64,000 bases of DNA, from NCBI RefSeq assembly GCF_023016805.1, contig NZ_JALKCH010000006.1, forward strand, positions 124,001-188,000. The letters are read 5' to 3'. The DNA comes from Ancylobacter crimeensis. GTDB lineage: Bacteria > Pseudomonadota > Alphaproteobacteria > Rhizobiales > Xanthobacteraceae. Below are positions 1 through 64,000 of this stretch, in pieces. The notes beneath the pieces were generated by a model, which did no database searches, was not told the origin of the DNA, and saw only the letters and a list, made by a program, of their open reading frames with translations. Every line of letters begins with the position of its first letter. Positions within the stretch are counted from its first letter, which is position 1. Both the position numbers and the translations under genes were made by a program.

Positions 1-387
1 CTCCTCCCGAACCACCTCCGGCCCGACGGATGGCCCGTTGCGGCGGGCAATGTCGAGCCCTGCCATGATCATGCCTGGCGTGCAGAACCCGCATTGCAGG
101 CCGTGATGCTCGCGGAAGGCGACCTGCATCGGATGCAGCGCGCCTGCGGTGCCGATGCCCTCGATGGTCAGCACCTCGTGGCCGTCCGCCTGCACCGCCA
201 GTACCGTGCAGGCCTTTACGGCACGCCCGTCGAGATGGACCGTGCAGGCTCCGCACTGGCTGGTGTCGCAGCCCACATGGGTGCCGGTAAGGCCGAGACC
301 CTCGCGCAGCACATCAACGAGCAAGGCCCGGCCGTCGATGTCGATGCCGTGCGGCGTCCCGTTCACGGTCAGGGCGATGGCCGGCAT
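1..387 (-). CDS. [2Fe-2S] small subunit of a molybdenum hydroxylase (partial, C-terminus outside the window)
   Basis: This is the iron-sulfur subunit of an aldehyde oxidase/xanthine dehydrogenase/CoxS-type molybdenum hydroxylase, which passes electrons from the molybdenum cofactor to FAD. The 129 visible residues carry the plant-ferredoxin cluster ligands Cys40, Cys45, Cys48 and Cys60, and the first two ligands (Cys99, Cys102) of the second cluster in the motif QCGFCTPGM. The last two cysteines would lie beyond base 1. The start is the ATG at 387-385, preceded on the minus strand by GAGGAGAA. Partner subunits are presumably further left. It is a different gene from the fused small subunit at 10363-11544. 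The substrate cannot be told from this subunit. Confidence 0.9.
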
Positions 388-879
388 CGCTGTTCTCCTC
401 CTGCTTGCGCTCCCGCACGCACGTCGCAACGCCCGTGCCAGCCTTTCGGCAGGCGGCGATCGGTTTCACGCCGCTCCCGGCCACCGGAGGACACCGTCGA
501 TGCGATCATCTGCATCGAAATACGGCGCCATCTGCCCAATGATTGATCGTGACAAGCGTTGGATATGACGTCTGATTTCGACAATGGAATATGGTGATAC
601 GGCACATAGGATGATGACGACCGATAGCACGCAGATGACGCGATGGCCGGCGACCACGGCTCCGTCTCTCCTCAACAGATCCGCCAACCGCCGGCAGCAT
701 CGGTGGCGCCGCACGCATTGCCGCCGACAGAAGCGGAAGGAACAGCCGCGCCTGATTATTTAACCGATTGACACTCTTGCAAAGACAGCAGATTTTGTCT
801 GAATGGTACTATAGATAGTATGACATTCATCATCGTGAAACCCGGACATCGGGACACGTCCGACCCCCACAGGACGCGC
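388..879. other. Divergent intergenic region (492 bp)
   Basis: No convincing gene is present between the minus-strand iron-sulfur subunit and the plus-strand operon that begins at 880. Short open frames on both strands lack a ribosome-binding site and any recognisable protein. A TTGACA box is at 768-773. An inverted repeat at 806-822 overlaps a possible -10 box (TAGTAT, 817-822) that is paired with TTGTCT at 795-800. Confidence 0.6.
806..822. promoter_or_regulatory. Inverted repeat, candidate operator (site 1)
   Basis: TACTATAGATAGTA at 807-820 is a dyad with 6-bp arms around AG. It sits in a divergent intergenic region and overlaps a possible -10 box. Closely similar elements occur at 7581-7598 and, less perfectly, at 14886-14903, again between divergent genes. 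An operator for the GntR/UTRA regulator at 9586-10341 is a plausible inference. The alternative start ATG of the next gene (820) would lie inside this dyad, which favours the ATG at 880. Confidence 0.5.
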
Positions 880-1089
880 ATGAACCCGTTTGACCTCCCC
901 ACCGAGATCGTGGATCCGGCCGTCCATCGCCGCACGGTGACCCACCTTGCCGAGCGCGGCATCGCGGTCGAGGATTTCGAGCGCCGCCGGCACGCCTCGT
1001 TCCGGAAGGGGGTGACCGACCGGCTCGCCGCCCATGACGAACGCATCACCGCCATGAACCGCGACGCCGGCGTCGCGACGGCAGCCTGA
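880..1089 (+). CDS. Small protein of unknown function, first gene of the CoA-transferase operon
   Basis: This 69-residue, charged, arginine-rich soluble protein is not one I recognise. It has no membrane segment, no cysteines and no signal peptide. It ends 10 bp before the CoA-transferase alpha subunit on the same strand, so it is probably co-transcribed with it. The start at 880 was chosen over the in-frame ATG at 820 because the latter falls inside the inverted repeat at 806-822; AGGA lies a few bases before the chosen ATG. It could be an accessory subunit or chaperone of the downstream enzyme, but nothing in the sequence proves this. Coding is supported by the position and by the absence of a competing frame. 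Confidence 0.6.
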   Translation: MNPFDLPTEIVDPAVHRRTVTHLAERGIAVEDFERRRHASFRKGVTDRLAAHDERITAMNRDAGVATAA

Positions 1090-1099
1090 GGAGACGGGG

Positions 1100-2080
1100 A
1101 TGGACAGCACCGGCGAACGGCGCGGCGGCGTCACGCCCTATCTCGAACTGCGCGCGGCGACCCGCGACCGCGACCGCTCGCTGCGCGACAAGGTGATGTC
1201 GCTGGAAGAGGCGGCGAAGCTCGTCTCCGATGGAGAGCACGTCTCGCTCGGCGGCTGCACGGCCTCGCGCACCCCCTTCGCGATGATCTGGGCGCTGATC
1301 CGGCGGGGCGTGAAGGACCTCGCCGTCTCGCGCTCCATCATCTCCACCGAGGGCGACCTGCTGTTCGCCTCCGGGGCGTCCCGCCACATCATGACGAGCT
1401 GGTTCAGCCAGGGCATCGTCTGGGGCGTCTCCAAGGTCATGCGGGCCCACACCGAGAGCGGCCGCGCCCGCTTCGAGGAGTGGAGCCACATGGCGATGGG
1501 CCTGCGCTACAAGGCAGGAGCCATGGGCGTGCCCTTCATGCCGATGCGCTCCATGCTGGGCTCGGGCGTGCTGGACCGCGCCGAGGGCGCACGCACCATG
1601 GAATGCCCCTTCACCGGCGAAACGCTGCTGCTGGTGCCCGCGCTCAATCCCGACGTCGCGCTCATCCATGTCCAGCGCTGCGACGCCTATGGCAACGCCC
1701 AGCTCGACGGCCTGACCTTCATGGATGTCGACATGGCGATGGCGGCGAAGCGCGTCATCCTCACCACCGAGCGCATCGTCTCCAACGAACAGATCCGCCG
1801 CGCGCCCGACCAGACCAAGATCGGCTTCTTCACCGTGGATGCCGTTGTAGAGGTGCCGTTCGGCTCGGCGCCCCATGAGTGCTACGGCATCTATGAGCCC
1901 TTCTACGGCCATATGGATCTCTATGCGGCAATGACCGCGAAAGATCCCGATGCCGGTGCCAAGGCCTATCTCGAGCGCTTCTATCACGAACCGAAGAACT
2001 GGGCGGCCTATCTGGAGCGCATCGGCATGGCCGAGCTGCTCGACGCCCGCCGCCGCGGGAGCAGCATCTATGACGACTGA
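1100..2080 (+). CDS. CoA-transferase, alpha subunit (glutaconate CoA-transferase/IpdA type)
   Basis: This 326-residue protein belongs to CoA-transferase family I, subunit A. Such heterodimers move CoA between carboxylic acids, or in IpdAB-type enzymes act on CoA thioesters of ring-cleavage products. The region from about residue 28 (DKVMSLEEAAKLVSDGEHV) through the glycine-rich SLGGC segment is the usual N-terminal substrate-binding fold. A good GAGGAG ribosome-binding site precedes the ATG at 1100. The beta subunit follows with an 11-bp overlap, which implies coupled translation. The preceding small gene and the following LLM oxidoreductase share the strand. The exact acid substrate is unknown. 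Confidence 0.85.
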   Translation: MDSTGERRGGVTPYLELRAATRDRDRSLRDKVMSLEEAAKLVSDGEHVSLGGCTASRTPFAMIWALIRRGVKDLAVSRSIISTEGDLLFASGASRHIMTSWFSQGIVWGVSKVMRAHTESGRARFEEWSHMAMGLRYKAGAMGVPFMPMRSMLGSGVLDRAEGARTMECPFTGETLLLVPALNPDVALIHVQRCDAYGNAQLDGLTFMDVDMAMAAKRVILTTERIVSNEQIRRAPDQTKIGFFTVDAVVEVPFGSAPHECYGIYEPFYGHMDLYAAMTAKDPDAGAKAYLERFYHEPKNWAAYLERIGMAELLDARRRGSSIYDD

Positions 2081-2861
2081 AACCGCAAACGCGCCGGATG
2101 CCGCGGCCTATACCGGATCGGAACTGCTGGCGGTGATGAGCGCGCGGCTGCTGGCGGACGGGCAGACCGTCTTCGCCGGGGTTGGCATTCCCCTTCTGGC
2201 CGCCATCCTCGCCCAGCGCACCCGCGCGCCGGGCCTCACCATCCTGTTCGAAGGCGGGGTGATCGGCCCCTTCGTCGAGCCCGGCAAGCTGCCACCCTCC
2301 ACCAATGAGCAGCGCTGCGCCCGGCGCGCCAACATGCTGGTCTCGATCACAGACGTGCTGCTGATGCTGCAGCGCGGCTATGTCGATGTCGGCTTCATGG
2401 GCGGTGCGCAGATCGACCGCTACGGCAATCTGAACTCCTCCTTCATCGGCGATGCCGAACGTCCGAAGATCCGCCTGCCCGGCACCGGAGGAGGCAACGA
2501 CATCGCCAGCCTCGCCGAGATGATCGTTGCCATGAAGCACGAGAAGCGACGCTTCGTGGAGAAGGTGGACTTCATCACATCGCCCGGCTTCCTCGACGGC
2601 GGAACCAGCCGGCGCGACGCCGGCCTGCCGGCGGGCGGCATGTTCCGGGTGGTGACCGATCTCGGCATTCTCGGCTTCGATGCCGAGACGCGCGCGATGA
2701 CCGTGCTGGCCCTGCATCCCGGCGTGAGCGCCGAGACCATCAAGGCCAAGACCGGCTTTCCGCTGCCCGTGCCGGCGGATGTGCCCGTCACCATGCCGCC
2801 CACGGACCATGAGCTCGGCATCCTGCGCGAACTCGACCCCGAGCGGCTCTACACCGCCTGA
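2070..2861 (+). CDS. CoA-transferase, beta subunit (glutaconate CoA-transferase/IpdB type)
   Basis: This 263-residue partner of the alpha subunit has the family I beta fold: a GVGIPLLAA segment near residues 37-45, LFEGG with Glu61, and later ITDVLLMLQRGYVDVGFMGG. In glutaconate CoA-transferase the catalytic glutamate is on this subunit; Glu61 is my candidate by position, not by alignment. The ATG at 2070 lies inside the end of the alpha gene. A longer frame reading back to 1950 would overlap the alpha subunit by 130 bp and was rejected. The LLM oxidoreductase starts 36 bp downstream. Confidence 0.85.
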   Translation: MTTETANAPDAAAYTGSELLAVMSARLLADGQTVFAGVGIPLLAAILAQRTRAPGLTILFEGGVIGPFVEPGKLPPSTNEQRCARRANMLVSITDVLLMLQRGYVDVGFMGGAQIDRYGNLNSSFIGDAERPKIRLPGTGGGNDIASLAEMIVAMKHEKRRFVEKVDFITSPGFLDGGTSRRDAGLPAGGMFRVVTDLGILGFDAETRAMTVLALHPGVSAETIKAKTGFPLPVPADVPVTMPPTDHELGILRELDPERLYTA

Positions 2862-2897
2862 TTCTCCGTCTCCGGCCCCACAGCGGAAAGACCTCCC

Positions 2898-3845
2898 ATG
2901 CCAGCACCCGTCTCCTACGGCATCGCGATGCGCAACTTCACCCGCTTCCCGGAAATGCCGGATGCGCGCGCGCTGATCGACTATGGCGTGCGCATGGAGG
3001 AATTCGGCTTCGAATCGCTGTGGGTGTGGGACCACATCCTGCTCGGCACTGACCCCAATTTCCCGATCATCGATTCGCTCTCGCTGCTCACGGCGGTCGC
3101 GGCCCTTACCTCGAAGATCCGCATCGGCACCGGGGTTCTGGTGCTGCCGCTGCGCAACCCGGTGATCCTCGCCAAGCAGCTGTCCTCGATGGACCTGATC
3201 TCGAACGGGCGCCTCACGCTCGGTGCGGCGGTGGGCTGGTACAAGCGGGAGTTCGACGCCGTCGGCATCCCCCATGATCGCCGCGGCAGGATCATGGACC
3301 GCAACCTCGACATCCTGCGCCGGCTCTGGACCGAAGAGAGCGTCACCGGCGAATGGGACGAGCTGAACCTGCGCAATGCGGTGATGTTCCCCAAGCCCGT
3401 GCAGAAGCCGCATCCCCCGATCCTGGTCGGCGGCTATGTCGACGTGGTGCTGAAGCGCGCGGCGACCAAGGGCGACGGCTGGCTCACCTATTTCTACACG
3501 CCGGAGGGCTATCGCGAGGCCTGGGCGAAGATCTGCGCCTATGCCGAGGAAGCCGGCCGCGACCCGGCGGACCTCGACAGCCTCAACCAGCTTCCGATCT
3601 ATGTCGGCCCGCGCGAGGAAGGTATGCCCCTCATGACGGAGTGGCTGAACGCGGAATGGGACCTGTCCAAGGGCAGCCAGTCCACTTTCGACAGCGCCAT
3701 CGTCGGCACGCCGGAGGAATGCGCCGAACAGATCGCCGCTCATGTCGCCACCGGCGTGAAGAACATCTGCTTCGTGCCCTGGCGCTACCATCGCGAGCAG
3801 GTCGAGGCGCTGGCGCGGGACGTGCTGCCGCTGCTGCGGCGCTGA
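2898..3845 (+). CDS. LLM-class oxidoreductase, probably F420-dependent
   Basis: This 315-residue luciferase-like TIM-barrel protein resembles the family of F420-dependent oxidoreductases related to Mycobacterium Rv2161c. Typical features are the N-terminal EEFGFESLWVWDHI segment (about residues 33-47), RIGTGVLVLP, the GRLTLGAAVGWYKREF segment, and VGGYVD before the C-terminal half. Use of F420 rather than FMN is inferred from the family and from F420 biosynthesis genes in the same island (4248-6737 and 28122-30732). It is the third enzyme gene of the CoA-transferase operon. A role in oxidising or reducing the same unknown substrate is likely but unproven. Confidence 0.8.
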   Translation: MPAPVSYGIAMRNFTRFPEMPDARALIDYGVRMEEFGFESLWVWDHILLGTDPNFPIIDSLSLLTAVAALTSKIRIGTGVLVLPLRNPVILAKQLSSMDLISNGRLTLGAAVGWYKREFDAVGIPHDRRGRIMDRNLDILRRLWTEESVTGEWDELNLRNAVMFPKPVQKPHPPILVGGYVDVVLKRAATKGDGWLTYFYTPEGYREAWAKICAYAEEAGRDPADLDSLNQLPIYVGPREEGMPLMTEWLNAEWDLSKGSQSTFDSAIVGTPEECAEQIAAHVATGVKNICFVPWRYHREQVEALARDVLPLLRR

Positions 3846-3961
3846 ACGAGGGCGGCGCCTCCGGCCCTTGCGACAAAACATCGCTTTGACCCGGCCGTTT
3901 CTGTTGACTTCGCGACCTCCACAGCTGAGCATTGCTCTAAAGAAAAGCTTGGGGAGGTCCC

Positions 3962-4174
3962 GTGCGCGTCCTGTCGGGAATGGCCGGTTCCGCGGCCATC
4001 GCGATCTGTATCTTCACCGCGTCCATCTCGGACAGCGGTCGTGCTGCCCCTGCCGTCAAGGCGGGCATGGCGGGCGGATTCGATGTGGTTGAGAGCGCGC
4101 GCAGCCTCGTCGGCAGCTGGCTGACCCGTATGTTCAGCGCCGACACCGCCCGCCACGGCCCCGGACCCGGCTGA
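3962..4174 (+). CDS. Small putative exported protein
   Basis: This is a 70-residue open frame starting with GTG at 3962 after a good GGGGAGG ribosome-binding site. Residues 1-28 look like a signal peptide (short basic start, hydrophobic core, then ASISDSGRAAPA). The remainder has no recognisable domain. A possible -35 box, TTGACT, is at 3904-3909, but the matching -10 is weak. It converges on the fbiC gene. I do not recognise the family; it may be a lineage-specific secreted peptide or not a gene at all. Confidence 0.4.
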   Translation: MRVLSGMAGSAAIAICIFTASISDSGRAAPAVKAGMAGGFDVVESARSLVGSWLTRMFSADTARHGPGPG

Positions 4175-4247
4175 TCCGGCCGTAGTGAGATTCTGCGCGG
4201 CCCTTATCGCCTGGGCGACGACACACAGAGATTCTCCACACCGAATA

Positions 4248-6737
4248 TTACGCGGATTGTTCGCGCAGCGCCGCGAGGCTGCCGATCTTTGCCCGCTTCC
4301 CGGCCGGCGCCTCCAAGCGCGGCGTGAGCACGGGCGCGGCGAGCGAAGCCCGCCTCTGCGCTTCCGGCGCATCGCCATACAGCGTGGTGCGCTGGCGCGG
4401 AATGCGCCCCAGCCCGTGGATGACGGCTTCCATCCGGGCAGGCGGAAACTCCTGCCCATGGATGCCGCCGGCTGCGCGACTGATGGATTCGTCCATCAAG
4501 GTGCCCCCCGCATCGTCGGCGCCGGCCTGCAACGCGGCGGCAAGCCCGCCTTCGCCGAGTTTCACCCAGGACGCCTGCACATGGCTCACCACCGGATCGA
4601 GCGCCAGCCGCGCCACCGCGTGCATCAGCAGGGCCTCGCGGCGGCTCGGCCCGGCACGGGTGCCGCCCTTCAGGAACAGCGGCGCTTCCATGTGAAGGAA
4701 CGGCAGCGGCACGAATTCAGTTAGCCCGCCCGTCTCCTGCTGGAGATGGCGCAGCCGGAGCAGGTGCCGGGCCCAGTGCACATAGCCATCGACATGGCCG
4801 AACATGATGGTCGAGGTGGTCTTCAGCCCCACCCGATGCGCGCTGGCGATGGTGTCGAGCCAGTCCTGCGTCGTGAGCTTGTCGGTGCAGATGAGGCGGC
4901 GCACCTCGTCATCGAGCACCTCCGCCGCCGTGCCGGGCAAGGTGCCCAGCCCGGCTGCCTTCAGCATGGCAAGAAATTCCGACACCGGGACGCCCAGCGT
5001 CGCCGCACCGTGCCGCACTTCCAGCGCGGAGAAGGCATGGACATGGAGGTCCGGCACCGCCGCCTTCACCGCGCGGACGATGGAGAGATAGGTGTGGCCT
5101 GAATAATCCGGGTGGATGCCGCCCTGCATGCACACCTCGGTCGCCCCCCGCGCCCACGCCTCGCGGGCGCGGCGGCGAATCTCGTCGAGATCGAGCTCAT
5201 AGGGCCGGCCGCGCAGATGTTCCGCCGCCTTGCCTTTCGAGAAGGCGCAGAAGCCGCAGCGATAGGAGCAGACATTGGTGTAGTTGATGTTGCGGGTGAC
5301 GACATAGGAGACGCGCTCCCCGACCCTGTCCCGGCGCAGAGCATCGGCCGCCACGAACACCGCTTCGGCTTCTTCCCCGCGTGCCTCGAACAGCCGGACG
5401 ATCTCCACCTCGCCTAGCGTGCTCCCGGCGAAGGGCTTTTCCAGCAACGTGGCGAGCGCGCCCGCCGGCCCGCGGAGCATGGGTGCGGCGGGCGTCGAAG
5501 CCGCGCCGGGCCACTCCACCACCGTATCGCCGAAGGTATCGCTCCCGCCCACGCGCCACAGGCTCTCATGGGCCAGCCCGGCGGCATCGGCGCGGCGCTG
5601 CACCCGTGCACGCAGCGCGGAATCCAGCCAGACATCCGGCTGCGCGAGGTGCCGCGGATAGATGGCGAGGCGTGGCGCCAGCACCTTGCCAGCACGCCGT
5701 GTCGCGGCCGCGAGCGCGGCCAGCGCCGGCCATGGCGCCTCGGGATTCACGTGATCCGGCGTCACCGGGGAAACGCCGCCCCAGTCATTGATGCCGGCAT
5801 CGATGAGCGCCGCCAGTCCGTCCGGCCGAAGGTTTGGCGGCGCCTGCACGCTGATGCCGGGCCCAAGGATCAGCCGCGCCACGGCCACGGTCCAGAGATG
5901 GTCCTCCAGCGCCGGCTCGGGCGCATCGGCCATCCTGGTCCCGGCCTTGGCGCGGAAGTTCTGGATGATGACTTCCTGCACATGGCCGTGCCGCTCATGC
6001 GAGGCCCGGATGGCGAGCAGTGCCTCGATCCGTTCGACCCGCGTCTCGCCGATGCCGATCAGGAGCCCGGTGGTGAAGGGCACCTTCGCGCGCCCGGCCG
6101 CCTCCAGCGTCGCGAGGCGCACGGTCGGCTGCTTGTCCGGCGAGCCGAAATGCGGACCGCCCCGCGCGGAAAGCCGTGCGGCCGTCGTCTCGATCATGAG
6201 CCCCTGCGAGGCGGAGACCTGACGCAGCCGGGCCAGATCGGCCTCGTCCATCACACCGGCATTGATGTGCGGCAGCAGTCCCGTTTCTTCCGCCACGCGC
6301 TTCGCCATGGCGGCGAGATAGTCGAGCGTCGTGGCGAAGCCAAGCGCGGCGAGTTCCTCACGCGCGACGGCGTAGCGCAGCTCGGGCTTGTCGCCGAGCG
6401 TGAACAGCGCCTCGTCGCACCCTACCCGCGCTCCGGCCTGGGCGATCGCCAGCACCTCGTCGGGGGTCAGGAAGGCGCGCTGGCCCCTCCTCGGCGGGTG
6501 GGCGAAGGTACAGTAGTGGCAGACGTCGCGGCAGAGCTGGGTGAGCGGGATGAACACCTTGCGCGAGACGGTGACGAGGCTGCCAAAGCCGGCATCGCGT
6601 ACCCGCGCGCCCGCACGCATCAGCGCGCCGAGGTCGTCCAGGCCGGCCAGTTTCATTGCGTCGGCTTCCGGGAGCCGGCCGCCGCCGGCAAGGCGGCCGG
6701 CAACCTCGTCGAGAGATCCGCTCGCCAGCCCCGCCAT
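4248..6737 (-). CDS. fbiC: Bifunctional FO synthase (CofG-CofH fusion)
   Basis: The protein makes FO (7,8-didemethyl-8-hydroxy-5-deazariboflavin), the chromophore of coenzyme F420, from tyrosine and the flavin precursor 5-amino-6-ribitylaminouracil. Its 829 residues contain two radical-SAM halves, each with CxxxCxxC: Cys69/73/76 in the CofG half and Cys490/494/497 in the CofH half. This layout and length match actinobacterial FbiC. Archaea and cyanobacteria usually carry two separate proteins. Translation is coupled to pxpA: the ATG shares one base with the pxpA stop (TGATG at 6739-6735). The other cof genes lie 22 kb away at 28122-30732. Confidence 0.95.
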   Translation of the reverse strand: MAGLASGSLDEVAGRLAGGGRLPEADAMKLAGLDDLGALMRAGARVRDAGFGSLVTVSRKVFIPLTQLCRDVCHYCTFAHPPRRGQRAFLTPDEVLAIAQAGARVGCDEALFTLGDKPELRYAVAREELAALGFATTLDYLAAMAKRVAEETGLLPHINAGVMDEADLARLRQVSASQGLMIETTAARLSARGGPHFGSPDKQPTVRLATLEAAGRAKVPFTTGLLIGIGETRVERIEALLAIRASHERHGHVQEVIIQNFRAKAGTRMADAPEPALEDHLWTVAVARLILGPGISVQAPPNLRPDGLAALIDAGINDWGGVSPVTPDHVNPEAPWPALAALAAATRRAGKVLAPRLAIYPRHLAQPDVWLDSALRARVQRRADAAGLAHESLWRVGGSDTFGDTVVEWPGAASTPAAPMLRGPAGALATLLEKPFAGSTLGEVEIVRLFEARGEEAEAVFVAADALRRDRVGERVSYVVTRNINYTNVCSYRCGFCAFSKGKAAEHLRGRPYELDLDEIRRRAREAWARGATEVCMQGGIHPDYSGHTYLSIVRAVKAAVPDLHVHAFSALEVRHGAATLGVPVSEFLAMLKAAGLGTLPGTAAEVLDDEVRRLICTDKLTTQDWLDTIASAHRVGLKTTSTIMFGHVDGYVHWARHLLRLRHLQQETGGLTEFVPLPFLHMEAPLFLKGGTRAGPSRREALLMHAVARLALDPVVSHVQASWVKLGEGGLAAALQAGADDAGGTLMDESISRAAGGIHGQEFPPARMEAVIHGLGRIPRQRTTLYGDAPEAQRRASLAAPVLTPRLEAPAGKRAKIGSLAALREQSA

Positions 6738-7510
6738 CAGGCCATCATCTCGGGCAGCGTCACCATTTCGATGCCGGCGGCCTTGAGGCCCTGCTGAACC
6801 GCGGTTGCGACCGCGACCGCGGTGGGCTCGTCGCCGTGGATGCAGAGCGAATCGAACTGCGTCGCCAGCCGCTTGCCGTTCACCGAGAGGATCTCGCCGG
6901 TTTCGACCATGCGTACGGTGCGCTCCGCCGCCAGCGCCGGATCGCGGATCACCGAGCCGGCAATGGCACGGGACTGAAGGTTGCCATCATCGTCATACAT
7001 CCGGTCGACGAAGGCCTCGCGGGCCAGCTTCAGGTCGAGCGCCAGCGCGGCCTTCTCCATCTCCGAGCCGGAGAGCGCGAGATAATAGAGGGAGGGATCC
7101 ACCGTCTTGATCGCCCGGCCGATCGCCATGGCATAATCGGCATTCACCGCAGCCATGTTGTTGAGGGCGCCATGAGGCTTCACATGCGTTACCTTGATAC
7201 CGGCATAGCTCGCCATGGCGGCGAGCGCGCCGAGCTGGTAGGCCACGAGATATTCGAGGTCCGACGCGCTCATCTGGATGTTGCGGCGACCGAAGCCCCA
7301 GATGTCGTTGAAGCCGGGATGGGCTCCGATCGAAACACCGTTCTCCTTCGCCTTCAGGCAAACCCGGCGCATCACCGTCGCGTCGCCGCCATGCTGGCCG
7401 CAGGCGACGTTCACGCTCTTCACCAGACCGAGAATGGCATCGTCATTCCCGATGTCGTAACGGCCATAGCCCTCGCCCATGTCGGCGTTAATATTGATGC
7501 GCAGGGTCAT
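6737..7510 (-). CDS. pxpA: 5-oxoprolinase subunit A (LamB/YcsF family)
   Basis: PxpA, PxpB and PxpC together form the bacterial ATP-dependent 5-oxoprolinase, which opens the lactam 5-oxoproline to glutamate. This 257-residue protein has the family hallmarks: LRININADMGEGYGRYDIGND at the N-terminus, SVNVACGQHGGD (about residues 33-44), VSIGAHPGFND and KPHGALNN. It is divergent from pxpB across the inverted repeat at 7581-7598 and forms an operon with fbiC. Its association with F420 genes rather than with sugar or amino-acid genes raises the possibility that it hydrolyses a related lactam; that is inference. Confidence 0.92.
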   Translation of the reverse strand: MTLRININADMGEGYGRYDIGNDDAILGLVKSVNVACGQHGGDATVMRRVCLKAKENGVSIGAHPGFNDIWGFGRRNIQMSASDLEYLVAYQLGALAAMASYAGIKVTHVKPHGALNNMAAVNADYAMAIGRAIKTVDPSLYYLALSGSEMEKAALALDLKLAREAFVDRMYDDDGNLQSRAIAGSVIRDPALAAERTVRMVETGEILSVNGKRLATQFDSLCIHGDEPTAVAVATAVQQGLKAAGIEMVTLPEMMA

Positions 7511-7580
7511 GGCGAGTCTCCATTGGTTCGGCCTATGGATATGATTAACACATTAAATTATCATGTCTTTCAAGAGGAAA

Positions 7581-7598
7581 CATACTATTCTTAGTATG
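7581..7598. promoter_or_regulatory. Perfect inverted repeat, candidate operator (site 2)
   Basis: CATACTATTCTTAGTATG has perfect 7-bp arms (CATACTA/TAGTATG) around TTCT. It lies in the 173-bp region between divergent pxpA-fbiC and pxpBC-gntR. The core TACTA-N4-TAGTA matches the dyad at 807-820. Autoregulation by the UTRA-type regulator encoded downstream (9586) is the simplest explanation. Confidence 0.6.
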
Positions 7599-7671
7599 AC
7601 TTTCCCAGCGGCAAGGCGCCTCCCTGGCCCAAATCGGGCGATGGTGGGCGCCGCCCACATCGCATCCGATC

Positions 7672-7678
7672 GAGGAGG
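7672..7678 (+). promoter_or_regulatory. Ribosome-binding site that fixes the pxpB start
   Basis: GAGGAGG is a near-complete match to the anti-Shine-Dalgarno sequence and lies 5 bases before the CTG codon at 7684. It is the only strong site upstream of the conserved N-terminus of PxpB, and is the main reason for calling a CTG start. Confidence 0.6.
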
Positions 7679-7683
7679 CTCCC

Positions 7684-8433
7684 CTGTCGGCTCGCAGCAT
7701 CGCTGATCTTGCCCGTTTCCTGCCCGTCGGCGACACCGCCTTCGCCATCGAGTTCGGTGCGGCGATCGACCCGGCGCTGAACGCCCTGGTGCATCGCGCC
7801 GCCGCGCGGATCGCGGCCGACCCGCCGCCCGGCGTGATCGAGACGGTTCCGACCTTCCGTTCGCTTCTGGTGCATTACGACCCGCGCATCGCCGGGGCCG
7901 AATCCATCCAGGCCGCGCTCGGCTCCTGCGATCTGGGCGATACGGCGACGGCCGCGCCGGCGCGAATCTGGGTGCTGCCGGTGCTGTATGGCGGCGAAGC
8001 CGGGCCGGATCTCGCCGACACCGCCACCACGCTCGGCCTGCCGCCGGAGGAGGTGGTCGCACTCCACTCGGGCGGTCTCTACCGCGTCTATGTGCAGGGC
8101 TTCCTGCCCGGCTTCGCCTATCTCGGCGATCTTGATCCGCGCCTCGACCTTCCGCGCCTTTCGACGCCACGGGTGCGGGTGCCGCCCGGCTCGGTCGCCA
8201 TCGCCCAGCGCATGACCGGAGTCTATCCCATCGAATCGCCCGGCGGCTGGCGGCTGCTGGGCAACACGCCGGTGCGCTTCTTCGATGCCGCGCGCGAGCC
8301 CCCGACCCTGTTCGCCCCCGGCGACGGAGTGCAGTTCCGGCCCGTGATGGCGGACGAGCATGCGGCGATCCGCGCGGCGGTGGCACGCGGCGCCTATGAA
8401 CCCGAATGTCGCGACGGGGAGGCCGCCCGATGA
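7684..8433 (+). CDS. pxpB: 5-oxoprolinase subunit B (KipI family), probable CTG start
   Basis: PxpB is the KipI-like subunit of 5-oxoprolinase. The conserved beginning FLPVGDTAFAIEFG and the later QGFLPGFAYLGDLDPRL and PRVRVPPGSVAIA segments identify it. The first ATG/GTG-type start is the GTG at 7789, which would remove about 35 conserved residues. No ATG, GTG or TTG occurs in frame between the stop at 7597-7599 and that point. A CTG at 7684 sits 5 bases after a strong GAGGAGG (7672-7678) and gives 249 residues, the usual family size. I therefore annotate CTG as the start. The gene overlaps pxpC by ATGA. Confidence 0.88.
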   Translation: MSARSIADLARFLPVGDTAFAIEFGAAIDPALNALVHRAAARIAADPPPGVIETVPTFRSLLVHYDPRIAGAESIQAALGSCDLGDTATAAPARIWVLPVLYGGEAGPDLADTATTLGLPPEEVVALHSGGLYRVYVQGFLPGFAYLGDLDPRLDLPRLSTPRVRVPPGSVAIAQRMTGVYPIESPGGWRLLGNTPVRFFDAAREPPTLFAPGDGVQFRPVMADEHAAIRAAVARGAYEPECRDGEAAR

Positions 8434-9494
8434 ACACCGCGCCCGGTGCCGGGCTGCGCATCCTGCAACCCGGCCCGCAGACCACCGTGCAGGATCTTGG
8501 ACGCAAAGGCCACCAGGCGCTCGGCGTGCCGGTGTGCGGCGCGCTCGATCCGGTGGCGATGCGCCTTGCCAATGCGCTGGTCGGCAATGCCGAGGACGCC
8601 GCCATCATCGAATGCCGCCTCGCCGGCCCGGCCTTCGAGGTCACCGGCGCGCCGCTGCGTCTGGCGCTTGCCGGCGCGGAGGCGACCATCACGGTGGAAG
8701 CCGGCGGCACGAGCCTCGCCTTTCCCGCATGGCGCGGCTTCGACGCGCCCACCGGCGCCACGGTGCGCATCGGGCCGCTGCGCGGGTCCGGTTGTGCGAG
8801 CCTTGCCGTCGCCGGCGGCATCGCTGTCGCCCCGGTGCTCGGCTCGCGCGCCACCGATCTCAAGGGGCGGTTCGGCGGCCATGAAGGGCGGCCGCTCGCG
8901 GCGGGCGACCTCTTGCCGGTGGGGACCGCCGCCGCCGATGGTCCGTGCCTCGAACTCCCGGCCGCGCCGCCGCTCGCCTTTTCCGGGACGCTGCGGGTGG
9001 TGCTCGGCCCGCAGGCGGACGCCTTCACCGACGAGGGTATCGCCGCCTTTCTGGGCGGGCCGTTCGAGGTGACGCGCGAGGCCGACCGGATGGGAATGCG
9101 GCTGTCGGGACCCGCCTTCTCCTTCGTCCGCGGTGCCGATATCGTGTCGGACGGCATCGCCACCGGTTCGATCCAGGTTCCGGGCTCCGGACAGCCGATC
9201 GTGCTACTGGTCGATCACCAGACCATCGGCGGCTATGCCAAGGTCGCGACCGTGATTTCCGCCGACCTTCCCGCCGCGGGGCGACTGCTGCCGGGGGCCT
9301 CGTTGCGCTTCGTCGCAGTGTCGGTCGCCGAGGCGGAGGAGGCGAGGCGGCAGCTCGAAGCGGAAATCGCGCGGTCGATCGGCACCCTTGCCCCCGTGCG
9401 GTCGCCTGTCAGCCTCGACGAGGCGGCGCTTTATGCGAGCAACCTCATCTCCGGCGCCGTCAGCGCGCTGGAAGAGGTTCATCCTTTCGATTGA
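8430..9494 (+). CDS. pxpC: 5-oxoprolinase subunit C (biotin-dependent carboxyltransferase-like family)
   Basis: PxpC is the KipA-like partner of PxpB; the two subunits act with PxpA in ATP-dependent lactam hydrolysis. The 354-residue protein starts LRILQPGPQTTVQDLGRKG and contains PVCGALDPVAMRLANALVGN and the C-terminal QTIGGYAKVATVISADL block, all typical of the family. The ATG at 8430 overlaps the pxpB stop (ATGA). An in-frame ATG at 8406 would overlap pxpB further and has no better ribosome-binding site. The regulator gene follows 91 bp later on the same strand. Confidence 0.92.
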   Translation: MNTAPGAGLRILQPGPQTTVQDLGRKGHQALGVPVCGALDPVAMRLANALVGNAEDAAIIECRLAGPAFEVTGAPLRLALAGAEATITVEAGGTSLAFPAWRGFDAPTGATVRIGPLRGSGCASLAVAGGIAVAPVLGSRATDLKGRFGGHEGRPLAAGDLLPVGTAAADGPCLELPAAPPLAFSGTLRVVLGPQADAFTDEGIAAFLGGPFEVTREADRMGMRLSGPAFSFVRGADIVSDGIATGSIQVPGSGQPIVLLVDHQTIGGYAKVATVISADLPAAGRLLPGASLRFVAVSVAEAEEARRQLEAEIARSIGTLAPVRSPVSLDEAALYASNLISGAVSALEEVHPFD

Positions 9495-9585
9495 GGCGGA
9501 TGGCACAATCGGATTACGTGATACAGAAGACAGGACAACCCTATCGACTCGAACCTGCCCGTTCACGATTGCGCAGCGGACCTTC

Positions 9586-10341
9586 ATGCCCAAGGATTCC
9601 ACCGTCCTCGCCAATCCCGACTACCGCCGCAGCCCGGTGCCCCGCTATCTGCAGATTGCCGGCGTGATCCGCCGGCGCATCGAGGACGGGGTCTGGCGGC
9701 CGAACGAAAAAATATCGACTCTCCAGGAGCTTGAAGCCGAGTTCCAGGTCGCTCGCGTCACCGTCCGGCAGGCGGTCGAGGTGCTGGAGGCCGAGGGTCT
9801 GGTTCGCCGCATCCAGGGCAAGGGCACCTTCGTTGCCGGACAGGTGGAGGAAAAGCGCTGGCTCAAGCTCGACCTCAAATGGCGCTCGCTGGCCGGCACC
9901 ATCGGCATGAACGTGCCGCGCTTCCTTCCCGTCCCGACCCCCGCTCCGGCCCCTGTTCTTCGCCCGGAGGACGGCACACCGGCGAGCGCCTATCGCTATT
10001 TCGAGAGCGTGCAGTCGCGGCGCGGCCAGCCCTATTCCTTTGCCCGCGTTCATCTGGCCGAGGAGGTCTATCGCCTCGCCGAGGAACGTTTCGGCCGCGA
10101 ACCGACCATCGCGGTCGTCGCCTCGCTGCCGGAACTCGATGTGGAGCGGGCGCGGCAGAGCTTCATCGTCGGCACGGTGGAGCCGCGCATCGCCAATCTG
10201 CTCGCCACCGGTATCGGCTTTCCCACCGTCGAGGCGCATCTGGTGGTAACGGATGCGGGCGGCACGGTGATCTATGTCGCTGACATCATCTATCGTGGCG
10301 ACTGCGTTCAGCTCGACGTCGACCTGCTGCGCGGCGAGTGA
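9586..10341 (+). CDS. GntR-family transcriptional regulator, HutC/UTRA type
   Basis: This 251-residue regulator has a winged helix-turn-helix at residues 17-85 (PRYLQIAGVIRRRIEDGVW, then VTVRQAVEVLEAEGLVRRIQGKGTF split by short loops) and a ligand-binding UTRA domain from about residue 100 to the end (FESVQSRRGQPYSFARVHL). Such proteins usually repress adjacent catabolic genes and release DNA on binding a pathway metabolite. It follows pxpBC on the same strand, so it is the best candidate to bind the inverted repeats at 806-822, 7581-7598 and 14886-14903. The ATG at 9586 gives the expected N-terminus; longer versions lack homology-like sequence. Confidence 0.9.
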   Translation: MPKDSTVLANPDYRRSPVPRYLQIAGVIRRRIEDGVWRPNEKISTLQELEAEFQVARVTVRQAVEVLEAEGLVRRIQGKGTFVAGQVEEKRWLKLDLKWRSLAGTIGMNVPRFLPVPTPAPAPVLRPEDGTPASAYRYFESVQSRRGQPYSFARVHLAEEVYRLAEERFGREPTIAVVASLPELDVERARQSFIVGTVEPRIANLLATGIGFPTVEAHLVVTDAGGTVIYVADIIYRGDCVQLDVDLLRGE

Positions 10342-10362
10342 CAATTCATTGAAATATAAGAA

Positions 10363-11544
10363 TTAACCTCTCCGGAAGAGCCGAAGGAAAAATCCTTTCA
10401 GCATGGCGAGGAACAACGCTCCGCCATCGAGCGCGGCGGGTTTCGACGCGGCCGGGACGCCGGTCAGGGCGGCGGCGAGATTGGCGGCGAAGATCTCCGT
10501 CAGCCGGCCGGCGAGATCGCGGGCGATGGTGCCGCGGCTCATCTGGGCGAGCGGGCCCTTCAACTCATAGGCGATCTCCACCGCGACGGCAGTGGCAGAA
10601 CCGTCCTGCAACGGGGCGAGTCTGTAGGTCAGTTCCGCCCGCACCCGGCTGGCGCTGCGGCCATCGACGCCCTGTCCACGAATGATCCCGCTGAGCGTCG
10701 CCTCATCCGCCATGATGGTTCCGGCGCCGCGGAAGGTCGCCGCCATCGGGCCGAGCTTCACACCCATCTCGGCCTCGAAGCTGCGCCCGTCGGTGGGCGC
10801 CGTCAGCCGCGCGCCCGGCAGGCAGGCCACCACCTTCTCCGGTTGCTGGAAGACATTCCAGACCTCGCCGAGCGGCGCCGGCACCTCGAAGTGCTGTGTC
10901 ATCCGCACCGGATTGTGTAGTGTTTCGAAGGATATGTCGGCACTCGCCGCCGGTGCGGCCTTCGGCGTCACGGCGTCTTGCGCCTGCTTGCTGACCAGCG
11001 TCCCGGCGACCGGCAGCGTCAGGGGCGAGACGAAGGCGGACGGGGCGACCTCGGTCCCGCGCGTCACCACCGGCGCCGCGCCGGCATGTCTCGCCGCCAC
11101 GCTCTCCACCGCCCGCACGATGCCGACATAACCCGTGCAGCGGCACAGATTTCCGGCGAGCTCGTGCCGGATCGCCTCCTCGCCGGCGCCCGGGCGGCGC
11201 AGCACGATGTCGCGCGCCATCATCAGCATGCCGGGCGTGCAGAAGCCGCATTGCAGGCCATGCTCGACGGTGAAGGCCTCGCGTAGCTCGGCGGCGACGG
11301 GATCGTCCGCAAGGCCTTCCAGCGTGGTGATCCTCGCTCCTTCCAGCGCCGCCGGGAAGGCGATGCAGGAGCGGGCGGGGGCGCCGTCGATCAGCACGGT
11401 GCAGGCCCCGCAGACCCCGTGCTCGCAGCCGAGATGGGTGGCGGTGAGCAGCAGGTTCTCGCGCAGGAAGTCGCCAAGATGTTGACGCGGCTCGATATTC
11501 GCCGAGATGGCGCGCCCGTTGACGGTGAGGTTGACGAGGCTCAT
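10363..11544 (-). CDS. Fusion of [2Fe-2S] small subunit and CoxG-like SRPBCC protein
   Basis: The 393-residue protein joins two normally separate parts. Residues 1-155 are a CoxS/XDH small subunit with both cluster sites intact (Cys40, 45, 48, 60 and Cys99, 102, 134, 136). Residues 213-370 are a CoxG-type SRPBCC domain. CoxG proteins are linked to maturation or membrane attachment of molybdenum hydroxylases. A linker of about 55 residues rich in Ala, Val and Pro separates them. The extreme C-terminus (about 375-393) is a short hydrophobic stretch ending LRLFRRG, suitable for membrane contact. It is the last gene of a three-gene operon and overlaps the FAD subunit by ATGA. Confidence 0.9.
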   Translation of the reverse strand: MSLVNLTVNGRAISANIEPRQHLGDFLRENLLLTATHLGCEHGVCGACTVLIDGAPARSCIAFPAALEGARITTLEGLADDPVAAELREAFTVEHGLQCGFCTPGMLMMARDIVLRRPGAGEEAIRHELAGNLCRCTGYVGIVRAVESVAARHAGAAPVVTRGTEVAPSAFVSPLTLPVAGTLVSKQAQDAVTPKAAPAASADISFETLHNPVRMTQHFEVPAPLGEVWNVFQQPEKVVACLPGARLTAPTDGRSFEAEMGVKLGPMAATFRGAGTIMADEATLSGIIRGQGVDGRSASRVRAELTYRLAPLQDGSATAVAVEIAYELKGPLAQMSRGTIARDLAGRLTEIFAANLAAALTGVPAASKPAALDGGALFLAMLKGFFLRLFRRG

Positions 11545-12350
11545 GCGGACACATGCGACGTTTGGGCGGCGGACAGCGCATCGGCCACCACCGCGCGGAA
11601 CAGGCGCGCCCTCGCCGGGTCGGCGGCGATGCCGATGCCGGCAAGGGCGGCGTCGAGGACGGCGGAATCCTCGATATCCCGCCCTTCCAGCACCAGATGG
11701 CGGGTCTCCGTGGCGCCGATCACCAGGCGGGCGATGTTGCGGGGCGGGTCGATGAGCACCGCGGCCATGGCCTCGGCGAACTCGCCCACCTTCCGGCAGG
11801 ATTTGCGGTAGCCCCAGCGGGCGTCCGGGCTCAACCGGGGAACGAAAATCCCGCTGATGATCTCGCCCTCTTCAAGCGTCGTGTCGAAGGCGCCGCGGAT
11901 GAGGTCCGGCACGCGGGATTCGCGCGGTCCAGTCAGTGCAGTGAGGTGGATGATGGCACCAAGTGCGGCCAGCGTGGTCGGCCAGTCCGCCGCCGGGTCG
12001 GCATGGGCGAGGCTGCCGCCCATCGTGCCCCGGTTGCGCACCGCCCGGTAGGCGATGCCGGAGGCGATGGCGGGCAGGATGCCCCCGGTCGGGTCCGGCA
12101 CCGCGCCGTCCTCGATCTCGGCATGGGTGATGGCCGCGCCATAGAGCACCCCGTCGGCCCGCTCCTCCACCCGCCGCAGTTCGGCGAGGCGGCCGACATC
12201 GACCAGCGCCGCCGGCCGGGCGAGGCGCAGGTTCAGCATCGGGCCGAGGCTCTGGCCACCCGAAAGGGGCTTGCCCCCCGCCGCGCCGAGGCCGGTCAGC
12301 GCCGCGGTGAGATCTGCGGGGCGGTGGTAGTCGAAACGCGCGGCCTTCAT
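11541..12350 (-). CDS. FAD-binding medium subunit of a molybdenum hydroxylase (CoxM type)
   Basis: This is the FAD subunit, which takes electrons from the iron-sulfur subunit. The 269 residues carry the two flavin-binding motifs of the CoxM/CutM family: KPLSGGQSL near residues 27-35, and NRGTMGGSLAHADPAAD near residues 111-127. The C-terminal part has the usual CO-dehydrogenase flavoprotein C domain. It sits between the large subunit and the fused small subunit, overlapping both by 4 bp, so the three subunits are made from one transcript in the order large-medium-small. Confidence 0.92.
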   Translation of the reverse strand: MKAARFDYHRPADLTAALTGLGAAGGKPLSGGQSLGPMLNLRLARPAALVDVGRLAELRRVEERADGVLYGAAITHAEIEDGAVPDPTGGILPAIASGIAYRAVRNRGTMGGSLAHADPAADWPTTLAALGAIIHLTALTGPRESRVPDLIRGAFDTTLEEGEIISGIFVPRLSPDARWGYRKSCRKVGEFAEAMAAVLIDPPRNIARLVIGATETRHLVLEGRDIEDSAVLDAALAGIGIAADPARARLFRAVVADALSAAQTSHVSA

Positions 12351-14797
12351 GGCGCGCTCCCCGCGCCCGCCAGAGCCTCGCGAAGCCGGCGCGGGGTCAT
12401 CGGGCAGGTGGTCACCTCGACGCCGAGCCCGGCCAGCGCGTCGTTGATGGCGTTGCCGATCGCCGCCGGCGGGGCGATGGCGCCGCCTTCGCCGATGCCC
12501 TTCTGGCCGAACCGGGTGTTGGGCGAGGGCGTCTGCATATGCGCGATCCGCACCGGCGGCATCTCGCCGGCGCCGGGCAGCAGATAGTCGGCGAAGGTCG
12601 AGGCCAGCGGCTGGCCGTTGGCGTCGTAGGTCATCTCCTCATAGAGCGCGGTGCCGATGCCCTGCGCGGTGCCGCCATAGATCTGGCCGTCCACCACCAT
12701 CGGATTGATGAGCACCCCGCCATCCTCGACGATGACGTAATCGAGGATCTCGACCTCGCCGGTCGCCGGGGTCACCGCCACCACGGCGGCATGGCTGGCA
12801 TAGGAGAAGGTGCCGGTATCCACCGTCGGCCGATAGCCGGCAACAAGATCGAGCCCGCCGGGGTCGGCGTCGGCCGGCAGGTTCTGCGGGGCGCGGTAGA
12901 AGGTGTGGGCGATCTCGCGGAAGCTCACCGATCCCTGCGGCCCGACGACCTGCGCCGCCTCGATCCGCACCGCGTCGCGCGGGGCCTGCAGCAGATGGGC
13001 GCCGATGCCCTTCAGCCGCTCCGCCATCGCCTCGCAGGCGCTCGCCACCGCGCCGCCGGCCATCACCGCCGAGCGGGAGCCCCAGGTGCCGGTGGAATAG
13101 GGGGTCAACGCGGTATCGCCATGCACGACGTTCACCCGCTCGGGATCGAGCCCCAAGATTTCGCAGGCGATCTGCGCCAGCGTCGTCTCCATGGACTGGC
13201 CGTGGCTCTGGTTGCCGACCCGGATCTCCAGCGTGCCGTCCGGCGTCATCCGGGCCCCGCACTGCTCGAAGCCCGGCACCATGGGGATGCCCCAGCCGTG
13301 ATAGACCGAGGTGCCGTGAGCACCCTGCTCGCAATAGACCGCGTAACCGAGCCCGATGCGCCGCGCGTCTGTCTCCCTTGCGGTCTCCCCTTTGGCCTCG
13401 CTTGCCTTCTGCCGCGCCCGCACCGCGGCCTCGCCGATCATCTCCCGCGCCCGCCGGAGGCTTTCGGGATAGTCGCCCATGTCGAAATCCTTGCCGGTGA
13501 TGGAGCGGAACGGCATCTGTTCCGGCCTCACCAGGTTGCGCAGCCGCACCTCCACCGGGTCGAGCCCGGCCGCGCGCGCCACCGCCTCCACCATGAACTC
13601 GATGGCGGTACAGACTCCGGTGCGGGCGACCCCGCGATAGGGCACGATCGGCGGCTTGTTGGAGCACACCGACAGCGCGGTGCAGCGATACGCCGGGATG
13701 TCGTAGGGGCCCGGCAGGTTCGACACCACCTGCGCGCCTTCGAGGCAGGCGGAAAACGGATAGACCGAATAGGCCCCGGCATCGACATGGGCCCTGGCGT
13801 CGAGGCCGAGGATGCGGCCCTGCGCATCCGCCCAGGCGGTCATGACGTAATGGTGCTCGCGGCAATTGGCGGCGGCGATCAGGTGCTCGCGCCGGTCCTC
13901 CAGCCATTTCACCGGCCGGTCGAGCCGAAGCGCCGCCCAGGCGCAGCACACCTCCTCCGGCTGCAGCAGGCCCTTCCAGCCGAAGCCGCCGCCGACATCG
14001 GGCGCCACCACGCGGATCCTGCGCTCCTCCAGCCCGAGGCATTCGGCAAGACCGGAGCGCACGATGTGCGGCATCTGGGTGGAGGTCCACAGCGTCAATT
14101 GCTCGACATGGCGCTCGAACAGCGCGATGCAGCCCTTGCCCTCCAGCGGAGCCATGCATTGGCGCGCCGTGCGCACGGTACGTGTCACCTTGACCGGAGC
14201 GGCGTCCAGCATCGCCCGGCTGGCCTCGAAATTGCGCTCGGCCTGCGAGACGAGGAAGACGTTCTCCGGCCAGTCCTCATGGATCAGCGCCGCGCCGGGC
14301 GCGACCGCACCGAGGATGTCGTGATTGGCGGGCAGCTCCTCGAAGACGACCTCGATCTCCTCGACGAGGTCCTCCGCCTCGGCCCGGCTCTCGGCCAGCA
14401 CCATCACCACCGGCTCGCCGGCGAAGCGCACCTTCTCCGCCGCCAGCGCCGGCTGGGCGGAGACGCGGAAGCCGGGCAGCCCGGTGCGGGCGAGAATGTC
14501 CTTCACGCCACCGCCGGCCGGACCCGCCATGTCGGCATGGGTGAAGGCCCGGCCCCTGAGATGGTCGGGAATATGGATCGCCCGGATCCGGCCATGGGCG
14601 ATGGGGGAGCGGTAGAACGCGGCCTCGAGCTGGCCCGGAAATCGCATGTCGCCGATGAAGCGGCCGCGGCCTTCCAGCAGGCGCGCATCCTCCTTGCGGC
14701 GGACCGGCGCGCCGACGCCGCGGGTCGAAGGAGAGCCGGCGGCGGGGTGGTCCGCGACACTGTCTGCGCCGTTCAGGACACCGTTGGGAGCACTCAT
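12347..14797 (-). CDS. Molybdopterin-binding large subunit of a molybdenum hydroxylase (CoxL-like, not a form I CO dehydrogenase)
   Basis: This catalytic subunit has 816 residues from the ATG at 14797; an in-frame GTG at 14842 would add 15. It shows VVAPDVGGGFGWKG (about 263-276) and the GIGEGGAIAPPAA segment with the catalytic glutamate near the C-terminus. At the position where true form I CO dehydrogenase has AYXCSFR, it has PYRGVAR (386-392) and no cysteine. It is therefore a form II-like hydroxylase that probably oxidises an aldehyde or a heterocyclic C-H bond. It is divergent from a second large-subunit gene at 14954. Confidence 0.9.
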   Translation of the reverse strand: MSAPNGVLNGADSVADHPAAGSPSTRGVGAPVRRKEDARLLEGRGRFIGDMRFPGQLEAAFYRSPIAHGRIRAIHIPDHLRGRAFTHADMAGPAGGGVKDILARTGLPGFRVSAQPALAAEKVRFAGEPVVMVLAESRAEAEDLVEEIEVVFEELPANHDILGAVAPGAALIHEDWPENVFLVSQAERNFEASRAMLDAAPVKVTRTVRTARQCMAPLEGKGCIALFERHVEQLTLWTSTQMPHIVRSGLAECLGLEERRIRVVAPDVGGGFGWKGLLQPEEVCCAWAALRLDRPVKWLEDRREHLIAAANCREHHYVMTAWADAQGRILGLDARAHVDAGAYSVYPFSACLEGAQVVSNLPGPYDIPAYRCTALSVCSNKPPIVPYRGVARTGVCTAIEFMVEAVARAAGLDPVEVRLRNLVRPEQMPFRSITGKDFDMGDYPESLRRAREMIGEAAVRARQKASEAKGETARETDARRIGLGYAVYCEQGAHGTSVYHGWGIPMVPGFEQCGARMTPDGTLEIRVGNQSHGQSMETTLAQIACEILGLDPERVNVVHGDTALTPYSTGTWGSRSAVMAGGAVASACEAMAERLKGIGAHLLQAPRDAVRIEAAQVVGPQGSVSFREIAHTFYRAPQNLPADADPGGLDLVAGYRPTVDTGTFSYASHAAVVAVTPATGEVEILDYVIVEDGGVLINPMVVDGQIYGGTAQGIGTALYEEMTYDANGQPLASTFADYLLPGAGEMPPVRIAHMQTPSPNTRFGQKGIGEGGAIAPPAAIGNAINDALAGLGVEVTTCPMTPRRLREALAGAGSAP

Positions 14798-14885
14798 GCG
14801 CGGTTCCGTAGAAACGTTCTGATAACGGCTTGTGGGACGCACTATCCTATTTAATTATCGAGCTTATCAAGACTTAAGTGCTGAT

Positions 14886-14903
14886 GATCGTATAAACAGT
14901 ATC
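14886..14903. promoter_or_regulatory. Imperfect inverted repeat, candidate operator (site 3)
   Basis: GATCGTATAAACAGTATC lies in the gap between the two divergent large-subunit genes. Its right arm CAGTATC resembles the TAGTATG arm of site 2, and the spacing is the same, but the left arm matches at only 4 of 7 positions. It is the weakest of the three related dyads. Confidence 0.35.
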
Positions 14904-14953
14904 AATCTCCCGGACCGCCCCTGACGGCGGCCGGGACAGGTGGAGACCGGGTG

Positions 14954-17257
14954 ATGAAGTTCGGCGTCGGCCAGCCCTTCCGTCGTGTCGAGGACCTGCG
15001 CTTCATCACCGGCACCGGGCGGTTCACCGACGACCACCATTATGACGGCGAGGCCCATGGCTTCGTGCTGCGCGCGCCGATGGCCCACGGTCTCATAAGC
15101 CGCCTCGACCTCACGGCCGCGCGCGCCATGCCCGGCGTGCTGGGCGCGTGGTCGGCTGCGGATCTCGATGCCGCCGGCCTCGGCACCCTGCCGGCGGTGG
15201 TGGTGCTGGAGCATGCCGAGGGCGGCCGGATGCCGACCCCGGCGCGCCCCCTGCTCGCCCGCGACAAGATACGCCATGTCGGCGAGCCGGTCGCCTTCAT
15301 CGTGGCGAAGACGCTGGCGCAGGCGGTGGAGGCCGCGGAGGCGGCGGTGCTGGAGATCGACGAGCTGCCGGTCGCCATCGATCCTGCGAGCGCGCTGGCG
15401 GACGGCGCGCCGCTGCTGTTCGAGGAAGCGCCGGGCAATCTCGCTGTGCACTGGGCGCTGGGCGACGCCGCCGCCACCACCGCCGCGCTCGAGGCCTCCG
15501 ACCGGGTGGTGGAGCTGGAGCTGGTCAACAACCGCATCGTGGTGTCCTCCATGGAGCCACGCAACGCCATCGGCCTGCACGATGCGGAGAGCGGCCGGTT
15601 CACCCTCGTCACCGGATCGCAGGGCAGCCACATGATCCGGGCATGGCTGTTCGAGCCGGTGTTCGGGCTGAAGCCCGAGGCGCTGCGGGTCGTCACGCCG
15701 GATGTCGGCGGCGGCTTCGGCATGAAGGCGGTGCCCTATCCCGAGCAGGGGCTGGTGCTGTTCGCGGCCCGGGAACTCGGCCGGCCGGTGCGCTGGCAGT
15801 CTTCGCGCTCGGAGGCGTTCCTCTCCGACACGCAGGGCCGGGACAATGTCTCGAAGGCGTGGCTCGGCCTCGGCGCCGAAGGCCGCTTCACCGCGCTGAA
15901 GGTGGAGACGCTGGCGAGCGCCGGCGGCGCGCTCTCCGCCTTCGGGGTCTATTGCCCGACGCTGTCCGGTCCGCCCATGGCGCCGGGCGTCTACCGCATC
16001 CCGAAGGTCTCGACCGATGTGCGGATCGCCTACACCAACAATGCGCCGATGGACGCCTATCGCGGCGCCGGCCGGCCGGAGGCGGCCTATCTCATCGAGC
16101 GGCTGGTGGACAAGGCGGCGCGCGAAACCGGCATCGCCCCGGATCGCCTGCGCGCCCTCAACATGATCGCGCCGGAGGAGATGCCCCACACCACCGACAC
16201 CGGCGTGACCTATGATTCCGGCGACTTCGCCGCCGTGATGCGGGCCGGGATGGCGGCGGCGGACTGGGACGGCTTCCCCGACCGGCGCGCGAAAGGCGAC
16301 GGCAAGAGGGATGGCCTTCTGCGCGGCATCGGGCTCGCCTATTACATCGAGCGCACCGGCGTGCCGGGCAAGGAGGGCGCGGTGGTGGAGATCGGCGCCG
16401 AGGGGCGCATCCTGCTCCATGTCGGCACCCAGTCCACCGGGCAGGGGCACGAGACGACCTATGTGCAGATGCTGGCCGAGCAGCTCGCCGTCGATCCCGC
16501 CCTCATCACGGTGAAGACCGGCGACACCGACCAGCCCTTGCCCTCCGCCGGCGGCACGGTCGCCTCGCGCACCATGGTGCATGGCGGCGGCGCGCTGCGG
16601 CTCGCCGGGGCGGACGTGATCGGCAAGGGGCGGGCGGCGGCGGCGCGGCTGCTCGACGTGGCGGACGAGGCCGTGACCTTCGATGAAGGCATGTTCCGCG
16701 CCGAGGGCACCAACCGGACGATGGGGCTGATCGACGTCGCGCGGGCGGCGGGCGGGCTCACCGGGGTCGGCGATTTCGAGCAGAACATCGGCACCTTCCC
16801 GAACGGCGCCCATGTGTGCGAGGTCGCGGTGGACCCCGAGACCGGGCGGATCGTGGTGGAGCGCTACACCGTGGTCGACGATTTCGGCCGCACCCTCAAC
16901 CCGCTGGTGCTCTCCGGCCAGATCCATGGCGGCATCGCGCAGGGCATCGGGCAGGCGATGATCGAGCACACGGTCTACGATCCCGACACCGGGCAGATGC
17001 TCTCCGGCTCCTTCATGGATTACGGCCTGCCGCGCGCCGACGACCTGCCCTTCTTCCAGGTCGCGACGCAGAACGTGCCCTGCACCACCAACCCGCTCGG
17101 CATCAAGGGCGCGGGCGAGGCGGGCGCGATCGGCGCGCCGCCGGCCTTCGTCAATGCGGTGATGGACGCGCTGGTGCCCTACGGCATCGCCCATCTCGAC
17201 ATGCCGCTGACGCCCGCGCGGGTGTGGGAGGCGATCGAGGCGGCGAAGACGAAGTGA
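14954..17257 (+). CDS. Molybdopterin-binding large subunit, form II type, without adjacent partner subunits
   Basis: This 767-residue member of the xanthine dehydrogenase/CoxL family has a FAD/Fe-S-free catalytic subunit layout: TPDVGGGFGMKAVPYPEQG (about 248-266), AYRGAGR at 368-374 (the form II active-site signature), and GIKGAGEAGAIGAPPA with the active-site glutamate near the C-terminus. The GTG at 14951 is an equally possible start. No iron-sulfur or FAD subunit follows; the next gene converges from the other strand only 1 bp away. It may borrow the subunits at 1-387 or 10363-12350. Confidence 0.9.
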   Translation: MKFGVGQPFRRVEDLRFITGTGRFTDDHHYDGEAHGFVLRAPMAHGLISRLDLTAARAMPGVLGAWSAADLDAAGLGTLPAVVVLEHAEGGRMPTPARPLLARDKIRHVGEPVAFIVAKTLAQAVEAAEAAVLEIDELPVAIDPASALADGAPLLFEEAPGNLAVHWALGDAAATTAALEASDRVVELELVNNRIVVSSMEPRNAIGLHDAESGRFTLVTGSQGSHMIRAWLFEPVFGLKPEALRVVTPDVGGGFGMKAVPYPEQGLVLFAARELGRPVRWQSSRSEAFLSDTQGRDNVSKAWLGLGAEGRFTALKVETLASAGGALSAFGVYCPTLSGPPMAPGVYRIPKVSTDVRIAYTNNAPMDAYRGAGRPEAAYLIERLVDKAARETGIAPDRLRALNMIAPEEMPHTTDTGVTYDSGDFAAVMRAGMAAADWDGFPDRRAKGDGKRDGLLRGIGLAYYIERTGVPGKEGAVVEIGAEGRILLHVGTQSTGQGHETTYVQMLAEQLAVDPALITVKTGDTDQPLPSAGGTVASRTMVHGGGALRLAGADVIGKGRAAAARLLDVADEAVTFDEGMFRAEGTNRTMGLIDVARAAGGLTGVGDFEQNIGTFPNGAHVCEVAVDPETGRIVVERYTVVDDFGRTLNPLVLSGQIHGGIAQGIGQAMIEHTVYDPDTGQMLSGSFMDYGLPRADDLPFFQVATQNVPCTTNPLGIKGAGEAGAIGAPPAFVNAVMDALVPYGIAHLDMPLTPARVWEAIEAAKTK

Positions 17258-17258
17258 T

Positions 17259-18005
17259 CTAAGGCGCGTCGGGCAGCGTGCCTTCCACCGGCACCCAGCC
17301 TTCGGGAAAGCGCGCGAAGAGCGGACAGCCATAGACGGCGCGGACCGGGGGCACGGCGAGCCCCTCGCCCGCCAGTCCGGCGACGGCCTCTTCCCACGCC
17401 CGTGTCTGCTTCATCGCCACCACGATGCCGGCGACCTCCGCACCCAGCCGCGCCAGCAGTCGCACCGCGGCGCAGGCGGTGGCGCCGGTCGAGATGGCGT
17501 CGTCGACGATCACGACGCGCCGGCCTTCGATCAGCGGCAGCAGGTTCGGATCGACCCTGAGCCGCTTGCCGCCGCCGGGCGAGGTCAGGGAGGAGACGGG
17601 CTCGGACAGTTCCTCGCGGTACCAGAACTTGGCGGAATAGCCGAGCGGGGCGTAGCGCGTCTGGCCGAGCCGTTCCGCCACCTGCGCGGCGAAGGCGAGG
17701 CCCAGCGTCGGCAGGCCGACAACGAGCTCCGTGCCGAGATCGCGTGCGAGCGCCGCCATATGGCCGGCGAGCGCCCCCACCACCTGATGGCTCGCCTGAT
17801 TGGCGATGAGCGAAGCCACCGCCCGCTCGCCCGGCGGGACGGCGCGCAGCGGCAGCACCAGTACCCGGCCATCCGGCAGCCGCGCCGGATAGCCGAAGCG
17901 ATAGGGCGGGGTATCGGCGACCCCGGCCGGCACCCCGTCATGCAGCGCCTGCCAGTAGCCGAGCGTCGGCTCGGTGAAGTCCGCGCCGGCGCCGGTCCCG
18001 CTCAC
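17259..18005 (-). CDS. Type I phosphoribosyltransferase-domain protein
   Basis: This 248-residue protein contains the PRPP-binding motif VVIVDDAISTG (residues 164-174), preceded by the hydrophobic strand LVVGLPTLGLAFA that fits the phosphoribosyltransferase fold. Members transfer a ribose-5-phosphate group to a nucleobase or regulate purine genes. The GTG start overlaps the stop of the GMC oxidoreductase (GTGA at 18005-18002), so it is the last gene of the long operon that begins at 27949. The base it acts on is not evident. Its place in a catabolic operon hints that the pathway compound may be a nitrogen heterocycle, which is inference. Confidence 0.82.
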   Translation of the reverse strand: MSGTGAGADFTEPTLGYWQALHDGVPAGVADTPPYRFGYPARLPDGRVLVLPLRAVPPGERAVASLIANQASHQVVGALAGHMAALARDLGTELVVGLPTLGLAFAAQVAERLGQTRYAPLGYSAKFWYREELSEPVSSLTSPGGGKRLRVDPNLLPLIEGRRVVIVDDAISTGATACAAVRLLARLGAEVAGIVVAMKQTRAWEEAVAGLAGEGLAVPPVRAVYGCPLFARFPEGWVPVEGTLPDAP

Positions 18006-19564
18006 AACGCGCCCGCCGCCATCTCGCCGGCCATGAATTCGGCCTGGCGGATGGCGAGCGCCACGATGGTGAGCGTCGGGTTGCAGGCCCCGCCGGTGGC
18101 GAAGCCGGAACCGTCGGCGATGAAGAGGTTCGGCACCTCCCATGCCCGGCCGTTGCCGTCCAGCACGCCGTCCTCGGCGTTCGCCGCCATGCGGTTGGAG
18201 CCGATATTGTGGCTCGCCGGATAGGCCGGCGCCTCGACGCAGCGCTTCGCCCCGGCCGCCTTGTGGATGGCGGTGAGCGCCTTGTAGCCGTGATTGCGCA
18301 TCCTGAGGTCGTTGGGGTGGTCGTCATAATGGATGTTGGCGACCGGCACGCCGAAGGCATCCAGCTCGTCGGTCAGCGTCACCCGGTTGCCGGCCTGCGG
18401 CATGTCCTCGCCGGTCATGAAGATGCCGGCCATGTTGCGGTACTGCTCGATGACCGAAACGAAGTCGCGCCCCCACCAGCCGGGATCGAGGAAGGCCGCG
18501 GTGGTGGGCAGGCCCATCGAGTTCATCTCGATGAGATAGCCACCGGCGAAGCCCCGCCCGGGGTCGTGCGGCAGGTAGTCGGTGACGAGGCCGGCCATCA
18601 GCTCGCCGCGATGCATGTTCACCGGCTTGTCGAAGATCGACCACACCGTCTGCACCACATGGCGCAGATAGTGCCGGCCGACATGGCCCCAGCCATTGGC
18701 GAGGCCCTGCGGGAAGCGGGCGCTGGCGGAATGCAGCAGCAGGCGCGAGCTCTCGACGCAATTGCCGGCCAGGACCACCGCGCGGGCCTTCTGCCGGTGG
18801 GTGACACCCTGCGCGTCGACATAGACCACAGCCGAGGCCTTGCCGCCGTCGTCATGCTCGATCCGCACCGCGCGGGCCTGCGGGCGCAGCTCCAGCTTGC
18901 CCGTGGCGAGGCCGCGCGGGATCTCGACATTCAGCGTCGACCAGCGCGAGCCGACCTTGTCGCCGGTGATGGTGAAGCCGTCCTGCATCGTCGCAGGGCG
19001 GCCGTCATAGGGAATGGAGTTGATGGCATGGCGGCCGGTGGAAACGGTGAGGCCGAGCGCCTTCGCGCCCGCATGCATGACCTTGAAATTGTTGTTCGGC
19101 GGCAGGGGCGGCAGGCCGTTGGTGCGGGTGACGCCCATCTTGGTCTCGGCGAGGTCGTAATAAGGCTCCAGCTCGGCGAGGGTGAGCGGCCAGTCGATCA
19201 GGGTGGTGCCGGGGATGTCGCCATAGACGGTCCGCGCGCGCAATTCGTGCTCGGCGAAGCGGTAGCAGCAGGCCGACCAGTGCACCGAGGTGCCCCCCAC
19301 CACCTGGCAGCTCCAGCTCGGCGACGTGGGGTGGTCCTTCGCCGCCCGCCAGGTGCCGGAGGCGGTGCGCTTGTCGAGCCAGGTGAGCATCTCGTAGCCG
19401 GCCCATTCGTCATTGACGAAATCCTCGGCGGTCAGATGCTTGCCGGCTTCCAGCAGCACCACTTCGACGCCGCGCCGGGCGAGCTCATGGGCGAGCGTGC
19501 CGCCGCCCGCGCCGGAACCGATGATGACGACGACGCCGGAATCGTCGTGTTCGTAACGGGTCAT
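18002..19564 (-). CDS. GMC-family oxidoreductase, FAD subunit
   Basis: This 520-residue flavoprotein resembles gluconate/sorbitol dehydrogenase large subunits. The FAD-binding GSGAGGGTLAHELARRG starts near residue 16. The C-terminal half carries SHNIGSNRM and ADGSGFATGGACNPTLTIV, where the His and Asn of the GMC catalytic pair are expected. It lies 38 bp after a gluconate 2-dehydrogenase subunit 3-like gene, which fits a membrane-linked alcohol-oxidising complex. I see no cytochrome subunit nearby, so the electron acceptor is unknown. No signal peptide is apparent; export, if any, would be with the small subunit. Confidence 0.88.
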   Translation of the reverse strand: MTRYEHDDSGVVVIIGSGAGGGTLAHELARRGVEVVLLEAGKHLTAEDFVNDEWAGYEMLTWLDKRTASGTWRAAKDHPTSPSWSCQVVGGTSVHWSACCYRFAEHELRARTVYGDIPGTTLIDWPLTLAELEPYYDLAETKMGVTRTNGLPPLPPNNNFKVMHAGAKALGLTVSTGRHAINSIPYDGRPATMQDGFTITGDKVGSRWSTLNVEIPRGLATGKLELRPQARAVRIEHDDGGKASAVVYVDAQGVTHRQKARAVVLAGNCVESSRLLLHSASARFPQGLANGWGHVGRHYLRHVVQTVWSIFDKPVNMHRGELMAGLVTDYLPHDPGRGFAGGYLIEMNSMGLPTTAAFLDPGWWGRDFVSVIEQYRNMAGIFMTGEDMPQAGNRVTLTDELDAFGVPVANIHYDDHPNDLRMRNHGYKALTAIHKAAGAKRCVEAPAYPASHNIGSNRMAANAEDGVLDGNGRAWEVPNLFIADGSGFATGGACNPTLTIVALAIRQAEFMAGEMAAGAL

Positions 19565-19602
19565 GGAAGGACGTCCTGAAAACGGAAGGGTGCGGGCGGG
19601 GT

Positions 19603-20115
19603 TCAGTAGTCGCCGGGCTGCGGGGTGGGCAGCCAGTCGAGATCGTCGAAGCCGCGCGTCACATAGCCCCCGAGATGGACCGCCGCGCCCTCATAGCCGA
19701 ACGCCTCCCACACCTCGACGTCGTCATAGAGGAAGCGGACCGTCAGCCGCTGCACCAGGGTGAAGGCCGCCGTGCCCTCCAGCCTCTTCAGCACCTGCTC
19801 GCGGAAGCCCTCCGACAGCTCGGCGAAGGGCAGGGGCATGGCGCCGTTCACGCCGTCGACGAAGGCGGCGAAGCCCTGCGCCACCACGGGCGAGGCTGCC
19901 GCCGCGGCGTCGAACCGGGCGATCACCCGCCGGTAGATCTGCTCGCGCAGCCCCTGATGGGGGTAGAGCGTGCGGGTGACGGCGAGCAGCGCCGTCGCCA
20001 TCGGTGCATCGAACACCTTGAGCCCCCCGGCCCAGTCCGGGCCTTCCGGCACGTCGGGAAGCGGCGGCAGCTTGGGATCGCGGTGGGCGATCGCAGGGCG
20101 GACGGGCTCGGACAT
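19603..20115 (-). CDS. Gluconate 2-dehydrogenase subunit 3-like protein
   Basis: This 170-residue protein has the family end pattern VWEAFGYEGAAVHLGGYVT followed by DDLDWLPTP. Members are the small subunit of periplasmic GMC dehydrogenases. A typical Tat signal is not obvious in the first 30 residues, which differs from many homologues. The ATG at 20115 has GAGGAAAG before it on the minus strand. The open frame could extend to 20367 but would overlap the LLM gene upstream. The 103-bp gap before it holds a short GC hairpin (CCGGCGC-CA-GCGCCGG, 20162-20177). Confidence 0.78.
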   Translation of the reverse strand: MSEPVRPAIAHRDPKLPPLPDVPEGPDWAGGLKVFDAPMATALLAVTRTLYPHQGLREQIYRRVIARFDAAAAASPVVAQGFAAFVDGVNGAMPLPFAELSEGFREQVLKRLEGTAAFTLVQRLTVRFLYDDVEVWEAFGYEGAAVHLGGYVTRGFDDLDWLPTPQPGDY

Positions 20116-20218
20116 GGCTTTCCTCACGAGAACGGCGCGCGGGCGCGGCGGCGGCAGAGGGCCGGCGCCAGCGCCGGACGACGCGAACGGAATGGACGAG
20201 CAAACATCGGGCCGCCGC

Positions 20219-21391
20219 TCATGAGGGCAGGTCCAGCCGCTGGCCGGCGGGCAGCCAGGCATTGAGGGCGGCGGTGTTCTTCGCGAGATCGCCGGCATGG
20301 CTCGCCTGCGCCCGGCGCTCGGCCTCCAGCAGGCGGGCGCGGCTTGGCTGGAAATGCGGCACCACATGGCGCGCGAACAGCTCGTAATGGCGGCGGCTGG
20401 CCTCGGTGTTCACCCAGTCATGGGCCAGCATCAGGATGCAGCCGAAATCTCCGGCCCGCGCGGCGAGGCGTTTCAGGAAGTCCACCGCATCGTCCGGGGT
20501 GCCGACGACCCCGATGCCGCCCTCGTTCATCCAGGCGATGCGTTCCTCGAAGGTGGCGCCCTGCGCGGTGATGGCGGGCATGGCGATGGTGCGCTGGGTG
20601 TATTCGCAGAACGCATCATAGCCGTAGCGCATGTCCTCGATCGCCTGCCGGCGGGTCTCGGCGACATGGATGTTGACCACCAGCCGCCAGCGGCGCGGAT
20701 CCGGCACATGGCCGGCGGCGCGGGCCTCGGCGGCATAGACGTCCCAGTGCAGCGGCGGGGCGGGCTCGCCTTCCTGCGGCGAGATCACGCCGGTGGAGAG
20801 CAGCCCCAGCCCGTGCCGGCCGGCAATGCGCGGCCCGGCCTCCGAGCGGGTGGCGGCGACGCAGACATCGAACAGCGGATCGGTGAAGGGGGCGAGCTGG
20901 CAGACCGCGTCGACCAGCGTGTAGCGGTCGGTCTTCACGCTCACCGGCTCCGTGGAGGTGAGCAGGCGCATCAGCACGCCGAGATCGTGGTCGAGCGCCG
21001 GGCGCAGCTCGCGCGGATCGAGGCCGAACATGGCGGCGTCGCTCGGCAGGCCGCCGGGCCCGAACCCCGCCATGAAGCGCCCGCGCAGCAAATGATCCAT
21101 CAGGATCATCCGTTCCGCCACATGGTAGGGGTTGTGATAGGGCAGCGGAACGATGCCGGTGCCGAGCCGGATCGAACGGGTCTGCGCCGCCGCATGGGCG
21201 AGGAAGATCATCGGATCGGCGACGATCTCGCTGCCGGCGGAATGGTGCTCGCCGACCCACGCCTCGTCATAGCCCAGCGCGTCGATCCACTGGATCGTCT
21301 CCAGATTGCGCTGGAGCGAGGTGGTGATGTTCTGCGTCGGCGGCGAATTCCACGGCGGCATGAAGATGCCGAAGCGTGTCTTCCTGTTCAT
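20219..21391 (-). CDS. LLM-class flavin- or F420-dependent oxidoreductase
   Basis: This 390-residue luciferase-like monooxygenase shows RFGIFMPPWNSP at the N-terminus, DEAWVGEHHSAG (about residues 40-51), the RLGTGIVPLPYHNPYHVAERM segment and a FMAGFGPGGLPSD loop. It resembles the limonene/alkanal monooxygenase-like branch, which uses reduced FMN, but F420 use cannot be excluded in this island. It sits between the amidase and the GMC pair in the operon starting at 27949, with a 19-bp gap to the amidase. A ring-opening or oxygenation role is inferred. Confidence 0.82.
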   Translation of the reverse strand: MNRKTRFGIFMPPWNSPPTQNITTSLQRNLETIQWIDALGYDEAWVGEHHSAGSEIVADPMIFLAHAAAQTRSIRLGTGIVPLPYHNPYHVAERMILMDHLLRGRFMAGFGPGGLPSDAAMFGLDPRELRPALDHDLGVLMRLLTSTEPVSVKTDRYTLVDAVCQLAPFTDPLFDVCVAATRSEAGPRIAGRHGLGLLSTGVISPQEGEPAPPLHWDVYAAEARAAGHVPDPRRWRLVVNIHVAETRRQAIEDMRYGYDAFCEYTQRTIAMPAITAQGATFEERIAWMNEGGIGVVGTPDDAVDFLKRLAARAGDFGCILMLAHDWVNTEASRRHYELFARHVVPHFQPSRARLLEAERRAQASHAGDLAKNTAALNAWLPAGQRLDLPS

Positions 21392-21410
21392 GCCCTCCTC
21401 CCGTGCCGGT

Positions 21411-22361
21411 TCATCGCCGCGCCGGCATGGCGCTGCGCGGCAGCACGCAATGGATGCCCTTGTTGAGGTCCACCGTCTGGGTGACGCGCAGGTCGGCGGC
21501 CAGCGAACACAGCGTGTAGGCGTCCTGCGGGGAGAGGCCGGACCGCTCCGCGATCCACGCGATCATGTCGCGCAGCGCGATGCGGGCGGCATCGTCGAGG
21601 TCCTCGTCGAAGCCCATCGTGATGAAGCTGTCGGCCCGCTCGGCGCGCGGGGTCGTCAGCGTCATGCCCTTGTGCAGGTGGAACGCGAAGGTGCCGGTGA
21701 GCGCGGTCTCCAGCGCTGTCAGGCAGACCTCGCCGTCGCCCTGTACGCCATGACCGTCGCCGACCGAAAAGTTCGCCCCCTTCACGAAGACCGGGAAGAA
21801 CACGGTCGCGCCGACGCCGAGCTCCTTGTTGTCCATGTTGCCGCCGAAGACCCGCGGCTGGGTGGAGGACAGGCGACCCCATTCCGGCGCCGGCGCGACG
21901 CCGAAATTGCCGAAGAACGGCAGCAGCGGCAGCTCCTGGCCCCAGGGCAGCAGAGCGAGGTTTCGCGCGGTGTCGATGGGGATGTGAAGCCGGCGCAGGG
22001 TGGGGAAATCCTCCGGCAGCGTGCCCCAGAACGGCATCTGGATGTTCCAGCCCCAGTTGGAGCGGAAGGCGATGTCGAGGATCCGCACCTCCAGCACGTC
22101 GCCCGGCTCGGCGCCCTCCACCGCCACCGGGCCGGTGAGCAGATGCGGGCCGGGGCCGCGGAAGGCGTGGTCGAACACGGCTTGATGCTCGGGCAGCATG
22201 GCCATGCCGGAGGCAGGGTCCGGCATGTCTTCCGGCTCGCCGGACAGGGTGTCGATGACGACGGTGTCGCCGGAACGGATGGTGAGCACCGGCGGAATGC
22301 TCGCATCCCACAGGCCCCACTGCACATTGCTGGGGGTAGAGGGCAGATGATGCTCGGCCAT
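21411..22361 (-). CDS. Acetamidase/formamidase family hydrolase
   Basis: This 316-residue protein matches the FmdA/AmdA family of zinc-dependent amidases that release ammonia from short amides. Typical segments are SGDTVVIDTLSGEPEDMP, HLLTGPVAVEGAEPGDVLEV, the GGNMDNKELGVGATVFFPV block, and SVGDGHGVQGDGEVCLTALE, which contains the conserved Asp/His/Glu residues. It follows the inner permease gene by 12 bp. In this operon it may hydrolyse an amide formed after ring opening, or the imported compound itself. Confidence 0.88.
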   Translation of the reverse strand: MAEHHLPSTPSNVQWGLWDASIPPVLTIRSGDTVVIDTLSGEPEDMPDPASGMAMLPEHQAVFDHAFRGPGPHLLTGPVAVEGAEPGDVLEVRILDIAFRSNWGWNIQMPFWGTLPEDFPTLRRLHIPIDTARNLALLPWGQELPLLPFFGNFGVAPAPEWGRLSSTQPRVFGGNMDNKELGVGATVFFPVFVKGANFSVGDGHGVQGDGEVCLTALETALTGTFAFHLHKGMTLTTPRAERADSFITMGFDEDLDDAARIALRDMIAWIAERSGLSPQDAYTLCSLAADLRVTQTVDLNKGIHCVLPRSAMPARR

Positions 22362-22373
22362 GGCGGTTCCTCC

Positions 22374-23210
22374 TCAACCCTTGACGGCGCCGAGGGTGAG
22401 TCCCCGGACGATGTGACGCTGCAGCACGAAGACGACGGCGAGCACGGGGACCAGTGCGGTCATGCCGACCACCGCCATCTCGCCCCAGCGCACGCCCTGG
22501 CTGGTGATGAGCTTGGGGATCGAGACCGGCAGCGTGGTCACGCTGGAGCCGCCGAGCATGAAGGCGAACAGGAACTCGTTCCACGCGAAGATGAAGCACA
22601 GCACCGCCGTCGCCACGATCCCGTTGCGCAGCAGCGGGAACACCACCCGGCGGAAGATCTGCACCCGCGACCAGCCTTCCAGCGCCGCCGCCTCCTCCAG
22701 CTCCACCGGCAGGTCGCGGCAGAAGGAGCGCAGCACCCAGACATAGAACGAGAGATTGAAGGTCATGTAGGCCAGCGTCAGCCCGAGGAAGCTGTCGAGC
22801 AGGCCGACCTTGGCGTAGATCAGGTAGAACGGGATGACGAGGCAGACCGGCGGAGCCATGCGCGAGCCGAGGATGAAGAGGAACAGGTCGTCCTTGCCCT
22901 TCATCTCGAACCGCGCGAACGCATAGGCCGCCGGCGTGCCGATGAGGACGACGAGGGCCGTCGACACCGTGCACAGGACGAAGGAGGTGAGGAGGCTCCA
23001 GTGGAAGCCCTGCTCGATCACATAGGCGAAGTGGTCGAGCGTCGGGGTGAACAGCCACTGGGTGGGACGCGCGAACATGGCGTCGTTCGGCTTCACCATC
23101 ATCGTCGCCATCCAGAAGATGGGGAACAGCACGATGAGGGCGTAGACGACGACGGCGGCGGTCCAGAACAGGCCGCTCCGGCCTCGGGAACGCTCGGTGA
23201 TCTCGGCCAT
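22374..23210 (-). CDS. ABC transporter permease (CUT1 type), MalG-like
   Basis: This is an inner-membrane channel subunit of the importer encoded at 22374-27949. The 278 residues contain about six membrane helices and the cytoplasmic EAA loop LEEAAALEGWSRVQIFRRVVF that contacts the ATPases. It is 16 bp downstream of the second permease gene. CUT1 transporters carry sugars, polyols and glycerol-like compounds. The catabolic genes that follow suggest a different substrate, but the sequence alone does not say which. Confidence 0.9.
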   Translation of the reverse strand: MAEITERSRGRSGLFWTAAVVVYALIVLFPIFWMATMMVKPNDAMFARPTQWLFTPTLDHFAYVIEQGFHWSLLTSFVLCTVSTALVVLIGTPAAYAFARFEMKGKDDLFLFILGSRMAPPVCLVIPFYLIYAKVGLLDSFLGLTLAYMTFNLSFYVWVLRSFCRDLPVELEEAAALEGWSRVQIFRRVVFPLLRNGIVATAVLCFIFAWNEFLFAFMLGGSSVTTLPVSIPKLITSQGVRWGEMAVVGMTALVPVLAVVFVLQRHIVRGLTLGAVKG

Positions 23211-23226
23211 GACGATGATCTCCCCC

Positions 23227-24147
23227 TCAGAACGCGTTCAGGCGCTTCTTGGCGACCTGGTAGAAGACCGAGCAGAAGGCGAAGAAGGCGATCCACACCA
23301 GCACCGCCAGCGCCGAGGCCTCGCCGATGTTCCAGAACTCGAAGGTCATCTTGTTGGCGAGGATCGACGGCGTCTCGGTGGAGGTGCCCGGCCCGCCATT
23401 GGTGAGGATGTAGATGGTGTCGAACACCTTGAAGGCGTCGATGAAGCGCAGCAGCCCGATCACCGCCAGCAGCGGCGTCATCAGCGGCAGGGTGATGTGC
23501 AGGAACATCTGGAAGGGGTTCGCCCCGTCCACCGCGGCGGCGCGGTAGGGGCCGAGCGGCAGCGCCTGCAGGCCGGCGAAGAAGGCCAGCATCATGAAGG
23601 GCGTCCACTGCCAGATATCGACGAAGATCAGCGCATAGAGCGCCAGATCCGGCGAAGCAAAGACCGAGGTGTCGGTGAGGATGTGGAAGCGCTCCAGCAC
23701 GTTGTAGGAAAAGAACCCCCACGAGCCGGCCAGCATGATTTTCCACAGGAGCCCGACCACGATCGGCGCCATCATCGCAGGCATGAAGAGCAGCGGGATG
23801 AGGAGGGAGCGCCCGCGCACGTTCTGGTTCAGCACCAGCGCCCCGGCGAGGCCGAGCATGAACTCGATCGGCACCGCGATGAAGACGAAGGTCGCCGCGA
23901 CCCCGATAGAGTTCCAGAACCGGCCGTCGGTGAGCAGGGTCAGGTAGTTGTCGAAGCCGACGAAATCCTTCACCCGGCCGAACTTCGCCTCGTGGAAGCT
24001 CAGCCAGATGGCGTAGAGGAACGGCACCAGCGACACCACCACCAGCATCAGCATGGCCGGCGCGATCAGCAGATAGGGATACCATGCGGGCTCGCGCGGC
24101 GCGGCGCGCGCCGGTGCGTCGAGGATCGTGTCGCCTGCGCTGGCCAT
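23227..24147 (-). CDS. ABC transporter permease (CUT1 type), MalF-like
   Basis: This 306-residue permease has an N-terminal helix at about residues 23-43, five further helices and an EAA-type loop (YRAAAVDGANPFQMFLHIT). It pairs with the MalG-like permease downstream. It is separated from the binding-protein gene upstream by 116 bp containing a GC hairpin at 24201-24226. This arrangement often allows more binding protein than channel to be made. Confidence 0.9.
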   Translation of the reverse strand: MASAGDTILDAPARAAPREPAWYPYLLIAPAMLMLVVVSLVPFLYAIWLSFHEAKFGRVKDFVGFDNYLTLLTDGRFWNSIGVAATFVFIAVPIEFMLGLAGALVLNQNVRGRSLLIPLLFMPAMMAPIVVGLLWKIMLAGSWGFFSYNVLERFHILTDTSVFASPDLALYALIFVDIWQWTPFMMLAFFAGLQALPLGPYRAAAVDGANPFQMFLHITLPLMTPLLAVIGLLRFIDAFKVFDTIYILTNGGPGTSTETPSILANKMTFEFWNIGEASALAVLVWIAFFAFCSVFYQVAKKRLNAF

Positions 24148-24200
24148 GGAACCTCCGGTTGCGATGCGGGCGGAATCGGCTCCCGCCCCTCTCGTGCCGT

Positions 24201-24226
24201 GCCGCCCCCCGCGTGCGGGGAGCGGC
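24201..24226 (-). terminator. Intra-operon hairpin between binding protein and permease genes
   Basis: GCCGCCCCCCGC and GCGGGGAGCGGC form a near-perfect 12-bp stem with one mismatch and almost no loop. No T-run follows on the minus strand. A partial terminator or mRNA-stabilising stem downstream of the binding-protein gene is the likely role. Confidence 0.4.
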
Positions 24227-24263
24227 GTCGCGGGTTTGGATTCAGCCCGTCACCGGATGCCGA

Positions 24264-25673
24264 TCACAACGTGCAGGATTTGCCGCCGCACAGCTTCAGG
24301 AGCGTCGCCTGGCCCTCTTTGGCGCCTTCCTCGGGCGTCATCTTGCCGAGGCCGACCTGCTGGGCGATGCCGCTCATGGCGTCGAACATCTCCGGGTACT
24401 TCTCCATCTTCGGGCGCGCCACCGCGACGTCGAGCGAGGACTTCATCGCCGCGAACAGGGTCGGGTTGGTGCTGTCCTTGATGGCGGGAAGCGCCCACGA
24501 GCTCTCGCGGATCGGCACGCCGCCCTGGCCCATCTCGATCAGCTTGTCCTGCTGGCGCTTGTCGGCGAGCCATTGCAGGAACAGGAAGGTCGCCTGCGGC
24601 TGCTTGCTGGCGGCGTTGATGACGGTGACCGAGGGCTCGGCGTCGGCATGGCGGTGCGCCTCGTTGCCGGCCTTGGCCGGAACCGGGCCGTAGACGAACT
24701 TGCCCGCATAAGGAGACACGCCCGGCTTGTCGATGCCCAGCACGAAGTCGGACCACGCCAGCGACTGGGCGGCGATGCCGTTGCCCATCACGGTCGGCAC
24801 GTCCACCAGCGAATATTCGGCGATGCCGGGCGGGGCATAGGTCCACAATTCGCGCCACATCTTCAGCGCGGCCACGACCTGCGGGGTGTCGAAGGTCGGC
24901 TTGCCGTCCTTGTCCAGAACGTCGCCGCCATAGTTCTCGATGAAGTTCACCCAGAGGTTCGAGAAGGTCGAGCCGCCCTTGATGCCTTCCAGCACGATTC
25001 CGTAGAAATCGCTCTCCAGCGGCTTGCCGGCCAGCATCTCGCCCTTCTTGCGGGTGAAGAACTGGGCGATGTCGCGCATCTGCTCGATGGTCTTGGCCGG
25101 GGCGAGGTCATAGCCGTACTTCGCCTTGAACGCCGCCTTTTCGGTCGGGTCGTTCAGAAGGTCGGCGCGCGCCCAGTAGACGTGGTTGTAGTTCCAGTTG
25201 ATGAAGCCGTACTGCTTGCCATCATAGAAGGCGGTGGTCTTGTAGGGCGCGGCGATGAAATCGGCGGCGTTGAGGCCGGGGTCCATCAGCTTGGGATCGG
25301 CGACGAAGCCGTCGAGCGGCAGGATGACGCCGGCGGAGAGCATCGGGCCGAGCTGCGAGCCGTGCAGCATGATCGCGTCGTAATGGCCGCGGCCCGACAG
25401 CATGTCGGCCTGGCCCTTGTTGATCACCTCGAAATGGTTGAGCAGCTCCCACTCGACCTTGATCCCGGTCTCCTTCTCGAAGTCCGGCACGATCTTGGAG
25501 AGCGTCTCCTGCAGCGGGGTGATCTCGTCCAGCACCCGGATGGTGGTGCCCTTGTAGGGCGCGGCGGCCTTGGCATAGAAGGCGGCCTCGTCCGCGAGCG
25601 CGGGCCGCAGGGGCGGCGCCAGCACGGTCGTTGCCGCCAAGGCGGCGGCGAAACACCAGATCTTACGCGTCAT
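24264..25673 (-). CDS. ABC transporter extracellular solute-binding protein
   Basis: This 469-residue periplasmic binding protein has a signal peptide (about residues 1-27, ending PALADEA) and a family 1 binding-protein fold: TIRVLDEITPLQETLSKIV, FEKETGIKVEWELLNH, then QYGFINWNYNHVYWARADL. It captures the substrate for the permease pair downstream. The aromatic residues in the last segment could stack on a ring, but no ligand can be assigned. It follows the second ATPase gene by 42 bp. Confidence 0.9.
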   Translation of the reverse strand: MTRKIWCFAAALAATTVLAPPLRPALADEAAFYAKAAAPYKGTTIRVLDEITPLQETLSKIVPDFEKETGIKVEWELLNHFEVINKGQADMLSGRGHYDAIMLHGSQLGPMLSAGVILPLDGFVADPKLMDPGLNAADFIAAPYKTTAFYDGKQYGFINWNYNHVYWARADLLNDPTEKAAFKAKYGYDLAPAKTIEQMRDIAQFFTRKKGEMLAGKPLESDFYGIVLEGIKGGSTFSNLWVNFIENYGGDVLDKDGKPTFDTPQVVAALKMWRELWTYAPPGIAEYSLVDVPTVMGNGIAAQSLAWSDFVLGIDKPGVSPYAGKFVYGPVPAKAGNEAHRHADAEPSVTVINAASKQPQATFLFLQWLADKRQQDKLIEMGQGGVPIRESSWALPAIKDSTNPTLFAAMKSSLDVAVARPKMEKYPEMFDAMSGIAQQVGLGKMTPEEGAKEGQATLLKLCGGKSCTL

Positions 25674-25715
25674 CGCACTGTCCCTCTGTGATGCCCTAGC
25701 GGCTTGTGTCCGTCG

Positions 25716-26858
25716 TCAGTTGCCGGGAAGCGCCCGGCCGCTCGCGCCGTCGAAGAGGACCATCCCTCCGACGGGAAGTGTAAGGCCGGCAGCCCGGCCG
25801 ATGCCGCCATCGGCGCCGAAGCGCTGCGAGATGGCCATGGAGGTCTTCACCTTGGCGAGCAGCCCGCCGAGATCGGCGGTGACGATGGCGTGCTTTCCGA
25901 AGGGTTCGTTGGAATAGATCTCGGCCTGCACCGCGCCGGGTACCTCGGGCGCGGCGAAGCCCATTGCGTCGGGGCGCACGCCGAGCGTCACCGCCGGTGT
26001 CGTCGCCTCGCCGGCGGCGGCCGCCAGCGCACCCGCCAGCGGCACCCGCAACTCGCGGCGCATGAAGAACAGCGCACCGCCCTCGCGCAGGAGCTCGCCC
26101 TCAATGAGGTTCATCGGCGGGTCGCCGATCAGCTTCGCCACCCGCGTCGTCGCCGGGCGCAGCCAGATGTCCTCCGGCGTGCCGACCTGCTCGATCCGCC
26201 CCTCCGCGATCACCGCCACCCGGTCGCCGACCGACAGCGCCTCCATGCCGTCCGGGGTCGACCAGATCGTGGGCACCGTCCCGGCGGCGAGGCGGCGGCG
26301 GATTTCCCCGCGCAGCTTGTAGCGGAGCTTGGCGTCGAGATGGGAAATCGGCTCGTCCAGCAGATAGAGTGCGGGCGACTGCACCAGCAGGCGCGCCAGC
26401 GCCACGCGCTGCTTCTGGCCGCCCGACAGCGCGCCCGGCAGGCGCGCCGCGAGATGGGCCATCTCCAGAAGCTCCAGCACCTCGTCGACGCGCTTTTCCG
26501 CCTCCGCCGCCGGCAAGCGGCCACCCGGCGCCTGAAGGGGAGAGAGCGCGTTGCCGCGGACGGTGAGGTGGGGATAGAGCGCGTAGCTCTCGAACATCAG
26601 CGCCACCCGGCGCTGGCCCGGTGCGAAGGCGTCGAGCGTCCTGCCGCCGAGCGCGACCGATCCCGCGTCCGGCCGCTCCAGCCCGGCCAGGAGCCGGCAC
26701 AGCGTGGTCTTGCCGGCGCCCGAAGGCCCGGTGAGCGCCAGCACTTCGCCGGGAGACACGTCAAGGCCGATATCGGTCAGCACTTCGCGGGCGGCCCCCC
26801 CGACGGCGAAGCTCTTGGCAAGGCCGCGCGCGATGAGACCGGAATGGGCAGCGGTCAC
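25716..26858 (-). CDS. ABC transporter ATPase lacking the H-switch histidine
   Basis: This 380-residue MalK-like ATPase has Walker A GPSGAGKT (44-51), signature LSGGQ (144-148) and Walker B LYLLDEP. Where ATPases normally have THDQ, it has STPDGMEA, with Pro202 in place of the switch histidine. The C-terminal part is a TOBE-like regulatory domain. The GTG start overlaps the stop of the first ATPase gene (GTGA). With its partner (26855-27949) it probably forms a heterodimer with only one fully active ATP site. Confidence 0.9.
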   Translation of the reverse strand: MTAAHSGLIARGLAKSFAVGGAAREVLTDIGLDVSPGEVLALTGPSGAGKTTLCRLLAGLERPDAGSVALGGRTLDAFAPGQRRVALMFESYALYPHLTVRGNALSPLQAPGGRLPAAEAEKRVDEVLELLEMAHLAARLPGALSGGQKQRVALARLLVQSPALYLLDEPISHLDAKLRYKLRGEIRRRLAAGTVPTIWSTPDGMEALSVGDRVAVIAEGRIEQVGTPEDIWLRPATTRVAKLIGDPPMNLIEGELLREGGALFFMRRELRVPLAGALAAAAGEATTPAVTLGVRPDAMGFAAPEVPGAVQAEIYSNEPFGKHAIVTADLGGLLAKVKTSMAISQRFGADGGIGRAAGLTLPVGGMVLFDGASGRALPGN

Positions 26859-27949
26859 GATGCAGCCTCCAGATTGGTCTGGCTGGCGGCGTCGAACACC
26901 AGCAGCCGGCCGACATCGAGCCCGACGCTCACCCGGTCGCCGGCCCTGAAGGCGGCGGGACCGGGGATTTCCGCCACCATCCGCCCGCCCTTCACTCCGC
27001 CGGCATCGTCCAGCACCACGGTCAGCACGTCGGCATCGCCGCGCGGCTCGCGATAGGAGACGACCCCCTGCGCATCGCCGGCCGTGCCGGGAGGAAGCAG
27101 GCGCACATGCTCGGGTCTTATGCCGGCGACGATGGCACCGTCGGAGAGTTTCGCCCGCCGCGCCGCCGGCAGCGTGACGGCCCAGCCCTCGCCGACCACG
27201 CGGGGACCGTCCCACGCCGCCTTCATCAGGTTCATTGGCGGCTCGCCGATGAAATTGGCGACGAACAGGTTGGCCGGGCGCTCATAAAGGTCCTGCGGCG
27301 CGCCCACCTGCTGCAGCACGCCGTGATTCATCACCGCCACCCGGTCGGCCATGGCGATCGCTTCGGTCTGGTCGTGGGTGACGAGGATGGAGGTGACCTG
27401 CCTCAGCTTCTGCAGCCGCTTGATCTCGGCACGCAGCTGCACCTTCTGGTCGGCATCGAGATGGGAGAGCGGCTCGTCGAACAGGATCACTTCCGGGTCG
27501 CGCACCAGCGCCCGGCCGATCGAGACGCGCTGCATCGCCCCGCCGGAGAGGCCGCGCACCGACTGGTCGGCCATCTGCCGGAGGCCGAGAAGCTGCAGCA
27601 CCTCCCCGACCCGCGCCGCCGCCGGCTGCCCGGCCATGCCGCGCACCTTGAGAGGAAAGGCGACGTTCTCCCACACCGTCATCTGCGGGTAGAGGGCGTA
27701 ATCCTCGAACACCATCGCGATGTTGCGGGCGCCGGGGGCGAGGCGCGAGACCGGACGCTCGCCGAACCAGATCTCGCCGGACGACACCTGCTCGATGCCC
27801 GCCGCCATCTTCAGCGTGGTGCTCTTCCCGCAGCCCGACGGGCCGAGCAGGGCCAGCATCTCCCCCGCCGCGCAGGCGAGATCGAGATGCTTCACCGCAT
27901 CCACCGCGCCATAACGCTTGAAAACCGACTGGAAGGCGATCGACGACAT
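26855..27949 (-). CDS. ABC transporter ATPase, first gene of the catabolic/transport operon
   Basis: This 364-residue MalK-like ATPase has Walker A GPSGCGKS (36-43), signature LSGGA (134-138, Gln replaced by Ala), Walker B VILFDEP and an intact switch histidine, His192, in VTHDQTEAI. A TOBE domain follows. It is the complement of the second ATPase: this one keeps the histidine and has the weaker signature, the other has the reverse. Upstream lie a sigma-54-like element (27989-28003) and a 10-bp palindrome (28014-28023). Confidence 0.92.
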   Translation of the reverse strand: MSSIAFQSVFKRYGAVDAVKHLDLACAAGEMLALLGPSGCGKSTTLKMAAGIEQVSSGEIWFGERPVSRLAPGARNIAMVFEDYALYPQMTVWENVAFPLKVRGMAGQPAAARVGEVLQLLGLRQMADQSVRGLSGGAMQRVSIGRALVRDPEVILFDEPLSHLDADQKVQLRAEIKRLQKLRQVTSILVTHDQTEAIAMADRVAVMNHGVLQQVGAPQDLYERPANLFVANFIGEPPMNLMKAAWDGPRVVGEGWAVTLPAARRAKLSDGAIVAGIRPEHVRLLPPGTAGDAQGVVSYREPRGDADVLTVVLDDAGGVKGGRMVAEIPGPAAFRAGDRVSVGLDVGRLLVFDAASQTNLEAAS

Positions 27950-27988
27950 AGGGCTCTCCGGGGCTCCGGCGCTATGTCGATGGATTAT

Positions 27989-28003
27989 CCAAGTTCTGTG
28001 CCA
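27989..28003 (-). promoter_or_regulatory. Sigma-54-like promoter element upstream of the ABC operon
   Basis: On the minus strand, TGGCACAGAACTTGG matches the -24/-12 consensus TGGCAC-N5-TTGC except for the last base (G instead of C). It lies 39 bp before the ATPase start. One mismatch in the essential -12 GC makes this uncertain, and no activator gene is near. No good sigma-70 spacing was found in the same stretch. Confidence 0.3.
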
Positions 28004-28013
28004 AAGTGTGCTG

Positions 28014-28023
28014 GTCTATAGAC
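28014..28023. promoter_or_regulatory. Palindrome GTCTATAGAC, candidate GntR/HutC operator
   Basis: This perfect 10-bp palindrome lies 64 bp before the ABC operon. With its flanks it reads TGGTCTATAGACAC, similar to operators of HutC-type regulators (GT-N-TA-N-AC pattern). It could be bound by the regulator at 9586, but the core differs from the TACTA dyads at sites 1-3. Confidence 0.4.
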
Positions 28024-28121
28024 ACTTATGAATGGACGCAGCGTAAGGACCGACGATCGCTCCCCGCTGCCTGCAAATGCGCCGGACTGCCTCGAATCTA
28101 TGCTGCGGCGGCGGACCGGCG

Positions 28122-28988
28122 TCAGCTCCGGCCGGACCCCGGCACCGCGGTGCGCAGCATGGACCAGAGGGCCCCGAGCCGCTCCTTGGCCGCCGCGGCC
28201 TGTTCCTGCGCCGCGGCCTGCGCCTCAGCGCGCCGCGCCGCCTCCGCGTCCGGCACCGGATCGGCGGCAAGCGCCGGCTCGCCGGCCAGCAGGCGCGCCG
28301 TGCAGGGGCCGGGCTGCATCCCGGCCAGCGCCGCGAGGTCGTCCGGCGTGTCGATGTCGAGCGCGATGCCGCGCGAGCCATGGATGCGCGGGCGCACCCC
28401 GCGAGCCGAGGCGGAGGCGGAATGGCGGGCGAGGCTGCCCGGCCCATAGGCCGCCGGCAGCAACGCCGGCGGGCTCGCCAGCAGCGCATTGGTGCCCCCG
28501 CCCGCCCGCGCCGGGGCCAGCGTCACCGCCGGGCTGCGGCCGGGCGTGCCCGCACCATGGGCATCGATCAGCCCGACGATCTCGGCCGCGGTGATGCAGG
28601 GCAGGTCGGCCGGCAGCACCAGCATGCCCTCCGTCCCCTGTGCGGCAAGGCGCCGCGCCGCGCCATCCACCGCCGCGTTGAGCCCGGCTTCCGGGCCCTG
28701 CCCGCCGGCCGGGGGAGCCGCTTCCGGCTCCACCACCGCGCCGTGGCGGGCCGCGATCGCCGCCGCGCCGGGTTCCGAGGTCACGACCCTTATCGCAACC
28801 AGCCGTTCCGGACGGAGCACGGCAGCGGCCGCGAGCGCGGCGAGCACATCCTCCAGCATGGCGCTCGCAAGGCCGGGGCGCGCGGCGAGCGGCAGGGCCT
28901 CGGCCAGCCGGCTCTTGGCGGCATCGAAGGCCTTGACCGGCACCACCGCGCAAAGGCCCCCGGCGAGGCCCGCATTCCCGTCACTCAT
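28122..28988 (-). CDS. cofC: CofC-like guanylyltransferase of F420 biosynthesis
   Basis: CofC activates a phosphorylated three-carbon acid (2-phospholactate, phosphoenolpyruvate or 3-phosphoglycerate, depending on lineage) with GTP for transfer to FO. The 288-residue protein has the family start AVVPVKAFDAAKSRLAEAL and a downstream LPADLPCITAAEIVGLID segment. The ATG at 28988 overlaps the cofD stop. An alanine- and glutamine-rich tail of roughly 60 residues follows the catalytic domain. Which acid is used cannot be read by eye; phosphoenolpyruvate would need a reductase that is not in this operon. Confidence 0.88.
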   Translation of the reverse strand: MSDGNAGLAGGLCAVVPVKAFDAAKSRLAEALPLAARPGLASAMLEDVLAALAAAAVLRPERLVAIRVVTSEPGAAAIAARHGAVVEPEAAPPAGGQGPEAGLNAAVDGAARRLAAQGTEGMLVLPADLPCITAAEIVGLIDAHGAGTPGRSPAVTLAPARAGGGTNALLASPPALLPAAYGPGSLARHSASASARGVRPRIHGSRGIALDIDTPDDLAALAGMQPGPCTARLLAGEPALAADPVPDAEAARRAEAQAAAQEQAAAAKERLGALWSMLRTAVPGSGRS

Positions 28989-29944
28989 GAAGCTGCCCCC
29001 GCCTGCCATCCCAGCGCCTCGAGAACTCGGCGGGCGAGGCGCGTCCGGTCCTCCAGCGTGCGCATCCATGTGGGCGCCGCCACCGCGCGCATGCCGGCGG
29101 GCACGGCGAGCCCTTCATCGGCTTCGTCGACGACCAATATGTCGACCAGCCCCTCATAATGCCGCGCCACCGTGGCGGCCGAAGGCTCCAGCCCCAGCTC
29201 GCGCATCATCTTGGCGGTCGGTCCCTTCACCGCCTGCCCGGCGATGATCGGGGAGACCGCCAGCACCGGCACCCGGCGATTCTCCAGCGACGCGCGCATG
29301 CCCGGCACGGCGAGGATCGGGTCGATCGACAGATAGGGATTGGACGGGCAGATGATGATGGCCGCCAGCGCCGGATCATCGAGCGCCGCCGCGACCCCGG
29401 GCGCCAAGCGCGCGTCCTCCGCCCCGTCGAAGGCCAGCGCCTCCACTTCCGGCTCGCAGCGCCGGCCGACGAAATAGGGCTGGAAGTCGAGCCAGCCCTC
29501 GCTTTTCGTCTTCACCCGCGTACGCACGGGATCATCGCTCATCGGCAGGACGGCCGAGCCGATGCCGAGACGGCTGCGCAGGCGCTCCGTCACCGCGGAC
29601 AGCGTCTCGCCCGCCGCCAGCAGCCGGCTGCGTTCGACATGGGTGGCGAGGTCGCCGTCGCCGAGCAGGAACCAGTCCTCCCCGCCCAGCGCCTTCAGCG
29701 CCGCCATGAAGGTCCAGGTCTCATCCTTGCGGCCCCAGCCGCGCACCGGGTCGTCGAGGCCGGCCAGCGTATAGAGCAGGGTGTCGATGTCCGGCGAGAC
29801 GTGAAGGCCGAGATGGACGAAATCGTCGCCGGTATTGGCCAGCACCGTGAGCCGGCCGGCCGGCAGCACCCGGTCGAGCCCGAGGGCGAGCTTTGCCCCG
29901 CCTATGCCGCCCGACAGGGCCAGAAGCTGCGCATCCGCGCTCAT
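28985..29944 (-). CDS. cofD: 2-phospho-L-lactate transferase (F420-0 synthesis)
   Basis: CofD joins the activated phospho-acid from CofC to FO, making F420-0 or its dehydro form. The 319 residues include the nucleotide-binding [18 protein letters not shown] start (about residues 9-26), [18 protein letters not shown] and the [15 protein letters not shown] segment, all typical of the family. It overlaps both cofE upstream and cofC downstream by 4 bp, giving a tight cofE-D-C unit behind the fgd-like gene. Confidence 0.95.
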
Positions 29945-30732
29945 CGAAACAGGTCCTCGCCCGCAGGCCGAACCAAATCACCCGCGCAGCCATGGGGATA
30001 GCGCGATGCGAGGCCGCGCACCAGCACGATCGGCCGCCCCTCGCCGGCCTGTCCCATCAGCAGCGAGGCGGCGGAGGCGATCTCGTCGGCGAAGCCGATG
30101 ACCGTGACCTCCAGCGTGCGGCCGAAGAGGTCGCTCTCGCCTCGCTGGTCCACCAGCGCCGGCAGCCCGGCGACGCCGAGCGCGATGCCCATGGTGCCCT
30201 GCCGCCACGCCCGGCCGAAACTGTCATTGATGACGATGCCGGGCGCGATGCCGGTGCGGGCGGAGAGGTCGTCCCGCAGCCGCGCCGCGCTGGCGTCCGG
30301 GTCCAGCGGCAGCAGCAGCGCATGCTCCCGTTCCCCGGCCGCGACATTGGAGCGGTCGATGCCGGCATTGGCCATGACGAAGCCGAGCCGGTGCTCGACG
30401 ATGAGCACGCCCGCCCTGGCCCGCACCACCCGCGTGCTTTCGGACAGCACCAGTTCGACGAAGCGCGGGTCCTTGCGCACGGTGGCGGCAAGTTCCAAAG
30501 CGGGCGCGGAGGGCACGACCGTTTCAAGATCGACCAGCCGGCCCTCGGCCTTGGAGACGATCTTCTGCGCCAGCACCAGCACATCGTCCGGCGCGAGGCT
30601 GCGCCCGGCGCGCGCCAGCCCGTCCAGCACCAATGCGGCGAGATCCTGGCCCGGCCCGACGAGCGGCACATCCGGCAGGGCGAGGAGTTCGAGGGAGGCG
30701 GACGGCTGCATCGCGGGGTCTGGAGGCCTCAT
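29941..30732 (-). CDS. cofE: F420-0:gamma-L-glutamate ligase
   Basis: CofE adds glutamate residues to F420-0. The 263-residue protein has [15 protein letters not shown] (about residues 49-63), the [16 protein letters not shown] segment and [15 protein letters not shown], which bind GTP, metal and F420-0 in the family. It lacks the C-terminal nitroreductase-like FMN domain of mycobacterial FbiB, which reduces dehydro-F420. The start could also be the ATG 21 bp inside (30711). It follows the fgd-like gene by 16 bp. Confidence 0.93.
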
Positions 30733-30748
30733 CGGGCGCCGGCGCCGC

Positions 30749-31753
30749 TCAGCCGTGAAGGGCTCGCAGGCGCGGCAGGATCTCGGTGGAATAGAGCTTC
30801 AGGAATCGCTCCTGGTCGGTGCCGGGAGCATGGAACACCAGATGCCGGAAGCCCAGCGCGATGTAGTCGCCGATGCGCGCGACATGCTCGTCTGGGTCGG
30901 ACGAGACGATCCAGCGCTTCGCCGTCCGCTCGGCCGGCAGGGCGTCGGCGAGACGCTCCATTTCCAGCGGATCCTCCACGCTCATCTTCTCCTCGGGCGA
31001 GAGCGCAAGCGCCGCCCACAGCCGCGTGTCGTCGCGGGCGCGGGCAGGGTCGGGATCGAAGGAGACCTTCATCTCGATCATCCGGTCGTAACCCGCCGGA
31101 TCCCGCCCCGCGGCGGCGAGGCCCTCCGCGACGTTGGGCAGGAGCGTGTCGCGATACAGTTCCCAGCCCTTGCCGGAAGTGCAGATGAAACCGTCGCCGG
31201 CGCGACCGGCATATTTGGCGATCATCGGTCCTGCGCCGGCTATGTAGATCGGCACCGGCTGTTCGGGTCGGTCATAGATGGTGGCGCGCTCGGTGCGGTA
31301 ATAGTCGCCCTCGAAGGTCACGCGCTCCTCGCTCCAGAGCTGGCGGATGAGGCGCACCGCCTCGCGCAGCCGGGCCGAACGCTCCTTCATCTCCGGCCAT
31401 GCGGCGCCGGTCGCCGGCACCTCGTTCAGCGATTCGCCGGTGCCGACGCCGAGGATGATCCGGCCCGGGAACATCTGGCCGAGCGTGCCGAAGGCCTGCG
31501 CCACCATGGAGGGATGATGACGGAAGGTGGGTGTCAGGACGCTGGTGCCCATCACGATCCGCGAAGTCGCGGCTCCCACCGCGCCCAGCCAGGCGATGGC
31601 GGAAGGCGCGTGCCCCCCGGTGTGCCTCCAGGGCTGGAAATGATCGCTGACAAACACCGAATCGAAGCCGGCGCGTTCCGCCGCAACTGCGAAATCGAGC
31701 AGGGTCCGGGCGTCGAACTGTTCCGCAGATGCTTTGTAACCGAGCCTGAGCAC
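30749..31753 (-). CDS. F420-dependent glucose-6-phosphate dehydrogenase-like protein
   Basis: This 334-residue LLM protein is strikingly similar to mycobacterial FGD1 as I remember it: [43 protein letters not shown] and [10 protein letters not shown] recur in order. Asp37, His38, Trp42 and Glu107 correspond to FGD1 Asp39, His40, Trp44 and Glu109, and the phosphate-contacting lysine of TSGKG is present. FGD reduces F420 with glucose 6-phosphate. The GTG at 31753 follows GGAGGGAGGA and gives the right N-terminus. It heads the cofE-D-C operon, so it likely regenerates F420H2. A sugar- or alcohol-specific variant is possible. Confidence 0.88.
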
Positions 31754-32073
31754 ACGATCCTCCCTCCACCAGCGGCCGCTGTGGCGCGCAGGATAGAATG
31801 ATCTGCATATATAGCACAATCATTGAATTTTTATTTTTATATCAGGCTTTTACAAAAGATATCGCTCCGGTCCCCCGTGCCGGGACGAAGGCAATGAGGA
31901 GCCGGGTCGGCAGAGCGGCCACATGTGCCATTTTTCTGCCGCACTGCATCTATTCGAAACCGAAAAACTTTCGTTCGAACCTCTTGCAAGCGCGATTATG
32001 TCGTTTTAGGCTTTAATTCGAACATAAAACGAAAGCCTCCCATTTTAAGGGACGGCGTGCCGGGAGAGGACGC
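31754..32073. other. Divergent intergenic region between the F420 operon and glpD (320 bp)
   Basis: No gene is visible. The left part is AT-rich for this genome (31797-31860) and probably holds the promoter of the F420 operon; a loose repeat AATGAT...ATCATT spans 31797-31824. The right part holds TTTCGTTCGAA-type repeats (31968-31980 and 32016-32035) likely to control glpD. Confidence 0.55.
31968..32035. promoter_or_regulatory. GlpR/DeoR-like operator repeats upstream of glpD
   Basis: CTTTCGTTCGAAC at 31968-31980 and, in reverse orientation, ATTCGAACATAAAACGAAAG at 32016-32035 share CTTTCGTT and TTCGAA blocks; a third partial copy (TATGTCGTTTTAGG) lies between them. The ATGTTCGAA part resembles the half-site of GlpR operators. 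This fits glycerol-3-phosphate-responsive repression of the operon. Confidence 0.55.
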
Positions 32074-33648
32074 GTGACGCTGAGAACGCTCGATCCGTTC
32101 TATGACCTCGCCATCATCGGCGGCGGCGTGAATGGCTGCGGCATCGCCCGCGACGCCGCAGGCCGCGGCGCTTCGGTCGTTCTGCTGGAGCAGGGCGACC
32201 TTGCAGGCGCCACCTCCTCCGCCTCCACCAAGCTGATCCATGGCGGCCTGCGCTATCTGGAGCACTACGAGTTTCGGCTGGTGCGCGAGGCGCTGCTGGA
32301 GCGGGAGGTGCTGTGGTCCATCGCCCCGCACATCATCTGGCCGCTGCGCTTCATCCTGCCCCACCATGCAGGGCTGCGGCCGGCCTGGCTGCTGCGGCTG
32401 GGGCTGTTCCTCTACGACCATCTGGGCGGGCGCAAGCTGCTGCCGCCCACCCGCACGCTGGACCTGAAGCGCGATCCCGCCGGCGCTCCGCTGCGCACCG
32501 ACTATTCCCGCGCCTTCGAATATTCCGACTGCTGGGTGGAGGATAGCCGGCTCGTCGTCCTCAACGCACTCGATGCCGCCGAGCGCGGCGCCGACATCCG
32601 CTCCCGCACCCGGGTGGTCTCGGCCGAGCGCCACGAGGCCGAGGGCGAGACCCCCGCCCACTGGCGCCTCGGCGTCGAGGACGGGATCGACGGCACCCGC
32701 TCGGAGGTTTCTGCCCGCGTCCTCGTCAACGCCGCCGGCCCGTGGGTACACGAGGTTCTGGCGAAGGTGGTGCGCGCCAACGCCCCGGCCTCGGTGCGGC
32801 TCGTGCAAGGCAGCCACATCGTGGTGCCGCGGCTCTATGAGCACGACCGCGCCTACATCTTCCAGAACGCCGACGGGCGCATCATCTTCTCGGTGCCCTA
32901 TGAAGGCGATTTCACCCTGATCGGCACCACCGACCGCGACTACACCGGTGCCCCCCACGAGGTGAAGGCGAGCAGCGAGGAGATCGCCTATCTCTGCGCC
33001 GCGGCCAGCGAATATTTCCGCAAGCCGGTGACGCCTGCCGACGTGGTGTGGACCTATTCCGGCGTGCGCCCGCTCTATGACGACGGCGCCTCCAAGGCGC
33101 AGGAGGCGACGCGCGATTATGTGCTGGAGCTCGACGAGACCGCCGGCCAGCCGCCGATGCTCTCGGTGTTCGGCGGCAAGATCACGACCTATCGCCGGCT
33201 CGCCGAGCACGCCATCCAAAAGCTGAAGGCTCATCTGCCGGGCGGCGACAAGCCGTCCTGGACCGGCGCCCAGCCCTTGCCGGGCGGGGATTTCGACGTG
33301 CGGGACGTCGGCCGGGTGATCGGTCAGGTGCAGCGCGCCCATCCGTGGCTGGATGCGAAACTGACCCGCCGGCTGGTGCGCGCCTATGGCACCCGCGCGC
33401 TGCGCCTGCTGGACGGCGCCCGCGGACCGGCCGATCTCGGGCGCAGCTTCGGCACCGACCTGACCGAGGCCGAGGTCCTCTACCTCATCCGCGAGGAATG
33501 GGCCCGGAACGCTGCCGACATATTGTGGCGACGCTCCAAGCTCGGCCTGCGGCTCACCGCCGAACAGGCGATCGCGCTGGAGGACTATGTCCGCCAGACC
33601 CTTGCCGGCGGTACCGCGCGGCTTCGAACCGCGGGAGGAGTGCGATGA
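32074..33648 (+). CDS. glpD: Glycerol-3-phosphate dehydrogenase (aerobic, FAD)
   Basis: GlpD oxidises glycerol 3-phosphate to dihydroxyacetone phosphate at the membrane, feeding quinone. The 524 residues start with the FAD-binding YDLAIIGGGVNGCGIARDA (about residues 9-27), contain TTSASTKLIHGGLRYLEHYE-type sequence (ATSSASTKLIHGG, 46-58) and end in the C-terminal DAO domain. The GTG at 32074 has GGGAGAGGA before it. It is the first gene of the glycerol operon and overlaps glpS by ATGA. Confidence 0.95.
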   Translation: MTLRTLDPFYDLAIIGGGVNGCGIARDAAGRGASVVLLEQGDLAGATSSASTKLIHGGLRYLEHYEFRLVREALLEREVLWSIAPHIIWPLRFILPHHAGLRPAWLLRLGLFLYDHLGGRKLLPPTRTLDLKRDPAGAPLRTDYSRAFEYSDCWVEDSRLVVLNALDAAERGADIRSRTRVVSAERHEAEGETPAHWRLGVEDGIDGTRSEVSARVLVNAAGPWVHEVLAKVVRANAPASVRLVQGSHIVVPRLYEHDRAYIFQNADGRIIFSVPYEGDFTLIGTTDRDYTGAPHEVKASSEEIAYLCAAASEYFRKPVTPADVVWTYSGVRPLYDDGASKAQEATRDYVLELDETAGQPPMLSVFGGKITTYRRLAEHAIQKLKAHLPGGDKPSWTGAQPLPGGDFDVRDVGRVIGQVQRAHPWLDAKLTRRLVRAYGTRALRLLDGARGPADLGRSFGTDLTEAEVLYLIREEWARNAADILWRRSKLGLRLTAEQAIALEDYVRQTLAGGTARLRTAGGVR

Positions 33649-34754
33649 GCCTCGTTCTCGAACAGGTCCGCCGCGATGTCGCCGGGCAGACCCACATTCG
33701 CGACATCTCGCTGGAGCTCGCCCGCGGCAGCCTCAACGTGCTGCTCGGCGCGACGCTGGCCGGCAAGACCTCGCTGATGCGCCTCATGGCCGGGCTGGAC
33801 GCCCCCACCTCCGGCCGCATCATCGCCGACGGCAAGGATGTCACCGGCCTCCCGGTGAAGCACCGCTCGGTGGCCATGGTCTACCAGCAGTTCATCAATT
33901 ATCCGGCGCTCAGCGTGTATGAGAACATCGCTTCGCCGCTGCGCATCCAGAAACTGCCGCGAGCCGAGATCGATGCCCGGGTGCGCGAGGCGGCGCGGCT
34001 GCTGCGCCTCGATCCCTATCTCGACCGCCGGCCGCTGGAGATGTCGGGCGGCCAGCAGCAGCGCTGTGCCATCGCCCGCGCGCTGGTGAAGCGGGCCGAC
34101 CTCGTTCTGCTCGACGAGCCGCTCGCCAATCTCGACTACAAGCTGCGCGAGGAACTGCGCGAGGAACTGCCCCGCATCTTCGCCTCCACCGGTGCCATCT
34201 TCGTCTATGCGACGACGGAGCCGACCGAGGCGCTGCTGCTGGGCGGCGACACCGCGACGCTGCGCGAGGGCGCGCTCACCCAGTTCGGCCCGACGCCGCA
34301 GGTCTACCGCCATCCGGTCGACCTCGACACCGCCAGGGTGTTCTCCGACCCGCCGATCAACACGCTGGAGATCGTGAAGGCGGACGGGCGGGTGCGTCTC
34401 TCCGGCGCGGCGCCCGTTCCCGCGACGGGTGTCTTCGCCAGCGTGCCGGACGGCACCTATACGCTCGGCGTCCGGGCCCACCACCTCGAACTCGCCACCC
34501 CCGGCACGCCGGCACCCGCCGGGGCGCTGAGCCTCGATGCCGAGGTCTCGGTCTCCGAGATCACCGGCTCGGAAAGCTTCGTCCATGTGGATGTCGCGAC
34601 CGGGGCCGGAAGCCGCCGCCTGACCGCGCTGCTGCCCGGCGTGCGCCGTCTGGAGCCGGGCGCGGCGGTCGCGGTGCACATCGACCCGCTGCACATCCTG
34701 CTGTTCGACACGCAAGGCCGGCGCACCGGCCGGCAGCTCGAACAGGCCGCCTGA
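33645..34754 (+). CDS. glpS: Glycerol ABC transporter ATPase GlpS, lacking the H-switch histidine
   Basis: This 369-residue ATPase has a Walker A of the form GATLAGKT (35-42), signature MSGGQ (133-137) and Walker B LVLLDE (153-158). The switch region reads YATTEPTEA, with Thr191 where histidine is expected. A TOBE-like C-terminal domain follows. By gene order and partner genes it is GlpS of the rhizobial GlpSTPQV glycerol importer. It is complementary to GlpT, which has the histidine but a degenerate signature. Confidence 0.92.
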
Positions 34755-34839
34755 CGCGCGGGCCTTTCGGCCGCCGCCAACGACAAGACGACCCCGGACC
34801 ACCGGGCACCCGACCCGCCGAACCGCCCGAGGAACGCCC

Positions 34840-37636
<2,797 letters not shown>

Positions 37637-37648
37637 GGAGGCCCTGTC

Positions 37649-37963
37649 ATGGACGAGACCAGCCTTCTGCCCGACAGCCTCGCCTGGATGGCGTGGACCT
37701 GGCAGACCGCGGCCTTCTTCGCCACCATCGCGCTGCTGCTCGCCATCTTCACCGTCCTCGCGGTCCGCTTCCCGGAGCGCGAGCGGGTGGGCGTGCTGCG
37801 CATCCCGACCACGCGCGGCGACCGCCTGTTCATCACCCTTCTCGGTAGCGCCTTCATCTGCCTTGGCTGGATGGCCTTCGCCAGCGCCGATCTGCGCGGT
37901 GACCTGACCTTCGCGCTGCCCATCTGCCTCGTCTACGCGCTGGCGGTGTTCCGCTTCGTGTGA
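37649..37963 (+). CDS. Small membrane protein of the glycerol operon (DUF2160-like)
   Basis: This 104-residue protein has three hydrophobic segments (about 19-41, 60-78 and 86-103) and resembles the DUF2160 family found in glycerol transport operons. A GGAGG site precedes the ATG at 37649. It lies between glpQ and glpV, which suggests an accessory part of the importer. Its role is not known to me. Confidence 0.85.
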   Translation: MDETSLLPDSLAWMAWTWQTAAFFATIALLLAIFTVLAVRFPERERVGVLRIPTTRGDRLFITLLGSAFICLGWMAFASADLRGDLTFALPICLVYALAVFRFV

Positions 37964-38044
37964 CCCCGAACCCCGCCGGCGCCAATCGGCGGAGCCCCTG
38001 AAAGAAACGCCGGCGAGAGGCCGGCCACTGGGAGGAAAGACCGA

Positions 38045-39802
38045 ATGCTCCAGATGAACCGCAGGATGCGGCTGATGCTGGCGGCGAGCGCGATGGCGCT
38101 CCTCGCCGGGAGTGTGGCCGCGCGCGCCGACGAGGCCGCCGCCAAGAAGTGGATCGACCAGGAATTCCAGCCCTCGACACTGTCGAAGGACGAGCAGCTC
38201 AAGGAACTGGACTGGTTCATCAAGGCGGCCGAGCCGTTCAAGGGTATGGAGATCAATGTCGTCTCCGAGACCCTGACCACCCACGAGTATGAATCGAAGG
38301 TACTGGCCAAGGCCTTCACCGAGATCACCGGCATCAAGGTGACCCACGACCTTCTGCAGGAAGGCGACGTGGTGGAGAAGATCCAGACCCAGATGCAGTC
38401 CGGCAAGAACATCTATGACGGCTGGGTCAACGATTCCGACCTGATCGGCACCCATTTCCGCTATCATCAGGCCATCGCGCTGAGCGACTGGATGGACGGC
38501 GACGGCAAGGACGTCACCTCGCCCACCCTCGACATCAAGGACTTCATCGGCACCAGCTTCACAACGGCCCCGGACGGCAAGCTCTACCAGCTTCCCGACC
38601 AGCAGTTCGGCAACCTCTACTGGTTCCGCTACGACTGGTTCACCAACCCGGACTACAAGGCGAAGTTCAAGGCCAAGTATGGCTATGAGCTCGGCGTTCC
38701 GGTGAACTGGTCCGCCTATGAGGACATCGCCGAGTTCTTCACCAACGAGGTGAAGGAGATCGACGGCGTCCGGGTCTATGGCAACATGGACTACGGCAAG
38801 AAGGACCCCTCGCTCGGCTGGCGCTTCACCGATGCGTGGCTCTCCATGGCCGGTTCGGGCGACCGCGGCCTGCCCAACGGCAAGCCGGTCGACGAATGGG
38901 GCATCCGCATGGAAGGCTGCCGCCCTGTCGGCTCCACCGTGGAACGCGGCGGCGACACCAACGGCCCGGCCGCGGTCTACTCCATCGTGAAGTATCTGGA
39001 GTGGCTGAAGAAGTACACGCCCGCCCAGGCCGCCGGCATGACCTTCTCCGAGGCCGGCCCGGTGCCGGCGCAGGGCAACATCGCCCAGCAGATGTTCTGG
39101 TACACCGCCTTCACGGCCGACATGGTGAAGCCCGGCCTGCCGGTGGTGAATGCCGACGGCACGCCGAAATGGCGCGTCGCCCCCTCGCCCAAGGGCGCCT
39201 ACTGGAAGGACGGCATGAAGCTCGGCTACCAGGACGTGGGATCCTGGACGCTGCTGAAGTCCACCCCGGTCGATCGCCGCAAGGCAGCCTGGCTGTACGC
39301 CCAGTTCGTGACCTCCAAGACCGTCTCGCTGAAGAAGAGCCATGTCGGCCTCACCTTCATCCGCGAGAGCGACATCTGGGACAAGAGCTTCACCGAACGC
39401 GCGCCCAAGCTCGGCGGCCTGATCGAGTTCTACCGCTCGCCGGCCCGCAAGCAGTGGACCCCGACCGGCGTCAACGTGCCGGACTATCCCAAACTCGCGC
39501 AGCTCTGGTGGCAGAACATCGGCGATGCCTCCTCGGGCGCCAAGAGCCCGCAGGAAGCCATGGATGCGCTCGCGGCGGCGCAGGAATCGGTGATGGCGCG
39601 CCTCGAGAAGTCCGGTGTCCAGGGTGAATGCGGTCCCAAGCTGAACGAGAAGCACCCGATGGAGTATTGGGTCGATCTTGCCAAGAAGGAAGGCAACCTC
39701 GCCCCTCAGCCCAAGCTCGCCAATGAGAAGCCGCAGGGCGAGACGGTCGACTACGACACCCTCATCAAGTCCTGGCCGGCCACCCCGCCCAAGCGGGACT
39801 GA
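38045..39802 (+). CDS. glpV: Glycerol ABC transporter substrate-binding protein GlpV
   Basis: This 585-residue periplasmic binding protein has a signal peptide of about 29 residues (basic start, then [19 protein letters not shown]). The mature part contains [19 protein letters not shown] and a [19 protein letters not shown] segment. It is longer than most family 1 binding proteins, as is usual for GlpV. GGGAGGAAAG precedes the ATG. A strong hairpin follows the gene at 39823-39852. Confidence 0.92.
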
Positions 39803-39822
39803 TCGAACAGGCTGATCGACAG

Positions 39823-39852
39823 GAGGCGGCCCCGCCGGGCCGGGGCCGCCTC
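39823..39852 (+). terminator. Strong hairpin between glpV and glpK
   Basis: GAGGCGGCCCC and GGGGCCGCCTC form a perfect 11-bp stem with an 8-base loop. No T-run follows. It probably stabilises the upstream mRNA or lowers glpK transcription relative to the transporter. Confidence 0.55.
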
Positions 39853-39936
39853 GAACCATGCCGGCCGACGGTGCATCCTTGCCGCCTCGCTTCGGCGACG
39901 GGCTCCGCCAGATGGGTTTCGCCAGATGGATTCCGC

Positions 39937-41454
39937 ATGACGACCTGCATCCTCGCCATCGACCAGGGCACCACCTCGACGCGCGCCATCCTGTTCCGGC
40001 CGGACACCTCGGTCGCGGCCAGCGCACAGCAGGAATTTCCGCAGCACTTCCCGGCCTCCGGCTGGGTGGAGCACGAGGCGGACGATCTCTGGCAGACCAC
40101 GCTGGACACCTGCCGGGAAGCGATGGCGCGCGCCCATGCGAGCGCCGCCGACATCGCGGCGATCGGCATCACCAACCAGCGCGAAACCACCGTGGTCTGG
40201 GATCGCGCCACTGGCCGCGCCATCCACCGTGCCATCGTGTGGCAGGACCGCCGCACCGCAGAGCTGTGCGCCGCGCTGAAGGCGGACGGCCATGAGCCCG
40301 AGGTGTCGGCCCGCACCGGGCTCATCCTCGATCCCTATTTCTCCGGCACCAAGATCGCCTGGATCCTCGACAACGTGCCCGGCGCGCGGGCGCGGGCGGA
40401 GCGCGGCGAACTGGCCTTCGGAACGGTGGACAGCTTCCTGCTGTGGCATCTCACCGGCGGAGCGGTGCACGCCACCGACGCCACCAATGCCGCCCGGACG
40501 CTGCTCTTCAACATCCATACCGGGGCGTGGGACCCGGAGCTGCTCGCCTTGCTGCGCGTGCCGGCCTCGCTGCTGCCGGAGGTGAAGGATTCCTCCGCCG
40601 ATTTCGGCACCACTCTGCCGGAGCTGTTCGGCGGGCCGATCGCGATCTGCGGCATCGCCGGCGACCAGCAGGCGGCAACCGTGGGACAGGCCTGCTTCGA
40701 GCCGGGTATGATCAAGTCGACCTACGGCACCGGCTGCTTCGCGCTACTCAACACCGGCACCACGGTCGTCGCCTCGAAGAACAAGCTGCTCTCGACCATT
40801 GCCTACCAGCTCGACGGCGTCAGGACCTATGCGCTGGAAGGCTCGATCTTTGTCGCCGGGGCCGCGGTGCAGTGGCTGCGCGACGGACTCGGCATCATCC
40901 GTACCTCGGCCGAGAGCGAGGAGCTGGCCCTGGCCGCGGACCCGGCGCAGGAGATCTATCTGGTGCCGGCCTTCGTCGGCATGGGCGCGCCACACTGGAA
41001 TCCGGACGTGCGCGGCGCCCTGTTCGGGCTCACCCGCGCCACCACCGGCGCCGAGATCGCGCTCGCGACGCTGGAAAGCGTCTGCTACCAGACCGCCGAC
41101 CTGATCGACGCGATGCAGACCGACTGGCGCGATGCCCGGCACGCTACGCCCGGCGAGGCGGCACCCGGCGAGATGGTGCTGCGGGTCGATGGCGGCATGG
41201 TGGCGTCGAGCCTTGCCATGCAGCGCCTGTCCGACCTGCTGGCCGCGCCGGTCGATCGCCCGGTGGTGAAGGAGACCACGGCGCTCGGCGCCGCCTATCT
41301 GGCGGGGCTGCGGGCGGGACTGTTTCCCCCGCCCGCGCGCTTCGCCGACGGCTGGCGGCTCGACCGCCGCTTCGTGCCGACCATGGAACCGGCCCAGCGC
41401 ACGCGCAAGCTCGCCGGCTGGCACGATGCGGTGCGCCGGCTGACCATGCCCTGA
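39937..41454 (+). CDS. glpK: Glycerol kinase
   Basis: GlpK phosphorylates imported glycerol to glycerol 3-phosphate, the substrate of GlpD. The 505 residues begin with the ATP-binding [15 protein letters not shown] (about 6-20) and contain [28 protein letters not shown] and the late [15 protein letters not shown] segment. The ATG at 39937 matches the usual N-terminus; an in-frame ATG at 39871 would add 22 unlikely residues. It is the last gene of the glycerol operon and converges with the STAS gene. Confidence 0.95.
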
Positions 41455-41470
41455 CGGGAAACGAGGCTCG

Positions 41471-41821
41471 TCAGACGATGCGGAAGATCGTCGCGAAGCC
41501 GGAAATGTCGAACACCTCGCGCACATGCGGCTGCAGGCCGGACAGGCTGAGGTCGCGCTGCGCCGCCTTCATCTGCTTGCCGGCGATGAGCAGGGAGCGT
41601 AGGCCCGAGCTGGCGATGTAGTCGACCTGGCTCATGTCGATCACGATGGCGCCGGGCACGTCCCGGATGGTGTCGCACAGAGAAGCCTCGAAGGTCTTGG
41701 CGTGCACGGTGTCGAGCCGCCCCTTCACCCGAACCACGGTGTGGTCGTCCTGCTGCTCGCTGTCGATCTGCATCGGAAAGGCCCTTGGGTCTGCGAAAGG
41801 CGGGTTCTGCGGCGCCGTCAT
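41471..41821 (-). CDS. STAS-domain anti-sigma factor antagonist (RsbV/SpoIIAA type)
   Basis: This 116-residue protein is a single STAS domain. The sequence IDMSQVDYIASSGLRSLL carries the serine pair (Ser71/Ser72) whose phosphorylation switches partner binding in this family. It is made with the kinase-like protein upstream (ATGA overlap at 41821-41818). A shorter start at Met17 is possible. It would bind the HATPase protein when dephosphorylated by the SpoIIE-type phosphatase at 45018-47171. Confidence 0.9.
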   Translation of the reverse strand: MTAPQNPPFADPRAFPMQIDSEQQDDHTVVRVKGRLDTVHAKTFEASLCDTIRDVPGAIVIDMSQVDYIASSGLRSLLIAGKQMKAAQRDLSLSGLQPHVREVFDISGFATIFRIV

Positions 41822-42315
41822 CCGGCGGTGTCGAGCCGGGTGCCGAGTATCAGTCTGTTATTGCCGTCGACGTGGCAATACGAAAATTCGTCCAGCAGGT
41901 GGCGCATCAGCTGGATGCCGTGGCCGCCGACTTCCGCCTCCTCGATCGAGGCGGCATTCACCACGTCCGGCTTGCATGTCGGGTCGAAGGGCACACCGTT
42001 GTCGGTGATCCGCAGGCGGGCCAGACCCGTCGCGCGCGCATAATCGAGCCGGATCTGCGCGCGGGCCTTGCCTTCGGCGGGAAAGGCGTAGGACAGCACA
42101 TTCACGAGCGCTTCCTCGAGGCCGAGCTGGAGCTTGAACAGCACCGCCTCCGGCAGCCCGTCGCGATTGGCGAGCGCCTCGAGCCAGCCGGCCGCGCGCG
42201 GCAATTCGTTGAGCTCCGGCGCAAGGGCGAGGCTGTCGCCGCCGGCGAAGCCGTCACCGGAATCCGCGCCCACCTCGTCAGCCAACACGGCCTCCACTTT
42301 CTTCCGTTGCGACAC
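41818..42315 (-). CDS. Anti-sigma-type serine kinase, HATPase domain (RsbW/SpoIIAB-like)
   Basis: This GHKL ATPase of about 165 residues has the N-box LGLEEALVNVLSYAFP, the ITDNGVPFDP box and GGHGIQLMRHL. In partner-switching systems such proteins phosphorylate the STAS antagonist or hold a sigma factor. The start is uncertain: GTG at 42315 was chosen because the ATG at 42417 would overlap the divergent gene starting at 42385. No sigma factor gene is adjacent, so the output may be another protein. Confidence 0.82.
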   Translation of the reverse strand: MSQRKKVEAVLADEVGADSGDGFAGGDSLALAPELNELPRAAGWLEALANRDGLPEAVLFKLQLGLEEALVNVLSYAFPAEGKARAQIRLDYARATGLARLRITDNGVPFDPTCKPDVVNAASIEEAEVGGHGIQLMRHLLDEFSYCHVDGNNRLILGTRLDTAG

Positions 42316-42384
42316 TGGCAACGGTCGCGCAGGATATGCAAACGCACTAAGAAGATACCACGGTGAGCGGATCGCCGAATCGGT

Positions 42385-43440
42385 ATGTCTGCGGACAGGA
42401 TGGCTCTTGTGCTGCATCGCCGCCAGCTTCTCGGCGCAGGCGCCGCCGGCCTGGGTGGGGCCGTGCTTGGCCGGCTACGGCTGGCGCGGGCGGCCGAGGG
42501 CTTCCGCATCCTGATGGTGACGCGCGGCCCCGACACGGATATCGAGCGCGGCTTTCGCGATTACCTCGCCTCCGAGAACGTGCCGGCCGCCATCAGCGCG
42601 CTGCGGCTCGATCTCGGCGCGTCGGATGCGTCGTCCACGCCTGGAACATCCGCGCCTTCGCTGCGGACCCGGGTCGAGGCGATGACGCCGGACCTCGTCT
42701 ACACCGCCTCCAGCCCGCCGACGCTCGCCGTGGTCGGGCCGTATGACGCCCCCGATCCGCAGGCCTATGTGCGCGACCGGCCGGTGGTCTTCGCCAACAT
42801 CACCTTCCCGATCCAGGCCCGCATCGTGCCCTCGCTGGAGCATCCCGGCGGCAACGTCACGGGCGCGATCTCGCTGGTGCCGACCGACATCCAGCTCCGC
42901 GCAATGCAGTCCTACCGCCCCTTTACCACGTTGGGAGTGCTGCATTCCGATGGGCGGGGCGAAACGCTGGCGATGATTGCCGAAGTGAAGGCGTGGTGCG
43001 AGCGGGCCAGGATCACCGTCGTGGAACGCGTCATCCCGCTCGGCGCGGATGGGCGGCCCGAAGCCGGCAATGTCGCCGGCTTCGTCGGCGAAATGGCGCA
43101 GGCCGGTGCGCAATGGCTGTACCTCGCTCCCGAGCCCTTCTTCGAAACCGTGTATCACGACGCCAATCAGGCGGCGCTGGCTCACGGCATCCCGGTCTTC
43201 GGCTCCTCCGAGGAAGCGGTGCGCTTCGGCGCGCTGGCCGGGCTCGTGGCGCGCGGCTATTCCATCGGTCAGCTCGCGGCCAGCAAGGCGGTGCAGATCC
43301 TCGTCGAGAAGGTTCCACCCGGCACGATCGCGGTGCAGCCGCTCAAGCGGTTCTCGCTGACGATCAACATCACCGTGGCCAAGAAGCTCGGCATCTACCC
43401 GCCGATCGAGATGCTCAATTACGCGGAGATCATTGCGTGA
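42385..43440 (+). CDS. ABC-type substrate-binding protein with Tat-like signal
   Basis: This 351-residue protein resembles the ABC substrate-binding family PF04392. The N-terminus HRRQLLGAGAAGLGGAVLG (about 11-29) looks like a twin-arginine signal. The mature part has ILMVTRGPDTDIERGF and VVFANITFPIQARIV segments. No permease or ATPase follows; instead two sensor-like membrane proteins and a SpoIIE phosphatase do, with GTGA overlap. It therefore probably acts as the ligand sensor of a signalling system. The ATG at 42400 is an alternative start. Confidence 0.85.
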   Translation: MSADRMALVLHRRQLLGAGAAGLGGAVLGRLRLARAAEGFRILMVTRGPDTDIERGFRDYLASENVPAAISALRLDLGASDASSTPGTSAPSLRTRVEAMTPDLVYTASSPPTLAVVGPYDAPDPQAYVRDRPVVFANITFPIQARIVPSLEHPGGNVTGAISLVPTDIQLRAMQSYRPFTTLGVLHSDGRGETLAMIAEVKAWCERARITVVERVIPLGADGRPEAGNVAGFVGEMAQAGAQWLYLAPEPFFETVYHDANQAALAHGIPVFGSSEEAVRFGALAGLVARGYSIGQLAASKAVQILVEKVPPGTIAVQPLKRFSLTINITVAKKLGIYPPIEMLNYAEIIA

Positions 43441-44183
43441 GCGTCACCCGCAGGCTGGTCGCGATCGCGGTGCTGGCGCTGGTGGCGCTGGCTGCGGTCG
43501 TGGCCACGCTCGGAGATGTCGCGGGACGCGAGGTCGGCCAGAAGGTGGGGCGCGGGCGCTCCACCTATCTGCTCGGCGTGCTGCGCACCGCCGCCGAAAC
43601 CAACCTCTCCTTCGGCGTGCCGCTGGAGCAGATCAGCACCATGCAGGCGCTGATCGAGCGGGAGAAGATCTCCAACCCACAGATCCTCGCCATCGACATC
43701 TTCTATCCGGAAGGGCGCGCGGTGTTCAGCACGGATCGCGGCGCGCTCGGCGAACCGGTGCCGGCGAGCTGGGTGGAGGCGCTGCAGCACCACAGTCCCT
43801 GGCGGCTCGACGAGCATGGCGAGATCATCTTCGGCACCAGCATCGAGAACGATATCGGCGAGACCGGCGGGGGTATCGCCATCACCACCTCGGACGCCGA
43901 GCGGGCCAATCGGGAGGCGGCGCTGCGGCTGGACCTCATCGGCCTCACGCTCGTGGTGGCCGGTGCCGGCGCGCTGTTCGCTGCTCTGCTGATGGGCGTT
44001 CTCGCCCACACCGTGGAGCGCCCCTTCGCCCGCGCCCTCAGGACGCTGACCGGCACGATGTCGCACGCCGCGCCGCGCAGCCGGCTCGGCGCGCTGGCCT
44101 TCGAGGCGCGGCAGCGCTGGCGCGAGGCACATCGCGCTGCGGAACGTGCCAATGACCACCTCAGGGCGATCGACGATGCCTGA
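43437..44183 (+). CDS. Membrane sensor-like protein without output domain (paralogue 1)
   Basis: This 248-residue protein has a helix at about 7-25, a periplasmic part, a second helix at about 160-185 and a short cytoplasmic tail. The periplasmic part includes SFGVPLEQISTMQALIE, similar to TYGVPLEKLPGIEAYLA in the next gene. No kinase, phosphatase or methyl-accepting domain is present. The GTG start overlaps the binding-protein gene. It is likely a receptor subunit that works with the neighbouring phosphatase. Confidence 0.75.
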   Translation: MSVTRRLVAIAVLALVALAAVVATLGDVAGREVGQKVGRGRSTYLLGVLRTAAETNLSFGVPLEQISTMQALIEREKISNPQILAIDIFYPEGRAVFSTDRGALGEPVPASWVEALQHHSPWRLDEHGEIIFGTSIENDIGETGGGIAITTSDAERANREAALRLDLIGLTLVVAGAGALFAALLMGVLAHTVERPFARALRTLTGTMSHAAPRSRLGALAFEARQRWREAHRAAERANDHLRAIDDA

Positions 44184-45018
44184 ACGCCCGGGCTTCCTGT
44201 TCCGCCACGCGGCGACGCTCGCCTGCGGCCTTGCGACCTTCCTCGTCGTCGCCCTGCTCGGCTGGGTGGGGGCGAGCTTCGCGCTCGCCCGCTTCACCGA
44301 CACCATCAAGACCAATTCCTCCGACGACGTCGCCGCCATCGGCACCTCGGTCGCCAACGCCCTTGCGCAGCAATTCGAGCGGGCATTGACCTATGGCGTG
44401 CCGCTGGAGAAGCTGCCCGGCATCGAGGCCTATCTCGCCCGAACCGCCCACGACATTCCCGGCGTCGCCCGCATCGTGGTACGGCTCTCCAACGGGCAGG
44501 AGCTGCGCGCCGATTCCGAAAGCGGCAACGGCGATGCCAGCCGCGAGACCGTGTTCGCCCAGCTCATCGCGGACGGCGTCAATCACGGCCAGATCGAGGT
44601 GCTGACCGACGCCAGCGAGCTGACCGGCTCGCTCACCGCCCTGCATCGCATGATCGCCCCCCTCGTGCTCGGCTTTGCCACGCTCGCAGGCCTTCTCGCC
44701 GCCTTCACCGTGGGGGCGGGTGTCGATTCGCGGCGCGCCGAGCTGACGCTCCATCTGCGCCGGAATGCGGAAGGGCGCTTCGGGGAGGGCAGTCCCGTCC
44801 CGATGCTGCGCGGGCGCGACCGCATCGCCCGCACCTTTCGCGCGCTGCGCAACGGGGAACAACACGTGCTGGAGGAACAGGCCGCGGTCGAGGCCTATGC
44901 CGAAGAGCTGCTGGGTGTGGATTTCGACGACCAGCTCCGCCCACGCATCGAGGCCGCGGTCCGCAGCCTTCACGGTCGGACGGCGGCGCCCGGGGCCGTG
45001 CGCGAGGACGGGCGCTGA
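44176..45018 (+). CDS. Membrane sensor-like protein without output domain (paralogue 2)
   Basis: This 280-residue protein has helices at about 14-34 and 158-180, a periplasmic part between them with TYGVPLEKLPGIEAYLA, and a longer charged cytoplasmic tail (about 185-280) that may form a coiled coil. It resembles the preceding protein in layout and in the (F/Y)GVPLE motif. The ATG at 44176 overlaps the previous gene by 8 bp, and its stop shares one base with the SpoIIE gene start. No catalytic domain is visible. Confidence 0.75.
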   Translation: MPERPGFLFRHAATLACGLATFLVVALLGWVGASFALARFTDTIKTNSSDDVAAIGTSVANALAQQFERALTYGVPLEKLPGIEAYLARTAHDIPGVARIVVRLSNGQELRADSESGNGDASRETVFAQLIADGVNHGQIEVLTDASELTGSLTALHRMIAPLVLGFATLAGLLAAFTVGAGVDSRRAELTLHLRRNAEGRFGEGSPVPMLRGRDRIARTFRALRNGEQHVLEEQAAVEAYAEELLGVDFDDQLRPRIEAAVRSLHGRTAAPGAVREDGR

Positions 45019-47171
45019 TGCTGCTGCGCACCCGGATCACCCTCCTCGTCGCCATCGGCTTCGTGCTGGTGCTCGCGGTGCTGACCATCGCCAACCGATT
45101 GAGCGACCAGCAGGACGAGGCCCGCTTCGCCTCCATCGCCACGCTCTCCCGCTCGGCGCTGTGGGAGGAGATCGTGCGCGGCGCCAGTGGCAGCCTCACT
45201 GCTCTGCAGGACGATCTGCAGGACAGCCCCGCCTTTCGGAACGCCGCTCATGCCGGAGACCGTGCCGGCATGTTGGCGGCGTTGTCCGCACAGGGCCTCG
45301 CGGTCGGCCCCGGCGATACCGGGACCATGGTGGTGCTGATCGGCTCCGACCGCGAGCCGGTCGCGACCTTCGGCGCCTTCGACGCACCGGCGCCGGCCGG
45401 CGCCGCACAAGGCGGCGGAGCGGATGGAGGGACAGCGGCTCGGGCGGGAACGACCACCGCAACCGCCACCGCCCTCCTCGATGCCGGCACGCTGGACCGG
45501 GTGCTGGGCGGCCGCCGGGTCGCCGGCCTGCGCCAACTCTCCGCGAACGCCTATGTGCTGCTCGCCGCCCGGCAGATCGACATCGGCAACGGCCCGACGG
45601 CGCTCCTCATTGCCCGCAGCACCGAAGAGATCCTCTCCCATTTCGCCGAGCTGACCGAAGCCGGTGCCACGCTGGTGACGCTGCGCGGGCGCACGGCCGG
45701 TTCGACCGATGCCGAATTGTGGCAGCAGGCGGTGCCGGAACTCGGCAACGGTTTCACCCCCCGCATGCCCCTGGTGGAGCAGATCGGGATCGACGGGCGC
45801 TATTTCAGCTTCATCAGCGTTCCGATCACCGACATCACCGGCAGCGTGACCGGCGCGGTCGCCACGTTGCGCGACATCACCGACACCTTCGGTCCGTCGC
45901 GCTTCATAGCGCGGACCTCGCTCATCGGCGCGCTGGCGCTGTCGCTCATCGGGATCATCGGCCTCAACCTCTATCTGTGGCGAGGCTTCCGTCCGCTGGA
46001 AAGCGCGATCGGCGCACTGCAGGCCATCGCCCGCGGCGATCTTTCGGCCCGGCTGGAAGCGACCGGCACGCGCGACGAGATCGGCCGCATCGCTGAGGCG
46101 GTGGACACGTTTCGCAGCAACGCCCGCGCGCTCGCCGACGCCCGCGTGCAGCGCGAGCGCATCCGCCGCCGGCAGGAGGCGGTGATCCGGCATGAGCTGG
46201 AGGGGCTCGCTGCCGCGCTCGATTCGGTCGGCCGCGAAGGCGTGCTCTCGCTGCTCGACCGCAAGGCCGGGGAGGGCGCGCCGGAGGATCCGCTGCGGCG
46301 GCTGGCGGGGGTGATGCGCGATCTCTCGCGCCGCATCGTCGAACAGCACCAGACCCTGTCCTCCATGGTGCACGAGCTGCGCGAGGCCCTGATCACCAAG
46401 ACCAAGCTGGCCGGCCTGCAGCAGGAGCTGGAGATCGCCCGGCAGGTGCAGCTCGCCATCCTGCCCCGCGACGTGCCGCGCGACGCCCGGATCGAGGTGA
46501 GCGGCCACATGACGCCGGCCAATGAGGTGGGCGGCGACTTCTTCGACTATTTCATGCTGGACCGGAATACCCTGGGCTTCGTCATCGCCGACGTCTCCGG
46601 CAAGGGCGTACCGGCGGCGCTGTTCATGGCGATCTCGCGCACGCTGCTGAAATCGACCGCGCTGTTCGAGCCCTCGCCCGCGCAATGCCTGCGCCGCATC
46701 AACGACGTGCTCGCCGCCGAGAACGACCAGATGCTGTTCGTAACCCTCGTCTACGGCGTGCTCGACCTGAGAAGCGGCCGGGTGACCTATGTCAATGCCG
46801 GGCACAATCCGCCTTATCGCATCGACGCCGGTCATCCGCCCTTCACGCTGCCCTCGACGGGGGGCATGGCGGTGGCGGTGGTGGAGGACTTCCCCTATGC
46901 CGAGGGCGAGCTGACGCTCGCGCCCGGCGAGACGCTGTTCCTCTTCACCGACGGGGTGACGGAGGCCTTCGATCCCGACGGGGAGGCCTATGGCGATGCC
47001 CGGCTCGTCGACGTGCTGGACGCATCCTGCACCCCGGACACCTCGCCCGCCGCCCTCACCGAGGCGGTGCGGGCTTCGGTACGCCGCTTCGAGCGTGGCG
47101 CACCGCCGGCCGACGACCTCACCTGCCTCGTGGTGCGCTATCGCGGACCGGGCGAGGCGAGCGTGAGCTGA
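45018..47171 (+). CDS. HAMP-SpoIIE (PP2C-type) serine phosphatase
   Basis: This 717-residue membrane phosphatase has an N-terminal helix (about 8-27), a periplasmic sensing region with a low-complexity Gly/Ala insert near 130-150, a second helix (about 300-322), a HAMP-like linker, a helical segment with IARQVQLAILPRDVP, and a C-terminal SpoIIE domain. The metal-binding pattern is GGDFFDYFML, IADVSGKGVPAALF and LFLFTDGVTEAFDPDG. It would dephosphorylate the STAS protein at 41471 when the upstream sensors detect ligand. Confidence 0.9.
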   Translation: MLLRTRITLLVAIGFVLVLAVLTIANRLSDQQDEARFASIATLSRSALWEEIVRGASGSLTALQDDLQDSPAFRNAAHAGDRAGMLAALSAQGLAVGPGDTGTMVVLIGSDREPVATFGAFDAPAPAGAAQGGGADGGTAARAGTTTATATALLDAGTLDRVLGGRRVAGLRQLSANAYVLLAARQIDIGNGPTALLIARSTEEILSHFAELTEAGATLVTLRGRTAGSTDAELWQQAVPELGNGFTPRMPLVEQIGIDGRYFSFISVPITDITGSVTGAVATLRDITDTFGPSRFIARTSLIGALALSLIGIIGLNLYLWRGFRPLESAIGALQAIARGDLSARLEATGTRDEIGRIAEAVDTFRSNARALADARVQRERIRRRQEAVIRHELEGLAAALDSVGREGVLSLLDRKAGEGAPEDPLRRLAGVMRDLSRRIVEQHQTLSSMVHELREALITKTKLAGLQQELEIARQVQLAILPRDVPRDARIEVSGHMTPANEVGGDFFDYFMLDRNTLGFVIADVSGKGVPAALFMAISRTLLKSTALFEPSPAQCLRRINDVLAAENDQMLFVTLVYGVLDLRSGRVTYVNAGHNPPYRIDAGHPPFTLPSTGGMAVAVVEDFPYAEGELTLAPGETLFLFTDGVTEAFDPDGEAYGDARLVDVLDASCTPDTSPAALTEAVRASVRRFERGAPPADDLTCLVVRYRGPGEASVS

Positions 47172-47186
47172 ACGGCACGCGGTGCA

Positions 47187-48986
47187 TCAATGGTTGAAAT
47201 GCAGCGTGACGTGGGCAAACCCGTCGCGCGTGCCGGCGCGCACCCGGTCGGCCAGTCGCTCGATCAGCACATGGGAAACATTGGCGATCGCCGCGTCGAT
47301 GGCCGCATCGTCGGCGTCGAACAGGGCGTTCAGGTCGGGCGCGGCGACGGCGGGACGAAGCACGAGCGGCGGGCCGCTGTGTACGATGTCGACATCGAGG
47401 TTGAACTCGTCGAACCGCGCCTGGATCGCGATGGGATGGCGGCCTTCGCCGGCACCGGCGATGAACTCCGCCGCCTCCAGCGCGGCCAGCGTCGCACGCT
47501 TGACCACCTCGCGCCGCGCTGCCCAGGCGCCGCCCTGGATTTCCAGGAACTCGACGATGGCCTGCGAGGCTTCCGCCGGCGAAGATGGCAGCTCGCGCCG
47601 CGCCTTCATGGCGGTGCCGAGCCGGAACAGAAGGTTCAGCGACACCGCGGTGATGCCGGCCATGACGAAGCCGCTGCCGACCATGTGGTGCAGCGCCTCC
47701 GGCACGTTCGCGACGATGCCGGGCAGCAGCATGACGCCGAGCCCGATGGTGATCGAGATGCCGATCATGAACACGCCGCGGCTGTCGAGTTCGCGCGAGG
47801 CGGCGAGTTCGAGGCCGGAGACGATGAAGAAGGCGGCGGCATAGATCTCGACCCCGCCGATCACCGCGTCCGGGATCAGGGTCAGCGCCAGCGTCGCCAG
47901 CGGCATCAGCGCCACCAGAAGGATCATCGCCGCCGCAGCCAGGCCGACATAGCGCGAGGTGCAACGCGTGGCGTGGGCGAGGCCGATATTGGCGGAAGAG
48001 GTGGCATTGGTCATGCCGCCGAGGAAGCCGGTCGCGATATTGGCGATGCCGGCGCCGAGGATGCTGCTGCCCACCATCTTCATGTCGGCGCGGTGCCAGT
48101 CGGCATCGTCCATCTTGTCCATGATGACGACGCTGGCGAAGGTGTCGAGTTGCACGAGCAGGGCGACGATGCCGACCACCACCAGCGCGCTCGCCGGAAC
48201 GGAGAAATCCGGGCTCGGCAGCTTCGGCAGGGCGAAGACCGGCGCCGAGGCGAAGCGCTCCGCTCCCTCGACATAGCCGCACAACGCCGCGACGATCACG
48301 CCCGCGAGGATGCCCGCCATGAGGCTGAACAGCTTCATCGGCCGATTGCCCCAGATCGAGAAACCGACGATGACCGCCAGCGTGACGCCGGAGATCAGTA
48401 TGCTTGGCAGGTCGACCGCAAAGGTCGCGTTGAGGCCCAGGGAATGCTTCAGCGCGCCGGAGATCAGCGTGAAGCCGCCGACGCACACCACCACGCCGAT
48501 GACGGTGGGCGGGAAGAGCGGACGCAGATGAGGCAGCAGCCGGCTGATGACGATGCCCGCTATGCCCGCGGTGATGCCGAGCGGCACCAGGCTGCCCAGC
48601 CCGTAGGCTGCCACGATGGAAGCGACGAAGGGCGCCATCACCGGATCCGGCAGGTGGACGATCAGCGCGCCGGCACCGATGCGCCCGCCGAAGGACTGGA
48701 AGAACGTCGCGATCGCCATGCCGATGATGGTGCAGGCGAGGAAGGACTGGGTGTCCTCCAGCGAAAGCCCCGCCATCTTCGCCGCCACCAGCGCATAGGA
48801 CGACAGCGCGATCGCCATGCCGGCATGCTGCACGCCGAGGCCGAAGATGAGCCCGGCACCGGGACGGTCATCCGCGCCATAGGCCAGGTCTGCCGGCTTG
48901 CGCCGCTTCCGGGACGGCGGCAGCCGGAAGGCGGACAAAAAGCCCCCGGCGGCGGGCGAATGAGCGGCGGACGAGCGAGAGAACAT
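47187..48986 (-). CDS. NCS2-family (xanthine/uracil) permease with C-terminal soluble domain
   Basis: This 599-residue protein has about 430 residues of NCS2 transporter with many membrane helices (GLGVQHAGMAIALSSYALV near the start; a GFLGGMTNATSSANIGLAH motif mid-way). A soluble region of about 150 residues follows, including ARFDEFNLDVDIVHSGP and ending in FAHVTLHFNH. This extension looks like a GHKL-ATPase-related or other regulatory domain, a guess by pattern. NCS2 proteins import nucleobases with protons. It converges with the SpoIIE gene. Confidence 0.85.
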   Translation of the reverse strand: MFSRSSAAHSPAAGGFLSAFRLPPSRKRRKPADLAYGADDRPGAGLIFGLGVQHAGMAIALSSYALVAAKMAGLSLEDTQSFLACTIIGMAIATFFQSFGGRIGAGALIVHLPDPVMAPFVASIVAAYGLGSLVPLGITAGIAGIVISRLLPHLRPLFPPTVIGVVVCVGGFTLISGALKHSLGLNATFAVDLPSILISGVTLAVIVGFSIWGNRPMKLFSLMAGILAGVIVAALCGYVEGAERFASAPVFALPKLPSPDFSVPASALVVVGIVALLVQLDTFASVVIMDKMDDADWHRADMKMVGSSILGAGIANIATGFLGGMTNATSSANIGLAHATRCTSRYVGLAAAAMILLVALMPLATLALTLIPDAVIGGVEIYAAAFFIVSGLELAASRELDSRGVFMIGISITIGLGVMLLPGIVANVPEALHHMVGSGFVMAGITAVSLNLLFRLGTAMKARRELPSSPAEASQAIVEFLEIQGGAWAARREVVKRATLAALEAAEFIAGAGEGRHPIAIQARFDEFNLDVDIVHSGPPLVLRPAVAAPDLNALFDADDAAIDAAIANVSHVLIERLADRVRAGTRDGFAHVTLHFNH

Positions 48987-49120
48987 GTTGATCCTGCGGC
49001 AGATGCGGGCGTGACAGGGCGGAGCGGCTTATATCCCTGGAGGTAAACACTCACCCGACGCGAGGCCGGAGGCAATCGCCGGGCACGCGCATGATTGCCG
49101 CAGCGCGCATGCCGTACCCG

Positions 49121-49849
49121 TCAGCCGCCCATCGGCTGCGGCGCAAGCACGGGACCGAGCACGCGCAGTCGGTCGCGCTTGCGCACCGGCACGGGCTTGT
49201 AGACCTGCTTGGTCGCCTCCACCACATGCACCCCGGCGAAGGGCAAGGCGAGGCGCGCGCCGGACCGCTCCCATGCGACGGCGGTGCGCAGGAACCAGTT
49301 GCGCGCCAGCGGCGGCACATAGAGCGCCTCGCCCCAGCCGACGGGGGTGAACAGCGCCTCGCGCAACAGCACGGTGAGCTGGCTGCGCGAGAAGGGACGG
49401 CCATGGCCGAAGGGCGTACCTTCCGCTCGCGCCCAGACGCTGCGCCGGTTCGGCACCACGCACACCAGCCGTCCGCCGGGGGCGAGGATGCGCCAGACCT
49501 CCTTCAGCACGTCCGCCGCATTTGGCGTGTTCTCGAGAAGATGCACGGCGATGACGCGGTCGATAACCGCATTGGGCAGCGGCATCTCGGTCTCGTCGAC
49601 GAGGGCGGCCAGTGTCGGTGCGGCGGAAGGCCAGCGCGTCACGCCCTGCGCGCCGGGCATGAAGGCCAGGGCCCGCTCGCACTCCTCGCGGAAAACGCCG
49701 AGATAGGGCGTCGCATAGCCGATGCCGAGAACGGACAGGCCGGTCACGTCCGTCAGCCGCGCACGGATGGCGCGGCCGATCAGCCGGCGGGTGACGACGC
49801 CGATCGGCTGGGCGTAATAGCTGCGAAGATCGACGACATCGGGATACAT
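49121..49849 (-). CDS. Class I SAM-dependent methyltransferase
   Basis: This 242-residue protein has a Rossmann-like SAM-binding start, LSVLGIGYATPYLGVF (about 36-51), an acidic loop and a later ILAPGGRLVCVVPNRRSVW strand (about 118-136), a typical methyltransferase pattern. The GIGYATPYL loop departs from the usual GxGxG. It stands alone between the permease and the divergent helicase gene. The substrate is unknown. Confidence 0.82.
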   Translation of the reverse strand: MYPDVVDLRSYYAQPIGVVTRRLIGRAIRARLTDVTGLSVLGIGYATPYLGVFREECERALAFMPGAQGVTRWPSAAPTLAALVDETEMPLPNAVIDRVIAVHLLENTPNAADVLKEVWRILAPGGRLVCVVPNRRSVWARAEGTPFGHGRPFSRSQLTVLLREALFTPVGWGEALYVPPLARNWFLRTAVAWERSGARLALPFAGVHVVEATKQVYKPVPVRKRDRLRVLGPVLAPQPMGG

Positions 49850-50126
49850 GGCTCTCTCTATAACGTGGCCCGCGCCTTGAAATCACCACGCATTTGCGCC
49901 ACATAGAGCGGCGTGTACGGGTCCTCCCCGTATCGGGGCCGCGTTGCCCGATTTCCGCTCCGCTCGTCATGCGCTTTGCGCGGCCGTATCGGCGCCGGTT
50001 TTCGGCCCCCCTGTCATCCGAAGAGAGCCGACGTCCCAGGCCACGCGGGGTGTCTACCATCCCCCCGCGTCGAGCGGTGCGCGTGCCGGTTTGCCCGGCA
50101 GCTCGCCGCCCTTCGCATTTGAAAGT

Positions 50127-51722
50127 ATGCACTTGAACAGCTTTGCCGAGCTCGGCCTTGCCGAGCCCATTCTCAAAGCGCTGGCCGAGGCCAGTCACGA
50201 GACCCCGACTCCCATCCAGGCCCAGGCCGTACCCCATGTGCTGGCCGGCCACGATCTGATCGGCATCGCCCAGACCGGCACCGGCAAGACCGCTGCCTTC
50301 GCCCTCCCGATCCTCCATCACATCGCCACCGAGCGTCGCCGCCCCGAGCGCCGCTCCGCCCGCGTTCTGGTGCTGAGCCCGACCCGCGAGCTCTCCGGCC
50401 AGATCCTCGACAGCTTCCGCCTCTATGGCCGCCATGTGCGCCCGACGACCGCGCTCGCCATCGGCGGCGTGCCGCTCGGCCGGCAGGCCCGCGCCATGAT
50501 GGCGGGCGTCGATGTCCTCGTCGCGACCCCCGGCCGCCTCGTCGACCTCGTCGAGAACAATGCGGTGCGGCTCGACCTCGTCGAGATGTTCGTGCTCGAC
50601 GAAGCCGACCAGATGCTGGACATGGGCTTCATCCATGCCATCCGCGCCATCGTCGCCAAGCTGCCGAAGGTGCGGCGCAACCTGTTCTTCTCGGCCACCA
50701 TGCCGAAGGAGATCGAGAAGCTGGCCAGCGCCCTGCTGACCGATCCGGTGCGCGTCGCGGTGACCCCGGTCGCCAAGACCGCCGACAAGATCGAGCAGAA
50801 GGTGATCTTCACCGACCGCAACGGCAAGCCGAACCTGCTCGCCGAGGTGCTGTCCGACGCCACCATCGACCGCGCCCTCGTCTTCAGCCGCACCAAGCAC
50901 GGCGCCGACCGCGTGGTGAAGGGGCTGGCGAGCGCCGGCATCGGCGCCGAGGCGATCCACGGCAACAAGTCGCAGCCCCAGCGCGAACGTGCTCTCGCGG
51001 CCTTCCGCGATGGCAAGGTGCGGGTGCTGGTCGCCACCGACATCGCCGCCCGCGGCATCGACGTGCCGGGCGTGAGCCATGTGGTGAACTTCGACCTGCC
51101 GAACATCCCGGAAAGCTATGTCCACCGTATCGGCCGCACCGCGCGCGCCGGCCGCGAGGGCATCGCGATCTCTTTCTGCGACGGCGAGGAGCGGGCCTAT
51201 CTGCGCGACATCGAGCGCCTGATCCGCCTGCAGATCCCTTCCGAGGATCGCCGCACCGACCGGCGCGAGGATGCCGGCGAGCCGCGTGGGGACGGGCGTG
51301 GCGAAGGTCGCAATCAGCGCCGCGACGGTAGCCGCCCTGGCGGGCGTCCCGGTCCACGCAACGGCGAGGCCGGCAATCGCTTCCGTTCCGGCCCGCGCCA
51401 GGGCGATGGCGAGAACGGCGCCCGCTCTCCGCGCGGCGAACGCCCGCAGGGCGAGCGTCACGGCGAACGCGGCCATGGGGAGCGCAACCATGGGGAGCGC
51501 AGCCATGGGGAGCGCAGCCACGGCGATCGTCCTCACGCCGAGCGTCAGCCCCGCCAGGACGGACATGCACGTGGCGATCATCCGCGTGGCGAGCGTCATG
51601 AGCGCGGCGGCGATTTCGCCGGCGTGCGCTTCATGAAGCCGCGCGGCGAGCGCCCGGCTGGCAAGGGCGGCGACGCCCCGCGCCGCGACGGCACCCATGC
51701 CGGACGCCGTCCCGCACGTTGA
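50127..51722 (+). CDS. DEAD-box RNA helicase
   Basis: This 531-residue helicase has the Q motif PTPIQAQAVPHVL, motif I AQTGTGKTAAF, motif II DEAD in VLDEADQMLDMGF, motif III FSATMP, and motifs V and VI ATDIAARGIDVPG and HRIGRTARAGR. The last 130 residues are rich in Arg, Gly, Glu and His and include tandem GERxHGER-like units, likely an RNA-binding tail. The ATG at 50127 was chosen because the Q motif starts about 27 residues later; further upstream the sequence is not helicase-like. It probably unwinds ribosomal or mRNA structure. Confidence 0.93.
   Translation: MHLNSFAELGLAEPILKALAEASHETPTPIQAQAVPHVLAGHDLIGIAQTGTGKTAAFALPILHHIATERRRPERRSARVLVLSPTRELSGQILDSFRLYGRHVRPTTALAIGGVPLGRQARAMMAGVDVLVATPGRLVDLVENNAVRLDLVEMFVLDEADQMLDMGFIHAIRAIVAKLPKVRRNLFFSATMPKEIEKLASALLTDPVRVAVTPVAKTADKIEQKVIFTDRNGKPNLLAEVLSDATIDRALVFSRTKHGADRVVKGLASAGIGAEAIHGNKSQPQRERALAAFRDGKVRVLVATDIAARGIDVPGVSHVVNFDLPNIPESYVHRIGRTARAGREGIAISFCDGEERAYLRDIERLIRLQIPSEDRRTDRREDAGEPRGDGRGEGRNQRRDGSRPGGRPGPRNGEAGNRFRSGPRQGDGENGARSPRGERPQGERHGERGHGERNHGERSHGERSHGDRPHAERQPRQDGHARGDHPRGERHERGGDFAGVRFMKPRGERPAGKGGDAPRRDGTHAGRRPAR
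51474..51518 (+). repeat. 15-bp tandem repeat in the helicase tail
   Basis: Three copies of CATGGGGAGCGCARC follow one another and encode a His-Gly-Glu-Arg-Asn/Ser unit. A degenerate fourth copy follows. It lies in the low-complexity C-terminal tail and can vary in copy number by slippage. Confidence 0.8.
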
Positions 51723-51736
51723 CACGAGACAAAGTG

Positions 51737-51766
51737 CCGCCGCCGGAGTATTCCCCTGCGGCGGCC
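51737..51766 (+). terminator. Hairpin after the helicase gene
   Basis: GCCGCCGC (51737-51744) and GCGGCGGC (51759-51766) can form an 8-bp GC stem with a 14-base loop. No T-run follows, so termination is possible but not assured. Confidence 0.35.
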
Positions 51767-51904
51767 GCAGCCTTCTTGCCCGAACGTCTTCCGACCTTCG
51801 CGGCGAAAAGGCTTCGGCTTGAAGAATTCAGACTGCCATCCGGTCGATGCGGCGATGCCTCCCGACCGGAACGGCGCTGAGATGTTCTGACGAGGAGGCC
51901 AGGA

Positions 51905-52186
51905 ATGGCGAAAGAGGAACTGCTCGAGTTCGACGGCACCGTGACGGAAGTGCTTCCGGACGGCAATTTCCGGGTCGTGCTCGACAATGAGCACGAGATT
52001 CTCGCCTATGCGGCGGGCAAGATGAAGAAGAATCGAATCCGCACGATCGTCGGCGACCGCGTCGTCGTCGAGATGTCGCCTTATGATCTTGAGCGCGGGC
52101 GCATCAATTTCCGCCACAAGACGGGGGGTCCGACCCCGCCGATCGGCAGCGGCCAGCGTCGTCCGCCTCCGGGTCGCCGTCGCTGA
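51905..52186 (+). CDS. infA: Translation initiation factor IF-1 with C-terminal extension
   Basis: IF-1 binds the 30S A site during initiation. The first 72 residues match the factor: [20 protein letters not shown], then [20 protein letters not shown] and the RGRINFRHK end. Another 21 residues rich in Pro, Gly and Arg follow, ending RRPPPGRRR, which standard IF-1 lacks. The ribosome-binding site GAGGAGG is 6-8 bases before the ATG. Position next to a DEAD-box helicase suggests a cold or stress role, an inference. Another infA copy may exist elsewhere. Confidence 0.92.
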
Positions 52187-52212
52187 GCGGACAACCACGG
52201 AACCTCCGGCGA

Positions 52213-53028
52213 TCAGCGGCCGGGCGCGATCTCCCTGCGAGAAGCGCCGGTCGGCATCGCGCGCGAGGAATCGGCATCTGTCCTGCGTGACGCCGCGCCG
52301 CGGCGTGCGCCCGTTCCCTCGCCCTCTGCCGTCGTCCCGATGCCGAGCGCGTCGGCAAGATCGGTCGGCCGATCCGGTGGTTCGGCGAGATCGAGATCCG
52401 CCGCAACATGGCCGAGATGGGCGTGCATCAGCCGCGCCGCCTCCCCGGCATCGCCTTGCTCGATGGCGGCCACGATGTTGGCATGGTCCTCCGGCGGGCA
52501 GCTCTCATGGCCGCCGCGGGCGTAGAGCAGGATCGCCAGCGAGCTGAGCGCCTGCAGTTCGGTGAGCAGTCGCTGGAACACCGTATTGCCCGCAAGCTCG
52601 GCCAGGCGGACGTGAAATTCACCCGTCAGGCGCACCAGGGTCGCGCGGTCGCCCGCCGCTCGGGCCCTATCCTCGCGCGCGAGATGAGCCCGGAGGATGC
52701 CGGCCTGACAGGCGCACCGCCCCGCGACGAGGGCGGCGATCTCAGGCTCCACGATGCAGCGGGCTTCCAGCACATGGCGCGCGCCTTCACGCGTCGGGGC
52801 GGCGACGAAGGTGCCGCGGTTGGCATGCTGTTCGACGATGCCGTCCTGTGCAAGCCGTGCCAGGGCCTGCCGCACGATGGTGCGGCTCACGCCGAAAAGC
52901 TGGGCCAGCCGCTCTTCGGTCAGCTTCTCGCCGGGCGGCAGCCGCCGCTCCAGAATGGCATCGAGTATACGGGTGCGAATGACTTCCTCGGCTCGGCCCC
53001 GACCCGCGGTAGCTGCGTCTGTCGTCAT
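52213..53028 (-). CDS. GntR-family regulator, FCD type, with low-complexity tail
   Basis: This 271-residue regulator has an N-terminal winged helix (about 15-78: EEVIRTRILDAILERRLPPG, FGVSRTIVRQALARLAQDGI) and an FCD ligand domain (about 85-215) with the metal-binding histidine positions in GEFHVRLAEL, EDHANIVAAI and HAHLGH. The last 50 residues are polar and Arg/Ala-rich without a recognisable fold. It follows tenA on the same strand after 175 bp. FCD regulators often control amino-acid or nucleobase catabolism. Confidence 0.9.
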   Translation of the reverse strand: MTTDAATAGRGRAEEVIRTRILDAILERRLPPGEKLTEERLAQLFGVSRTIVRQALARLAQDGIVEQHANRGTFVAAPTREGARHVLEARCIVEPEIAALVAGRCACQAGILRAHLAREDRARAAGDRATLVRLTGEFHVRLAELAGNTVFQRLLTELQALSSLAILLYARGGHESCPPEDHANIVAAIEQGDAGEAARLMHAHLGHVAADLDLAEPPDRPTDLADALGIGTTAEGEGTGARRGAASRRTDADSSRAMPTGASRREIAPGR

Positions 53029-53203
53029 GCCTCTCGATCGTCCTCGAGTCCCGTCCGACCGGGCGGAATCGCCTCATCGACGGAAACGTGCTTCCATCAA
53101 GTGTTCGACGCATTTTCCACGAAAGTCCATCGACCCCTGGGAAAGCTGCCGCCATCGGGAACCGACCGGGCATCATTCACCCTCCGTTGCCGGCAGCCGG
53201 CCT

Positions 53204-53875
53204 TCAGCCGACTGGCCAATCGGCGAGGCGCCAGGCGGAATCCCAGAACATCCATTCGAGCTGGCAGGCCCGCCGATAGGCGGCGTGCATCGCCACGAGG
53301 GTGAGGGGATCGGCCTGCGCGGCGGCACGATCCGTGGCCGCGATCGCCGCGCGCACCACATCGTGGAACTCCTCGCCAGCATAGGTGTCGATCCACGCAT
53401 CGTAGGGGTTCGGCCGCACCGCGCGGGCAAGGATGTCGCGGCCGACTTCGGCATAGATCCAGAAGCAGGGCAGCGTTGCCGCCAGAACCACCGGATAGGG
53501 CTCGGCAAAGCCTTTCGCGACAAGGAAATTCACATAGTGATCGCAAACCGGCGAGAGCGGGGTCTGCGTGAAATCCTCCGGAGCGATGCCGAAGCGGACG
53601 AAATAATCGTCATGCAACGCGCGCTCCACCACCACGGAATCGTGCGCGGCACGGGAAAACTGCACGATCTCGGCGGCCTCCGGCGCCTTGGCCGCCGCCA
53701 GCGCCAATGCGCGCGCAAAGGCGATGAGGTAGTGCGAATCCTGGATGATGAAGTGTCGGAAGCGGTCCAGCGGCAGAGTCCCGTCCGCCAACGCCGTCAC
53801 GAACGGCATGGTGCGGATCGCCTCGAAGATCGGCAGGGTACGGGACCAGGCGGCGCTGCTGAAGGTTTCGCTCAT
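53204..53875 (-). CDS. TenA/thiaminase II-family protein
   Basis: This 223-residue helical protein is of the TenA family. The catalytic positions are present: Asp46 (in IQDSHYL), Cys137 (in LPCFWIYAEVG) and Glu207 (in CQLEWMFW), matching the Asp/Cys/Glu set of B. subtilis TenA. TenA hydrolyses aminopyrimidine to salvage thiamine, or thiamine itself. The GntR gene follows. No TPP riboswitch is recognisable upstream; a perfect inverted repeat at 53966-53984 is instead. Confidence 0.88.
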   Translation of the reverse strand: MSETFSSAAWSRTLPIFEAIRTMPFVTALADGTLPLDRFRHFIIQDSHYLIAFARALALAAAKAPEAAEIVQFSRAAHDSVVVERALHDDYFVRFGIAPEDFTQTPLSPVCDHYVNFLVAKGFAEPYPVVLAATLPCFWIYAEVGRDILARAVRPNPYDAWIDTYAGEEFHDVVRAAIAATDRAAAQADPLTLVAMHAAYRRACQLEWMFWDSAWRLADWPVG

Positions 53876-53965
53876 CTCGCACCCTTTCGACGCGAATGCT
53901 GATCCAGGCGGATCGTCTGACGCCCAGCCGGTCGGTCATGACGGGCGCCTTCGCCATGCCGGACG

Positions 53966-53984
53966 GTGCGATCGTGGATCGCAC
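53966..53984. promoter_or_regulatory. Perfect inverted repeat upstream of tenA
   Basis: GTGCGATC and GATCGCAC are perfect 8-bp arms around GTG. The element lies about 90 bp before tenA and may be the operator of the GntR/FCD regulator encoded downstream. A terminator role is less likely, with no T-run. Confidence 0.45.
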
Positions 53985-54001
53985 GGGATATCGGACATGA
54001 C

Positions 54002-54026
54002 AATGGCCGGGCAGGACCCGGCCATT
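54002..54026 (-). terminator. Terminator hairpin of the atp operon
   Basis: AATGGCCGGG and CCCGGCCATT form a perfect 10-bp stem around a 5-base loop (CAGGA on the plus strand), 40 bp after the atpC stop. There is no long T-run, but the position and strength fit the operon end. Confidence 0.65.
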
Positions 54027-54066
54027 TCAAAGAATGTAAGGCGTGGCGCGAAGCGCGCCGACCCTG

Positions 54067-54483
54067 TCAGTGCGTGACGCGTCCGGCAGCCTCGATGGCA
54101 AGCGCTGCGGCCTTGAGATCGCCGAGATAGGTCGCGCGCTTCTGCCGGGTGGCATCGTCGCGGGCGTCCTCGAGATCCTCTTCCGCATTGCGAATCATCT
54201 GCGTGAACTGTTCCATGCTGGTTTCCGTCAGCGGAACGGTCATTTCTGCGAGCACCGTCAGTCCCTGCGGGTTGGCTTCGGCGAAACCGCCCCGCACGAA
54301 CAGCTTCCGCAACGCACCGTCGCCCTTGATCGTCAGCACGCCCGGCTTGAGCGTTGAAACGAAGGGCGCATGGCCGGCGAGCACGGTGAACTCGCCCTCG
54401 GCACCCGGAACGATCACCTCAGTAACCGAGCCCGAATAGACGAGCCGCTCGGGCGAAACGAGTTCGAAGGGAAAGCTGGCCAT
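54067..54483 (-). CDS. atpC: ATP synthase F1 epsilon subunit
   Basis: This 138-residue protein is the epsilon subunit, which links the gamma shaft to the c-ring and inhibits ATPase. FPFELVSPERLVYSG starts the beta-sandwich; a two-helix C-terminal part follows (EDARDDATRQKRATYL). It is the last gene of the atpHAGDC operon, 3 bp after a small inserted gene. Confidence 0.95.
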   Translation of the reverse strand: MASFPFELVSPERLVYSGSVTEVIVPGAEGEFTVLAGHAPFVSTLKPGVLTIKGDGALRKLFVRGGFAEANPQGLTVLAEMTVPLTETSMEQFTQMIRNAEEDLEDARDDATRQKRATYLGDLKAAALAIEAAGRVTH

Positions 54484-54486
54484 CGT

Positions 54487-56171
<1,685 letters not shown>

Positions 56172-56198
56172 CTAAATCTTATCCGCTGTCGACGTCGA

Positions 56199-57077
56199 TT
56201 ACAGCGCTTCCGCGCCGGAAATGATCTCGATGAGTTCCTTCGTGATCATGGCCTGGCGGGTGCGGTTGTAGGTGAGCGTCTGCTTCTTGATCATCTCGCC
56301 CGCATTGCGGGTCGCATTGTCCATTGCGCTCATGCGCGCGCCCTGTTCGGAGGCGCCGTTCTCGAGCAGAGCCTTGAAGACCTGCACCGCGAGACTGCGC
56401 GGCAGCAGATCCGCGAGAATCTCGCTTTCGTCGGGCTCATATTCATAGACCGCCGCAGCGCCATCCGCCGGCTTCGCTTCCGGGAAGGTGGCGGGAATGA
56501 TCTGCTGCGCCGTCGGGATCTGCGAGATCACCGACTGGAAGCGGCTGTAGAACTGGGTGGCGATGTCGAATTCGCCGGCTACGAACATGGCCGAGATCTT
56601 CTCCGCGATCGCCTGGGCATCGGCAAATGTCACGCCCTTGTTGGCGCGCAGTTCGACGAAGTCGACGATCTGGTTCGGGAACAGCCGACGCAGCGGGTCA
56701 TGCCCCTTGCGGCCGACGCAGAAGATCTTGACGGTCTTGCCCTGGTTCATCAGGGCGAAGGCGCGATCGCGCGCCATGCGCACGATCGAGGAGTTGAACG
56801 CGCCGCACAGGCCGCGCTCGGCGGTGAGCACGAGCAGCAGGTGCGTCTGGTCCTTGCCGGTGCCGGTGAGCAGGAGCGGCGCGTCGGGCCCGCCCGCGAT
56901 CCCCGACGCGATGTTGCCGAGCACGCTTTCCATGCGCTCGGCATAGGGACGCGCCGCCTCGGCGGCCATCTGGGCGCGCCGCAACTTCGCGGCGGCGACC
57001 ATCTGCATCGCCTTGGTGATCTTCTGCGTCGCCTTAACCGAGGCGATGCGGTTGCGTAGGTCCTTCAGGCTGGCCAT
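56199..57077 (-). CDS. atpG: ATP synthase F1 gamma subunit
   Basis: This 292-residue rotating shaft subunit has the conserved N-terminus [20 protein letters not shown] and C-terminal [20 protein letters not shown], followed by the long terminal helix. The spacing to atpA (25 bp) and atpD (36 bp) fits a single operon. Confidence 0.97.
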
Positions 57078-57102
57078 GTGAGCCGATCCGCTTCCGCGCC
57101 GC

Positions 57103-59186
<2,084 letters not shown>

Positions 59187-59479
59187 CGTGCCTCTCTCGG
59201 CTTGGCTCGGCCCGCGTCGGTGCTTGCGCGCCGCATCGGGGCCATGAACATTTGCAAGGGTTTCGACCGGACCCGGAAATTCGGAAAAGCCCCCATCCCC
59301 GAACGGTCGGCGGGTTCCCTAACACGGCTTCCACCGTGCTGCAACACGATGCGGCGACCGTGGAGAGACTCCAGATGACGTTGCGCAGCCTTGCTCATGC
59401 GCCGTCGCCGGAAACGAGCAAATTCATGCCCTTGGACCGAGTGCGGCGCATTGCTGCACCGCGCCGTCGCACCACCTGC

Positions 59480-60151
59480 TCAGTTCCGCGCGACCCGGAG
59501 CGCCGCCGCTGCGGCAACCGGCCCCAGCACCAGCGCGCCGAGCGCGAGACCGAGAAGGATTCGAAACGGCGTGCCGAAGGGCACCGGGCCGGTTATCGCC
59601 GCGGTGGTCGCGGCCACGCCGAAGATCAGCACCGGAATGGTGAGCGGCATCACCAGGACCGCCACCAGCAGGCCGCCGCGCCGGAAGGCACCGGCGAAGG
59701 CCGCCCCGATCAGGCCGAGAAAGGTGATGGCGGGCGTCCCCGCCAGCAGGGTCGCGACCAGCGCGCCGGTCGCCTTCGGCTCGATGTTGAGAAGCAGGGC
59801 CAGCAGCGGTGCCGCCGCGACGAGCGGCAGGCCGGTCGCGATCCAATGGGCGAGGCCCTTGGCGGCGGCGACCAACTCGAGCGGCAGATCCAGCGTGAAC
59901 ATCAGGTCCAGCGAACCGTCCTCGCCATCGGCGGCGAACAGGCGGTCGAGCCCGATCAGCGAGGCGAGCAGCGCGCCGATCCACAGGATCGCGGGCCCGA
60001 TCCGCCCGAGCAGGGCAAGGTCCGGCCCGATGGCGAAGGGCGTTACCACCACGACCGCCAGGAAGAAGACGACACCGAGCCCGGCGCCGCCACCCGCCCG
60101 CAGCGCGAGCGCCAGATCGCGGCGCAGCACCGCCAGGAAGGCCCCCATCAT
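59480..60151 (-). CDS. ccmB: Heme exporter protein CcmB
   Basis: This 223-residue membrane protein has about six helices and the FLAVLRRDLALALRAGGGAG start. It is the membrane part of the CcmAB transporter needed for cytochrome c maturation. Its start overlaps the ccmA stop (ATGA). ccmC would be expected downstream, but the next genes on this strand are the atp genes, about 290 bp away. Confidence 0.92.
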   Translation of the reverse strand: MMGAFLAVLRRDLALALRAGGGAGLGVVFFLAVVVVTPFAIGPDLALLGRIGPAILWIGALLASLIGLDRLFAADGEDGSLDLMFTLDLPLELVAAAKGLAHWIATGLPLVAAAPLLALLLNIEPKATGALVATLLAGTPAITFLGLIGAAFAGAFRRGGLLVAVLVMPLTIPVLIFGVAATTAAITGPVPFGTPFRILLGLALGALVLGPVAAAAALRVARN

Positions 60152-60777
60152 GCCGGCACCTCCTCGACCGCGATGCGGCCGAGCCGGAGTTCGCGGGTGC
60201 CGGACAGTCCCAGCGGGGCATGGGTGGCGGCGACGATGAGGCCGCCGCGCGCCAGATGAGCCTGCATGATCTCGGCGAAGCGCGCCTGCGCGCCGACGTC
60301 CAGCGCGGTGGTCGGCTCGTCGAGCAGCCAGAGGGGGCGATGCGCCACCAGCAGCCTGGCAAGCGCCAGACGGCGCTTCTGTCCCGCCGACAGGACGGCG
60401 ACGGGAAGACCGCCGAGACCGCCGAGACCGACGGTCTCCAGCGCCTCCTCGACGCCGAGCCCGCTGCGACCGAGCACGTCGCGCCAGAAGGCAAGGTTGC
60501 GCGCGGCGGGGAGCGCCGCCTTGTGTGCGTCGAGATGGCCGAGATAATGCGCCTGCTCCGCCACGCCCGCCTCCGGATCGGCGCCCTCGCCTTCGAGCCG
60601 CACGGCGCCGGCCGTGGGCACCGCAAGACCGGCGATGAGGCGCAGCAGCGAGGATTTACCCGCCCCGTTCGGCCCGGTGACGAGGAGAGCGGTGCCGGCC
60701 TCGACGGTGAAATCGAGCGCGGCGAACAGCCGGCGCAGGCCGCGCGTACAGGCGAGGCCCTCACCGACCAGGCGCAT
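60148..60777 (-). CDS. ccmA: Heme exporter ATPase CcmA
   Basis: This 209-residue ABC ATPase has Walker A GPNGAGKSS, signature LSAGQ and Walker B LWLLDEPTTALD. It drives release of heme from the CcmE chaperone in cytochrome c maturation. The ATG at 60777 gives the usual start; a longer frame reaches 60855 without a ribosome-binding site. It is divergent from acnA. Confidence 0.93.
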   Translation of the reverse strand: MRLVGEGLACTRGLRRLFAALDFTVEAGTALLVTGPNGAGKSSLLRLIAGLAVPTAGAVRLEGEGADPEAGVAEQAHYLGHLDAHKAALPAARNLAFWRDVLGRSGLGVEEALETVGLGGLGGLPVAVLSAGQKRRLALARLLVAHRPLWLLDEPTTALDVGAQARFAEIMQAHLARGGLIVAATHAPLGLSGTRELRLGRIAVEEVPA

Positions 60778-60866
60778 GATCCCGCCCGTTCCGGTCCCCT
60801 GCCACCTCCCGGCGCGCCACATCGCAATGCGCAATTCGTCGATGCACCGCACCAACCCCCTATGAT

Positions 60867-60905
60867 CGTCGTTTGAAATAGCTCTATATAGATTTTCGAA
60901 CGACG
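60867..60905. promoter_or_regulatory. Nested inverted repeats between ccmA and acnA
   Basis: Arms CGTCGTTTGAAA (60867-60878) and TTTCGAACGACG (60894-60905) are complementary with one mismatch. Between them is a perfect 10-bp palindrome, TCTATATAGA (60883-60892). The element lies in the promoter region shared by acnA and ccmA and may bind a regulator of one or both. Confidence 0.5.
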
Positions 60906-61019
60906 CGCCGTCCCACGGAAGCCCGACGAGCTATAGCCCGCCCGTGTGCTTCCCTCCAAGCCCGCCCTGGGACCCGGTCGGTACGTCGCTGGGACCATAC
61001 AATCGGGGACCTGTCCAAA

Positions 61020-63704
<2,685 letters not shown>

Positions 63705-63814
63705 CGTGATGGGGAGGGTGGCGATCGGAGCCGAGCCGCCGCCCTTCCCACCTCACCTTTCCGTGCAGCGGCGACACCCGAATGTGACTGGTGCCGCCGG
63801 CCGCCCCGGCCTTA

Positions 63815-64000
63815 ATGGCAACGAAGCTGCTGAAGCGACAAGCCAGTGATCTGCCTCCGGGAGCCGCCTTGCACCTGATCTCCGCCTCGACGCCGGGTCC
63901 GGCTGCGCACAGCGCCACCCGATCTCTCCGCCCCGCATGGCTCATACCGCCATTGGGGCTGGCGATGTTCGTCGGCATGCTGGCGAGCGTTCTCGCTCCC
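63815..64000 (+). CDS. Start of an unidentified membrane protein (partial)
   Basis: An open frame runs from the ATG at 63815 (or a TTG at 63869, which has CGGGAG upstream) to the right edge. The visible part ends with a hydrophobic segment WLIPPLGLAMFVGMLASVLA, likely a membrane helix or signal anchor. No family can be assigned from this fragment. Confidence 0.4.
   Translation, partial: MATKLLKRQASDLPPGAALHLISASTPGPAAHSATRSLRPAWLIPPLGLAMFVGMLASVLAP

Follow-up and report, generated by a model that had tools for sequence, protein, structure and literature searches.

A conserved F420 gene island in Ancylobacter crimeensis that probably serves the breakdown of a small nitrogen-containing ring compound

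Gene content of the island

The window analysed here is a 64,000-nt stretch of Ancylobacter crimeensis (assembly GCF_023016805.1, contig NZ_JALKCH010000006.1, positions 124,001-188,000, forward strand). Gene calls combined with Pfam and NCBIfam profile searches delimited an island (genes g1-g27, window positions 820-31753) that encodes the complete set of four biosynthesis enzymes for F420, a rare cofactor of low potential. An F420:glucose-6-phosphate dehydrogenase (FGD) and two further LLM enzymes lie with them, as do molybdenum (Mo) hydroxylases, a CoA-transferase of the glutaconate type, PxpABC, an importer, and a GMC oxidoreductase. Each gene listed in a preliminary description of this DNA was recovered where it had been placed; the start proposed there, position 880, does lie in the island but falls within the gene remnant g1. 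The features are as follows.

820..1089, +: g1, remnant of a CysK-like PLP gene ('PALPcys'), by match to the intact G006 protein
1100..2080, +: g2, CoA-transferase subunit A, glutaconate type (PF01144; 1poi chain A, E 3.8e-44)
2070..2861, +: g3, CoA-transferase subunit B (PF01144; 1poi chain B, E 3.7e-47)
2898..3845, +: g4, LLM oxidoreductase, TIGR03619 'F420-dependent' (203.9 vs cut-off 166.9 bits); proposed ring/acyl reductase
4248..6737, -: g5, FbiC, FO synthase, CofG/CofH fusion (NCBIfam)
6737..7510, -: g6, PxpA, LamB/YcsF (Pfam, NCBIfam)
7789..8433, +: g7, PxpB (TIGR00370, 167.3 vs 145.55)
8430..9494, +: g8, PxpC-like (TIGR00724, 271.4 vs 230.2)
9586..10341, +: g9, GntR/UTRA regulator (Pfam)
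10363..11544, -: g10, Mo hydroxylase small subunit (two 2Fe-2S domains) fused to CoxG (Pfam; eight Cys in the Fe-S region)
11541..12350, -: g11, Mo hydroxylase FAD subunit (PF00941)
12347..14797, -: g12, Mo hydroxylase large subunit with PYRGVAR loop and GEGG glutamate (Pfam; 1t3q, E 2.7e-139)
14951..17257, +: g13, second, orphan Mo hydroxylase large subunit, AYRGAGR loop (Pfam)
17259..18005, -: g14, phosphoribosyltransferase (PRK06031, 293.6 vs 175 bits)
18002..19564, -: g15, GMC oxidoreductase (Pfam)
19603..20127, -: g16, 174-aa protein; Pfam and NCBIfam scans returned nothing at E 0.001
20219..21391, -: g17, LLM oxidoreductase, accessory (NCBIfam matches, all below cut-off)
21411..22361, -: g18, FmdA-type amidase, accessory (PF03069)
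22374..23210, -: g19, ABC permease (Pfam)
23227..24147, -: g20, ABC permease (Pfam)
24264..25673, -: g21, solute-binding protein, sugar/polyamine-like (Pfam)
25716..26858, -: g22, ABC ATPase (Pfam)
26855..27949, -: g23, ABC ATPase (Pfam)
28122..29009, -: g24, CofC/FbiD (142.2 vs 105 bits)
28985..29944, -: g25, CofD/FbiA (303.5 vs 257.45 bits)
29941..30711, -: g26, CofE/FbiB ligase domain (264.1 vs 180.65 bits)
30749..31753, -: g27, FGD (TIGR03554, 505.1 vs 420; M. tuberculosis FGD1, E 4.8e-143)

From g27 down to g14, 14 genes lie on one strand with gaps of no more than 172 bp, and they include a five-gene, CUT1-type ABC importer (g19-g23). The genes for PxpA and FbiC share a single base.

FbiC (829 aa) exceeds the PRK09234 cut-off (1115 vs 1018 bits) and carries two radical-SAM CxxxCxxC motifs, while CofC, CofD, and CofE also pass their curated cut-offs. 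Judged by these models, the F420 biosynthesis gene set is therefore complete, where the preliminary description had called it 'near-complete'. The FGD-like reductase noted there passes the FGD model, and the motifs TSGKG, EEKMS, AKRWI, DHFQPW, and GTGE are all present when it is aligned with M. tuberculosis FGD1. The two further LLM oxidoreductases are g4, which passes TIGR03619, and g17, which matches 23 NCBIfam models without reaching the cut-off of any. We infer F420 use by g4, a candidate F420H2-using reductase whose predicted structure model (pLDDT 89.6) gives a tie between F420 and FMN in structure matches, and whose alignment of 18 sequences spans 58-89% identity to g4.

The best solved relative of g2/g3 is 1poi, and E61 of g3 aligns with a glutamate of 1poi chain B (glutaconate CoA-transferase) that we take to be the catalytic residue; the surrounding motif, ILFEGG, is present in 7/7 orthologues checked. 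By family and catalytic glutamate, g2/g3 is classed as a class I CoA-transferase of the glutaconate type. For g12, the nearest solved protein is quinoline 2-oxidoreductase (QorL, 1t3q), though the small subunit of the window enzyme carries a CoxG domain. Aerobic CO dehydrogenase was considered and rejected for g12 and g13, which score below the TIGR02416 equivalog cut-off (474.1 and 438.4 vs 991.15 bits) and whose loops differ from AYxCSFR, the CoxL signature of that enzyme.

The '5-oxoprolinase' of the preliminary description requires a narrower reading. PxpA passes NF003814 (327.2 vs 226) and falls short of three narrower PxpA equivalog models, and PxpB passes its family model, but g8 lies below the 5-oxoproline-specific PxpC model NF045499 (207.9 vs 500). 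A related ring is therefore possible as the substrate, and we file g6-g8 as PxpABC-like on the strength of these profile scores.

Conservation, rearrangement, and transfer

Four markers of the island (fbiC, CoA-transferase subunit B, the Mo hydroxylase large subunit, and cofD) share one distribution: 22 of 30 genus genomes have all of them, and the remaining eight have none. In two genomes, G012 and G029, the island is divided between two places, with both halves retained. The GMC oxidoreductase (close orthologue, at least 81% identity) and the solute-binding protein each occur in 20/30 genus genomes, the window genome included, and g13 in 17 of the 19 genus neighbourhoods that were fetched. 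The amidase is found in 11, and g17 in five, of the 19 window-type neighbourhoods fetched besides the window itself, counts that include three genomes (G012, G029, and G020) in which the available stretch stops short of that part; both genes lie outside the core of the island.

The outside survey that we rated least biased was a search of 397 Hyphomicrobiales genomes with CoA-transferase subunit B. A close homolog (62-76%) occurred in 15 genomes other than the window's own, and in 12 of the 13 of these that were fetched it is surrounded by an F420 cluster. Overall, 20 other clusters contain the core in rearranged form, one within the genus (G010) and 19 outside, including Sinorhizobium pSymA and Kaistia; six were found via FbiC and 14 via the CoA-transferase, using identity cut-offs of our choosing. 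FbiC and NpdG are present in all 20, both CoA-transferase subunits, g4 orthologues, and a GntR relative in 19 each, the Mo hydroxylase large subunit in 17, and FGD in none. In all 19 clusters holding g4, FbiC lies near the g4 orthologue, with five of the 19 having been found through FbiC alone. Ten clusters carry an M20 hydrolase only, six Pxp only, three both, and one neither, while ten carry the CysK-like enzyme only, four diaminopropionate ammonia-lyase only, four both, and two neither. On this comparison of gene content, enzymes are interchangeable at some steps: FGD with NpdG, PxpABC with an M20 hydrolase, and the CysK-like PLP enzyme with diaminopropionate ammonia-lyase.

In seven of eight families compared, the window copy is more distant from that of G010 than are the copies of S. 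fredii and Kaistia, and the module therefore moves largely as a unit. Its transferable core comprises the Mo hydroxylase, GntR regulator, CoA-transferase, LLM g4, F420 genes, and a ring/amide hydrolase; the additions specific to the genus are the GMC oxidoreductase, second Mo large subunit, phosphoribosyltransferase, and CUT1-type importer, with the amidase and g17 in some species. The preliminary description had proposed neighbourhood conservation across genomes as a test of its idea; the gene set is kept as a unit, reordered, also outside the genus, and the failure of co-occurrence that it named as counting against the idea did not occur.

These data also bear on whether the island reflects a single pathway at all. 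Genes on both strands, two genes that are not conserved, and Ancylobacter additions that are absent from the other clusters could be taken to indicate unrelated operons brought together by chance. Such an arrangement would have to account for identical presence and absence across 30 genomes, recurrence in other gene orders in 20 clusters, retention of both halves after the island split, and the one-base overlap of pxpA and fbiC; given conserved co-occurrence and operon structure, we regard it as very unlikely.

The window copy itself has lost a conserved member. The remnant g1 keeps the start and end of the CysK-like gene, with window positions 862-981 matching residues 17-56 (55%) and 940-1086 matching residues 472-520 (61%) of the intact G006 protein, and about 410 middle residues are deleted. 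The intact gene occurs in 21 of 22 cluster-positive and none of eight cluster-negative genus genomes (21/30 overall), the window genome being the sole cluster-positive exception. That genome has an ammonia-lyase gene on another contig, C19, with genes for a hydantoinase/carbamoylase-family amidase and an M20 protein coming after it; the lyase is otherwise present in only 3 of the 21 other cluster-positive genus genomes. Its product passes PRK08206 (497.7 vs 276) and TIGR01747 (285.8 vs 274) and misses the TIGR03528 equivalog (315.7 vs 532.25), so diaminopropionate ammonia-lyase is named at family level only. It likely substitutes for the lost CysK-like enzyme. The conserved unit supports the earlier central claim of a catabolic route with the cofactor made on site, but the window does not encode the whole route, only a deletion remnant of the conserved PLP gene being left there.

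A proposed route and its alternatives

We consider it an even prospect that a small N-heteroaromatic carboxylate is broken down by the transferable module, which would first oxidise the ring and then reduce it with F420H2. An N-heterocycle as substrate, which the preliminary description had suggested, is plausible because of the kinship of g12 to quinoline 2-oxidoreductase; gene content, joint inheritance, and the pattern of enzyme substitution are what the data show, whereas the exact substrate and the order of reactions are what we infer. The QorL-like hydroxylase g12/g11/g10 would hydroxylate the ring beside its nitrogen, yielding a lactam or cyclic urea, and g2/g3 would then form a CoA ester. 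Hydride from F420H2 would be passed by g4 to the conjugated ring, with loss of aromaticity; the cofactor would be supplied by FbiC and CofC/D/E, and the electrons for its reduction would come from glucose 6-phosphate through FGD in this island and from NADPH through NpdG elsewhere. The resulting 5-oxoproline-like ring could be opened by ATP-driven PxpABC, or by the M20 metallohydrolase in other clusters, after which a PLP enzyme, either CysK-like or, as in the window genome, diaminopropionate ammonia-lyase, would release pyruvate and ammonia. In Ancylobacter, alcohols, aldehydes, or amides may enter this route by way of the GMC oxidase, the second Mo large subunit, and the amidase.

One class of substrate that would give each conserved enzyme a single task is azole-4-carboxylate, with imidazole giving 2,3-diaminopropionate and thiazole or oxazole giving cysteine or serine. 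Specifically, a CoA-activated 2-oxo-azole-4-carboxylate would be reduced by F420H2 and the LLM enzyme to an isostere of 5-oxoproline, which PxpABC or M20 would open with release of CO2, leaving diaminopropionate, cysteine, or serine, such that the ring heteroatom (N, S, or O) sets the PLP lyase of each cluster. This undescribed aerobic dearomatisation is a tentative proposal, and rather improbable in its full detail.

Other rings have been weighed against the same enzymes. Were the substrate pyrrole-2-carboxylate (or a hydroxyproline-derived pyrrole), C5 hydroxylation and F420H2 reduction would lead to 5-oxoproline and, through a true 5-oxoprolinase, to glutamate. PxpABC would then perform its named reaction, consistent with the curated PxpA and PxpB matches, and the hydroxylase type fits, yet the PxpC score argues against 5-oxoproline itself, and the CysK-like enzyme, ammonia-lyase, and serine ammonia-lyase that accompany the module would be left without a job, making this route unlikely. 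Doubtful, too, is a pyridine-carboxylate route resembling the Azorhizobium nicotinate pathway reported by Kitts et al. (1989, 1992), in which 6-hydroxylation, F420H2 reduction to a tetrahydro-oxo ring, and lactam opening would precede activation of glutarate or glutaconate by the CoA-transferase; it accommodates the glutaconate type of the CoA-transferase, the amidase, and the hydroxylase, but by its chemistry the ring should yield no substrate for diaminopropionate, cysteine, or serine lyases. The N-C-C-N skeleton of pyrazine-2-carboxylate could supply diaminopropionate, with hydroxylation, F420H2 reduction, and opening to N-acyl-2,3-diaminopropionate followed by the M20 and ammonia-lyase that are present in clusters. 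Deacylation would be needed after opening, however, whereas M20 and Pxp co-occur in only 3/20 clusters and are mostly alternatives, and the literature searched offered no lead; we hold this route to be decidedly unlikely.

Known systems and the role of F420

The preliminary description knew of no pathway with this exact gene set; much of the set is in print for S. meliloti. A 26-kb region of S. meliloti pSymA, linked by GWAS to nodule competitiveness, shares its gene families with the module, carrying fbi genes, an LLM enzyme, GctA/GctB, a CoxL-type subunit, M20, diaminopropionate ammonia-lyase, a Liv importer, PntAB, and GntR; the relevant passages present it as a list of GWAS-tagged functions and give no pathway (PMC8407117). 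In strain GR4 of that study, CoA-transferase and FbiC matches lie on NC_019848.2. In the copy of S. meliloti R28, NpdG, a HAAT importer, and M20 take the places that FGD, a CUT1-type importer, and PxpABC occupy in the window.

Reductive uric acid degradation in E. coli and C. difficile follows the same logic as the proposed route, with an Xdh-family enzyme, reductive dearomatisation, amidohydrolases including M20, release of 2,3-diaminopropionate, and a PLP lyase, and its Chloroflexota variant includes a putative F420-dependent LLM reductase (PMC12507026, in the portion concerned). The window island differs in being without the SsnA or HyuA family (PF01979 was not found in g1-g27 by Pfam) and in adding a CoA-transferase, PxpABC, and on-site F420 genes. 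No M20 gene was found in the island, and the only cluster M20 scanned, that of G010, falls below the YgeY-family cut-off (124.9 vs 321) and so belongs to another family than the M20 of uric acid degradation. Sinorhizobium clusters carry a dihydroorotase. Picrate degradation in Rhodococcus and Nocardioides likewise depends on F420H2 and LLM-type hydride transfer to an aromatic ring for growth, but concerns a nitroaromatic substrate in Actinobacteria, and the passage describing it mentions no Mo hydroxylase, CoA-transferase, or Pxp (PMC8498797). The ATP-driven lactam opening proposed here has its counterpart in 5-oxoprolinase and ATP-dependent lactamases, as outlined in PMC8453981; the window PxpABC differs from the known enzyme in its PxpC score and in sitting within an F420 island.

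F420 has been reported from two Alphaproteobacteria in trace amounts only, indicating a minor or niche role, and the F420-reducing enzymes of this class are listed with question marks in the section concerned (PMC8498797). In the island, the making of F420, its reduction, and a candidate F420H2-using reductase all belong to one defined set of genes that genomes either have in full or lack, and the role of F420 is therefore testable by growth of sister species and a single deletion. For the S. meliloti nodule-competitiveness region (PMC8407117), the module suggests a physiological interpretation, and it predicts a link from heterocycle dearomatisation to diaminopropionate chemistry. If the azole reading is true, bacteria would have a general way of degrading azole carboxylates, and F420 would have, within the literature searched, its first pathway-level role in Pseudomonadota catabolism. 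More generally, F420 in the gene set of this soil bacterium probably serves the breakdown of a small nitrogen-containing ring compound, and a similar gene set, rearranged in scattered other bacteria, gives F420 a testable job there.

The island and its surroundings

Gene calling and family scans identified 27 genes within positions 820-31753 of the window, which bears out the gene inventory of the preliminary description and makes it stronger than was stated. The F420 biosynthesis pathway, which had been called near-complete, is present as claimed and proves to be complete, with FbiC, CofC, CofD and CofE each scoring above its own curated cut-off. Alongside it are an FGD-type F420:glucose-6-phosphate dehydrogenase (505.1 bits against a cut-off of 420), two further LLM oxidoreductases, a three-subunit molybdenum hydroxylase whose small subunit carries a CoxG domain, and an orphan second molybdenum large subunit. 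The island also encodes PxpA, PxpB and PxpC, a CoA-transferase of two subunits, a regulator of the GntR family, a GMC oxidoreductase, a phosphoribosyltransferase, an amidase of the FmdA type and an ABC importer made up of five genes; the rest are a gene remnant and a single protein assigned to no family. The pxpA and fbiC genes overlap by one base, and the stretch from FGD to the phosphoribosyltransferase is a same-strand run of 14 genes whose gaps never exceed 172 bp. Rfam gave no match anywhere in the window.

The following features lie around the island (L206, locus G000:C23, is the fetched stretch reaching upstream of the window):

L206 1-10983: ArgE-type M20 protein, above cut-off
L206 1-10983: HpaB-like monooxygenase and sulfonate-type ABC binding protein, neither reaching its cut-off
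L206 1-10983: flavin reductase-like gene, recognised by eye
L206 11047-12000 and window 1-387 (- strand): orphan molybdenum hydroxylase FAD subunit, below the model cut-off, and small subunit, recognised by eye
Window 32074-41454: GlpD, two ABC ATPases, permeases, a binding protein and GlpK (family scans)
Window 47187-48986: permease of the xanthine/uracil type (PF00860), 15 kb away from the island

The genes at 32074-41454 look like an ordinary operon for glycerol uptake and use, separate from the island, and L206 1-10983 looks like another catabolic locus beside it. The orphan FAD and small subunits, which sit just outside the island with no large subunit adjoining, could be partners of the orphan large subunit within it.

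Co-occurrence within and beyond Ancylobacter

Conservation of the gene set in other genomes, which the preliminary description had named as a check on its proposal, was found both among 30 genomes of the genus and in 20 clusters of other architecture. Within Ancylobacter, FbiC, CoA-transferase B, the molybdenum large subunit and CofD are present in the same 22 of 30 genomes and absent from the same eight (raw counts, without phylogenetic correction), and the grouping of the island genes is very unlikely to be due to chance. The importer binding protein and a close GMC gene occur in 20 of the 30, being additionally absent only from G007 and G010, which carry another cluster architecture. Two genomes (G012 and G029) have the island divided between two distant places with both halves retained. 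Four others (G004, G008, G024 and G027) lack CofD beside CofC at the cofC-cofE junction and hold a 60-63% copy on another contig, so the cofactor genes can be re-sourced. An insertion of about 11 kb separates the orthologues of the phosphoribosyltransferase and GMC genes in G018 (L135-L136) and G015 (L143-L144).

FbiC relatives are common, with at least 593 loci, of which the 80 best were taken; six of these (L037, L043, L054, L060, L063 and L086) have close relatives of the non-F420 core genes nearby in a differing gene order. Plasmid copies occur on pSymA of Sinorhizobium meliloti R28 and in S. fredii SMH12, the two examined among 12 plasmid records with CoA-transferase B at 60-80%. A CoA-transferase B search of 397 Hyphomicrobiales genomes gave 15 matches outside the own genome at 62-76%, the next standing at 44%, and the cluster was found in 12 of the 13 fetched, the exception (G314) being the weakest match. 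Among 398 genomes drawn across the phylum the own genome was the sole match, and the module is therefore rare overall. Distinct clusters of other architecture number 20, including 19 outside the genus, once duplicates are merged (L086 with G406, of equal gene content, and L037 with G060) and G010 stands for itself and its sister G007. Six were reached through FbiC (G010, L037, L043, L054, L060 and L063) and 14 through CoA-transferase B, so the presence of either gene is set by selection in its own share.

Other F420 loci mark the edges of this distribution. In L050 (Bradyrhizobiaceae AGun1), FbiC and CofC/D/E adjoin a more distant molybdenum hydroxylase (49/46/38%, the large subunit at 49%), perhaps a related yet different F420 catabolic cluster. 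L048, L066 and L067 (Acetobacteraceae and Bradyrhizobium) carry FbiC, CofC/D/E and FGD at 69-73%, with weak LLM matches (31-36%) and no other close core gene within the stretch compared; they represent a different F420 cluster sharing the same FGD. Two haloarchaeal CoA-transferase neighbourhoods (~45% identical) have neither LLM nor F420 genes annotated, and the plasmid F420 locus of Aromatoleum EbN1 has fbi genes, NpdG and GntR with no annotated molybdenum hydroxylase, CoA-transferase or LLM.

Core genes, exchangeable parts and transfer

The 20 clusters were scored by tblastn at a coverage of at least 50%, with identity cut-offs that we chose for each family. FbiC is present in 20, CoA-transferase A and B, the LLM oxidoreductase g4, GntR, CofD and CofC in 19 each, CofE in 18 and the molybdenum large subunit in 17. 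The enzyme that reduces F420 is NpdG in all 20 and FGD in none; among the 20 window-type stretches (including the window), by contrast, 15 have FGD and none has NpdG. Of the five lacking FGD, two are split (G012, G029), one reaches a contig end (G020) and in two FGD is displaced beyond the stretch (G015, G018). The hydrolase is M20 only in ten clusters, Pxp only in six, both in three and neither in one (L037, with 10 kb flanks); in several, PxpA or PxpB was the sole Pxp protein within the stretch compared. The PLP enzyme is CysK-like only in ten, diaminopropionate ammonia-lyase only in four, both in four and neither in two (L054 and the short contig L086/G406), with an Fe-S L-serine ammonia-lyase additionally in three; comparing the profiles of the CysK-like family and the ammonia-lyase gave nothing. 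The ammonia-lyase of S. meliloti R28 pSymA (L151 35941-37134) was called as two short frames, that of S. fredii as one. For transport, a HAAT permease occurs in 13 clusters, TRAP in three and the window's CUT1-type binding protein in none.

In seven of the eight families compared (a set without GntR), namely FbiC, the molybdenum large and FAD subunits, CoA-transferase A and B, LLM and CofE, the Ancylobacter genome G010 is nearer to S. fredii and Kaistia (G389) than to the window copy. Its LLM is 57% identical to that of the window, 86% to S. fredii and 93% to Kaistia, and CofD is not clearly nearer to the outsiders (57%, 54% and 61%, respectively). For six core proteins, the pairwise identities in one family track those in another (r 0.55 to 0.87), a pattern that host kinship favours too. 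The module therefore travels mainly as a unit.

Enzyme clues and a candidate substrate

The solved protein nearest to the island's molybdenum hydroxylase large subunit (g12) is quinoline 2-oxidoreductase; the CO dehydrogenase loop is absent, and misfitting loops and scores rule out CO dehydrogenase. For the CoA-transferase, the nearest solved protein is glutaconate CoA-transferase, whose Glu is kept and which is well ahead of IpdAB (6co6 and its kin), and an IpdAB-type ring hydrolase was set aside. PxpC does not reach the cut-off set for the 5-oxoproline-specific model, leaving room for a related ring. LLM oxidoreductase g4 exceeds the TIGR03619 cut-off, and its structure model (pLDDT 89.6) resembles FGD and Mer no more and no less than FMN luciferases, so that the match lists favour neither cofactor over the other; its assignment as a putative F420 user thus draws on genomic context. 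Comparison of the solute-binding proteins yielded no ligand hint.

Among the matches listed from the openly licensed PMC literature, no paper describes this gene set as one pathway. In the matched text of PMC8407117, the S. meliloti region figures as a set of genes that a GWAS tagged for nodule competitiveness, and the authors note that F420's role 'deserves further attention'. The nearest described chemistry in those matches is reductive uric acid degradation, for which an F420-dependent LLM is suggested in Chloroflexota (PMC12507026, matched text). That pathway as such is rejected for the window, where family scans found the SsnA/HyuA family absent.

The preliminary description had read the island as a degradative route for a nitrogen-containing ring compound; co-conservation of the gene set across genomes supports this reading in part, its substrate being hypothetical. 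We propose that hydroxylation adjacent to nitrogen would come first, followed by CoA activation and hydride transfer from F420H2 to the ring, which PxpABC or M20 would then open hydrolytically before a PLP-dependent elimination yields pyruvate and ammonia. We hypothesize an azole-4-carboxylate as the substrate, which would employ every conserved enzyme once and whose reduced 2-oxo form would be an isostere of 5-oxoproline. 5-Oxoprolinase is inhibited by L-2-imidazolidone-4-carboxylate and cleaves L-2-oxothiazolidine-4-carboxylate, behaviour that fits the azole-4-carboxylate idea. More speculatively, in Ancylobacter the GMC oxidoreductase and second molybdenum large subunit could turn an alcohol into the acid, and the amidase could free the acid from its amide.
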